From an uncultured Oscillospiraceae bacterium (GTDB lineage: Bacteria; Bacillota; Clostridia; Oscillospirales; Ruminococcaceae), in NCBI GenBank assembly GCA_934481355.1, contig CAKSPH010000023.1, positions 1 to 40,280 on the forward strand: a stretch of 40,280 nucleotides of DNA, written 5' to 3'. Positions within the stretch are counted from its first letter, which is position 1, and each line of letters begins with the position of its first letter. The notes beneath the pieces are model-generated. The model ran no database searches. It worked only from the letters and a program-made list of their open reading frames with translations, and was not told the DNA's origin. The position numbers and the translations under genes are program-made. Shown here piece by piece: positions 1 through 40,280 of this stretch.

Positions 1-73
1 ACAGTAGTTAAGCTCACTTGCGTCGACAATACTCGATGGGCAACTGTCCGGGAAGATAGATAGGCGCCGACAC
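1..73 (+). rRNA. rrf: 5S rRNA, 3' part
   Basis: The window opens inside a 5S rRNA. The AGTTAAGCTC core and the closing GGCGCCGACA that would pair with the missing 5' end are visible. The 3' end is approximate. It lies six bases before tRNA-Lys, as expected at the end of a Firmicute rRNA operon. Confidence 0.85.
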
Positions 74-78
74 TTTAT

Positions 79-154
79 GCAGCTTTAGCTCAGTTGGTAG
101 AGCAACTGACTCTTAATCAGTGGGTCCAGGGTTCGAGTCCCTGAAGCTGTACCA
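79..154 (+). tRNA. tRNA-Lys (CTT)
   Basis: This is a complete 76-nt cloverleaf. The acceptor stem GCAGCTT pairs with AAGCTGT (one G-T pair), the anticodon stem is ACTGA/TCAGT, and the loop CTCTTAA gives anticodon CTT. The T arm GGTTCGAGTCC is present and the CCA end is encoded. It follows the 5S rRNA and is probably co-transcribed with it. Confidence 0.97.
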
Positions 155-159
155 CCACT

Positions 160-195
160 GATAAGGAATAGGCGAAAACCTGTTCCTTATCTTTA
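160..195 (+). terminator. Hairpin between tRNA-Lys and tRNA-Glu, possible terminator
   Basis: A 9-bp perfect stem (160-168 with 183-191) extended by AGG/CCT inside is followed by TTTATAT. The shape fits an intrinsic terminator or an RNA-processing hairpin that splits the tRNA cluster. The T tract is short, so readthrough is likely. Confidence 0.5.
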
Positions 196-198
196 TAT

Positions 199-273
199 GG
201 CTCGTTAGTCAAGCGGTTAAGACGTTGGCCTCTCACGCCGAAAACGGGGGTTCGATTCCCCCACGAGTCACCA
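199..273 (+). tRNA. tRNA-Glu (CTC)
   Basis: This is a 75-nt cloverleaf. Acceptor GGCTCGT pairs with ACGAGTC (one G-T pair), anticodon stem TTGGC pairs with GCCGA, and loop CTCTCAC gives anticodon CTC. CCA is encoded. It reads GAG codons; a TTC-anticodon isoacceptor must lie elsewhere. Confidence 0.97.
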
Positions 274-297
274 TTAAATTTCCCACAACCGAATTTC

Positions 298-374
298 GCG
301 CCAATAGCTCAGTTGGTTAGAGCAACCGGCTCATAACCGGTCGGTCCGGGGTTCGAGTCCCTGTTGGCGCACCA
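298..374 (+). tRNA. tRNA-Met (CAT), elongator type
   Basis: This is a 77-nt cloverleaf with acceptor GCGCCAA/TTGGCGC, anticodon stem ACCGG/CCGGT, loop CTCATAA, anticodon CAT and encoded CCA. The first acceptor pair is an intact G-C, unlike the mismatch of initiator tRNA, so this is elongator Met. A lysidine-modified Ile tRNA cannot be fully excluded. Confidence 0.93.
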
Positions 375-379
375 CCAAT

Positions 380-455
380 AGGGGTATAGTTCAGTTGGTA
401 GAACGACGGTCTCCAAAACCGTATGTCGAGGGTTCAAGTCCTTCTGCCCCTGCCA
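380..455 (+). tRNA. tRNA-Trp (CCA)
   Basis: This is a 76-nt cloverleaf with acceptor AGGGGTA/TGCCCCT, anticodon stem ACGGT/ACCGT, loop CTCCAAA, anticodon CCA, discriminator G and encoded CCA end. It starts only five bases after tRNA-Met. Confidence 0.97.
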
Positions 456-461
456 CGAATC

Positions 462-496
462 AAACCGCATTGCTAAACGCTTTGCGGTTTTTTTAT
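462..496 (+). terminator. Intrinsic terminator of the rRNA/tRNA operon
   Basis: The inverted repeat AAACCGCA/TGCGGTTT is followed by a run of seven or more T. It lies directly behind tRNA-Trp and closes the stable RNA operon. Confidence 0.9.
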
Positions 497-563
497 TTCT
501 TCCGTAAAAAGAGCTCGGAATTGTGATTTGGTCACACATAAGTCAATTGGTCACACAAAATAT

Positions 564-596
564 AACGGCGGTTCAATTTTTGATCCGCCGTTTTTA
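564..596 (+). terminator. Intrinsic terminator, bidirectional
   Basis: The perfect 8-bp stem AACGGCGG (564-571)/CCGCCGTT (585-592) has T-rich flanks on both strands. It can stop residual tRNA transcripts and also the minus-strand ORF ending at 614. Confidence 0.7.
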
Positions 597-613
597 ATGT
601 TATTTTGCTTTCT

Positions 614-970
614 TTAGTAGTTTGATTTGAGGTTATAAGGGTGGGTGCAGCAGACCACTGCCGCCGCAGGAGTAAACAAAGCTGCTGCGGCTGCTGCGCC
701 AGCGGCTCCACCACCAATAGAACAAGCGGTTACAACGATATCTTTTTCGTACCGGGATATAAATTCTCTCTTATCTATTTTGCCAAATGCTAATAAGCAT
801 GAATTCCTGACAGTATTAAAAGCAATAACGGTTACCCAATGAGCCTTATACGCTTCTGAATCGCCCAGAAAAATCACTTTACAAGCGCGTATTGTATGTT
901 CATTAACCATATAATACTTCTGTTCAAACTCGGCAGCCCTGCGGCGACCTCGTTGTACATCTGCGTACAT
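614..970 (-). CDS. Hypothetical Ala/Gly-rich small protein
   Basis: The frame encodes about 118 residues from ATG at 970, or 126 from a TTG at 994. I do not recognise the family. The N-terminal half is charged. The last third is a hydrophobic Gly/Ala run with AGAAAAAALF and a CC pair, which could be a membrane segment or a bacteriocin-like glycine-zipper helix. No good ribosome binding site precedes either start. The strong terminator at 996-1027 lies just upstream, so expression would need readthrough or a promoter I cannot see. A short region with repeated GCTGCGGC-type codons may inflate the frame. It may be a real orphan or chance. Confidence 0.3.
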   Translation of the reverse strand: MYADVQRGRRRAAEFEQKYYMVNEHTIRACKVIFLGDSEAYKAHWVTVIAFNTVRNSCLLAFGKIDKREFISRYEKDIVVTACSIGGGAAGAAAAAALFTPAAAVVCCTHPYNLKSNY

Positions 971-995
971 ACCTGTTATGCAGCGGAAATTCAAG

Positions 996-1027
996 TAATT
1001 AAGCCCCGCGGCAGCGGGGCTTAATTA
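996..1027 (-). terminator. Strong intrinsic terminator behind the FliD-C-like gene
   Basis: A perfect 14-bp stem (996-1009 with 1014-1027) with a 4-nt loop and a GC-rich core abuts the stop codon of the minus-strand gene at 1028. The A/T outer part supplies a modest T tail. Confidence 0.8.
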
Positions 1028-1747
1028 TTATGCGTATGTGCTGAATAATGCTCCTATATTGTAGGTGTAGCTCGGGGTCACGCTGTTCGAGTAGGAGAAC
1101 AGGTTTCCGGTGCTTCCCTGAAGCCGCTGTATCTGCTGTGCTTTCTGGGTCACCTTAGAAGCGTATCCGCCTCTGCCGAACGTGGACTTGAACTCATAGT
1201 TCTTCACTTCGGAGAGCTTATCCCTGTCGAACGTGAGCTTATTGTCGCTTCCGACTGTGACTCCTGCACGGCGAAGCGCATTGCTGTATACCTTTGTGGT
1301 GTTTACGAGTATAACGCCCTTCTGGAGCACCGACTGGTTATCGGAATCACCCAGCGCGTCTACCATGCTGTTGTAGTCGTCAACGAAGCTCTGTATCTTC
1401 CTGGAAGCCGCGTCAGCATCCACGGTCCCGCCGTAGTCCAGTGAGTTTGCGTAGCTGACCAGGTCGTCAGAGGATTTCGCCGCCGCGGAAGCCGCAGACT
1501 TCACGGAAACTGTCTTGTCCGCCTTTTCGGTGTCCTCTTCGCTGGGAAATATCGAGTTGTACAGCTTCTTGTACTGTGCTTTAAAGTAGTCATTCTTGTT
1601 CTTAAGAATGCTCTCCATGGCGTCGCTGGTGGTCGTCTTGGAGCTTGCGTTACTCTTCGCAAACAGATTCGAGGAGCTTACGCCGTACTTCGCAGAAACC
1701 TGCGCCATTCTGACCTGAGTCATTGCCATGTTACCAATAGTTGACAT
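1028..1747 (-). CDS. FliD C-terminal-like, probably flagellum-related protein
   Basis: The product is 239 residues and starts with ATG behind a near-perfect AGGAGGT site (1753-1759). It has no Sec signal peptide or membrane helix. It is rich in Ser, Ala, Asn and Thr, like proteins exported through the flagellum. Residues 115-190 show a pattern seen in the C-terminal domain of flagellar caps: YNSMVDAL, a stretch of alternating helices, then GVTVGSDNKLTFDRDKL, resembling the ...G-L-x-D-x-x-x-L module. Only about 60% of such a domain is present, and the full fliD lies at 36671. Inference: a small cap-like or filament-associated secreted protein. It could also belong to an unrelated clostridial family. 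It starts 40 bases behind the CofE-like gene and is probably co-transcribed with it. Confidence 0.8.
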   Translation of the reverse strand: MSTIGNMAMTQVRMAQVSAKYGVSSSNLFAKSNASSKTTTSDAMESILKNKNDYFKAQYKKLYNSIFPSEEDTEKADKTVSVKSAASAAAKSSDDLVSYANSLDYGGTVDADAASRKIQSFVDDYNSMVDALGDSDNQSVLQKGVILVNTTKVYSNALRRAGVTVGSDNKLTFDRDKLSEVKNYEFKSTFGRGGYASKVTQKAQQIQRLQGSTGNLFSYSNSVTPSYTYNIGALFSTYA

Positions 1748-1786
1748 AAAAACACCTCCTGAAATTTATTAAAAGTGCTGAATAAA

Positions 1787-2488
1787 TCAACCGACTTTTC
1801 TGACTATCGCGACAGGCGTCTGCTGTGAGCACTGGTCAAGGGGATTGTCCTTGAACGCCTGTATCGGGAATTCGTCCGGCATATCCTTGCGGGGCTTGCC
1901 GAGTACGTTCGCACCGATGTCGTTGGCGTCGATTATAACCACGTCTGTGCCGAGATGCCTGGTGAGTCTCTGTGCGACCTCGTCGGGCTTGTCGGGAGCC
2001 ATCTTCGCGTAGTGATTGTAGGGCGGCAGCGTGTATTCGCAGGGACCGTCAATGGCTCTCGCCTTCATGCCGCAGATGTTGTAGAACACGCCGTGCTTTC
2101 CGAACAGCTTGCCGATCGCCGCGCAGAACGCCGCCCACAGCACCTTTGGTCTGCCGACCTCGCGTATACACAGCTCCATGGTCTCGGGCATTCCAAGGCC
2201 TATGCCGTAATTCGTCTTTACAACGAAGTGCGACAGAAGCTTCGCCAGCCTTGATACCTTTATCTCTTCGATGGGGAACGCACGTCCCTGAGATATCGCA
2301 ACTATCTTCTCCGACATGATTATCGTGTCGCCCGGCTGGATATAGTCCTTAACGTACTTGTCGAGTACATCTTCAAGCACGTCGTCCTTTGTTATTACAT
2401 GGGTCTTTATCGGATATCTGGCGTATCTGCCGTAATCCGTGTCTATTTCAAGATTCTTGCCCTCGTTGGGCTGAAATGGCATTTCCAT
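1787..2488 (-). CDS. CofE-like (F420-0:gamma-glutamyl ligase family) protein
   Basis: The product is 233 residues. The start at 2488 has AAGGGG upstream on the minus strand. The sequence follows the CofE fold family: PIKTHVITKDD, then the PGDTIIMSEKIVAISQGR segment, GIGLGMPETM, and the VVIIDANDIGANVLG motif near residues 184-198. In F420-making organisms CofE adds glutamate to F420-0. Clostridia generally lack the rest of that pathway, and none of it is here, so the substrate is unknown. These genes are often annotated as F420-0--gamma-glutamyl ligase by fold alone. Repeat element A lies just upstream, between this gene and pyrE. Confidence 0.85.
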   Translation of the reverse strand: MEMPFQPNEGKNLEIDTDYGRYARYPIKTHVITKDDVLEDVLDKYVKDYIQPGDTIIMSEKIVAISQGRAFPIEEIKVSRLAKLLSHFVVKTNYGIGLGMPETMELCIREVGRPKVLWAAFCAAIGKLFGKHGVFYNICGMKARAIDGPCEYTLPPYNHYAKMAPDKPDEVAQRLTRHLGTDVVIIDANDIGANVLGKPRKDMPDEFPIQAFKDNPLDQCSQQTPVAIVRKVG

Positions 2489-2518
2489 TGGTTTTCCCCT
2501 TGTTCCCCGTTATTTTAT

Positions 2519-2764
2519 GGTAACCTCTAAAAACCTCCTTCACGGCAGATTTCTATTCCTTATATCATCTGCTTCGTTGTCAAACCTTGAAATACATACA
2601 GTAAACGCATTATCCGCCCGCGGCGGAAAACGCTGCGGTTGATACTAATTCCAGAATCACGTTTCAACTGTTCATATTATGTGTATTTGGAATTAGTATA
2701 ACGCCTAGCATCTGATATAAGTCATGTACGAAATCTGCTCGTGTCCCGGTTTTTAGAGGTTACC
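2519..2764. repeat. Long-hairpin repeat element A (subfamily 1, with nested insertion)
   Basis: This 246-bp element is bounded by GGTAACCTCTAAAAACC and its exact reverse complement. Inside the ends a further arm pairs imperfectly (GCAGATTTC with GAAATCTGC). Apart from an expanded centre it matches element D at 39089-39250 almost base for base. It is flanked by TTAT on both sides, a possible target duplication. It carries a second palindromic insertion at 2642-2699. No ORF of its own is visible. Confidence 0.9.
2642..2699. mobile_element. Nested 58-bp palindromic insertion inside element A
   Basis: The 12-bp perfect terminal inverted repeats ATACTAATTCCA and TGGAATTAGTAT enclose 34 bases. The related element D lacks this block at the equivalent place (GCGGTT..ACGCC), so it looks like a small non-autonomous element inserted into the first. 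Confidence 0.65.
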
Positions 2765-2782
2765 TTATTATACTTCGGGTAA

Positions 2783-3439
2783 TCAGCCTACGCCGTATAC
2801 CTTTCTGTATTCCTTCATTTTCCCGACATACTCCTTGCCGGGAATGATGTCCTTTTCAAGAGCGTCGATGATGTCGTTTATGTTCACGATGGAGTATACC
2901 TTAACCCCGAACTCGTCGTAAACCTCCTGAACCGCGGACTTGTCAGAGGTAAGCCCCTTTTCCATGCGGTCAACGGTGATTATCATGCCCTCGATGTTGA
3001 CCTTTGCGGCGCTCATCAGCTTCGGGAGAACCTCGCGCAGGGCCTTGCCGGAGGTCATAACGTCCTCGATGATGACTACCTTTTCGCCATCCTCAAGGGT
3101 CTTGCCCACGAACATTCCGCCCTCGCCGTGATCCTTGACCTCCTTGCGGTCAAAGCAGTAATTCACATCGGTGCCGAACTTGTTGTACAGCGCGGTGCAC
3201 GCGGATACCGCAAGCGGGATACCCTTGTATGCGGGTCCGAACAGCGTTTCAGGCTGAAGTCCGTTTTCCTTTATGCACTCAGCGTAAAATTCGCCGAGCT
3301 TTGCGAGCTGTGCGCCGGTCTTGTAGTTGCCTGCGTTGATGAAATAAGGAGCCAGTCTGCCGCTCTTGAGCGTGAACTCGCCGAACTTCAGAACTCCGCT
3401 GTCTACCATGAATCTGATAAAGCTCTCTTTGTAGGTCAT
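2783..3439 (-). CDS. pyrE: Orotate phosphoribosyltransferase
   Basis: The product is 218 residues. It transfers phosphoribose from PRPP to orotate to give OMP in pyrimidine synthesis, in the cytosol. The PRPP-binding signature VVIIEDVMTSGKA is present, with the FGPAYKGIPLA loop and the flexible loop DRKEVKDHGEGG. I chose ATG at 3439 because AGGAAGG lies just upstream and the family N-terminus TYKESFIRFMVDSGVL begins there. The frame stays open to 3628, but that extension has no family resemblance and contains the promoter. No other pyr genes are adjacent. Repeat element A starts 18 bases after the stop. Confidence 0.97.
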   Translation of the reverse strand: MTYKESFIRFMVDSGVLKFGEFTLKSGRLAPYFINAGNYKTGAQLAKLGEFYAECIKENGLQPETLFGPAYKGIPLAVSACTALYNKFGTDVNYCFDRKEVKDHGEGGMFVGKTLEDGEKVVIIEDVMTSGKALREVLPKLMSAAKVNIEGMIITVDRMEKGLTSDKSAVQEVYDEFGVKVYSIVNINDIIDALEKDIIPGKEYVGKMKEYRKVYGVG

Positions 3440-3496
3440 GTTGATTTTCCTTCCTGTATTTAATGCCGCAGGGCATAGTATTACATTCTTAATATA

Positions 3497-3525
3497 ATTA
3501 TAGCACACCTTACTGATAATTGCAA
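3497..3525 (-). promoter_or_regulatory. Promoter of pyrE
   Basis: On the minus strand TTGCAA (3520-3525), a 17-bp spacer and TATAAT (3497-3502) form a good sigma-A promoter. The start would fall about 50 bases before the pyrE ATG. Confidence 0.8.
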
Positions 3526-3723
3526 GGGTCTGCCGCGATTTTTTCCCTGCGGCGGCGGAATAAGACAGGTGTAGAAAAAATCCGGGGAATTCCGCTGTTT
3601 TATTGTGCAAATACAACATAAGCCGCATATCGTATTACCGAAAATCCGCATTAATTCGTCATCGCCATGAAACAAAGCCTCGGATTTTATGTGCATTTTG
3701 GTAAAAATCAAGCTGTTTTTCCC

Positions 3724-3752
3724 TTGACATTTTCGTTATTATGTTGTAAAAT
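3724..3752 (+). promoter_or_regulatory. Promoter of rny
   Basis: A consensus TTGACA (3724-3729), a 17-bp spacer and TAAAAT (3747-3752) are present. The predicted start near 3760 leaves a 5' leader of about 315 nt ahead of rny. Confidence 0.8.
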
Positions 3753-3865
3753 AAATATGGGCTTTTCTGCGATGGTTACATCGGCAGAAATGCTTACTTT
3801 GTACTAATATCTATTCCATATACATAATGGCGGTACTTAATATATGATTTAAAAAGGAGCCACCT

Positions 3866-4033
3866 ATGCCGTCCGGTTTCTTGGGGGGAATCAGACGGTC
3901 TGCCTGCCATGATTTCAGCGCGGCAGTCGCTGCCGCTAATGATTTACGCAGCATAGAACTGCGAGGATCGCTCATTCCGCGGGAATGGCGTCCTATTCTC
4001 AGAAAATTGTATATTACTTCCCGCCGCTTTTGA
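3866..4033 (+). CDS. Possible 55-residue leader ORF upstream of rny
   Basis: ATG at 3866 follows AAAAAGGAG (3851-3859) by six bases, a very good ribosome binding site. The frame stays open for 55 codons and ends with TGA at 4033, 39 bases before rny. The peptide is basic, has no membrane segment, and includes WRPILRKLYI and a C-terminal RRF. I recognise no family. The same DNA can form several GC hairpins, so it may be a leader peptide, an uncharacterised small protein, or a structured leader RNA with a chance frame. The strong binding site favours translation. Confidence 0.45.
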   Translation: MPSGFLGGIRRSACHDFSAAVAAANDLRSIELRGSLIPREWRPILRKLYITSRRF

Positions 4034-4072
4034 GAGTAGTGTTATTACTATCTAAGAAGGAGGGAAAACGAG

Positions 4073-5671
4073 ATGGAACCAATAATAGCGGTCATTATCG
4101 CTGTTGCTGCTTTCATCGTCGGCGCTGCCGCAGCAGGTTTTATCTGCTTCAGAATGGGCATAAAGCACCGCATCAAAACTGCGGAAGCCCAGTTTGAATC
4201 CGCAGAGAAAGAATCTGCGCGCATCATCGAAGAAGCTAACGCAAAAGCAGAAGACCGCAAGAAAGCGGCTCTTGTTGAAGCCAAGGACGAGATCTACAAA
4301 TTGCGTTCAGACGCAGAAAAGGAGATCCAGCGCTTAAAGGGAGAGACCGACCGCGAGCTGAAAGAACGCCGCGGCGAACTGACCCGCTCCGAGCGCAGAC
4401 TTCAGCAGAAAGAGGAAAACCTCGACAAGAAAACCGACAAAATGGAGCGCCTGGAAGAACAGCTCCACCAGAAGCATAAGAAGGCGGACGAGCAGATCGC
4501 CGAGGCTGAACAGCTGAAGGCGAACCAGATGGATATTCTCGAACGCATTTCCGGCTTCACCACCGATCAGGCGAAGGAGCACCTGCTGTCGCTGCTTGAC
4601 AGCGAGCTCAACCATGAAAAGGCAGTGAAGATCACTGCCTATGAGCAGAAGCTCAGGGACGAGGAAGAGGATATCGCGAGAAAGCATATCTCCCTTGCCA
4701 TTTCAAGACTTGCCGCAGACACCGTTTCCGAGATGGCAGTGTCAGTTGTTGCTATTCCCAACGACGAGATGAAGGGACGCATCATCGGACGCGAGGGCAG
4801 AAATATCCGCGCCCTTGAAACGCTTACCGGCGTTGACCTCATCATCGACGACACCCCCGAGGCTATCACACTTTCCAGCTTCGACCAGGTTCGCCGTGAG
4901 ATCGCCCGCATATCACTCGAAAGACTTATTCAGGACGGACGTATCCACCCCGCACGCATTGAGGAAACAGTCGAGAAAGCGCGTAAGGAAGTCGAGCAGC
5001 GTATCCGTCAGGAGGGCGAGCGCGCCGTTATGGAGACCAACGTCAACGGTCTTAATCATGAGCTTGTGCGCCTGATAGGCAGACTTAAGTACAGAACATC
5101 CTATCGTCAGAACGTCCTCAGCCACTCTATCGAGGTCGCTCACCTTGCCGGGATAATGGCGAGCGAGCTTGGCGTTGACGCCGCCCTCGCAAGACGTGCA
5201 GGACTTCTCCACGATATAGGAAAGGCTCTCGACCACGAGATAGAAGGCTCCCATGTACAGATAGGCGTTGACGTATGCCGCAAGTACAAGGAAAGCCCCG
5301 AGGTGATTCACGCTATCGAGGCTCACCACGGCGATGTTGAGTGCCGCACCGTTATCGCAGCGCTGGTTCAGGCCGCCGACGCGATAAGCGCCGCAAGACC
5401 CGCCGCAAGAAGCGAGAACTTTGAGAACTACATCAAGCGTCTTGAAAAGCTGGAGGAGATCTGCTGCTCCTATGACGGGGTTGAGAAATCCTACGCTATT
5501 CAGGCTGGCCGCGAGGTACGCATAATGATCAAGCCCGAATCCGTAACGGACGACGGCATGAAGGTGCTTGCGCGTGATATCGCAAAGCGTATTGAGGACG
5601 AGATGGAATATCCCGGTCAGATAAAGATCAACCTTATCCGCGAGAGCCGCGCAGTTGATTACGCAAAATAA
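4073..5671 (+). CDS. rny: Ribonuclease Y
   Basis: The product is 532 residues, a normal family length. RNase Y is the membrane-bound endoribonuclease that starts mRNA decay in many Firmicutes. Order of parts: an N-terminal membrane helix (about residues 4-26), a long charged coiled coil (30-210), a KH RNA-binding domain with [15 protein letters not shown] near residue 236, and an HD metal-dependent hydrolase domain with [10 protein letters not shown] near residue 380. ATG follows AAGAAGGAGGG. The long leader suggests post-transcriptional control, possibly by the enzyme itself (inference). It lies on its own promoter, ahead of the hydrogenase-chemoreceptor gene, with a candidate terminator between them. 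Confidence 0.98.
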
Positions 5672-5679
5672 AACACCGC

Positions 5680-5715
5680 TGCGCTCCCTGCTTCCTGTTG
5701 GGGGCGCATTATTCT
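5680..5715 (+). terminator. Candidate terminator of rny
   Basis: A 9-bp stem TGCGCTCCC (5680-5688)/GGGGGCGCA (5700-5708), with one G-T pair, is followed by TTATTCT. The T tract is weak, so some transcription could continue into the next gene. Confidence 0.5.
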
Positions 5716-5741
5716 ACTAATGAGGCAAAGGAGCTTCTGAC

Positions 5742-7673
5742 ATGATACTGTTTGACGCGTCAAAATGCGTTTCCTGCAACTCCTGCATACGCGCCTGCCC
5801 CACTCCCGAGGCGAACAAGGCTGTCGTCGCCGGGGACGGCAGGACTATCTACGATATAGACCCGCAGAAGTGCATACGCTGCGGCGCCTGCGTAAAGGAC
5901 TGCCCCCACGGTGCGCGCACATTTGAGGACGATACCCCCGCTTTCTGGCAGGATATAAAATCCGGGCAGGACATCGTGCTGCTGGTGGCGCCCTCCATCA
6001 AGGTGGCGTTTGACGGCTGCTGGCGCAATGTGCTGGAATACCTCAGAAACAACGGCGTGAAGAATATCTACGACGTATCCTTCGGAGCCGATATATGCAC
6101 CTGGGCGCACCTTCGCTATATCCGGCAGAATCCCGGGAAGAAGCTTATCTCCCAGCCATGTCCCGCAATCGTCAACTACATACTGAAATACACCCCGGAG
6201 ATCATCCCGGATCTGTCGCCGGTGCAGTCTCCGATACTCTGCGCGGCGGTGTATATCCGCAAGTACCTCGGCGTGAATACGAAGCTCGCAGCGCTCACCC
6301 CGTGCATTGCCAAGCGCGATGAGTTCCGCATGACCGGCATAGTGGACTACAACGTTACATTCGAGCATTTAGGCGCGCTTCTGGAGGAAAAGGGATTCCA
6401 TCTTGCAGACCAGAAGGGCAGGCGCTCAGCGTTTGAATTCAACGGACCCCAGGGGATAATGGGCGCGATTTATCCCAGACCGGGCGGTCTGAAAGCCTGT
6501 CTGGAGCTGGAGGCTCCGGCGCTGAGCGTTATCTCCTCCGAGGGCACGGATCACATCTACAGGGAGCTTTCGCAGTACTCTGCGGTGGGAGCCCGCGACC
6601 TCCCGGACGTATTCGACGTGCTTTCCTGCGGACGCGGCTGCGGAAGCGGTCCGGCGATAGGCACTCCGCTTTCCGTGTACAGAATGAGCGGTATACTGAA
6701 CGGTATTGAGAAATACAACCGCAACAACCGCGTGAAATTCGACAGGAAGGGCAGGGATAAACAGTTCCTTGCATTCGATAAGGAGCTTAAGCTGGAGGAT
6801 TTCCTGCGCAGCTACGAAAAGCATCCGGTAGAGACTGCCAGCTATACGGACGAGCAGATAGACGAGGTCCTGCACAGCCTCGGCAAAACCACCGAGACCG
6901 AGATGAACTACAACTGTCGTGCCTGCGGCTTTGCGACCTGCCGGGAGCTTGCAAAGGCTATCCTGGACGGCACCAGCACGAAGAATTCCTGCGGGCAGTA
7001 TACCCTGCACGAGGCTGACCGCCGCGCCGCCCAGATAGAGCAGACCAACGCCAGCATAAGCGACATAACCTCTCAGCTCTCTGACGTGGTATCACGGCTT
7101 ACGGACAGCATTTCCAGCGTGAAGGAGTCCACCGGCGGGATCACCGAGCTGAACAGCCAGAATCACGAGCAGGCGGAGCGGCTCTCCGGCGTGGTAACGG
7201 AGCTGCGGCAGCTGACGGAGAACATCAACAGCTCCATGGGCGCGATAAACGAGAGCGTGACCGGATTCTCAAAGATGACCCGCGATATCTCGGATATAGC
7301 ACGGCAGATAAACATTCTCGCGATAAACGCCAGCATAGAGGCGGCGCGCGCCGGGGAATACGGAAAGGGTTTCGCCGTTGTCGCCGAGGAGGTGCGGAAT
7401 CTGGCGCAGCACTCCCAGACCGCCGTTACTGAGGCGGAGGCGAGCAACAGGCTGGTGTTCAGCAATATTGACGACGTAAACGGCATAGTTTCCACGATAA
7501 ACGACAAGATGACCGATATACTCGCCATGATGAAGAAGATGAACGGCAATATATCCGATACACTCGCCAGGGGGAGCGACATAAGCAGCGCAATGACCGG
7601 CGTATCCGGCATAACCTCGACAGTTGACAGCCTTGTCAGCCGCGCCGGGGAAGTGCTCCGCACCGCCGACTGA
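5742..7673 (+). CDS. Soluble [FeFe]-hydrogenase-like chemoreceptor fusion
   Basis: The product is 643 residues with no signal peptide or membrane helix. Order of parts: a two-cluster ferredoxin domain (Cys 9, 12, 15, 19 and 44, 47, 50, 54); an [FeFe]-hydrogenase H-cluster domain with SQPCPA (Cys140), TPCIAKRDEF (Cys188) and SCGRGCGSG (Cys296, Cys300); a small Fe-S domain (Cys 392, 395, 400, 417); then a methyl-accepting chemotaxis domain with the conserved hairpin tip EAARAGEYGKGFAVVAEEV near residue 535. All four H-cluster cysteines are kept. The proton-relay cysteine before Cys140 is Pro, as expected for a sensor rather than a fast catalyst. This matches the sensory group C hydrogenases. 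It probably reports H2 or redox state to CheA/CheW, though the ligand is inferred. RBS AAAGGAG precedes ATG. Confidence 0.93.
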   Translation: MILFDASKCVSCNSCIRACPTPEANKAVVAGDGRTIYDIDPQKCIRCGACVKDCPHGARTFEDDTPAFWQDIKSGQDIVLLVAPSIKVAFDGCWRNVLEYLRNNGVKNIYDVSFGADICTWAHLRYIRQNPGKKLISQPCPAIVNYILKYTPEIIPDLSPVQSPILCAAVYIRKYLGVNTKLAALTPCIAKRDEFRMTGIVDYNVTFEHLGALLEEKGFHLADQKGRRSAFEFNGPQGIMGAIYPRPGGLKACLELEAPALSVISSEGTDHIYRELSQYSAVGARDLPDVFDVLSCGRGCGSGPAIGTPLSVYRMSGILNGIEKYNRNNRVKFDRKGRDKQFLAFDKELKLEDFLRSYEKHPVETASYTDEQIDEVLHSLGKTTETEMNYNCRACGFATCRELAKAILDGTSTKNSCGQYTLHEADRRAAQIEQTNASISDITSQLSDVVSRLTDSISSVKESTGGITELNSQNHEQAERLSGVVTELRQLTENINSSMGAINESVTGFSKMTRDISDIARQINILAINASIEAARAGEYGKGFAVVAEEVRNLAQHSQTAVTEAEASNRLVFSNIDDVNGIVSTINDKMTDILAMMKKMNGNISDTLARGSDISSAMTGVSGITSTVDSLVSRAGEVLRTAD

Positions 7674-7684
7674 CAGGAGGAGCC

Positions 7685-8281
7685 ATGCCAAGACCCACCG
7701 ACCTGCGGGTCATAAAGACCCGCCAGACGATACGCAGCGCGCTTATCTCCCTGATGTCGGAAAAGGAGCTTTCAGACATCACGATATCAGAGCTTTCGGA
7801 GAGGGCGCAGATAAACCGCAAGACGTTCTACCGGCATTACGGTGCGATCTCCGATGTTATAACGGAGTTTGAGGACGAGCTTCTGTCGGATTTCGCGGAT
7901 ATCCTGAAAACCAGCAACACCAGTATATTCGAGATAGGCTCCGTGCTGCGGGAGATAAGCGCTCTTATCAGCGGCAATCAGGAATACTTCGTTAAGCTGC
8001 TGAAGCTCAACCCGGAGCTTTTCAGCAGCGGCAGGGTAAAGGCGATGCTCCGCCGGGCGGTGGAGATAGCCCTGCGGGACATATGCCATTTAACGGACGA
8101 GCAGACCCTCCACGCCCTGTCGGAATTCACCACCAGCGGCGTCCTGTCGCTTTATTCCGCGTGGTTCGATACGGGCTGCACCGGAAGCCTTGACGTGATA
8201 ACCGATATCGCCAACAGGATGACAATGAGCGGTCTGAAAGGCTTCGTTGAGGACGAGAAGCTGCGAGAAATGCTCAAGTAA
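7685..8281 (+). CDS. TetR/AcrR-family transcriptional regulator
   Basis: The product is 198 residues. The N-terminal helix-turn-helix is clear: ITISELSERAQINRKTFYRHY at about residues 34-54, the typical TetR recognition helix ending in TFYxHY. The C-terminal part is all-helical and would hold the ligand pocket. The start follows CAGGAGGAG. It begins 11 bases after the hydrogenase-chemoreceptor stop and ends in a strong terminator, so the two are co-transcribed. Its target and ligand are unknown. Autoregulation or control of the sensor gene is an inference. Confidence 0.93.
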   Translation: MPRPTDLRVIKTRQTIRSALISLMSEKELSDITISELSERAQINRKTFYRHYGAISDVITEFEDELLSDFADILKTSNTSIFEIGSVLREISALISGNQEYFVKLLKLNPELFSSGRVKAMLRRAVEIALRDICHLTDEQTLHALSEFTTSGVLSLYSAWFDTGCTGSLDVITDIANRMTMSGLKGFVEDEKLREMLK

Positions 8282-8291
8282 TCACTAACAG

Positions 8292-8326
8292 AAATGGGGC
8301 TGTGGTTTTACACAGCCCCATTTTTA
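8292..8326 (+). terminator. Intrinsic terminator between convergent genes
   Basis: A 13-bp perfect stem (8292-8304 with 8311-8323), a 6-nt loop and a run of T close the sensor-TetR operon. The outer A run lets it act on the minus strand for the ABC transporter gene as well. Confidence 0.92.
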
Positions 8327-8369
8327 TATCCGTCCGGCGGAGCCGGACAACAAAATTCCGAATTAATTC

Positions 8370-11336
8370 TTACTCTGTCCTGAGCGCCTCTACCGGGTCC
8401 TTCTTTGCCGCCAGTCCAGCCGGAACAAGTCCCGCTATCAGCGTAAGGAGCATACTTATCACCACGAGGATAACTCCGCCCTGCCACGGGAGAAGCGAAA
8501 CGTTCGCGATCCCTGTGATGTTCTCGATGATAATGTTTATCGGGATATTCAGCAGCAGCGTCACGCCGATTCCTATAACGCCCGCCGAGAAGCCCACGAT
8601 AAGCGTTTCGGCGTTGAATACGTTCGAAATATCGTGCCTGGAGGCTCCCATAGCACGGAGTATTCCTATTTCCTTGGTGCGCTCCAGTACGGATATGTAG
8701 GTTATAATGCCTATCATTATCGAGGAAACTATCAGCGATATCGCCACGAATGCAATCAGAATATAGGATATCGCGTTGACTATATCGCTGACGGAGGACA
8801 TCATAAGTCCGACATAGTCGGTGTAGTTGATGACGTCGCCCTGCTTATCCTCGGCGATCCTGCCGTCGTTGTATTTCTCTATGAGCCTGGTTATTACTTC
8901 CTTGCTCTCGAAATCCTTTGCGTATATCTTGATGGAGCTCGGCTCTGCGAGGTCTGCCTTTCCGAGCAGCTTCAGGTTGCCGTCATAGGTCGCGTCGGTG
9001 GTCTCCGGCTCCCTGGTCATCTCCATAAGCTGGCTGAGCTGGTCGGAGGTCAGCACCTGCATGAACAGGGTGTATATCTTCGCTGGTTCTGTCATTCCGC
9101 TCATCTTTGCGGAGAGCTGTGCGTTCTGCTCCGGCGTCAGGGAGGCGGCTATCCGGGCGGAGAGCTGAGCCCTCTGCTCGTCGGTCAGCATGGATGCCGC
9201 GTCCGCACCGGTCTGCACCTGCATGAGCTGTTCAGGCGTGAGAAGTTCCATCATGATGGAGCTCATCTGCTCGTCGGATATCATCGCCATCATCTCGGAC
9301 TGTATCTCAGCGCGCTGTTCATCGGTCAGTGAAGCCATGATTCCCTCGTTGAGCCTTGCCTGCTGTTCCTCTGTGAGCATTGCGGAGAGCTGCGCCATCG
9401 CGTCCTCCTGGGACATGGCGTCCTTTTCCTCTTCGTCAGCCCTGGGGAATTCTATGCCGGTGAATACGTCAACGTCGGGGTTCTCCTCCTGCTGTTTCAC
9501 TATCTCGCTGCTGTTCACTTTGTCTATCATGTACTCGGTCAGCGCGTGGGTGTAGCCTATTCCGCCGGAGCGGGTCGTGGATATCAGGGAATCCGCGTCG
9601 GGCTTCAGTATGCCGACTACCTTGAGCTGCGGAGCCTCTGAAACGGCGTTCTCCATATATTCTTCGTCGCCGCGCATATCCGTCCATGTGCCGTCGTCGT
9701 TCTTCTGGTAGAAGTCAGGGGCGGTCAGCAGGCTGAACTGCATACCCATAAGCTCGTCATAGCTGAAAGACTGGTCGCCGGTGTCTATGTCGAAGCTCTC
9801 GCCCGCCATTACAGCCGCCATCATTCCCTCAAGCTCGGACTGGTCGCGCAGTCCCAGAGTATACAGTGTGACATCGGAAAGCTCGTTGCGGTCGGAAACA
9901 AGCAGAACTACCTCGTTCCAGCTTTCGGGAAGCCTGCCCGCGAGCACCTCGTATTCGGATTTCAGCATATCGGTGCTGAGCAGCTCCTCCCATGCGTCGT
10001 AGGAGCTCATGGAGCTGCTTCCGCCCATCAGGGAGGAATATGTGGAGGTCATCTGGCTGACGCTTGCCGCCATTGATTCGCCCATCATCGCGGTCATTAC
10101 CGTGGAGGGATTCACCTGGATAAGATTATCGTTCAGGTCGTGCCCGTAGATGTAGAGGTTCGGGTCGTAGCTGTACGCAATCTCGCTGATGTGCTCCTGA
10201 ATACCCTCGGGGTTGCTTTCGATGTACTCCTTGAACTCCTTCAGGTTGTTGGTCTGAACTTCGGAGAGCATGGTTTTTGTCATCTCCGTGGAGATATCGT
10301 TGGTGTAAATGCGGTCCGGATCGCGCTCCTCTTCGGAGTTTTCACGCACGTTCATCATGGAGGTCATGAGGCTGGTGTAGTCCACGGTCTCATGCTGTAT
10401 CGACACAGGGAATGACGCCAGCGTAGAGCGCTCCACGCTGTTGATGTATTCCTGCACGCCGTTGGACAGCGAGAGGATAAGCGCTATTCCGATGATACCT
10501 ATGCTCCCCGCAAAGGATGTAAGGAACGTCCTGCCCTTTTTCGTCATGAGGTTGTTTTTCGACAGGGAAAGCGCCGTCAGGAACGACATGGAGGTTTTCT
10601 TTCCCTTGGAAACGTTCGTCTTGCGGACCTCTGGAGCGGCTTCCGGCTGTGCGGCGGGGTCGAACGGGTCGCTGTCGCCGACTATCGTTCCGTCAAGCAG
10701 CTTCACTATACGGGTGGAGTACTTTTCGGCAAGCTCCGGATTGTGCGTTACCATGATTACCAGACGGTCGCGGGCTATCTCCTTGATGAGCTCCATTATC
10801 TGTATGCTGGTTTCGCTGTCAAGGGCGCCGGTCGGTTCGTCCGCGAGGAGAATATCCGGATCGTTTACGAGCGCCCGCGCGATTGCTACTCTCTGCATCT
10901 GGCCGCCGGACATCTGGTTCGGGCGCTTGTTCAGCTGATTCCCCAGACCCACCTTTTCAAGGGCTTCCCTGGCGCGCTGTCTGCGCTCCGCCTTTGAAAC
11001 TCCGGAGAGGGTGAGCGCCAGCTCAACGTTTGAAAGCACGCTCTGATGCGGTATCAGGTTGTAGCTCTGGAAGATGAATCCCACCGAGTGGTTGCGGTAG
11101 GTGTCCCAGTCGGAGGACTTGTATTTCTTTGTGGACTGCCCGTTGATTATCAGGTCGCCGCTGGTGTACTGGTCGAGGCCGCCGATGATGTTCAGCAGCG
11201 TGGTCTTTCCGCAGCCGGACTGTCCCAGAATGGAAACGAGCTCGCTCTCGCGGAATGCGATGGAAACGCCTTTCAGCGCGTGTACCGTTTCGCTGCCGGT
11301 TTCATAGTCCTTTACTATATTCCTTATTTCTAGCAT
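8370..11336 (-). CDS. ABC transporter, fused ATPase and FtsX/MacB-type permease
   Basis: The product is 988 residues. The ATPase domain (1-230) has Walker A GQSGCGKTT (38-46), signature MSGGQMQRVAIARAL (142-156) and Walker B ILLADEPTGALD. A first membrane helix lies at 272-292, a large extracytoplasmic region at about 293-850, and three helices at about 853-882, 911-935 and 952-975 with the FtsX motif RTKEIGILRAMGAS. This is MacB-like topology, normally used to move peptides or lipids or to relieve antibiotic stress. Odd: residues 645-770 hold about seven copies of an LTxEQxAxL motif at roughly 16-residue spacing (DNA 9027-9404). RBS AAAGGAGA. It lies 18 bases behind marR, which probably controls it. 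Confidence 0.95.
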   Translation of the reverse strand: MLEIRNIVKDYETGSETVHALKGVSIAFRESELVSILGQSGCGKTTLLNIIGGLDQYTSGDLIINGQSTKKYKSSDWDTYRNHSVGFIFQSYNLIPHQSVLSNVELALTLSGVSKAERRQRAREALEKVGLGNQLNKRPNQMSGGQMQRVAIARALVNDPDILLADEPTGALDSETSIQIMELIKEIARDRLVIMVTHNPELAEKYSTRIVKLLDGTIVGDSDPFDPAAQPEAAPEVRKTNVSKGKKTSMSFLTALSLSKNNLMTKKGRTFLTSFAGSIGIIGIALILSLSNGVQEYINSVERSTLASFPVSIQHETVDYTSLMTSMMNVRENSEEERDPDRIYTNDISTEMTKTMLSEVQTNNLKEFKEYIESNPEGIQEHISEIAYSYDPNLYIYGHDLNDNLIQVNPSTVMTAMMGESMAASVSQMTSTYSSLMGGSSSMSSYDAWEELLSTDMLKSEYEVLAGRLPESWNEVVLLVSDRNELSDVTLYTLGLRDQSELEGMMAAVMAGESFDIDTGDQSFSYDELMGMQFSLLTAPDFYQKNDDGTWTDMRGDEEYMENAVSEAPQLKVVGILKPDADSLISTTRSGGIGYTHALTEYMIDKVNSSEIVKQQEENPDVDVFTGIEFPRADEEEKDAMSQEDAMAQLSAMLTEEQQARLNEGIMASLTDEQRAEIQSEMMAMISDEQMSSIMMELLTPEQLMQVQTGADAASMLTDEQRAQLSARIAASLTPEQNAQLSAKMSGMTEPAKIYTLFMQVLTSDQLSQLMEMTREPETTDATYDGNLKLLGKADLAEPSSIKIYAKDFESKEVITRLIEKYNDGRIAEDKQGDVINYTDYVGLMMSSVSDIVNAISYILIAFVAISLIVSSIMIGIITYISVLERTKEIGILRAMGASRHDISNVFNAETLIVGFSAGVIGIGVTLLLNIPINIIIENITGIANVSLLPWQGGVILVVISMLLTLIAGLVPAGLAAKKDPVEALRTE

Positions 11337-11354
11337 ATATTCTCCTTTCGGCTG

Positions 11355-11846
11355 TTATCCGAGTCTTTCAGCCATCGCTTTGGCAAATTTGCTGTAAAGC
11401 TCCGCTATCGTTCGCATTTCTTCCTGCGAGAACACTGATAGTATACTGTTGAGCTTTGCAACGACCCGCCGCATATTTTCCTCCAGTATATCCTGTCCCC
11501 TCGCTGTCAGCGTTACCCGGATATTGCGGCGATCCGTTTCGTCAACGCTTCGCTCTATGAGCTGCTTCTGCTGGAGCGTGCGCAGCGTCCTTGACACCGC
11601 CGGCACCGATACGTTCACCAGGGCCGCTATATCCGCGACTGCCGCCGCGCTCCCGTGTCGATTCGGGTGTTCTGCGGCGCTGCACAGCACGGCAAATTCC
11701 GATGGAGTTATCCCGGTGAGTATCCCGGCGGGGCTGATGGAACTGAGTATCTCCATGCTCCGCAGTATTTTTCCGCAGACATCCGGCGGGAACTGGTTCC
11801 CGATGAAATCGCTGCGCTCCCAGAGCATTTCGGCAAAACCCTTCAT
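11355..11846 (-). CDS. MarR-family transcriptional regulator
   Basis: The product is 163 residues from ATG at 11846, preceded by AAGGTGGTGA; a TTG one codon earlier is possible but too close to that site. The winged helix is clear: VADIAALVNVSVPAVSRTLRTLQQKQLIERSVDETDRRNIRVTLT, with the DxRxxxVxLT wing. MarR proteins are dimers that bind palindromes and release on ligand binding. A perfect 13-bp palindrome overlaps the -10 region of its own promoter. The next gene, 18 bases downstream, is the ABC transporter, so the pair resembles a ligand-induced efflux operon (inference). Confidence 0.95.
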   Translation of the reverse strand: MKGFAEMLWERSDFIGNQFPPDVCGKILRSMEILSSISPAGILTGITPSEFAVLCSAAEHPNRHGSAAAVADIAALVNVSVPAVSRTLRTLQQKQLIERSVDETDRRNIRVTLTARGQDILEENMRRVVAKLNSILSVFSQEEMRTIAELYSKFAKAMAERLG

Positions 11847-11890
11847 CAAATCACCACCTTGCTGTTCGTTATTTTATTGACTGCGGTTAT

Positions 11891-11919
11891 ATTTTAACAC
11901 TGTTAAGGAATTTCGTCAA
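11891..11919 (-). promoter_or_regulatory. Promoter of the marR-ABC operon
   Basis: On the minus strand TTGACG (11914-11919), a 17-bp spacer and TAAAAT (11891-11896) make a good sigma-A promoter 45 bases before marR. Confidence 0.8.
11894..11906. promoter_or_regulatory. Probable MarR operator
   Basis: The perfect 13-bp palindrome TTAACACTGTTAA overlaps the -10 box and spacer of the marR promoter. Size, symmetry and place fit an autoregulatory MarR operator. Binding is inferred. Confidence 0.6.
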
Positions 11920-12001
11920 TACTGCACGGATAAAATCAGCGTACTGCATAAAAATAATTCACCCGGCGCACCCTATTATACACCTAACCTGAAATATAAA
12001 T

Positions 12002-12160
12002 GGTCACCTCTAAAAACCTTGCTTGAGTGAAAATGTGTATAGCACACCGACTGCTTCAGAAAACCTCCTCGTAAGGCATACAGCCTTACTTTGTCGGCTT
12101 CCATCGCATTCGGCGCACTCTGCCCATGTTCACTTTTCAAACCGGTTTTTAGAGGTGACC
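12002..12160. repeat. Long-hairpin repeat element C (subfamily 2)
   Basis: This 159-bp element is bounded by GGTCACCTCTAAAAACC and its exact reverse complement GGTTTTTAGAGGTGACC. The arms pair imperfectly through most of their length, and the centre closes on a 7-bp hairpin (GTAAGGC/GCCTTAC). AAAT flanks both ends. It is the reverse complement of element E at 40204, with a few differences. It lies between the marR promoter and the small gene at 12183. No ORF is visible. Confidence 0.9.
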
Positions 12161-12182
12161 AAATGTAAAGAGTGATAGATTT

Positions 12183-12506
12183 ATGAAAAAACGCTGGGTA
12201 ATATTCTGGCTTGCAGAAGCCGCCGGACTTGCTGTGTTTATCCTGCCATGGCGGATAGTTCCGGCGGCGGCATTTTGTATACTCTCCGTGATATGGTGGC
12301 TGTATTATCACTCTCTGGAATACACGAGAAGTAATAATTGCATTATAATAAACTCCGGGGTGATATTCCGGCGCAAAAAAATACTCCCGCCGGAGAATAT
12401 CCTCTGGAAAATGCGGCTTGGTTCGCCGCTGTTCCGGGGAGATTTTGTGACAGTCCTTCACACATCCGGCGGGATAATAATACTGTTCTGTGACTTTTCA
12501 ACATGA
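12183..12506 (+). CDS. Small membrane protein with PH-like domain
   Basis: The product is 107 residues. Two hydrophobic helices (about residues 5-20 and 24-42) form a membrane hairpin. They are followed by YTRSNNCIIINSGVIFRRKKILPPENILWKMRLGSPLFRGDFVTVLHTSGG, which follows the bacterial PH-like (YdbS/YdbT-type) pattern of short beta strands with GVIFRRKKxLP. Family members are usually longer or paired, so this is a compact or single-unit version. The ribosome binding site (AAAGAGTGA) is poor. It stands alone, 22 bases behind repeat element C, with no promoter I can assign. Function unknown. Confidence 0.75.
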   Translation: MKKRWVIFWLAEAAGLAVFILPWRIVPAAAFCILSVIWWLYYHSLEYTRSNNCIIINSGVIFRRKKILPPENILWKMRLGSPLFRGDFVTVLHTSGGIIILFCDFST

Positions 12507-12809
12507 GCGTGTTTAAAAGTTGAAAACTATTCAACCAAAACAGGTGAAAGCATCATGTTTTCCACACTTTCAACGTAGAATTCAACAATCGGTAAATAAT
12601 TTCGGGATTTTTACGGAATCGCGTTAAAACAAATACAATTATACCGAAAGTTGCCCCAATATTCGCAACATAACGTAATCTGGCGCTCCTTGATTACAAA
12701 GCGTTATCATAACATTCTGTCGGAATTATCTGAAAAATACGCGCAGTATCGCCTGAAAACAAAAAATAACCTCATTCCCGGATTTTCAACCGTGAACGAG
12801 GTTAAAAAG
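12507..12809. other. Intergenic region between convergent genes
   Basis: These 303 bp are AT-rich and contain several scattered TTCAAC/GTTGAA words near 12516-12590 that can pair in short hairpins. Beyond the candidate terminator at 12767-12804 I see no gene. Confidence 0.5.
12760..12804 (-). terminator. Candidate terminator of the GNAT gene
   Basis: The 7-bp stem TAACCTC (12767-12773)/GAGGTTA (12798-12804) is followed on the minus strand by a T run. The loop is long (24 nt) and partly paired. It lies directly behind the acetyltransferase stop codon. Confidence 0.6.
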
Positions 12810-13286
12810 TTAAAAGTTTACGTTCCGTATATAAATCTGGCAGGGAAGCTCCGCACCCCACAGCTGGAGCACTTCAAGCTTACGGAATCCAAGGCTCTGA
12901 TAGAACACGTTTATCGAGTCGTATTCCGGGGAAACTCCGGATTTTACGGTCTTTACCTGAAGATATTCGTAGCCCTGCCGCCTTGCATAGCTCAGCATGG
13001 CGGTCATAAGACCCTTGCCGACCTTGCGGCGCTCGAACTCTCCGCGGATACCCATGACATATATCTCGGCGGCGCAGGGGCTGGTCTCCCTCAGCGCCAG
13101 GAATCCGCGCAGGGAAATCCTTTCGTCCTCGTCTATATCTGCCCACAGCGGCGTCATGCGGCACTGCGCGGCGTATTCCTCTATATCGGCGGCATATCCC
13201 TTCCACTCCGGCACAGCCGCCAGAAGCTCGCGGCATATTGTTTCTTTTTCATCAGGGTTGATTATCTGTCTGACTGTATTTGCCAT
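12810..13286 (-). CDS. GNAT-family N-acetyltransferase
   Basis: The product is 158 residues. It has the GNAT core: the strand AAEIYVMGIRGEFERRKVGKGLMTAMLSYARRQGYEYLQVKTV carries the acetyl-CoA loop R-R-x-x-x-G-K-G (about residues 87-94). It is followed by the YQSLGFRKLE motif typical of the C-terminal strand. Family members transfer acetyl from acetyl-CoA to an amine. Nothing near indicates the substrate. ATG at 13286 follows CAGGAGTG. It is probably monocistronic, with the secreted protein gene 64 bases upstream on the same strand. Confidence 0.92.
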   Translation of the reverse strand: MANTVRQIINPDEKETICRELLAAVPEWKGYAADIEEYAAQCRMTPLWADIDEDERISLRGFLALRETSPCAAEIYVMGIRGEFERRKVGKGLMTAMLSYARRQGYEYLQVKTVKSGVSPEYDSINVFYQSLGFRKLEVLQLWGAELPCQIYIRNVNF

Positions 13287-13350
13287 TTATATCACACTCC
13301 TGATAGATATTATACCCCATTTTATACGCGCTGTCAACTATTCGGAGAAA

Positions 13351-14550
13351 TTACTCAGAATCGCGCAGGAATGCGAGGTATTTTATCTTTGTCCGCAGCT
13401 GTTCGAGGGTGAGCGCCGGCTTTTCGCCGTTTATCTCCGCAGAGGAGATTTCGCCGTCCTTTATTTCAATAACGGCGTTGCCGCGGTTGATATAATACTC
13501 GTCGTTATTTGTCTGGACCTTTCTCAGCGTGAGAATATACTCGCAGTTTTCGTTGTAGTACTTCGTGAACTCATCGCTCCATTCGCTGTCATAGCGCACG
13601 GAAAATTCCCCGGATATCTCCCCGCCCGCCAGGGTCTCCAGCGGAGTGAACCGGCAGGTGACGATCCCGTCGTTAAAGCTGACGGATTCGCACTTTGCGC
13701 GTACAACGCTGTTGCTGCTTACAATGGACTGTTCCAGCGTTTCGGGGGTGTATTCCTCCCCGCCGGCATTTCCGGCGACCTGCTTTGCAATCCATACGTC
13801 CACGCCGCAGATACTGGTCAGCCCGGAAGCGCGGCTGTTGGCGAAGTATCCCATAGTCACGGCGCTGCCGTTGTCGAAGAATATCGTCAGCAGATCGTCG
13901 CGGCTTCCCGCGGGAACCTCGTCCGGCAGATAATAGCCCATTTCCGCCGCCAGCAGCGCCTCAGACGCGGAGACCTGAGTGGATTTTTGCAGAGCGTCAT
14001 TGAAATCCAGCGACATATTAAGGGCGGTCACGGCATTCGGGCAGAACCGCCGGAAATTATATCCGGTGAAAGTTCCGAGGCAGACTGTTGTGCAGGCGTC
14101 AGCAAGGCTGACGTTATTCGTGCGTATCTTCACGGTGCTGGTTTTAGAGCCGTAAACTCGCCCGGCGTCGCCGATGTTCAGCGTTGAGAAGTAGTCCGCG
14201 ACAAATGTTCCGTCGCATATCAGCGAGCCTGAGATATCCAGAGCCCCTCCGTTATTTACCACGAGCTTTCCGCCGTTTTCAATATAGACGCTGCCCTCCA
14301 GCTTCATGCCGCCGTTCAGCGCCAGCCGGACTCCGTCGGGGATATACAGCGTTTCGCCGCGCGGGACGACCAGCGTGTTCCTTACAGTGCGGCTCTTGCG
14401 TATCTCGGTGTATCGGCTGCCGTATTTCTCCGTGGTCTGTACTGTGCTTCCGAGCCTTGCAGTCGTGATGTCTGCGGCTCCTGCGGCGGTTGTCAGCGCG
14501 GAAGCCGCAATGACCGCCGCCATGATTGCTGTGATGTACCTTGTTTTCAT
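13351..14550 (-). CDS. Secreted protein with N-terminal beta-repeat region
   Basis: The product is 399 residues from ATG at 14550, chosen because AAAGGAGGT precedes it and a signal peptide begins there (MKTRYITAIMAAVIAASALT, cleavage near TAAGAADI). The frame stays open to 14631 but without a binding site. Residues about 60-150 show short beta-rungs (VVPRGETLYIPDGVRLALNGG, GSVYIENGGKLVVNNGGALDISGSLICDGTF), as in parallel beta-helix or pectate-lyase-like folds. The rest has no motif I know. There are no LPxTG or dockerin signals, so it is probably released or loosely held outside the cell. Confidence 0.85.
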   Translation of the reverse strand: MKTRYITAIMAAVIAASALTTAAGAADITTARLGSTVQTTEKYGSRYTEIRKSRTVRNTLVVPRGETLYIPDGVRLALNGGMKLEGSVYIENGGKLVVNNGGALDISGSLICDGTFVADYFSTLNIGDAGRVYGSKTSTVKIRTNNVSLADACTTVCLGTFTGYNFRRFCPNAVTALNMSLDFNDALQKSTQVSASEALLAAEMGYYLPDEVPAGSRDDLLTIFFDNGSAVTMGYFANSRASGLTSICGVDVWIAKQVAGNAGGEEYTPETLEQSIVSSNSVVRAKCESVSFNDGIVTCRFTPLETLAGGEISGEFSVRYDSEWSDEFTKYYNENCEYILTLRKVQTNNDEYYINRGNAVIEIKDGEISSAEINGEKPALTLEQLRTKIKYLAFLRDSE

Positions 14551-14617
14551 AGAATTACCTCCTTTTGACCGAGCGTTTAGCTTTTTACTAATAAAACCGC
14601 GTGATTCAGCAAAAGGT

Positions 14618-14656
14618 TGCATAAAAAACAAAAATCCTCCGGAAATCCGGAGGAAA
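14618..14656 (-). terminator. Intrinsic terminator of rpsF-ssb-rpsR
   Basis: The 8-9 bp stem TCCTCCGG (14635-14642)/CCGGAGGA (14647-14654) is followed on the minus strand by TTTTTGTTTTTT. It is a strong terminator 45 bases behind rpsR. Confidence 0.92.
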
Positions 14657-14698
14657 ATTTGTGTTACTGAAAAAAAGATATTGTCTGTTTCCGCAGAA

Positions 14699-14947
14699 TC
14701 AGTCAGCGGAATAGGGAATGAGAGCGATCTGTCTTGCTCTCTTGACAGCTGTTGTCAGCTCTCTCTGGTGGTATGCGCAGCAGCCTGTTACACGACGGGG
14801 CAGGATCTTGGAACGCTCTGTCATGCACTTCTTGAGCTTAGCTACGTCCTTGTAATCGATGAATTCAGAACGATCAACGCAGAACTGGCAAACCTTTTTT
14901 CTGGGGCGCTTAACTGCGTGAGCCGGTCTATCAAACTTTTCAGCCAT
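14699..14947 (-). CDS. rpsR: Ribosomal protein bS18, zinc-binding form
   Basis: The product is 82 residues. It binds S6 and 16S rRNA in the platform of the 30S subunit. The core [41 protein letters not shown] is typical. The Cys pattern CQFC..C..C suggests the metal-binding (C+) form. It is last in the rpsF-ssb-rpsR operon, 38 bases behind ssb, with AGGAGGTT upstream. Confidence 0.98.
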
Positions 14948-14985
14948 GGTACTGAACCTCCTTTATTATTCAGGTAAAACGGATT

Positions 14986-15450
14986 TTAGAACGGGTAGTC
15001 GTCGTCAGTCGCCGCCGGGCTGAAATCACCTGCGGGTGCGCCTGCCTGCTGAGCAGGGGCGGGTGCAGATGCGGGCGCGGGCGCGCTGGACGAAGCAGAA
15101 GCGGCATACTCACTGTATGCGCCGCCCTGCGATTTTTCACCGGTGAAGCAAAGGCGGTCTGCGACAATTTCAGTTACTCTGACCTTGTTTCCGTTCTTGT
15201 CGTCATAGGAACGTGTCTGAAGCTCGCCTTCAACGAGTATCATTCTGCCCTTTCCGAAATAACGGCATACAAAATCAGCCTGTTGGCGCCATGCTACGAT
15301 ATTGAAGAAGTCTGACTTCCTCTCCTCGCCTTTCTGCTGGAAACGTCTGTCAACAGCAATGCTGAATGTGCATACGTTTGCGCCTGTGGGAGTAGTTCTC
15401 ATTTCGAGATCGTGTGTGATTCTGCCCATGAGAATGACCTTGTTATACAT
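14986..15450 (-). CDS. ssb: Single-stranded DNA-binding protein
   Basis: The product is 154 residues. The N-terminal OB fold (1-105) has MYNKVILMGRITHDLEMR, FFNIVAWRQQADFV and the RSYDDKNGNKVRVTEIVAD strand. A flexible Ala/Pro/Gly/Ser tail (about 112-146) ends in the acidic tip DDDYPF that recruits partner repair and replication proteins. It protects ssDNA as a tetramer. It lies between rpsF and rpsR, as in most Firmicutes, and AGGAGGTG precedes ATG. Confidence 0.98.
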   Translation of the reverse strand: MYNKVILMGRITHDLEMRTTPTGANVCTFSIAVDRRFQQKGEERKSDFFNIVAWRQQADFVCRYFGKGRMILVEGELQTRSYDDKNGNKVRVTEIVADRLCFTGEKSQGGAYSEYAASASSSAPAPASAPAPAQQAGAPAGDFSPAATDDDYPF

Positions 15451-15490
15451 ATAGGCACCTCCTGTTGTGTCACAGCCTGCTTACCGGGAA

Positions 15491-15793
15491 TTACTGCTGA
15501 CCCTGTGCGCGGACAACGATGGAACGAAGAACGCCGTCAGTGATGTTGATGATACGCTCAAGCTCCATGGGGAAATCGGGCTTGGACTCGAAGTTGTAGA
15601 GTACATAGTAGCCCTCGCCCTCGTAGTTGATCTCGTAAGCGAGCTTTCTCTTGCCCCACTCATCAGTGTTGGTGAGTGTGCCGTTTGCCTGAATGAGGTC
15701 AGCGAACTTTGCTGTAAGCGCCTTGATCTCGTCCTCGGTCTTCTTCAGGGAGAAAACGATGATCGCCTCATACTTCTCAGATAACTTTGCCAT
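15491..15793 (-). CDS. rpsF: Ribosomal protein bS6
   Basis: The product is 100 residues. It has the S6 ferredoxin-like fold: YEAIIVFSLKKTEDEI, the central WGKRKLAYEINYEGEGYYVLYNFES and C-terminal RSIVVRAQ. It pairs with S18 in the 30S platform. First gene of rpsF-ssb-rpsR, with AAGGAGGTG upstream and a structured leader that may bind the S6:S18 complex. Confidence 0.98.
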   Translation of the reverse strand: MAKLSEKYEAIIVFSLKKTEDEIKALTAKFADLIQANGTLTNTDEWGKRKLAYEINYEGEGYYVLYNFESKPDFPMELERIINITDGVLRSIVVRAQGQQ

Positions 15794-15814
15794 TTATATA
15801 GCACCTCCTTATGG

Positions 15815-15872
15815 ATATATATCCCGTGCGGAATTGCACGAGAAAGGGGTTAAAGGCTTTGTGAGCCTTAAC
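15815..15872 (-). promoter_or_regulatory. rpsF leader hairpins, candidate S6:S18 autoregulatory site
   Basis: The leader RNA can form GTTAAGGCT/AGCCTTTAAC and a second hairpin CGTGC/GCACG whose loop side reads TTCCGCACG. A CCG next to a short stem is the hallmark of the S6:S18 leader motif known from other bacteria. The match is by eye and partial. Confidence 0.45.
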
Positions 15873-15879
15873 ATTCTCC

Positions 15880-15908
15880 ATTATACCAGAAACTTTCCCC
15901 TTTGTCAA
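15880..15908 (-). promoter_or_regulatory. Promoter of rpsF-ssb-rpsR
   Basis: On the minus strand a consensus TTGACA (15903-15908), a 17-bp spacer and TATAAT (15880-15885) are present. This is the best promoter in the window, as expected for ribosomal genes. Confidence 0.9.
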
Positions 15909-16301
15909 TAGCTTATCCGGCGTTTTTTTGCTTTTTCGGCGGGCAGTATGGAACCGCTCCTCTCCGGTCAGATATCATTGTCCATTATAATAGTATCCGG
16001 AATTGAATTTGTCTGCGGGTTATTTTTCACATGAATTTCACATACAGTCGTCATAAGTGCGAATATTTTTCAATATTATAACCCAATTTAGGCAAAGTGC
16101 ACATAAAGGATTCGTCAAATTCTACACGTCAAAATTGCTTAAATGGCGTGAAAATCCGAAAAACGGCGCTGTGAATGCTTGAAATACCCGAAAAAATATG
16201 GTATAATTTATAATGCTATAGTGGAACATGGGGCGCGTATGCCCCGGCCACGATATTTTTGCGGTCTGACAGCAGGCCGCAGGGGGATTGGAGGTTATCC
16301 G
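15909..16301. other. Divergent rpsF/pilC intergenic region
   Basis: About 390 bp. It holds the pilC promoter at 16179-16207 and a roughly 85-nt leader with two small hairpins (GGGGC/GCCCC near 16229-16244, and GCGGTC/GGCCGC near 16261-16280). I see no gene in the 270 bp before the promoter. Confidence 0.6.
16179..16207 (+). promoter_or_regulatory. Promoter of the type IV pilus operon
   Basis: TTGAAA (16179-16184), a 17-bp spacer and TATAAT (16202-16207) lie 95 bases before the pilC start. Confidence 0.8.
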
Positions 16302-17495
16302 GTGAAAAAATTCTCTTATCAGGCCACCGATATAAACGGCAAAACTGTCCGCGGACAGGAGATGGCAGAGGATTATCAGGAGCTTCAGCAAAGGCTGAAG
16401 GAACGGAACCTGTACGTTACCCGCTACCGCGACCTCGGTGCGAACGACGCGGTGGACGTCAAGTACAAGTTCAAGACGAAAGAGGTATCATTCATCAGCC
16501 GACAGCTGGCGTCTATGACCTCGGCAGGTCTGTCGCTAGTAAGGGCGCTGTACATTCTTCAGGATCAGCAGGAAAACAAGAAGGCCAAGCGCGTCCTGCT
16601 TGACATCTATGAGGAGGTTCAGAAAGGTAAATCCTTCTCTGAGGTGCTTGAAACAAAGCCCGGCGTATTTCCCGACCTGTTTGTCAGCATGGTGGCGGCG
16701 GGTGAATCCTCCGGTACTCTCGACCAGATACTTGTAAGAGTGTCCGATCACTTTGCAAATGCAAACAAGACCAACAACAAGGTAAAGAGCGCGATGGTAT
16801 ATCCTATCATACTGCTCGTTCTTGCACTGGCGGTCGTTATCCTGATGTTCACGATGATACTTCCGACGTTCACCTCGATGATGGACCCGGAGGACATGAC
16901 CCCGCTTTCAAAGGGCATGATCGCGTTCTCGGATTCGCTTATCAATTACTGGTACATATATTTAATTGCAATCGGCGTTATCGTGTTCCTGGTATTCATC
17001 GGCAAGAGAACTCCCGCTATAAAGCTGAAGTGGGACGAACTGATACTGAGGATACCCAAGGTCGGAAAGCTTATTTCCACTATCTACACAGGACGTTTCG
17101 CAAGAAATATGTCCAACCTGTATGCGGCCGGTCTCCAGATGGTGGACTGCATAGAAAAGTCTGTTTCCGTTCTCGGAAACAGTTATGTCAACAAGCGCTT
17201 TGAGGAAGTCGTTGACAACATCAAGCTCGGTGAGAGTATGTCCAAGGCGGTCGAAAAGACCGAGATATTCGAGGGTATGTTCACCTCGATCATCTATGTC
17301 GGCGAGGAATCCGGTACGCTGGATACCATTCTTGCCAAGGCGGCGGACTACTACGAGGAAGAGGGCGACACCGCCATCACAAAGCTCGTTGGTATGCTGG
17401 AGCCTGTCATGATCATTATCATGGGCGTTGCCATAGGTCTGGTGCTCGCGGCTATATTCCCGATGCTCTACGGCGGAATGACAAGCGCAACATGA
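16302..17495 (+). CDS. pilC: Type IV pilus inner-membrane platform protein PilC/GspF
   Basis: The product is 397 residues. I chose GTG at 16302 because GGAGG lies upstream and the protein then begins with the family pattern KKFSYQATDINGKTVRG. The open frame runs back to 16179, but that part overlaps the promoter. Two T2SSF domains are visible (about 65-185 with SFISRQLASMTSAGLSLVRAL, and 265-390 with FARNMSNLYAAGLQMVDCIEK and GEESGTLDTIL). Each is followed by membrane helices (about 170-195, 215-235 and 370-392). PilC is the platform on which the PilB and PilT motors turn. First gene of the pilus operon. Confidence 0.96.
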   Translation: MKKFSYQATDINGKTVRGQEMAEDYQELQQRLKERNLYVTRYRDLGANDAVDVKYKFKTKEVSFISRQLASMTSAGLSLVRALYILQDQQENKKAKRVLLDIYEEVQKGKSFSEVLETKPGVFPDLFVSMVAAGESSGTLDQILVRVSDHFANANKTNNKVKSAMVYPIILLVLALAVVILMFTMILPTFTSMMDPEDMTPLSKGMIAFSDSLINYWYIYLIAIGVIVFLVFIGKRTPAIKLKWDELILRIPKVGKLISTIYTGRFARNMSNLYAAGLQMVDCIEKSVSVLGNSYVNKRFEEVVDNIKLGESMSKAVEKTEIFEGMFTSIIYVGEESGTLDTILAKAADYYEEEGDTAITKLVGMLEPVMIIIMGVAIGLVLAAIFPMLYGGMTSAT

Positions 17496-17526
17496 TGAAC
17501 TTACTTTAACTTTATGAGGTGAAAAT

Positions 17527-19161
17527 ATGCTTTCTATTGATATTACTGACAGACAAATCAAGCTGGTCAGGGGCGTCCACAGCGGTAACAAGATAAGAGT
17601 GCAGGACGCTGATATGCGTGAGCTGACAATCGGCATGGTCTCCAACGGCTACATCACCGATGTGCCGATGGTAGCGGCTGAGCTCAACGATATCATCAAG
17701 TCCAAGGGCATCACGGAGAAGGACGCGATAGTTTCCATCACTTCCAGCTCCATCGTATACAAGGAAATGCTCATCCCCAAGCCCAAGAGCATAAAGAACA
17801 CCGCCGCTATCGAGGCGATGATCCAGAGCAATATGGGCGTTGGCAACGAGTTCAACATCTCCTTTACCATCGCCGGCGAGGCCGAGGACGAGGAGAAGAA
17901 CAAGCAGCTCAAGATAATCGCTACAGCCTGCCCGCAGCGCCTTGTTGACGGCTATGTAAGACTGTTCTCGCACATCGGTCTTTCGCTCAAGGCTGTAAAC
18001 ATTTCCAACAACTCCGTAACGCGTCTTATCGTGAACACCCCGAAGATGGCTGACAGGATGCCGCTTCTGCTTATCCAGATAGACCAGGGCTTCCTTAACA
18101 TGAATCTGTACGAGGATAACCAGATCGTATTCTCGCGTTACTTCAACATTGATCCTTCCGATTACGACAACGCCCCTGACTATGTTATCCGCGCACTCTC
18201 TGACAACCTGTTCAGAATGATCCAGTTCATCAAGAGCCGCAAGGGCGCAAAGCCGCTGAAGGAGATCATGTTCTACGGCGATACCGGAAACTTCATCGAG
18301 CTTTCCAACGCCATTTCTGCATATAATGTACCGGTGCACGTGCTTGCAACTCCCTCCACTGTAGTAACAATGACGGAGATCGACTTCACAAAGTACGCTA
18401 ACGCTATCGGCGCTATCTACCGCAGAAACAAGGACCTCGAGCACATCAACCTGCTGGAGGCTACATCCGCCAAGGAATCCAAGGGCATGAACGGCTATCT
18501 CATGATGCTGGGCGGTTCCTGCGTGGGCGTGGCTGTCCTGGTCGGAGCCATCACACTGGGTCTTGGCGCATTCAACGGTGCGATCCAGAGTCAGATAAAC
18601 GAGGTTCAGAATCAGATCAACAATCCTACACTCCAGAGAGATCTTGAAATCGTGTCTAACCGCGAGAGTATGCTCGCCGGATTCCAGAGCTATAACAGCT
18701 CAGTAGGATATACATCGCAGCTTTTCAACTATATGCCCAAGGTGCAGAGCTACATAATCGACAAGCTTAAGGAACCGCTTGAGGAAATAAACAGCGGCGA
18801 TGTGGAGCTCGACCTTCTCACGGTGAATATCTCGGATTATTCCGTTGACGCAACATTCATGGGACGCAGCAACGGCGACCCGTCCTCTGTTCCTTCCCTG
18901 TACGCTGAGAAGCTCATCAAGGAAGTAAAGACAAAGTACGGCGACGCATACTTCCAGAACGTATCCTATTCCGGATTCCAGAAGAGCAACAGCACCCTTG
19001 AGAATACATATCTCGTTCTGGCAAGCGGAGAAGAGAAGTATGATACCGTATTTACATTCTCGCTGTCCATGAATATCCGCGCAGGCTCCGATGAGCTGCA
19101 CGCAACGTCCATCGACCTCAGCCTTGAGCCTGAGGTACAGGAAGAGGAGGTCGCTGAATAA
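17527..19161 (+). CDS. PilM-PilN fusion, type IV pilus alignment protein
   Basis: The product is 544 residues. The first 310 or so follow PilM, the cytoplasmic actin-like ATPase-fold protein (MLSIDITDRQIKLVRG, PLLLIQIDQGFLNMNLYED). A single membrane helix (about 330-352, LMMLGGSCVGVAVLVGAITLGLG) and a periplasmic/extracellular coiled-coil and ferredoxin-like region correspond to PilN. In most species these are two genes whose products bind each other through the PilN N-terminus. Here they are one chain, which fixes the contact. AUG follows ATGAGGTG. The next gene overlaps by one base, showing translational coupling with the PilO-like protein. Confidence 0.88.
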   Translation: MLSIDITDRQIKLVRGVHSGNKIRVQDADMRELTIGMVSNGYITDVPMVAAELNDIIKSKGITEKDAIVSITSSSIVYKEMLIPKPKSIKNTAAIEAMIQSNMGVGNEFNISFTIAGEAEDEEKNKQLKIIATACPQRLVDGYVRLFSHIGLSLKAVNISNNSVTRLIVNTPKMADRMPLLLIQIDQGFLNMNLYEDNQIVFSRYFNIDPSDYDNAPDYVIRALSDNLFRMIQFIKSRKGAKPLKEIMFYGDTGNFIELSNAISAYNVPVHVLATPSTVVTMTEIDFTKYANAIGAIYRRNKDLEHINLLEATSAKESKGMNGYLMMLGGSCVGVAVLVGAITLGLGAFNGAIQSQINEVQNQINNPTLQRDLEIVSNRESMLAGFQSYNSSVGYTSQLFNYMPKVQSYIIDKLKEPLEEINSGDVELDLLTVNISDYSVDATFMGRSNGDPSSVPSLYAEKLIKEVKTKYGDAYFQNVSYSGFQKSNSTLENTYLVLASGEEKYDTVFTFSLSMNIRAGSDELHATSIDLSLEPEVQEEEVAE

Positions 19162-20162
19162 TGAAACTCAGTAAGCAGGAAAGAATTGCGGTACTGGTTA
19201 TCGCGCTCATAATTTTACTTGGTCTTGGCATATTCTTCTTTATCGTTCCGAAGTTTCAGGCTATCGGAGAATCCAGCGCTTCGCTCGTTGCAAGACAGCA
19301 GGAGCTTCAGGCTGCGACAGAAAGAGCCGCTACAAAGGAGCAGCTCGGCAACGATGTTATAAACGCATATAACGAGGGACGCAACGTTGCGGATATGTTC
19401 TTCGAGGACATGACCCCCTATGAGGCTGACGCAGCCGTAAGAGAGTTCCTTGACTACTGCAAGAATGTCGAGGTAAAGGACGATCAGGGCAATGTCATCA
19501 AGAAGAAGCTCAATGTTTCGGTTGACTCCCTTACAGTTGGCGAGCCCACTGTATCCACCCTCGGCGTAAGCTTCTTCAGCGAACCCACAGTAGACTACGA
19601 ACTTAAGACATACGCTTCCCAGGGCCGTGAGACCCCGCAGGATGTCCTTGACGCACAGGCAAGGGAGCAGATACTCCAGAGCGAGCTGTCCTCTACCCAG
19701 ACTGTTGGCTCCATTAGTGCGCAGTTCACCGTTTCGGCGCTTGACGAAGAAGAACTGATGGCTTTCATTGACGCTGTAAACGAGTACCAGAAGGACGAAA
19801 ACGGCAACACTATCAGAAAGGCCATAACATTCAACAGCGGCATTTCCAGAACCTATGCGGATGTTCAGGAGAAGTACGAGGATTATATCGCTGACATTAC
19901 CAAGGATGTCAACAGTGCGGCTTCCAAGCAGTTCGAAAAGGATACGGGCCATAAGCTGAACATACAGAATGCGGCTGCTGATACAACGGCGGATAATGAT
20001 GACAACGGCGACAACGCTGAAAATAACAATAACGCACAGAACAACGACAAGACAGACGGCATAGACGCATATGTTTATTCCCTGAGTGCCGATGTGACAT
20101 TTTACAGCATCGAGCGTATGCAGGATCCTTCCGATCAGCTCGCAGCGCAGAACTTAGAGTGA
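19161..20162 (+). CDS. PilO-like type IV pilus alignment protein
   Basis: The product is 333 residues. It has one N-terminal membrane helix (about 8-30, IAVLVIALIILLGLGIFFFIVP) followed by a coiled coil (35-65), as in PilO, then an extracytoplasmic domain. PilO forms a heterodimer with PilN and links the platform to the outer parts of the machine. Identification rests on topology and position after pilM-pilN; sequence similarity is weak. Odd: residues about 270-300 are an Asp/Asn-rich low-complexity linker, unusual for PilO. Its ATG overlaps the stop of pilMN. Confidence 0.8.
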   Translation: MKLSKQERIAVLVIALIILLGLGIFFFIVPKFQAIGESSASLVARQQELQAATERAATKEQLGNDVINAYNEGRNVADMFFEDMTPYEADAAVREFLDYCKNVEVKDDQGNVIKKKLNVSVDSLTVGEPTVSTLGVSFFSEPTVDYELKTYASQGRETPQDVLDAQAREQILQSELSSTQTVGSISAQFTVSALDEEELMAFIDAVNEYQKDENGNTIRKAITFNSGISRTYADVQEKYEDYIADITKDVNSAASKQFEKDTGHKLNIQNAAADTTADNDDNGDNAENNNNAQNNDKTDGIDAYVYSLSADVTFYSIERMQDPSDQLAAQNLE

Positions 20163-20214
20163 TAACATGGCAGGAATGTGTAACGTTCCGGAGCGCAAGG
20201 CAATAATATTATAA

Positions 20215-20264
20215 CGGATCTCTCCGCCGCACGGCACGGGAATGCCTGCGGCGCGGGAGAGGAA
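20215..20264 (+). other. GC-rich hairpin between pilO and the surface-protein gene
   Basis: The arms CTCTCC-GCCGCA and TGCGGC-GC-GGGAGAG pair over about 12 bp. No T run follows, so it is more likely an mRNA-processing or stability element than a terminator. It splits the pilus operon ahead of the largest gene. Confidence 0.5.
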
Positions 20265-20329
20265 CAACGCGTGATATCGCGGCGTACGACAGGAGGTCGT
20301 CGCTGCCCTGCATTGGAGGTAATCGAAAA

Positions 20330-22624
20330 ATGAAACACGCATTGAGAAAATATATTACACCGTGCGGCAGCGCGCTCTTCATGGTCGTAAGCACCATGGC
20401 GGCGCTGATCGTGCTGGTCACTGCTATGTATATGTCCGTGCTTTCGTCAAGACAGGTGCAGTATGCCACCTTTGACCAGGAGCAGGCGTATGTGACTTCG
20501 ACATCCATTGGAGATATGGTGTATTCCACCATTCCTAAAAATGCTGCTTTGCAGTCGGCTATTTCCGGTCTTAAAAATAAGGGCGACAGCATTTCCACAA
20601 ACGGAAACGGCTTTTCGGCATTTGGCGGCACACAGGATGACGACCAGAGATTAGGCGCTTTTGACGCAACGATAACTTATGTTTACGATCTTGAAAGCCA
20701 GAAGATCTATGACCTGGCTGTAACCGTTGAGAATAACGGAGTATACGAAACATCTCACACGTTTATTAAGGTAAGTCCCGGCAAAACCCCTGATATGAGA
20801 CGTATAAGCAACTTCTTTACGTCTACCGGCTACCTGCCGACCGATATCTGGATAAAGAAGGTAGTTACAGATTCTGAAGTATACTTTGATAATGAGTATG
20901 TTAAGATGACATATCATGATCTGGGAAGCGCAGCCGATGATATGATCTACAATTACAGCCTTACCGCTCTTGGTACGGTTGATATTGATCTTAACGGCTC
21001 AAACAAGGCGATAAAGGGAACTCTCGAGAAGCCTCTCACATGGACTATCGGCGTGGACCTCAACTATACTCCACAGAACAATAACATTGATATGGGCGGT
21101 AATTCCAGCAAGGATACCGGCAAAATGTATATTGGCAGAGATTTCACCTACGGCGGTTCTAATACCAAAACCATTGCTCAGTATACTGACGTTTATGTAA
21201 TGCGTGATTGCTATCTCAATTCCCGCACCACACTGGATGGGAATCTCTATATCAACGGCAATCTTATCATCCCGGTTGGTCAGAACCCCAACGATTATGG
21301 CGTAGTCGTAAATGGCGAGCTGAAAGTTAATGGCTCTATAATTCACCCGGATGGAACGCCGGTTACCAGGGCAGGAGTAATTGCGGGAGACCATTGGGAT
21401 CCTGCCAACAAAAACTGGGATATCAGTCTTGCAAAAGACTTTATGAATGCCAAGCTTACACCGAGCGCATGGCCTGCATGGACCGTTAACTCGGTAGATG
21501 ATAACATAGACATTCGATTCACTTCTGCAAACAACAACACCGTCTATATTGACAAGGACGGAACCCTCGGCGCATGGTCGCAGGAGCAGGATTCCCAGAA
21601 CCACTTTATCATCATTGACACCGGTAAGGAGATAACAGACGTCAGAAATCTGACGATCTCAGCTAACAACAATGACGATCACGATGGCGGAGAAGCGTTC
21701 AGCTGGGATCCCTGGAACGCCTATAAGACGACTGTCCTCACAGTTGGCAACGGCACGCTGGTACTGAATGTCCCTGATGATGTCATATATCAGGATAAGT
21801 CGGAGCTGTTCTTTGGAAACATCGCGTGGTACACGCTGCGCGGCGGTAAGGTTACTGTTGGAGGAGACGGCAATCTTGAATTTTCCAGAGGAGACAAGTG
21901 GGGAGAGACCGCTGGCAAACTGGTCGATATAATAAACGACAACAAGCTCATAGTGCAGAAATCCGAGCTCAAGGCCGCTAATGAATCCGGCGCCTGCGAA
22001 TATGAGCTGGTGACAACCACCATTAAGGTCAATGGCAAGGATCAGGAGCGCAAGTATTATACATGCAAGACTCACGGCGGCTGGTATGATACCGCAAGAG
22101 AAGATGACTCCTGCACGGAGATAGATGATTACATTGCCGGAAATGGCGAGAGTCTCTGCGCGGGGCGTATCAACCATAAGGCTTTTGACAAGTATTACAG
22201 CAGTGCAAACGGCTCTGGGGCGTATGAAAATGTCAAGAAGTTCTATAAGAACTATGGCGGATATGCTTCCAGCTGGGAGGATTATATCTATCCGAACGTT
22301 AATATCTATATTGCTTCCGATTCTGAGAATGCAAGGATAAACTTTGGCGAGAGCGATTACTCCAACGGCGAAGTTGTAAGAGGAATGTATTTCGGCTATG
22401 TTTACGCGCCGTATATGACGTTCTATGTCAAGAGCCACGGCGGTGAAAACGGAACAGTAAGGTCCATCGGCGGACTTGTCGTTTCGGATATAGTTCTTGC
22501 GGTAGGTGCAGAGTTCTTGTTTGCACAGCCTGATCGGTCTATACTTGGACTCATGGATAAGAACTGGCAGGAAGCAGGGTCATGGGCAGACAAATCGTGG
22601 CGTTTGAGCTACGGCCTGACTTAA
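20330..22624 (+). CDS. Large pilus-operon surface protein, PilX-like N-terminus
   Basis: The product is 764 residues. The short cytoplasmic start MKHALRKYITPCGSALF is followed by one membrane helix (about 15-40, VVSTMAALIVLVTAMYMSVL), as in PilX/GspK-type minor pilus proteins, and a very long outer part. Residues 280-350 have short beta-rungs (DVYVMRDCYLNSRTTLDGNLYINGNLIIP, GELKVNGSIIHPDG) suggesting a beta-solenoid. Residues 540-650 hold six Cys (CEYELV, YYTCKTHGG, DSCTEI, SLCAG) that may bind metal or form disulfides. There is no FTLVE prepilin motif. Likely a pilus-tip or pilus-base associated adhesin (inference from size, topology and place). RBS GGAGGT; ATG at 20330. Confidence 0.8.
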   Translation: MKHALRKYITPCGSALFMVVSTMAALIVLVTAMYMSVLSSRQVQYATFDQEQAYVTSTSIGDMVYSTIPKNAALQSAISGLKNKGDSISTNGNGFSAFGGTQDDDQRLGAFDATITYVYDLESQKIYDLAVTVENNGVYETSHTFIKVSPGKTPDMRRISNFFTSTGYLPTDIWIKKVVTDSEVYFDNEYVKMTYHDLGSAADDMIYNYSLTALGTVDIDLNGSNKAIKGTLEKPLTWTIGVDLNYTPQNNNIDMGGNSSKDTGKMYIGRDFTYGGSNTKTIAQYTDVYVMRDCYLNSRTTLDGNLYINGNLIIPVGQNPNDYGVVVNGELKVNGSIIHPDGTPVTRAGVIAGDHWDPANKNWDISLAKDFMNAKLTPSAWPAWTVNSVDDNIDIRFTSANNNTVYIDKDGTLGAWSQEQDSQNHFIIIDTGKEITDVRNLTISANNNDDHDGGEAFSWDPWNAYKTTVLTVGNGTLVLNVPDDVIYQDKSELFFGNIAWYTLRGGKVTVGGDGNLEFSRGDKWGETAGKLVDIINDNKLIVQKSELKAANESGACEYELVTTTIKVNGKDQERKYYTCKTHGGWYDTAREDDSCTEIDDYIAGNGESLCAGRINHKAFDKYYSSANGSGAYENVKKFYKNYGGYASSWEDYIYPNVNIYIASDSENARINFGESDYSNGEVVRGMYFGYVYAPYMTFYVKSHGGENGTVRSIGGLVVSDIVLAVGAEFLFAQPDRSILGLMDKNWQEAGSWADKSWRLSYGLT

Positions 22625-22642
22625 TTTCAAGGGGTGAGATCT

Positions 22643-23647
22643 ATGCTCAGACGAATTAGGAAAAAAGGCGGCTTCACACTGGTGGAAGTTTTGGTGGCGT
22701 TTGTTATATTCGCCATCATGGCTGCCATGGTAAGCGTTATCGTTCAATCGACAATGAGGGCAAAGCAGGAAAATATCCAGAATGATGCACTCATTGAAGA
22801 ACAGAAAGCAGCGTACTATCAGAAAGAGCAGCCCGCAAGCGCTGACGATTACAAGGCGAAATCTGCGGCAGGGAACAGTTATAAGGGAAATCTTTCCCTG
22901 ACCTTCGGATCGGACACCATCACAATTCCATATGTTTCGGCTGACCCCACGTCAACTTCCGACAGCTTTGAGCTAGAATACTATATCGGTGAAAACGGAA
23001 ACGACGTGTGGAAGACGACCCAGACCAGCAATAATAAAAATGGGAAAAACGGCGATCTGCTTTCGGCACTTAACTGTGGAATATATGGTTCTGCCGGAGT
23101 TGAGAGCGTTACCATAGGTATTGCCGAAAGAGACGCGTCAAAGAACCAGTACTATGTTTTCCTGAAGGTAAAATCACAGAATGGCAGAGACGAGAATCTG
23201 AAGCCGTTCTACCAGATGAGAATAAAGTTCCCCGTAGACATTGCCAGCATTGGATACATTGAAAAAAATGGCAACGACGATGGCGATACGAATAACAGAG
23301 ATGCCAAGGCTCAGTTAGCCGTTATGGGTGACAGCAGTACTCTCCGTGTATCGGGTGATGGAAAAGGTAAATCTATCTTCAACCTCGATGACCAATATGT
23401 TCTTTGTTACGTTACGCTGGCTAGTCCCCTTTCATCAGATCAGCTCAGTGACATGACCAAGATGTTCGGCACCAGCGGAAAGGGAAAATCCGATTCCTTT
23501 GATGACACTGTGACCATAAAGTCACGTTATGGCGACAGGGATATAACCGTTTACAAGACCACATTCGAGCAGTTTGTTTCTTCCAAGGATGAGACCTACA
23601 TCAACGTTTTCGCAGCGACTGAAAAGGAAGACACCAAGACTCCATAG
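22643..23647 (+). CDS. Minor prepilin, type IV pilus
   Basis: The product is 334 residues. I chose ATG at 22643 because AAGGGGTGAG precedes it; a GTG at 22634 lies inside that binding site. The type III prepilin signal is clear: basic RRIRKK, then GG|FTLVEV with cleavage after Gly10 and Glu at position 5 of the mature protein, followed by the hydrophobic helix VLVAFVIFAIMAAMVSVIVQS. The large C-terminal domain (about 290 residues, Asn/Lys rich) fits a minor pilin such as the GspJ/PilW type. It would be processed by the peptidase at 24548. It follows the surface-protein gene by 18 bases. Confidence 0.92.
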   Translation: MLRRIRKKGGFTLVEVLVAFVIFAIMAAMVSVIVQSTMRAKQENIQNDALIEEQKAAYYQKEQPASADDYKAKSAAGNSYKGNLSLTFGSDTITIPYVSADPTSTSDSFELEYYIGENGNDVWKTTQTSNNKNGKNGDLLSALNCGIYGSAGVESVTIGIAERDASKNQYYVFLKVKSQNGRDENLKPFYQMRIKFPVDIASIGYIEKNGNDDGDTNNRDAKAQLAVMGDSSTLRVSGDGKGKSIFNLDDQYVLCYVTLASPLSSDQLSDMTKMFGTSGKGKSDSFDDTVTIKSRYGDRDITVYKTTFEQFVSSKDETYINVFAATEKEDTKTP

Positions 23648-23663
23648 ATGAGGAGAGTAGCAT

Positions 23664-24473
23664 ATGATGAAAAATATCATCAGAATACTGAAAAAAAAGC
23701 GGAACGGTGGATTTACGCTTGTTGAAATGGTTATTTCAGTGGCGCTTCTTGCAGTGCTTATGGTGGGAATAATCATTTCAGTGACGCCGATTCTGCGCAC
23801 TTTTAACGACAACAGCAAGAATCTTGTGGCTGAAAATGTCGCCACCTGCATTCAGAACTATATCTCCCTCGGAATGAGAGATGCCACGAATGTTGTGGTA
23901 ATTGGAAATACCAATGCCGACAGCATAAAGAACAACGCCAATAATATTGTCAACAATCTGAAGAAGTTCTGTCAGACCAAGACCAGCGAGGGTCAGTATG
24001 CCTATTCACTTAGCTGCATAAGCCTGAAGTATGATTCGGCAGATGGAAGATATTATCTGTATACCGATGAGCTGGACATCACACAGACCGGAGAATATAT
24101 AGACCCATTCGTGTCTTCAACAAGTGTGTTCAGCAAGTGTCTGTACAAAGATATATACTTCAACATGAGCATAGAAAAGGCTCTCGATATGGATAAGGCA
24201 ACGGAAACGCCTCAGCCAAGGCTGAAAGATACTGCACGCATTACCGTCAATACCTATTCTGATAAAGGTTACAGCAATCTTGTGTTCTCCGGAAACGGTA
24301 TCACAGAGTTTCGCGAAATAGGAAGAGAGCTATCAAGAAAGGGCTCTCAGGCAAAGTACAGTTTTGATATCTATTCCGGAACGGTTCCCGTTAAGGCGGA
24401 TGTTATAGACACTTCGACAGCACCTGCTGACGCGAGAGATGTGTATATTTTCTATACGTCCTACAAATTCTGA
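23664..24473 (+). CDS. Minor prepilin, type IV pilus
   Basis: The product is 269 residues. The prepilin signal MKNIIRILKKKRNGG|FTLVEM has cleavage after Gly16 and Glu+5, followed by the helix VISVALLAVLMVGIIISVTPIL. AGGAGAG lies before the first ATG. The mature domain has two widely spaced Cys (YISLG..; FSKCLYKDIYF) and no family I can name. It is the last gene of the upstream pilus operon, closed by the hairpin at 24481. A 16-base gap to the previous prepilin indicates co-transcription. Confidence 0.92.
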   Translation: MMKNIIRILKKKRNGGFTLVEMVISVALLAVLMVGIIISVTPILRTFNDNSKNLVAENVATCIQNYISLGMRDATNVVVIGNTNADSIKNNANNIVNNLKKFCQTKTSEGQYAYSLSCISLKYDSADGRYYLYTDELDITQTGEYIDPFVSSTSVFSKCLYKDIYFNMSIEKALDMDKATETPQPRLKDTARITVNTYSDKGYSNLVFSGNGITEFREIGRELSRKGSQAKYSFDIYSGTVPVKADVIDTSTAPADARDVYIFYTSYKF

Positions 24474-24480
24474 GTAAAAT

Positions 24481-24514
24481 AATTCCGCGCTGCAAGATGC
24501 GGCGCGGAATTTAG
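24481..24514. terminator. Bidirectional terminator between the prepilin gene and pilD
   Basis: The perfect 10-bp stem AATTCCGCGC (24481-24490)/GCGCGGAATT (24502-24511) lies between two convergent genes. The T tails are short on both strands. Confidence 0.75.
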
Positions 24515-24547
24515 TGTGAAAACAAATCTGCTTTTAACTGAATGTCA

Positions 24548-25606
24548 TCAGTGGAACATAAGCTGCATATACCAGTTTACTATCTGGCTTCCGAAGAGGA
24601 ACGATACCGCGATCCCTATTGCAAGGAACGGTCCGAACACCATCCGGCGGGAATACTTCACCCTGGCGATCTGATCTTCCTTTATCGTAATGCGGAATGA
24701 GCCCTCGCGTTCATCGGTTATCTGCTCGCGGATAATGCGGCTGAGTGCGGATTTGTCCGGCAGACCCTTCCATGCGTTTTCGTCGAGGAACTCCCACTCA
24801 ATGTCGGGCTGGCCTCCCGTGATGGCGCCTACGATAACGTCGCTGGAGCCTTCCCTGACGTAGCCTACGTCCCGGTCGAGCTGCTCCTGATACCAGTCGG
24901 CGGCTATCCGGCGGATCTTTTCGGTGAGCTCAAGCTCCGCCTTGTGGTCGCGCACTTTCTTTGTAATGCCGTAGACCGCTCCCAGTACGATGCCGATGAA
25001 CAGCGCCGGGAATACCTTGCTGCCAAGCAGCAGCGAGGCGCCGAGCATGAGCTGGAGGTCTCCTCCGCCCATTCCGCCGACAAGCACCAGAATGATGAAC
25101 ATTACGGCGACAACGCCAAAGCAGATAAGGCGCTCATACCACGGGGCAGACATCGCGCTTCCCCACGGAATGAAGAACGAAGCGATTCCCAGCACGCCAA
25201 CGGTAATGCTGCACCAGTACGGTATCTCGAAATGATCTATGTCGATACCGCTCAGCACTATCAGCACGGCGAAAAGGATACAAGCCACGGCGAACTCCCA
25301 TGAGAAGCCGTACACAAGATAAGCCCCGAGATAGGATACGGCGCACAGCGCTTCCATTATCATATAGCGGGGAGATATCCTGGCGCCGCAGAAGCGGCAC
25401 TTTCCGCGGAGTATCAGCCAGCTGAATATCGGGAACATATCGTACCATTTCAGCCGGTTTCCGCAGGAGAAGCAGTGGGAGGGCTCAGTGATGATCGACT
25501 GTTTCAGCGGAGTGCGGTAGATGACCACATTCAGGAAGCTGCCTATCACGGAGCCGAAGATGAATACAAACACACATATCACGATGTATGGCGCGGTAAC
25601 TGTCAT
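24548..25606 (-). CDS. pilD: Prepilin peptidase and N-methyltransferase
   Basis: The product is 352 residues. The N-terminal part has the conserved GSFLNVVIYR and two CxxC pairs (CFSCG, CRFCG) of the methyltransferase domain. The aspartic protease residues lie in GIDIDHFEIP and GGMGGGDLQLM. At least seven membrane helices are visible. It cuts prepilins after the leader Gly and methylates the new N-terminus. Odd: an extra charged segment of about 100 residues (about 218-322) lies between the sixth and last helices and includes DVIVGAITGGQPDIEWEF. ATG follows AAGGGGGT. It stands on the opposite strand from its operon with its own promoter. Confidence 0.95.
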   Translation of the reverse strand: MTVTAPYIVICVFVFIFGSVIGSFLNVVIYRTPLKQSIITEPSHCFSCGNRLKWYDMFPIFSWLILRGKCRFCGARISPRYMIMEALCAVSYLGAYLVYGFSWEFAVACILFAVLIVLSGIDIDHFEIPYWCSITVGVLGIASFFIPWGSAMSAPWYERLICFGVVAVMFIILVLVGGMGGGDLQLMLGASLLLGSKVFPALFIGIVLGAVYGITKKVRDHKAELELTEKIRRIAADWYQEQLDRDVGYVREGSSDVIVGAITGGQPDIEWEFLDENAWKGLPDKSALSRIIREQITDEREGSFRITIKEDQIARVKYSRRMVFGPFLAIGIAVSFLFGSQIVNWYMQLMFH

Positions 25607-25639
25607 TTTGCATGACCCCCTTCAAAGATTACTGTTTTT

Positions 25640-25668
25640 ATTTTAGCATAAAACAGTGGATTTTTCAA
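25640..25668 (-). promoter_or_regulatory. Promoter of pilD
   Basis: On the minus strand TTGAAA (25663-25668), a 17-bp spacer and TAAAAT (25640-25645) lie 34 bases before the pilD start. Confidence 0.78.
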
Positions 25669-25788
25669 GGAGTTTTGAAAATAAACAGCAGCCCGGCATG
25701 ATCGTGTGAAAAAAGAAATAACCCCGCGTTGGCGCGGAAAACCGGCAGGGGGATCCTGTCCAATATCCTGAAAGGAAGAATGTGCGCA

Positions 25789-27495
25789 ATGGCTGGACCT
25801 ATTAAGAATGTGCCTATCGGTCAGATACTGGTCGAGAACGGATTTATCAACGAGAAGCAGCTTGCCGAAGCCCTCGAGAAGCAGAAGGCGAGCGGCGGAA
25901 AGATGCTCGGCGATGTAATGCTGGAAATGGGACTTGTTTCCGAAATGCAGCTTGCACAGGCGCTGTCCATAAGACTGAAAGTTCCGTTCGTTGACCTGTC
26001 CTCAGTGCAGATAAACAAGGACGCCGTTCTGAAGATACCCGAGCAGACCGCCCGCGACAAGACGGTAATCGCCTACGAGATCAACAACAACCGTCTGATG
26101 GTCGCTTCGAACGACCCTATAAATTTCTACATATTCGAGGAATTAAAGGTGCAGACCGGCATGGATATCGTGCCGCGCATATCCACCAAGACCCAGATAA
26201 TTGACGCTATCGGCAGATTCTACTCGCAGCAGACCGTTAACAAGGTTATGAACGAGCTTGACGCCGAGGCCGCCGACGCAGCACAGCTCAACCAGCAGGA
26301 TACACAGTCCGGTGAGCGTATCGACAACGCGCCTATCGTACGTCTGGTAAACACGATGGTTCAGACCGCGTTCAAGCTCAACGCTTCAGATATCCACATC
26401 GAGCCGTTCAAGACAAGGACGCGTATCCGTTTCCGTATAGACGGCGAGCTTGTGGAGCAGGAAGCCATGAAAGTCTCCATCGCGCTGCATAACTCCCTCA
26501 TCACGAGAATCAAGATACTCGGCGGTATGAACATCGCCGAGAAGAGAATACCGCTGGACGGCCGGTTCGGTATGACCATCGACGGCGTAAACCTCGACGT
26601 CCGTGTATCGACTATCCCGTGCGTTTACGGTGAGAAGTGCGTTATCCGACTGCTTTCCACCGCGGACGAAAAGACAAGAAAGATCACCGACCTCGGTATG
26701 ACCGACTATAACTACGAGATGTTCAAGCAGATAATCCGCTGCCCGAACGGAGTTATGCTGGTTACGGGACCTACCGGTTCAGGTAAGTCCACAACGCTTT
26801 ACGCGACCCTCGGCGAGCTTTCCAAGCCGAACGTAAACATCGTTACCGTAGAAGACCCTGTCGAGAAAAAGATCGACGGCGTAAACCAGTGCCAGATAAA
26901 CGCAAAGGCGGGCATGACCTTCGCGGCGGCGCTGCGTTCCATTCTGCGTCAGGACCCGGATATCATAATGGTCGGAGAGATCCGTGACGGCGAGACCGCC
27001 GACATCGCTATCCGTGCCGCTATCACGGGACACTTCGTGCTTTCCACACTGCATACCAACGACGCGGCTTCCACTATCGTCCGTCTGGTGGACATGGGCG
27101 TTGCGCCGTACATGGTCGCTTCCTCGCTGGTCGGAATCATCGCACAGCGACTTGTAAAGCTGCTGTGCAACGAGTGCAAGGAGACCATCACCCTTACAGA
27201 CCCCGCCGACCTCAGGCTTGTGAGCCAGGATAAGCCCGTGAAGATTTGCCAGGCGCACAAGGGCGGCTGCAAGCACTGCCGCGGCACCGGTTATTCCGGA
27301 CGTACCGCTATCCATGAGATAATCGTTACGACGAACGATATCAAGGAGCTCATCTCCCGCGGAGCCACCGCAGAGGAGATAGGCGCAAAGGCGACGGAAA
27401 ACGGCACCCTGCTCCTGCGCGACAACGTAACAAAGATGGTCCTCGCAGGACGCACAACCATGGACGAGCTGGTAAAGGCAACTTATACCGTTTAA
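25789..27495 (+). CDS. pilB: Type IV pilus assembly ATPase PilB/GspE
   Basis: The product is 568 residues from ATG at 25789, which has AAAGGAAG 12 bases upstream and the family start GPIKNVPIGQILVENGFI. Upstream starts at 25729 (TTG) or 25780 are less good. An MshEN-type N-terminal domain (1-150) is followed by the ATPase core with Walker A GPTGSGKSTT near residue 326, the Asp box EDPVE, Walker B RQDPDIIMVGEIRD and the His box LSTLHTNDA. A zinc site follows (CNEC near 459, CKHC near 493). PilB powers pilus extension. The MshEN domain in some homologues binds c-di-GMP; the key residues cannot be judged here. Confidence 0.97.
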   Translation: MAGPIKNVPIGQILVENGFINEKQLAEALEKQKASGGKMLGDVMLEMGLVSEMQLAQALSIRLKVPFVDLSSVQINKDAVLKIPEQTARDKTVIAYEINNNRLMVASNDPINFYIFEELKVQTGMDIVPRISTKTQIIDAIGRFYSQQTVNKVMNELDAEAADAAQLNQQDTQSGERIDNAPIVRLVNTMVQTAFKLNASDIHIEPFKTRTRIRFRIDGELVEQEAMKVSIALHNSLITRIKILGGMNIAEKRIPLDGRFGMTIDGVNLDVRVSTIPCVYGEKCVIRLLSTADEKTRKITDLGMTDYNYEMFKQIIRCPNGVMLVTGPTGSGKSTTLYATLGELSKPNVNIVTVEDPVEKKIDGVNQCQINAKAGMTFAAALRSILRQDPDIIMVGEIRDGETADIAIRAAITGHFVLSTLHTNDAASTIVRLVDMGVAPYMVASSLVGIIAQRLVKLLCNECKETITLTDPADLRLVSQDKPVKICQAHKGGCKHCRGTGYSGRTAIHEIIVTTNDIKELISRGATAEEIGAKATENGTLLLRDNVTKMVLAGRTTMDELVKATYTV

Positions 27496-27552
27496 TTTAC
27501 AGGATTTTACGGCAGGAATGCCGCCGGATTATATTTAAAGGAGCGTAATAAC

Positions 27553-28638
27553 GTGGAAGGTATGAACACCAACGTAATGGACATCAACAGGATTCTTGAC
27601 GAGGCGCGCGAGCTGGGCTGCTCGGACCTGCACTTCACTGCCGGTCTGCCGCCGGTCGTAAGACTGCACGGCTCCATCAGGAAGCTGAGCGGTTACCCCG
27701 ACTGCACCGAGCCCATTATCGTAAACATCATAAATCAGATAACCTCTATCAAGCATAAGTCCCAGATTTCCAAGGGACTGGACACCGACTTCTCGTATGT
27801 GTCCACCGCGGGATTCCGTCACAGAGTAAACGTATACCGCCAGAGAGGATATCACGCCGTTGCTATCCGACTGCTGAGAAACGATATACCGACCCTCGCC
27901 GACCTGTCCCTCCCGGCTACGCTGGGCGAATTTGCAATGGCTCCGCGCGGACTAGTGCTTGTTACGGGTCCTACCGGCTCCGGTAAGTCCACGACTCTTG
28001 CCGCCATGATAGACCACATCAACCGCTCCAAGAACTGCCACATAATCACAGTCGAGGACCCTATCGAGTATCTGCACACCCACAAGCAGTCCATGGTGAA
28101 CCAGCGTGAGATAGGACAGGATGTTGACAGCTTCGCAGGCTCCCTCCGTGCGGCTCTCCGTGAGGACCCGGACGTAATCCTCGTAGGTGAGATGCGTGAC
28201 TTTGAGACCATCAACGCGGCAGTAACCGCCGCAGAAACAGGTCACCTGGTATTCTCGACCTTGCATACCACCGGCGCGGCTGAAACCATCGACCGTATCA
28301 TCGACGTATATCCTCCGCACTCCCAGGGACAGATACGCTCACAGCTCGCGAACTCCGTTGTGGGAATCATCTCACAGACTCTCGTCCCCACCGCCGACGG
28401 CAAGGGGCGCTGCGCGGCTCTGGAGATACTCGCGGCGACCGACGCTATCCGCTCCATGATACGCGAGGGTAAGATATTCCAGATTCCGACAGCCATCGCA
28501 ACAGGTAAGAAGAACGGAATGTTCACGCTCGATCAGGATCTTGCAAGGCTCGTCAACATGGGCAAGATAACCAACGAGGTAGCCCTGACCCGCTGCCAGG
28601 ATCCGAACGAGTACAGAAGATATCTTACAATAAGATAA
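27553..28638 (+). CDS. pilT: Type IV pilus retraction ATPase PilT
   Basis: The product is 361 residues, a normal length. GTG at 27553 follows AAAGGAG. An N-terminal PAS-like domain (SDLHFTAGLPPVVRLHG) is followed by Walker A GPTGSGKSTT near residue 138, Asp box EDPIEYLH, Walker B REDPDVILVGEMRD and the His box GHLVFSTLHTTGA. There is no zinc site, unlike PilB. PilT depolymerises pili and gives twitching motility, adhesion control and DNA uptake. It lies 57 bases behind pilB and 17 ahead of the first pilin. Confidence 0.97.
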   Translation: MEGMNTNVMDINRILDEARELGCSDLHFTAGLPPVVRLHGSIRKLSGYPDCTEPIIVNIINQITSIKHKSQISKGLDTDFSYVSTAGFRHRVNVYRQRGYHAVAIRLLRNDIPTLADLSLPATLGEFAMAPRGLVLVTGPTGSGKSTTLAAMIDHINRSKNCHIITVEDPIEYLHTHKQSMVNQREIGQDVDSFAGSLRAALREDPDVILVGEMRDFETINAAVTAAETGHLVFSTLHTTGAAETIDRIIDVYPPHSQGQIRSQLANSVVGIISQTLVPTADGKGRCAALEILAATDAIRSMIREGKIFQIPTAIATGKKNGMFTLDQDLARLVNMGKITNEVALTRCQDPNEYRRYLTIR

Positions 28639-28655
28639 CAGGTTTTGGTAATCAT

Positions 28656-29264
28656 ATGGACAGAATGGTGAAGAACAAGGGCTTCACTATCGTGGAGCTT
28701 GTCGCGGTCATCGCAATAATCGGGCTTCTTGCCCTTATCCTTGTGCCGACCCTTATGGGAGCAGTCGCGGATTCCCGCATTGCCTCCGCCAACCAGTCGG
28801 CTAAGGAGATACGCGACCGGGCGCAGGAATTCCTCACGCTCATGGACACCAAGGATTCCCCGATGACGGGCGGCGAGGTAACGCTCCGTATCACCGCGCA
28901 GGGCGGCTGGTGGGAGCTCTCCGGCGGAAACGGCGGCGCAGACTGGCAGGACGGCACAAACCACTGGAATACGCAGGATAAGGTGCAGGCGCCTGCATAC
29001 GTCCCGATGAAAGGCAGCGAAATGCTGTCCTACATGGCAGATTCTCTGTTTAATATGTACGACGCGTATATCGAGGTGCACTGCTCAAACGGCAGGGTCA
29101 TCGGCGCTTCCGTCGTTCCCGGCGCGGGCAGCGCGGCGGAGCCCATGCCACAGCCGCAGGATTTCCTGAACGGCGCTTTCGGCTTCGGCGGTTCGACAAA
29201 GGCGGGAATGGTCGGAAACACGGCGGTGGGAACTTCCCCGGCGCTGGCGCTCGGCGAGGCGTAA
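28656..29264 (+). CDS. Type IV pilin (PilA-type), first copy
   Basis: The product is 202 residues. Prepilin leader MDRMVKNKG|FTIVEL, cut after Gly9, is followed by the helix VAVIAIIGLLALILVPTLMGAV. It is a close paralogue of the next pilin: both share the DSRI.SAN.SA..IRDR segment after the helix and a C-terminus TKAG..GN..VGT.PALALG. The mature domain is rich in Gly, Trp and Pro (WWELSGGNGGADW). The ribosome binding site is poor (GGTAAT), which suggests lower output than the second copy. Such tandem pilins are known from cellulose-adhering ruminococci (PilA1/PilA2); orthology is not tested here. Confidence 0.93.
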   Translation: MDRMVKNKGFTIVELVAVIAIIGLLALILVPTLMGAVADSRIASANQSAKEIRDRAQEFLTLMDTKDSPMTGGEVTLRITAQGGWWELSGGNGGADWQDGTNHWNTQDKVQAPAYVPMKGSEMLSYMADSLFNMYDAYIEVHCSNGRVIGASVVPGAGSAAEPMPQPQDFLNGAFGFGGSTKAGMVGNTAVGTSPALALGEA

Positions 29265-29393
29265 CGCAGGATTTGTGTAAACGTTTTGCAGAAATTACAA
29301 GGTTTTTTCACGCAATTTGCACAAAAGTAACTGACCTAAATAGATTATTATATACGAATTTGCCCCGCTAATTCAAAATTATTGAAAAAACGC

Positions 29394-29422
29394 TTGCATT
29401 TTTAAGGGCGATGGGATATAAT
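29394..29422 (+). promoter_or_regulatory. Promoter of the major pilin gene
   Basis: TTGCAT (29394-29399), a 17-bp spacer and TATAAT (29417-29422) are present. The leader of about 100 nt has a hairpin AGCCCC/GGGGTT near 29471-29485 and an A6-T8 run before the strong AGGAGGT site. The separate promoter and structured leader point to high, stable expression. Confidence 0.8.
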
Positions 29423-29528
29423 ATGATTACAGCAGGGGGACATAGCTCCTATGCAGTTCTGATATGGATATAGCCCCGCCGGGGTTATACATAAAAAATT
29501 TTTTTTCATTTCACAGGAGGTCTTTACA

Positions 29529-30224
29529 ATGATAAAGAAGCTTCAGGCTCTCAAGGCCAAGAAGGGCTTTACACTCGTAGAGCTCGTAGTAGTAATCGCT
29601 ATCATCGGCGTACTTGCTGCTATTCTCGTTCCTACCATGATGGGTGTTGTTCAGGATTCCAGAATCACATCCGCTAACACATCCGCTCAGCAGATCAGAG
29701 ACAGGACCACAGAGTTCTTCACAAAGATGGACGCTGCTAAGGCTTCTCTGACACTCTCCGCTGACGCAAAAATCGAGATCGGTATCACTGATGGTCAGTG
29801 GGAAATTCTCAAGTATACTGGTGCTGCTGGCACTAATGCTGACTGGCTTGATAATGCTTCGTTAACCAAGAAAGGTTCTACAAAGGGCCACTGGGAAACT
29901 GGCACAAAGGCTGACTCCAATGTAAAGGCAACAGACGGTATTAAGGGCAAGGACACTGCACTCCTTTCCTACCTCGCAGATTCCCTTTCTGATCTCAAGA
30001 ACTCCTACATCATCATCTATATCAGCAAGGCTGGTAAGGTAACAGGCGTTGTATCCGTTGATGGTGCTTCAACTGAGCCTGCTAGTGTAAAGCTTCCTAC
30101 TGCTGCTTCTTTCAGCGCAGGTATGGATTTATTTAACGATGGTTCTAAGGATTCCACCAAGGCTGGCGTTTGCGGCAACCTCGTTGTAGGTACTGCTCCT
30201 GCCCTCGCACTTGGCAACCCGTAA
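29529..30224 (+). CDS. Type IV pilin (PilA-type), probable major subunit
   Basis: The product is 231 residues. Prepilin leader MIKKLQALKAKKG|FTLVEL, cut after Gly13, is followed by VVVIAIIGVLAAILVPTMMGVVQ. The mature domain is Ser/Thr/Lys/Ala-rich, with one Cys near the C-terminus (AGVCGNLVVG). It has its own promoter, a near-consensus AGGAGGT site, and codon use that differs from its neighbours (many GCT, GGT and AAG codons, fewer GCC and CGC), as expected of a very highly expressed gene. These features mark it as the main fibre subunit. It is followed by a hairpin that may stabilise the message. Confidence 0.96.
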   Translation: MIKKLQALKAKKGFTLVELVVVIAIIGVLAAILVPTMMGVVQDSRITSANTSAQQIRDRTTEFFTKMDAAKASLTLSADAKIEIGITDGQWEILKYTGAAGTNADWLDNASLTKKGSTKGHWETGTKADSNVKATDGIKGKDTALLSYLADSLSDLKNSYIIIYISKAGKVTGVVSVDGASTEPASVKLPTAASFSAGMDLFNDGSKDSTKAGVCGNLVVGTAPALALGNP

Positions 30225-30263
30225 TCATCTGAACTTTAAGTTCTGATAATTGCACAAACAATG

Positions 30264-30300
30264 TTCCTCGGCGGCGTCAGCCGTCGGGGAATTAGTGCTA
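30264..30300 (+). terminator. Hairpin behind the major pilin gene
   Basis: A 12-bp stem (30264-30275 with 30280-30291, two G-T pairs) with a GTCA loop is followed by a short, weak T stretch. It is probably a partial terminator or 3' stabiliser that lets some transcription reach the next prepilin. Confidence 0.65.
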
Positions 30301-30380
30301 TTATTCAAGCGTTTATCCGACATCCGATATGCGTTTGAATAATGGCATTGCTCATAAATCCGGAAAGGCAGGATATCATA

Positions 30381-31154
30381 ATGATACAATACCTTCACAG
30401 ACTGAAAGGCAGAAAGGGCTTCACCATGGTGGAGCTTATCGTGGTTGTCGGCATAATCGCTATACTGATCACGGTCATCGGTGTGGGCTCCCTCGGCGGC
30501 GCCACCGAAAGAGAGCTTGCCGCCAAATCAAATGCAGAGGCTTTCTTTTCCGCGTGCCAGCTCACATTCACGCGGGCGCAGCTCACGGAGCGCTCCATCG
30601 TCACCTACGAAGCTGACAAGGTGCCGGTAATTTACTACAAGAACGGCAGGAACTCGCTGATGGACAGCGAGGGCTCAAACACTTCGCCGACCCCCGCGGC
30701 TTATCTCTTCCTTGAAGCAAAGTCCACGGAAAAGGGCTTCGAGGGACTGCACGTCAGCACATATTTTGATATCCTGATGTCCAGGCCGGACAGCTATTCC
30801 GATATGACGGCTCTGGAAACCTATCTCATGAGGAACCTCCAGGAATACATGGCGGACAGCTACGACGGATATTTCTATGCGATGATAGACAGCAATTTCA
30901 AGGTGCTCATCACTCATTTCACCGAGGCAAGGCTGCCCATGTACACCGCCGGTGAGGCTACCTCGGAGTTCGTTGACGATATGCTGGTCGTTGACGGAAA
31001 GGTCAAGGGTTCTCACACGATTATCGGCGCCTGCGCGGATCAGGACGTCTATAACATGGCTGATTCCACAAAATATGTGTTCAGCATTCCCGCGGCTTCC
31101 GATAATGTGAACAGGGTAAAATACTACAAGAATTACGTTGAAACTGCCCCGTAA
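30381..31154 (+). CDS. Prepilin-like protein, last gene of the pilus locus
   Basis: The product is 257 residues from ATG at 30381, with AAAGGCAGGA upstream; the frame is open to 30342 without a binding site. Leader MIQYLHRLKGRKG|FTMVEL, cut after Gly13, is followed by the helix IVVVGIIAILITVIGVGSLGG. The mature part (about 225 residues) has many Tyr and acidic residues and one Cys pair (FSACQ; GACADQ). I cannot name the family; by size it is a minor pilin. It ends 15 bases before a strong terminator that closes the locus. Confidence 0.93.
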   Translation: MIQYLHRLKGRKGFTMVELIVVVGIIAILITVIGVGSLGGATERELAAKSNAEAFFSACQLTFTRAQLTERSIVTYEADKVPVIYYKNGRNSLMDSEGSNTSPTPAAYLFLEAKSTEKGFEGLHVSTYFDILMSRPDSYSDMTALETYLMRNLQEYMADSYDGYFYAMIDSNFKVLITHFTEARLPMYTAGEATSEFVDDMLVVDGKVKGSHTIIGACADQDVYNMADSTKYVFSIPAASDNVNRVKYYKNYVETAP

Positions 31155-31168
31155 GGATGAAAATCTCC

Positions 31169-31207
31169 GCCGCCCCGAAAAATCGGGGCGGTTTTTCGTT
31201 TTTTTCT
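31169..31207 (+). terminator. Strong intrinsic terminator closing the pilus locus
   Basis: The perfect 9-bp stem CCGCCCCGA/TCGGGGCGG (31170-31178, 31183-31191) with an AAAA loop is followed by TTTTTCGTTTTTTT. Confidence 0.96.
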
Positions 31208-31217
31208 GCGAAAATGC

Positions 31218-31245
31218 TAAAGTTTCCGCATGGTTCTGCCGATAT
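31218..31245 (+). promoter_or_regulatory. Sigma-28 (SigD/FliA) promoter of the late flagellar operon
   Basis: TAAAGTTT (31218-31225), 12 bases and GCCGATAT (31238-31245) match the flagellar sigma-28 consensus TAAAGTTT-N11-GCCGATAA closely. It lies 66 bases before flgM, whose product inhibits this sigma factor. Confidence 0.88.
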
Positions 31246-31310
31246 AATGAGTAGGCGAACAGGCGTATCATGCCTTTCGCAGGATAAAACAGGCAAAGGA
31301 GGCAGGTTTT

Positions 31311-31574
31311 ATGGAAATAAAAAGAATAAACGGGGTACTGTCCGCCTATAAGACAACGAGAAAAAGCGCTGCGCCAAGGGCAGAAGCTGCTTCCACCGTC
31401 AGGAACACAGACAGGGTGGAGTTCGGGTTCGATACCGCGCTCCAGGCTGCAAAGAGGGGGATAGCGGCGGCGGTTCAGGCTGACGCGACTCCGCAGGAGC
31501 TGAACGAGGCAAGGGGCGCTCTTGATACCGGCGTGGACGCGAACGAGCTTGCTTCCTACATCATATTCGGGTGA
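31311..31574 (+). CDS. flgM: Anti-sigma-28 factor FlgM
   Basis: The product is 87 residues. FlgM holds sigma-28 inactive until the hook is complete and FlgM is exported. The N-terminal half is polar and probably unfolded. The C-terminal half DRVEFGFDTALQAAKRGIAAAV..LNEARGALDTGVDANELASYII follows the family pattern of two sigma-binding helices ending in G.Y/V....LA..I. AAAGGAGGCAG precedes ATG. It is the first gene behind the sigma-28 promoter, giving a negative feedback loop, with the FlgN-type chaperone four bases downstream. Confidence 0.88.
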   Translation: MEIKRINGVLSAYKTTRKSAAPRAEAASTVRNTDRVEFGFDTALQAAKRGIAAAVQADATPQELNEARGALDTGVDANELASYIIFG

Positions 31575-31578
31575 CATC

Positions 31579-32058
31579 ATGGACGAGAGAACGGCTCAGG
31601 CAGTCACAAAATGCCTTGAAATAGACTGCGATTTCTACCGGGAGCTTTACAAGTTCCTGATGAAAAAGCACACAAAGATACTTGCCGACGACATAGACTG
31701 GCTCACGGAGTCACTCAATAAGGAGCAGGCTTTCGTGATGAAGAGCCAGTCGCTGGAAACCAAGCGGCAGGCGCTCTTCCAGGGGCTCGGGATAGCCGAC
31801 AGAAAGCTGTCCGAGATGATGGACGAGGTTCCGGAGGGCTACCGGGCGAAGCTCACGCTGCTGTCAAAGCAGATAGGCGACCTTGTGGACGATATCCGGG
31901 AGATAAACGAACAGACGAACGAGGTTGTCAGGCGGAAGCTCGACAATCAGTCGGATTTCGTCAGGCGCGCGGGGATATTCAATAAGCCCGAGACCTACGA
32001 CAAGAACGCGTCCAAGGTCACGAGAGGCAGCTCCGCAAAGGCATTCAGAGAGGTTTAG
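31579..32058 (+). CDS. flgN: FlgN-type export chaperone for FlgK and FlgL
   Basis: The product is 159 residues from ATG at 31579 (GGGTGAC upstream, partly within the flgM end). It is nearly all helical, with a long coiled coil (about 10-130) typical of FlgN: FYRELYKFLMKKHTKILADDIDWL, EKEQ-like core and LLSKQIGDLVDDIREINEQT. FlgN keeps hook-associated proteins unfolded and brings them to the flagellar export gate. Position between flgM and flgK is the usual one. Confidence 0.9.
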   Translation: MDERTAQAVTKCLEIDCDFYRELYKFLMKKHTKILADDIDWLTESLNKEQAFVMKSQSLETKRQALFQGLGIADRKLSEMMDEVPEGYRAKLTLLSKQIGDLVDDIREINEQTNEVVRRKLDNQSDFVRRAGIFNKPETYDKNASKVTRGSSAKAFREV

Positions 32059-32069
32059 GAGGAAAATAT

Positions 32070-33677
32070 ATGCGCCCTACTTTTTTGGGATTTGAAACAC
32101 AGAAGCGCACGATCCAGGTGGCACAGAAGCACCTTGATATCGCAGGCAACAATATTTCCAACATCAACACTGTCGGATACACAAGACAGCGCGTCGATGT
32201 GTACTCCATGTACGTCAGCGGAAACCAGAGCCTCCGCTGGTCGAGTTCCACCAATAACCTCTCGCTTACCGGTCAGGGCGTGAACGCCTACGGCGTGAGC
32301 CAGCTCCGCGACCAGTACATCGACAAGAGATACCGCGAGAACACGGGCATCGAGGCTGAGACCGAAAAGACCACGAATATCCTTGCAGACATCGAGGACG
32401 TTCTCGATAATATCGACACGGACGGACTTCAGCACTACACCGAGCAGTACTTCAAGGCGCTCCAGGATTACTCCGTTGAGCGCCCGGACGCCGCCGAGGT
32501 CGCTACCATCGCGACAAACTCCGCGGTGAACCTGTGCAGGCTGCTGAACGATTACAGCACCAAGCTCAACGAGACCGAGCAGACCTACGTCAGCGAGCTG
32601 GAGGACACCGTGGGCTACGTCAACAACCTGCTGTCCGAGATGAACAAGCTCAACGACAGGATAGCGCGCGAGCTCATAAACTACCCCGATGAATACGGTC
32701 CGAACGAGCTTTACGACCAGCTCAACAACTATATTGACGAGCTCGCGAATTACGGCGATATTTCGATCTCGCAGAACTCCAACGGAACTTTCTCCGTCAA
32801 GATGGCGGGAGTTCAGGTGGTTGACGGCGAGAACTTCAAGATAAATACGCTTGTCCTCGGCGATTACAAGGAGAACGGTCAGGCGTTCCTTGACTTTGAG
32901 AGCGGCGAGGAGGTAAACCTCCACTCCGGTATTCTCAGATCCTACATAAATATGCTCAACGGAAACGGCGTTTACGCCACCGGCAGACAGAACGGCTCCT
33001 ACGGTATCGCGTATTTCAAGAGCGCGATAGACGAGTTCGCGAGAACGCTTGCCAACACGTTCAACTCAGCGAACGGCGCGGACGAGGATCCCACAAGGCA
33101 GATGTTCGTCGGCTATCCCGCCGGCGGAAAGGATCCGACCCGCGATGAAAACGGCGACGGCGTTATGGACGGCACCTATTCCGAGGTAGTCATCACGGCT
33201 GGTAATATCCACGTTTCGACTATCTGGAAAGAGAACCCGACAATGATCGGTATGTCCAAGAAAACGGACGAGACCACGGGTAAGTCCATTTACGGCTATG
33301 ATGAAGTCACCGGCGAGGACGGAACGGTCAACCTCCAGAACAAGAACGTGCTGTATCTGCTGTCCAAGTTTGAGGACGAGAACCTGAGATTCGGCAACGA
33401 GAACGACTTCCGCGGGGATATGTACCAGTATATCTCGTTCCTGAGCGACAGACTCGCGGAGACCATAAGCTATGAAACCAGCCGCTACGAAACCGCCAAG
33501 ACCACCGTCAACACCCTGCTTGACGCCCGGGACGAGGTCTCCGGCGTGCAGATGGACGAGGAGGGCATAAATATGCTGAACTACCAGAAGTGGTACAGCG
33601 CCTCCTCCAGAATGCTGACAACGATGGACGATGCGCTGGATAAGCTGATAAACGGCACCGGCAGAGTCGGTCTGTAA
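32070..33677 (+). CDS. flgK: Flagellar hook-associated protein 1
   Basis: The product is 535 residues. The N-terminus RPTFLGFETQKRTIQVAQKHLDIAGNNISNINTVGYTRQRVDV has the rod-hook signature NNISNxNTxGYxRQ. The C-terminus (DEEGINMLNYQKWYSASSRMLTTMDDALDKLING) has the conserved LxxYQxxYxASxRxxxTxxxxxxxLI motif. FlgK is the first junction ring between hook and filament. AGGAGGAAAA lies before ATG, 11 bases behind flgN. Confidence 0.98.
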   Translation: MRPTFLGFETQKRTIQVAQKHLDIAGNNISNINTVGYTRQRVDVYSMYVSGNQSLRWSSSTNNLSLTGQGVNAYGVSQLRDQYIDKRYRENTGIEAETEKTTNILADIEDVLDNIDTDGLQHYTEQYFKALQDYSVERPDAAEVATIATNSAVNLCRLLNDYSTKLNETEQTYVSELEDTVGYVNNLLSEMNKLNDRIARELINYPDEYGPNELYDQLNNYIDELANYGDISISQNSNGTFSVKMAGVQVVDGENFKINTLVLGDYKENGQAFLDFESGEEVNLHSGILRSYINMLNGNGVYATGRQNGSYGIAYFKSAIDEFARTLANTFNSANGADEDPTRQMFVGYPAGGKDPTRDENGDGVMDGTYSEVVITAGNIHVSTIWKENPTMIGMSKKTDETTGKSIYGYDEVTGEDGTVNLQNKNVLYLLSKFEDENLRFGNENDFRGDMYQYISFLSDRLAETISYETSRYETAKTTVNTLLDARDEVSGVQMDEEGINMLNYQKWYSASSRMLTTMDDALDKLINGTGRVGL

Positions 33678-33690
33678 GGAGGTACACTGA

Positions 33691-35232
33691 GTGAGGATAA
33701 CAAATTCAACGCTTCTGCGTAACTACGACAGGAATCTGAAAAGGATATCCACGCAGAAGTACTCCTGCGAGAACAAGATATATTCCGGCAGAAAGTATAC
33801 AAGGGCAAGCCAGTCGCCGCTGGAGGCTTCAAAGGCGCTGACGGTCAGAAAGCAGCTTTCCCATGCGGAGCAGTACAAGGAGAACCTTGACGTGGCCGAT
33901 AAGTTCTACACCGAGGCGGAGACCTCCCTGCTCCAGATATCCGATTCGCTGGCGAATGTCCGTGAAACGCTGATATACGCCTGCAACTCCACCAAGGAAA
34001 AGACCACAGACCTCAATATCCTGGCGGAGCAGATAGAGACCAAGGCGCGCGAGATGGTGTCGATATTCAACACCGACAGCGCAGAGAGAGCCATTTTCGG
34101 CGGTGAGAGCAACAGCGCCGAGCCCTTCACGATAGAATATGACGAGAGCGGCCACGCTTCCCAGCTCCTTTATCACGGGGTGCCGATAAATGCATACAAC
34201 AAAGAGAACTCATTCCCGTTTTCAAGCGATGTGTTCATTGATATCGGTATAGGAATGGTGCTTAAGGACGACGGCACAGTGGATTCACAGTCCGCAATGA
34301 AGATCTCCTTTAACGGCGCGGGAGTTTCCGGCTGCGGATATGATATGGCAGGCGAGTCCACGAAATTCCGCATGGATTCGTTCTTTACCGGCGACGTTCA
34401 GAATTCCGTAAGACTGAACGCCAACGGCCAGACGATAACCGTAAAGTTCAAGGGGAACACCCTTGACGCTATCCGCGAGGGCATCAACAACTCGTTCAGG
34501 AGCGCAGGCATAACGGATACAAACAAGATACCGGTTCTGGATAACGAGGGCAACCTTACAATGCCCGACGGAAGCGATGTTTCCGTATCCCAGAGACCCT
34601 CAATAAACCTTGACCAGCTTAAGGACGGTCAGCTTTACACGGTGGACGTTTATGCGAGCGGCACCAAAAAGACTATCACTTTCACAGGAGCCGCTGATAA
34701 GGCAGGCACAGCCGCAAATATTCAGGCTCAGCTTGACGAAGCTTTCAAGTATGAGAAGCACACGCCCGCCATTGACGAATACGGCAACATGAAGGTGGAG
34801 TACATTGACGGCAACGGCAAGACGGTTTCCGATTCCGTTTATCTCGCAAAGAGCGACTCCGGAACCGCGCCCGATATCCAGAACGGCGACACATACTCCA
34901 ATAACTACATTCAGGTGACGATAGACGCTGCCGCTGCGCTCAGGCGCGGCGATATCGAGTACGCTAACGCCTGCATCGACAGGATAGTTACTTCCTCGGA
35001 GAACCTGCTGGTGGAGATAGCAGACCTCGGTAATGCAGAGGAATACATACAGTTCAACACGGACAGATTCGACACGAGAATCCTGAACCTCAAGGACAGA
35101 CAGAAGACCCTGGAGGCGACGGACCTTGAATCCGAGATAACTCTCATGAAAACGTATGAGGCTATTTACAACGCGTGCCTCCAGATGTCAAGCTCAATAG
35201 TTCCGAACAGCATATTCAACTACATAAAGTAA
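33691..35232 (+). CDS. flgL: Flagellar hook-associated protein 3, enlarged
   Basis: The product is 513 residues, against about 300 in most species. GTG at 33691 follows TAAGGAGGT; the N-terminus RITNSTLLRNYDRNLKRISTQKYSCENKIYSGRKYTRASQSPLEASKAL is the flagellin-type D0/D1 start, and the C-terminus (about 415-513) is the matching D1/D0 half. Between them, residues about 160-410 form an extra domain with repeated GDxYTVDVYASGTKKTITFTG-type strands, probably surface exposed. FlgL is the second junction ring that joins FlgK to flagellin. Confidence 0.95.
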   Translation: MRITNSTLLRNYDRNLKRISTQKYSCENKIYSGRKYTRASQSPLEASKALTVRKQLSHAEQYKENLDVADKFYTEAETSLLQISDSLANVRETLIYACNSTKEKTTDLNILAEQIETKAREMVSIFNTDSAERAIFGGESNSAEPFTIEYDESGHASQLLYHGVPINAYNKENSFPFSSDVFIDIGIGMVLKDDGTVDSQSAMKISFNGAGVSGCGYDMAGESTKFRMDSFFTGDVQNSVRLNANGQTITVKFKGNTLDAIREGINNSFRSAGITDTNKIPVLDNEGNLTMPDGSDVSVSQRPSINLDQLKDGQLYTVDVYASGTKKTITFTGAADKAGTAANIQAQLDEAFKYEKHTPAIDEYGNMKVEYIDGNGKTVSDSVYLAKSDSGTAPDIQNGDTYSNNYIQVTIDAAAALRRGDIEYANACIDRIVTSSENLLVEIADLGNAEEYIQFNTDRFDTRILNLKDRQKTLEATDLESEITLMKTYEAIYNACLQMSSSIVPNSIFNYIK

Positions 35233-35355
35233 TGGCAATATACGCCGCCGCATAGCGGTACAGGCAGGGAAGCCCGGCGTATCTATATATGGTTATACAA
35301 GGGCGATATCTGTTCAGGGTTCGCCTGAAAGCAGACAACTCAGGAGGTGTTGGAA
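35233..35355 (+). promoter_or_regulatory. Structured intercistronic region before the DUF6470-fliW-csrA genes
   Basis: Two hairpins can form: ATACGCCG/CGGCGTAT around an inner CCGC/GCGG, and TTCAGG/CCTGAA near 35313-35329. Next comes AGGAGG with a second GGA close by. GGA words next to hairpins upstream of a csrA operon could be CsrA targets; this is inference only. Confidence 0.4.
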
Positions 35356-35982
35356 GTGAATGGTAATTTATTGCAGATAACAACGATCCCGATAAACATC
35401 GAGATCAAGGTGACAAACGCGAAGTTCCAGTATCCGGACGCGACAGAGAGACAGCCGAAGGTGAACATCACCACCAAGAACGGCGAGTACGTCATGAAGG
35501 CTGACCCGATAAAGGTCAACATCGACACTTATCAGGCGAGAAAGAGCCTTGGCTACGGCCACATGACCGACGGCGACATGATGAAGCAGAAAGCTCAGGA
35601 GGGCTGGTCGCTGGCGTTTCAGGGGACTGCGAAGGTGGCCTCTGAGGGGAATCAGCTTGCACGCGGAATGTCCCCGGCTGAAATAGCTATCCAGAACGCC
35701 CGCGCAGGCGCAACGGTGGAGACCGTCATGGAATATCTCCCGAAAGAGGGCGCCGACATCACATTTGACGGCGGCACGCTCAGCATCGACTACCAGGTGG
35801 GCGATCAGGAGATCGACTGGGATACCATGGAGCAGCTCCCGATGGAGTTCGTTCCGGGCAGCGTTGAGATAATCATGAAGGACAGACCAAGAGTAGAGAT
35901 AGAGTATATCGGCGGGCCTATCTATTTCCCGAGAAGCTCCGACCCGAATTACGAGCCGCCGGTGCTTGACGTTAAGGGCTGA
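35356..35982 (+). CDS. DUF6470 (YviE-like) flagellar-locus protein
   Basis: The product is 208 residues from GTG at 35356, eight bases behind AGGAGG; the earlier GTG (35347) and TTG (35350) overlap or crowd that site. The sequence has beta strands at both ends (LQITTIPINIEIKVTNAKFQ; VEIIMKDRPRVEIEYIGGPIYFP) and a helical centre with Met/Gln-rich turns. Genes of this family sit between flgL and fliW in many clostridia and bacilli. Their molecular role is not known. It lies 17 bases before fliW's first possible start and is certainly co-transcribed. Confidence 0.88.
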   Translation: MNGNLLQITTIPINIEIKVTNAKFQYPDATERQPKVNITTKNGEYVMKADPIKVNIDTYQARKSLGYGHMTDGDMMKQKAQEGWSLAFQGTAKVASEGNQLARGMSPAEIAIQNARAGATVETVMEYLPKEGADITFDGGTLSIDYQVGDQEIDWDTMEQLPMEFVPGSVEIIMKDRPRVEIEYIGGPIYFPRSSDPNYEPPVLDVKG

Positions 35983-36005
35983 TACGCAGCCTGAAAGGAA
36001 TGCCT

Positions 36006-36434
36006 ATGAAGATCATTACAAGAGATTTCGGCGAGCAGGAAGTTGACGAGAGCAAAATCATCACTTTCCCGCAGGGTATAATCGGCTTTGAGGACGCGAA
36101 GAAATACGCGCTGTTAAGTCCGCTCGGCGACGGGGTGTTCCCGATGTGGCTTCAGTCCGTGGATTCAAAGGAGCCGTGCTTTGTCGTGTACGACCCGATG
36201 GAGATATACGGCGACTACCGCTTCGAGATATCCGACGAGGAGCAGGCGCTCCTCGGAATAGACGAGAACGCCGCTTACAGATGTCTTGCGGTGGCTATCG
36301 TCCCTGACGATTACAGAAAGACCACCATCAATCTCAGATGCCCCATCGTGGTGAATACCAGGTCCCGCGTGGCTGCCCAGGTTATCCTGACGGAGCACTT
36401 CGACTTCAGGGCGCCGGTCTACGAGGAGGTCTGA
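36006..36434 (+). CDS. fliW: Flagellar assembly factor FliW
   Basis: The product is 142 residues from ATG at 36006, seven bases behind AAAGG; an ATG at 36000 touches that site. The conserved ITFPQGIIGFEDAKKYALL, FPMWLQSVDSKEPCFVV, YRCLAVAIVPDD and NLRCPIVVNTRSR blocks are all present. FliW binds CsrA when free and releases it when bound to flagellin, so flagellin translation is tied to export. Its stop lies one base before csrA, and the csrA ribosome binding site is inside fliW. Confidence 0.98.
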   Translation: MKIITRDFGEQEVDESKIITFPQGIIGFEDAKKYALLSPLGDGVFPMWLQSVDSKEPCFVVYDPMEIYGDYRFEISDEEQALLGIDENAAYRCLAVAIVPDDYRKTTINLRCPIVVNTRSRVAAQVILTEHFDFRAPVYEEV

Positions 36435-36435
36435 A

Positions 36436-36669
36436 ATGCTCGTTGTAACAAGAAAAACTGACGAGAGTCTTATAATCTCCGACAATATTGAAATAACCGT
36501 GCTGGAGATCGGCAGGGATAAGGTCAAGATAGGCATAAACGCCCCCAAAGAGGTAAAGATCATCAGAAGCGAGCTGAAAGACGCGCGCCAGACGAATGAG
36601 CAGGCTGCTCATGCTTCCGGCGCTGCGATAGCTGAGCTCCTGAAACAGCATAAACAGGAGGAAAACTGA
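36436..36669 (+). CDS. csrA: Carbon storage regulator CsrA
   Basis: The product is 77 residues. MLVVTRKTDESLIISDNIEITVLEIGRDKVKIGINAPKEVKIIRSEL is the full CsrA dimer fold. It binds GGA motifs in mRNA leaders and blocks translation; in Gram-positives the main target is flagellin mRNA. The C-terminal extension (about residues 50-77) is the kind needed for FliW control. AGGAGG overlaps the end of fliW, so the two are translationally coupled. Confidence 0.98.
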   Translation: MLVVTRKTDESLIISDNIEITVLEIGRDKVKIGINAPKEVKIIRSELKDARQTNEQAAHASGAAIAELLKQHKQEEN

Positions 36670-36670
36670 C

Positions 36671-39085
36671 ATGGCAGTAAATAATATCAGACTTGGCGGT
36701 CTGACCTCTGGTTTTGATACTGAGGCTATGGTTTCTCAGCTCCTTTCATCTTACCAGACAAGGATAGACAACCAGAACAAGAAGCTCACGAAATTATCGT
36801 GGCAGCAGACGGCGTATCAGGACATCACAAAAAAGATAACCGAGTTCAAGAATACCTACTTCGATATCTTAAAGCGCGATACATACCTGATGAGCCCGAC
36901 TTCCTTCAACAAGTATACTTCCTCAGTTACGGCAGGTAACAACGCAGACACCACCGGGCTTTCGGTCAGCACGACCTCAAGCTCCGCGGCGGGTAGCTAC
37001 AAGCTGAAACTCTCTCAGCTTGCAACGGCGGCAAAGGCACAGGGAAGCACCCTTGAAATGGGCAACTTCAACCTTGACCTCGACAAAGCCATCGCTACCT
37101 CCGGCGGGGAGATAACCACCGCTGACGACGGCAGCAAGACCCAGAAGTTCAGCATGGCGCTGGATATTCAGGTCGGCAGCGTAAAGAAAACCGTTGAATT
37201 TGACGTTGACGCAGCGCTCGGCGCAGACGGAAACGTCGCAAGCACGGACGACCTTAAGAAGAATATCGTTTCCGCGCTGAATACAAAGCTTCAGGAGAGC
37301 TTCGGCTACTCCGGAAGAAAGGACGGCGCTACCGGTGCGACTGACGCAAACGGAAACGAGTGGTACCTTCAGGCGGAGCTTGATTCCAACGGAAACGCAC
37401 AGTTCAAGGTAGGCGGAAACTCCACCGTTACCATCGCGGAGAACAAGGGCAGCTTCGGACTCAACAAGCCCAGGGCAAAGACCGCTGTCTCCGTTTCCAG
37501 CGTTGTCACCGGCAAGAACACATTCTCTGTTGAGATAGGCGGAAAGACCCATCAGCTCAGCTTTGACGGAGTTTCCACCACATACTACGACAGCCGCAAC
37601 CTTTCCGGCAACGACGCAGTGCTCAAGGAGTTCAACGAGCTGAAGGCGGCTTCCTACCGCAAGGCTAATCATCTGGCTGCTGACGCTACCGTAACCTCCA
37701 ACCAGCTTGAAGCGTATACATACACAAGCGAGCAGGCGGCAAAGGACAAGAACACCGCCGCGCTCACAGAGGCGCTCAAGGGTGTTGACGGCTACACGTT
37801 CACGCTGGACGGCTCCTACCTGACGGCAAAGGACAGCAGCGGCAATGACGCGGATTTCGCCATCACGGCAATCGACGGCGGCACCCTCGGACTTTCCAAG
37901 GCTTCCGCTTCCAACAAGGCCAACTCCAATGCGAAGCTTTCCGACCTCGGCTTCAAGGCTGACAACGATGGCAGCTATACAATGACCATCAACGGCACAA
38001 AGATCACCGTTGACAAGGACGCTACGGTTTCCTCGCTCATGGCGGCAGTGAACAAGTCTGACGCAGGCGTAACCATGACGTATTCCTCCCTTACAAACAG
38101 CTTCACGGTAGAGGCTAACGAAAAGGGCGGTGCAGGAAAGGTAGAGATAGGGGCGAACGACCTCACAAAGGGGCTCGGTCTTGCAGACGATAACGGCACG
38201 GTAGGTTTTGAGCAGGGCAAGAATGCGATATTCGAAATAAACGGTCAGGAAATCTACCTGAACGACAACACATACACACTTGACGGGACTACCTTCACGT
38301 TCAACGACAATATGAAGACAGGCGAGGAATACACCGTCAACGTCACAAAGGATAACAGCACTGTCAAGGAGACCGTAAAGAAGTTCGTTGAGTCCTACAA
38401 CAAGCTTATCGAGGACGTTTACGACTACATCGGAAAGTCCCCGGCAGAGGATTCCGACGGCAACAGATACGAGCCGCTTACCGACGCCGAGAAGGAGGAC
38501 ATGAGCGAGGACGAAATAACCAAGTGGGAGGAGAATGCAAAGCAGGGCATTCTTTACAATGATTCCACTGTTTCCACGATCATGAGCAAGATGCGCTCCG
38601 TGCTGTATGAGAGCGTGACCCTTGACGACGGAAATAAGTTCGGCATTTACAGCATGGGCATAAAGACCTCCAGCGAATGGAGCGAGCACGGCAAGCTGGA
38701 GATAGACGAGGACGCGTTCGACAAGGCGTTCGAGAACAACTCCGACGCTATCGTAAAGCTGTTCACCGATACCACCTCCGGCGTGATGACAAAGCTGAAC
38801 AAGGTCATCGACGGCGCAGTAAAGAGCTCCGGCGCGGCTGAGAACAGAGGCACCCTGGTGCAGAAAGCCGGCAAGGCTGACAGCTCCGTTACCACGGACA
38901 GCACCATCTACAAGCAGATGGTAAAGATGCAGGAGCGCCTGAAGGAGCTCCAGAACAGATACGACGATAAGGAAGAGTACTGGTGGAAGGTGTTCACCAA
39001 CATGGAGACCGCAATGAGCGACCTCAACAGCCAGACCAGCTACATCTCCCAGTATCTCGGGGGCAGCACGGGCAGCTACCAGTAA
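36671..39085 (+). CDS. fliD: Flagellar filament cap protein FliD
   Basis: The product is 804 residues, larger than the usual 450-700. The N-terminus (NNIRLGGLTSGFDTEAMVSQLLSSYQTRID) has the FliD start, and the C-terminal domain is typical: VKKFVESYNKLIEDVYDYIG, then GIYSMGIKTSSEWSEHGKLEIDEDAF and a final coiled coil (about 745-790). The middle is a long Ala/Ser/Asp-rich set of beta domains (about 100-560). FliD caps the growing filament and helps flagellin fold. AGGAGGAAAA lies at the end of csrA. Two stop codons in a row (TAATAA) end it, and repeat element D starts directly after. Confidence 0.97.
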   Translation: MAVNNIRLGGLTSGFDTEAMVSQLLSSYQTRIDNQNKKLTKLSWQQTAYQDITKKITEFKNTYFDILKRDTYLMSPTSFNKYTSSVTAGNNADTTGLSVSTTSSSAAGSYKLKLSQLATAAKAQGSTLEMGNFNLDLDKAIATSGGEITTADDGSKTQKFSMALDIQVGSVKKTVEFDVDAALGADGNVASTDDLKKNIVSALNTKLQESFGYSGRKDGATGATDANGNEWYLQAELDSNGNAQFKVGGNSTVTIAENKGSFGLNKPRAKTAVSVSSVVTGKNTFSVEIGGKTHQLSFDGVSTTYYDSRNLSGNDAVLKEFNELKAASYRKANHLAADATVTSNQLEAYTYTSEQAAKDKNTAALTEALKGVDGYTFTLDGSYLTAKDSSGNDADFAITAIDGGTLGLSKASASNKANSNAKLSDLGFKADNDGSYTMTINGTKITVDKDATVSSLMAAVNKSDAGVTMTYSSLTNSFTVEANEKGGAGKVEIGANDLTKGLGLADDNGTVGFEQGKNAIFEINGQEIYLNDNTYTLDGTTFTFNDNMKTGEEYTVNVTKDNSTVKETVKKFVESYNKLIEDVYDYIGKSPAEDSDGNRYEPLTDAEKEDMSEDEITKWEENAKQGILYNDSTVSTIMSKMRSVLYESVTLDDGNKFGIYSMGIKTSSEWSEHGKLEIDEDAFDKAFENNSDAIVKLFTDTTSGVMTKLNKVIDGAVKSSGAAENRGTLVQKAGKADSSVTTDSTIYKQMVKMQERLKELQNRYDDKEEYWWKVFTNMETAMSDLNSQTSYISQYLGGSTGSYQ

Positions 39086-39088
39086 TAA

Positions 39089-39250
39089 GGTAACCTCTAA
39101 AAACCTCCTTCACGGCAGATTTCTATGACTTATATCATCTGCTTCGTTGTCAAACCTTGAAATACATACAGTATTACTGCGGTTTGACGCCTAGCATCTG
39201 ATATAAGTCATGTACGAAATCTGCTCGTGTCCCGGTTTTTAGAGGTTACC
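39089..39250. repeat. Long-hairpin repeat element D (subfamily 1) between fliD and fliS
   Basis: This 162-bp element is bounded by GGTAACCTCTAAAAACC and its exact reverse complement. Inner pairs GCAGATTTC/GAAATCTGC, ATGACTTATATCA/TGATATAAGTCAT and GTCAAACC/GGTTTGAC let it fold almost end to end. AATAA flanks both sides and includes the fliD stop. It is nearly identical to element A minus the nested block. In the flagellar mRNA it would be a large hairpin separating fliD from fliS. Confidence 0.92.
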
Positions 39251-39276
39251 AATAAATAAGAACCGAGGGTAAAACC

Positions 39277-39684
39277 ATGTCAAATCCCTATGCAGCATAC
39301 AAAAAGCAGTCAGTTTCCACCATGACCCCGGTAGAGGTTGTCATCAAGCTGTACAGCGAGACCGAGCGTCAGCTCGCGATCGGCGTCAGCGCCATAGAAG
39401 AAAAGGATATCATGAAAGCGCACAATTCGCTTGTAAAGGCACAGGAGCTCCTCGGGGCGCTGCGCGGCGCGCTGGATATGGATATCCCGATCTCCAAGAA
39501 TCTCGACCAGCTTTATGATTTCTTCCAGAGGACGGCAGAAAAGGCGAACATGAAGAAGGACGCGGCGACCGCTGAAGAGGTAAAGAAGATCATTCCGATG
39601 ATCGCGGATCTTCGGGACGCGTTCACCCAGATAAGCCAGATGACCAGGGAAGAAATAGAGGCGCAGGCAAATGGCAAGAAATAA
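39277..39684 (+). CDS. fliS: Flagellin export chaperone FliS
   Basis: The product is 135 residues. YAAYKKQSVSTMTPVEVVIKLYSETERQLAIGV is the signature FliS start (YxxxxxxTxxPxxLIxMLYEG-like), followed by four helices including LVKAQELLGALRGALDMDIPISKNLDQLYDFF. It binds flagellin C-termini to stop early polymerisation. The ribosome binding site (GAGGGT) is modest. It starts 26 bases behind the hairpin element. Confidence 0.96.
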   Translation: MSNPYAAYKKQSVSTMTPVEVVIKLYSETERQLAIGVSAIEEKDIMKAHNSLVKAQELLGALRGALDMDIPISKNLDQLYDFFQRTAEKANMKKDAATAEEVKKIIPMIADLRDAFTQISQMTREEIEAQANGKK

Positions 39685-39717
39685 GCGTGTTTTCTGAAAT
39701 TTCAGGGAGGTGTTATT

Positions 39718-40203
39718 ATGGCAGAGCTGAAAGGCTGTGAGGGAGTTATCGAGGTGATGAAGCAGATCATCGAGGTGCTCCAGGAATACGAAAAGCAGAC
39801 GGACGCCATGAGTAACGCGGATCTGGAAACGCTTCAGGAGGCGCTGCTCGCGCGAAACGAGCTTATAGGCAGGCTGGAGGAGCTCAAGGATAAGCTTGAC
39901 GAGATAACAGAACTTGAGATGAGCGATGAGCGCATACTGCTGAAAACGCTTGTCCACGGCAGCTATGTCAATGCCCCGCTGGACGAGGATCACAAGAAGA
40001 TCCAGCTTTTGCAGCGGAACATCACCGTTATCAAGCAGCGCATAGTCGATAAGGATAAGGTGATATCCGGGCAGTTCAAGAGCCAGCACGTTGATTCCCG
40101 CAAGGAGCTTGAACAGCTCAAGCAGACCCGCCAGAAGATCGGGTACTACAACAGCTCAGTCGTCGGCAGGGCGACTGGTCAGGCGCTCAACAAGAATCTA
40201 TAA
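39718..40203 (+). CDS. FliT/FlgN-like flagellar chaperone
   Basis: The product is 161 residues, almost all helical, with coiled coils at about 10-70 and 95-140 (IEVLQEYEKQTDAMSNADLETLQEALLARNELIGRLEELKDKLDEI). This is the pattern of FliT and FlgN type export chaperones. The position directly after fliS is where fliT lies in many Firmicutes, so a FliD chaperone is likely, but the family is too divergent to be sure. CAGGGAGGT precedes ATG. Repeat element E begins at the base after its TAA stop. Confidence 0.8.
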   Translation: MAELKGCEGVIEVMKQIIEVLQEYEKQTDAMSNADLETLQEALLARNELIGRLEELKDKLDEITELEMSDERILLKTLVHGSYVNAPLDEDHKKIQLLQRNITVIKQRIVDKDKVISGQFKSQHVDSRKELEQLKQTRQKIGYYNSSVVGRATGQALNKNL

Positions 40204-40280
40204 GGTCACCTCTAAAAACCGGTTTGAAAAGTGAAAATGGGTAGAGTGCGCCGAATGCGATGAAAGCCGACGAAGTAAGG
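40204..40280. repeat. Long-hairpin repeat element E (subfamily 2), cut by the window end
   Basis: It begins with GGTCACCTCTAAAAACC directly behind a TAA stop and follows the reverse complement of element C for 77 bases with a few differences. The window ends at the apex of the predicted hairpin, so the second arm is not seen. Confidence 0.88.

What the first reader, a model, noticed from the sequence alone, without database searches (positions are those of the whole stretch)
2519..40280. Dispersed family of long-hairpin elements with a shared 17-bp end and pairing-preserving variation
Four copies lie in 40 kb (2519-2764, 12002-12160, 39089-39250, 40204 onward). All end in GGTNACCTCTAAAAACC and its reverse complement. 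There are two subfamilies with unrelated cores: A and D begin GGTAACC, C and E begin GGTCACC. The one differing base changes on both ends together (GGTTACC or GGTGACC at the far side), so pairing is kept. They carry no ORF, sit only between genes, and show AT-rich 4-5 bp flanking repeats (TTAT, AAAT, AATAA). Either a MITE-like non-autonomous mobile family or a domesticated RNA hairpin family would explain this. The base-pair covariation favours selection on the folded form or on paired ends.
Basis: partly seen in the sequence, partly recalled or inferred. Interest (0 to 1): 0.85.

Follow-up and report, generated by a model that had tools for sequence, protein, structure and literature searches.

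The report
Mobile hairpins sharing one folded core
These repeats are small transposons that cannot move by themselves and carry the ends of a known bacterial jumping-gene family; inside they hold a folded core that also turns up in small transposons with quite different ends, so the core looks like a part that matters in its own right.

Summary
The repeats are real: seven exact 17-mers in 40 kb (0.18 expected at up to 3 mismatches), three complete elements and one cut by the window end. They are MITEs. Of 82 complete elements pooled from public genomes, 49 have 4-bp direct repeats (4.0 expected). All four window sites lack the element in the nearest genome found. IS5-family transposase elements carry matching ends; one relative has a complete copy with TATA duplication.

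"Unrelated cores" is also wrong: C and D share a 60-nt stem/internal-loop module. In 42 examples 18 of 19 pairs changed on both sides, and an unpaired position covaries (A/G 51, C/A 39, 2 exceptions, 2 gapped, of 94 rows). The module recurs in MITEs with other ends and in 36 of 91 genomes of another family, without orientation bias. Rfam gave no match for it.

The ends are ordinary; the portable core is unexplained and I found no description of it.

The parts
2515..2768 (.). Element A (2519-2764) with 4-bp direct repeats TTAT at 2515-2518 and 2765-2768; D-type, composite
2642..2699 (.). Extra hairpin inside A with ends ATACTAATTCC/GGAATTAGTAT
   Evidence: no exact ATACTAATTCCA in the 195 loci held
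11998..12164 (.). Element C (12002-12160) with direct repeats AAAT at 11998-12001 and 12161-12164
12051..12110 (-). Core module in C, with conserved loop motifs decayed
   Evidence: model R3, 35.0 bits, E 4.3e-8
39084..39255 (.). Element D (39089-39250) with direct repeats AATAA at 39084-39088 and 39251-39255; lies between fliD and fliS
39139..39198 (-). Core module in D, AAGGC-type written TAGGC ... AACG
   Evidence: model R3, 62.5 bits, E 2.4e-16, a training row
40204..40280 (.). Element E, visible part; reversed copy of C, cut by the window end
40254..40280 (+). First part of the core module in E
   Evidence: sequence, by alignment of the letters to the C-type core; no model match tested as it is cut off

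Best explanation
The elements are type II MITEs. An IS5-family transposase encoded elsewhere recognises the inverted ends (about GG(T/G)NNCCTCTAAAAACC), and inserts the element into AT-rich 4-mers, which are duplicated. Only the ends are shared with the IS. Shown: ends, duplications, sites without the element, matching ends on IS5-type elements. Inferred: that this transposase moves them in trans. The interior is a second, separable part: a conserved folded module (outer helix; AAGG(A/C) opposite (G/A)ACG; 7-8 bp helix; G(A/C)A opposite (A/G)A; 7-bp apical stem; short loop) that is also carried by MITEs with different ends. I think it is recognised as a folded single strand, more likely at the DNA level than as part of neighbouring mRNAs, because its orientation to genes is even. 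That last step is inference.
For: 4-bp repeats in 49 of 82 elements, 4.0 expected. No element at any of the four orthologous sites in G015. L140: 343-aa transposase, IS5_4 272 bits (cut-off 140), ends GGGGACCTCTAATAACC and GGGCATCTCTAAAAACC, TATA on both sides. In G015, L211 (73% identical N-part of the transposase) begins GGCAACCTCTAAAAAC, and L240 has the exact GGTAACCTCTAAAAACC about 130 bp from a weak 27-residue match to the transposase C-end (E 6e-4). Core: 18 of 19 pairs changed on both sides in 42 sequences, 179 doubly changed cells against 58.9 shuffled; loop position A/G 51, C/A 39, 2 exceptions, 2 gapped, of 94 rows; same core in MITEs with ends GGAAGCACTGATTAA and GGGCGTGTTGATTAA; orientation 29 along both neighbours, 28 against both.
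Against: No complete IS with GGTNACC at both ends was found, and no whole genome of the window's host is held. Of loci with transposase fragments at 50-65% identity, L212 and L213 show no such end and L214 a degenerate one. The STF2_218 subfamily shows no arm coupling (950 of 2000 permutations as good). The core is decayed in window C and interrupted in A. Copies within a genome are not independent, and several alignments were chosen with pairing as a criterion.
Confidence: 0.85

Rival explanations
1. The hairpins are host regulatory RNAs that were spread because they control neighbouring mRNAs; the ends are only the base of the stem.
For: D lies inside the fliD-fliS gene run and would be transcribed; all fold strongly; the core has conserved unpaired motifs.
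Against: 4-bp duplications and matching IS ends; orientation to both neighbouring genes is even, 29 and 28, with 12 and 12 mixed and 19 at contig edges, and 12, 9, 9, 7 and 15 in an earlier set; no Rfam match for elements C and D.
Confidence: 0.12
2. The core has no function; copies keep their pairing by palindrome-correcting mutation, and MITE families exchanged interiors by recombination.
For: Palindromes are prone to this (general knowledge). L083 carries the spacer of an inner hairpin of L032 in inverted form (seen). Composite elements occur (A, L201).
Against: It does not predict the non-standard loop covariation A/G versus C/A or conserved unpaired motifs in elements with different stems.
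Confidence: 0.2
3. The core is a substrate of a Y1 (RAYT-like) transposase, as for GTAG-type REPs.
For: REP-like form: dispersed, between genes, unpaired tag beside a stem; on the complementary strand the tag reads CGTC or CGTT.
Against: Y1_Tnp found in 7 of 20 genomes with the core and 9 of 20 without an R2 match (one of those 20, G330, later had one R3 match).
Confidence: 0.05

Closest known systems
IS5-family MITEs: BrickBuilt and MITE464 of Porphyromonas gingivalis, ATR of Neisseria meningitidis (passages of PMC4596501 seen)
   Same: Short, no ORF, inverted ends shared with IS5-family ISs, nothing of the transposase left inside.
   Different: Different end sequences (GAGACC...); those passages mention no folded core shared between elements with unrelated ends.
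RNA-folding MITEs such as Correia/NEMIS and ERIC (passages of review PMC10969869 seen)
   Same: Intergenic hairpin MITEs that fold strongly when transcribed.
   Different: Other ends; the core described here was not mentioned in the passages seen.
CGTC-tagged REPs (PMC3733652: outline with abstract, passages and the section on CGTC families seen)
   Same: Dispersed hairpins with an unpaired CGTC at the foot of a stem that begins with A-T pairs, loops of 4-5 nt, no dedicated transposase known.
   Different: Here the tag is CGTC or CGTT, lies inside a longer hairpin, the 8-bp helix is followed by an internal loop and a second 7-bp stem, the tail is not CCA, and the unit sits in MITEs with ends and duplications. 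Firmicutes and clostridia are not mentioned in that paper's main text.

Membership tests
MITE | Short (70-420 bp), inverted ends, no transposase gene | tested here: met
MITE | Target duplication of fixed length | tested here: met
   4 bp in 49 of 82, 4.0 expected; no excess at 3 bp
MITE | Insertion polymorphism | tested here: met
   no element at the four orthologous sites in G015
IS5-family derivative | Ends shared with an IS5-family element | tested here: met
   L140 both ends; L134, L141, L142, L150, L210, L211, L241 one end each; not seen at L212, L213
IS5-family derivative | Mobilised by that transposase | not testable with these tools
   needs an assay
CGTC-tagged REP | Unpaired CGTC at one end of the palindrome | tested here: inconclusive
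   complement of column 81-84: CGTC in about half, CGTT in most others; the tag is inside a longer hairpin
CGTC-tagged REP | 8-9 bp stem closed directly by a 4-5 nt loop | tested here: not met
   two helices separated by an internal loop
CGTC-tagged REP | Tail CCA | tested here: not met
   complement of AAGG(A/C) gives (T/G)CCTT
Rfam family | Match to a covariance model | tested here: not met
   elements C and D: none up to E 10; seven other loci: tRNAs and one sub-threshold tpke11 match, 21.3 bits against 43, overlapping an element end in L247
GTAG REP with RAYT | Associated Y1 transposase | tested here: not met
   7 of 20 against 9 of 20 genomes

The most novel reading that the evidence does not exclude
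A portable, structure-conserved module is shared by MITEs that move with different ends, and by their flanks with different duplication lengths, in at least two bacterial families. It is selected as a folded single strand, so these MITEs have two working parts: interchangeable ends for a DDE transposase and a common REP-like core for an unknown partner. This would offer one answer to how CGTC-type repeats without a transposase of their own can spread.
Probability: 0.45. Interest if true: 0.8.

Novelty: new variant of a known kind. Interest (0 to 1): 0.62.

Why it matters
It settles the window elements as IS5-type MITEs and shows that the stem at their ends is not evidence of RNA selection. It also points to a structured core that persists while the mobility ends differ. 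If the core is functional, it is a concrete target for finding what keeps dispersed bacterial hairpins alive; how CGTC-type repeats are moved was left open in PMC3733652 (abstract and passages seen).

Tried and rejected
Chance matches: loci L017, L028 and L051 hit the 17-mer in similar coding sequence (L017 and L051 share a long ORF; a translation factor by my reading), and L076, L080 and L098 have no close mate. The ORFs shared by L109 and L117 next to an end are a MinD-like ATPase and a small enzyme by my reading, not a transposase. Alignment A1 over mixed subfamilies gave a poor consensus (-5.1 kcal/mol, 13 pairs) and was replaced. A Y1/RAYT partner was not supported. Viral contigs: 4 stretches with the 17-mer, none with a mate within 450 bp.

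A first loop count on A6 read the wrong base in many rows; the column-based count replaces it. An earlier count on 46 distinct regex cores gave A/G 34, C/A 11, A/A 1. Selection caveats: the 22 cores of A4 were picked by loop motif and by a fold energy of -18 kcal/mol or lower, L253 included and L053 dropped by me. The regex behind most A5 rows required pairing in the two inner helices but not in the outer one; 41 of 43 references listed plus window D were aligned. A6 was fitted to model R3. Fisher values (9e-10; 1.5e-17 for 67 rows whose names are not in the training set) treat related copies as independent and are only indicative.

Literature: searches. Listed: 0 of 0, 17 of 17, 30 of 62, 9 of 9, 10 of 13, 12 of 156, 8 of 155, 0 of 0 papers. 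I saw titles and abstract starts for these, and passages or sections of six papers (PMC10969869, PMC11656737, PMC4596501, PMC2267715, PMC12306157, PMC3733652). None of what I saw describes this family or core.

Full report
1. The observation. GGTNACCTCTAAAAACC occurs 7 times in the window, all exact; shuffled sequence gives 0.18 at up to 3 mismatches. Three elements are complete (A 2519-2764, C 12002-12160, D 39089-39250). A fourth (E, from 40204) is cut by the window end and is a reversed copy of C. A, C and D fold far better than shuffled sequence (z -12.9, -8.9, -14.8). Neighbours include a phosphoribosyltransferase, a MarR-family gene, fliD and fliS by Pfam; two neighbours had no match.

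2. Distribution. In 16 host genomes reached through these loci the pattern, with up to 1 mismatch, occurs up to 46 times per strand, and the reversed pattern not at all (2 of the 18 loci given were not held).

3. They are MITEs. Among 56 complete elements a 4-bp direct repeat is present in 39, with 2.9 expected from mismatched flanks. With looser ends and more loci it is 49 of 82, with 4.0 expected, and no excess at 3 bp. The repeats are AT-rich (TATA 7, TTAT 5, TTAA 5, TTTA 4 and others). Frames are open on both sides in 8 of 70 elements and at 743 of 1250 random positions. The nearest genome found, G015 (FliS 84% identical), has orthologous intergenic sequence at the four window sites without an element. 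It carries both types elsewhere.

4. The partner. A search for DDE_Tnp_1 in 12 host genomes gave 7 places in 6 genomes, one of them with the same end (L134). With the DDE half of that protein, 7 of 148 genomes sampled from G015's family matched. L140 is complete: 343-aa transposase (DUF772 plus DDE_Tnp_1; NCBIfam IS5_4 at 272 bits, cut-off 140), ends GGGGACCTCTAATAACC and GGGCATCTCTAAAAACC, TATA on both sides. With the L140 protein, 53 of 394 genomes of the order matched, mostly distant relatives. In G015, L211 begins GGCAACCTCTAAAAAC, and L240 has the exact GGTAACCTCTAAAAACC about 130 bp from a weak 27-residue match to the transposase C-end (E 6e-4). Matching single ends were also seen at L141, L142, L150, L210 and L241; L214 is degenerate; L212 and L213 show none.

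5. Base 4 agrees on both ends in 3 of 3 complete window elements. Across 82 elements it agrees in 45%, against 42% if independent; of 25 elements with GGTNACC at both ends 18 agree, 16 of them C/C. Copies found by homology rather than by the 17-mer often have unlike ends such as GGGAACC with GGTCACC. The stem at the ends therefore reflects shared recognition, I infer.

6. The interior does covary. In 12 relatives of C, 8 of 43 pairs changed on both sides (2.2 in shuffles). Their own arms pair at -26.5 kcal/mol against -21.6 when swapped, 0 of 2000 permutations as good. Against this, the STF2_218 subfamily shows no coupling (950 of 2000) and D-type is weak (149 of 2000, n = 4).

7. A core shared between end types. 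A model of 12 C-type elements (R1) matched 28 of 297 genomes of the family, among them repeats with different ends but a similar apical part. Alignment of 22 cores gave 8 of 13 pairs changed on both sides and 32 doubly changed cells (10.0 in shuffles). Alignment of 42 gave 18 of 19 pairs and 179 cells (58.9 in shuffles); the outer helix there was not a criterion of the motif filter. Model R3, built from those 42, finds the core in D (62.5 bits, a training row) and in C (35.0 bits, not a training row) of the window, so the two types are not unrelated. One unpaired position covaries without standard pairing: AAGGA goes with GACG in 51 rows, AAGGC with AACG in 39, with A/A and C/G once each and 2 rows gapped, of 94 distinct rows. 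L317 and L322, otherwise alike over nearly all of the core, differ by this double change (sequences).

8. Reach. Model R2 (22 cores) matched 43 of 295 genomes of G015's order and 3 of 299 in a phylum sample, two of the three being hits of the order search too. The broader R3 matched 19 of 104 genomes of the class and 36 of 91 of the family of G002, the genome of a Selenomonadaceae record, with up to 54 matches in one genome (the first look was capped at 60 or 52 candidates a genome). Of these matches I fetched ten copies each from G998, G1121 and G970. The cores there sit in MITEs with ends GGAAGCACTGATTAA (G998 and G1121, 4-bp duplication in 16 of 20) and GGGCGTGTTGATTAA (G970, TA on both sides in 9 of 10 and no 4-bp repeat; TA could also be part of the ends). 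The core was not found in 13 loci fetched for the transposases (best E 0.29), of which only L140 is a complete IS. Among 80 of the 120 loci fetched with the 17-mer, 11 places matched at E 0.001 or better, none in a record titled outside the Bacillota (titles).

9. What the core does. Its orientation to neighbouring genes is even: 29 along both, 28 against both, 12 and 12 mixed, 19 at contig edges; 5 of 100 lie inside a long ORF (simple ORF calls). That argues against a cis-acting mRNA element and fits a DNA-level role or an RNA made from its own promoter. On the complementary strand it resembles CGTC-tagged REPs (PMC3733652), but stem, tail and enclosed position differ, so I do not file it there. 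Y1 transposases are not enriched: 7 of 20 genomes with the core, 9 of 20 without an R2 match, one of which later had an R3 match.

10. Verdict. The elements are IS5-type MITEs, new members of a known kind. The portable core makes them a variant that I did not find described in the searches named under Tried and rejected. Its function is open.

Noticed in passing
window 2642-2699; L201; L249, L250:250-450, L254, L263, L287: Ends of the form ATACTAAT(T)C mark a second hairpin family: a short one lies inside element A, and longer ones carry the same core (L249, L250, L254, L263, L287). Its duplication and transposase were not determined.
   Followed up: partly
L083:3119-3277 and L032:107-265: The spacer of an inner hairpin is inverted between these two otherwise similar elements, as if the arms had flipped it.
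   Followed up: no
L388-L392 (G1108, G1078); G1108 C28, C57, C62, C63: Two cores lie about 115 bp apart in opposite orientation, like REP dimers.
   Followed up: no
L260:1528-1586, L261:1529-1576: A repeat with GCTAGGCAAACGAGCGAAGG...GAGCGAGTTTAACGACGC fits the C/A version of the core in a further sequence context.
   Followed up: partly
L134:1453-2485: The IS5-type transposase of this copy lies in two overlapping frames; whether this is decay or programmed frameshifting was not examined.
   Followed up: no
window 79-452: Four tRNA genes in a row (Rfam).
   Followed up: no
loci such as L054, L069, L081 and L090: Many metagenome contigs end 120-127 bases inside an element, so the repeats probably break assemblies and copy numbers here are lower bounds.
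   Followed up: no
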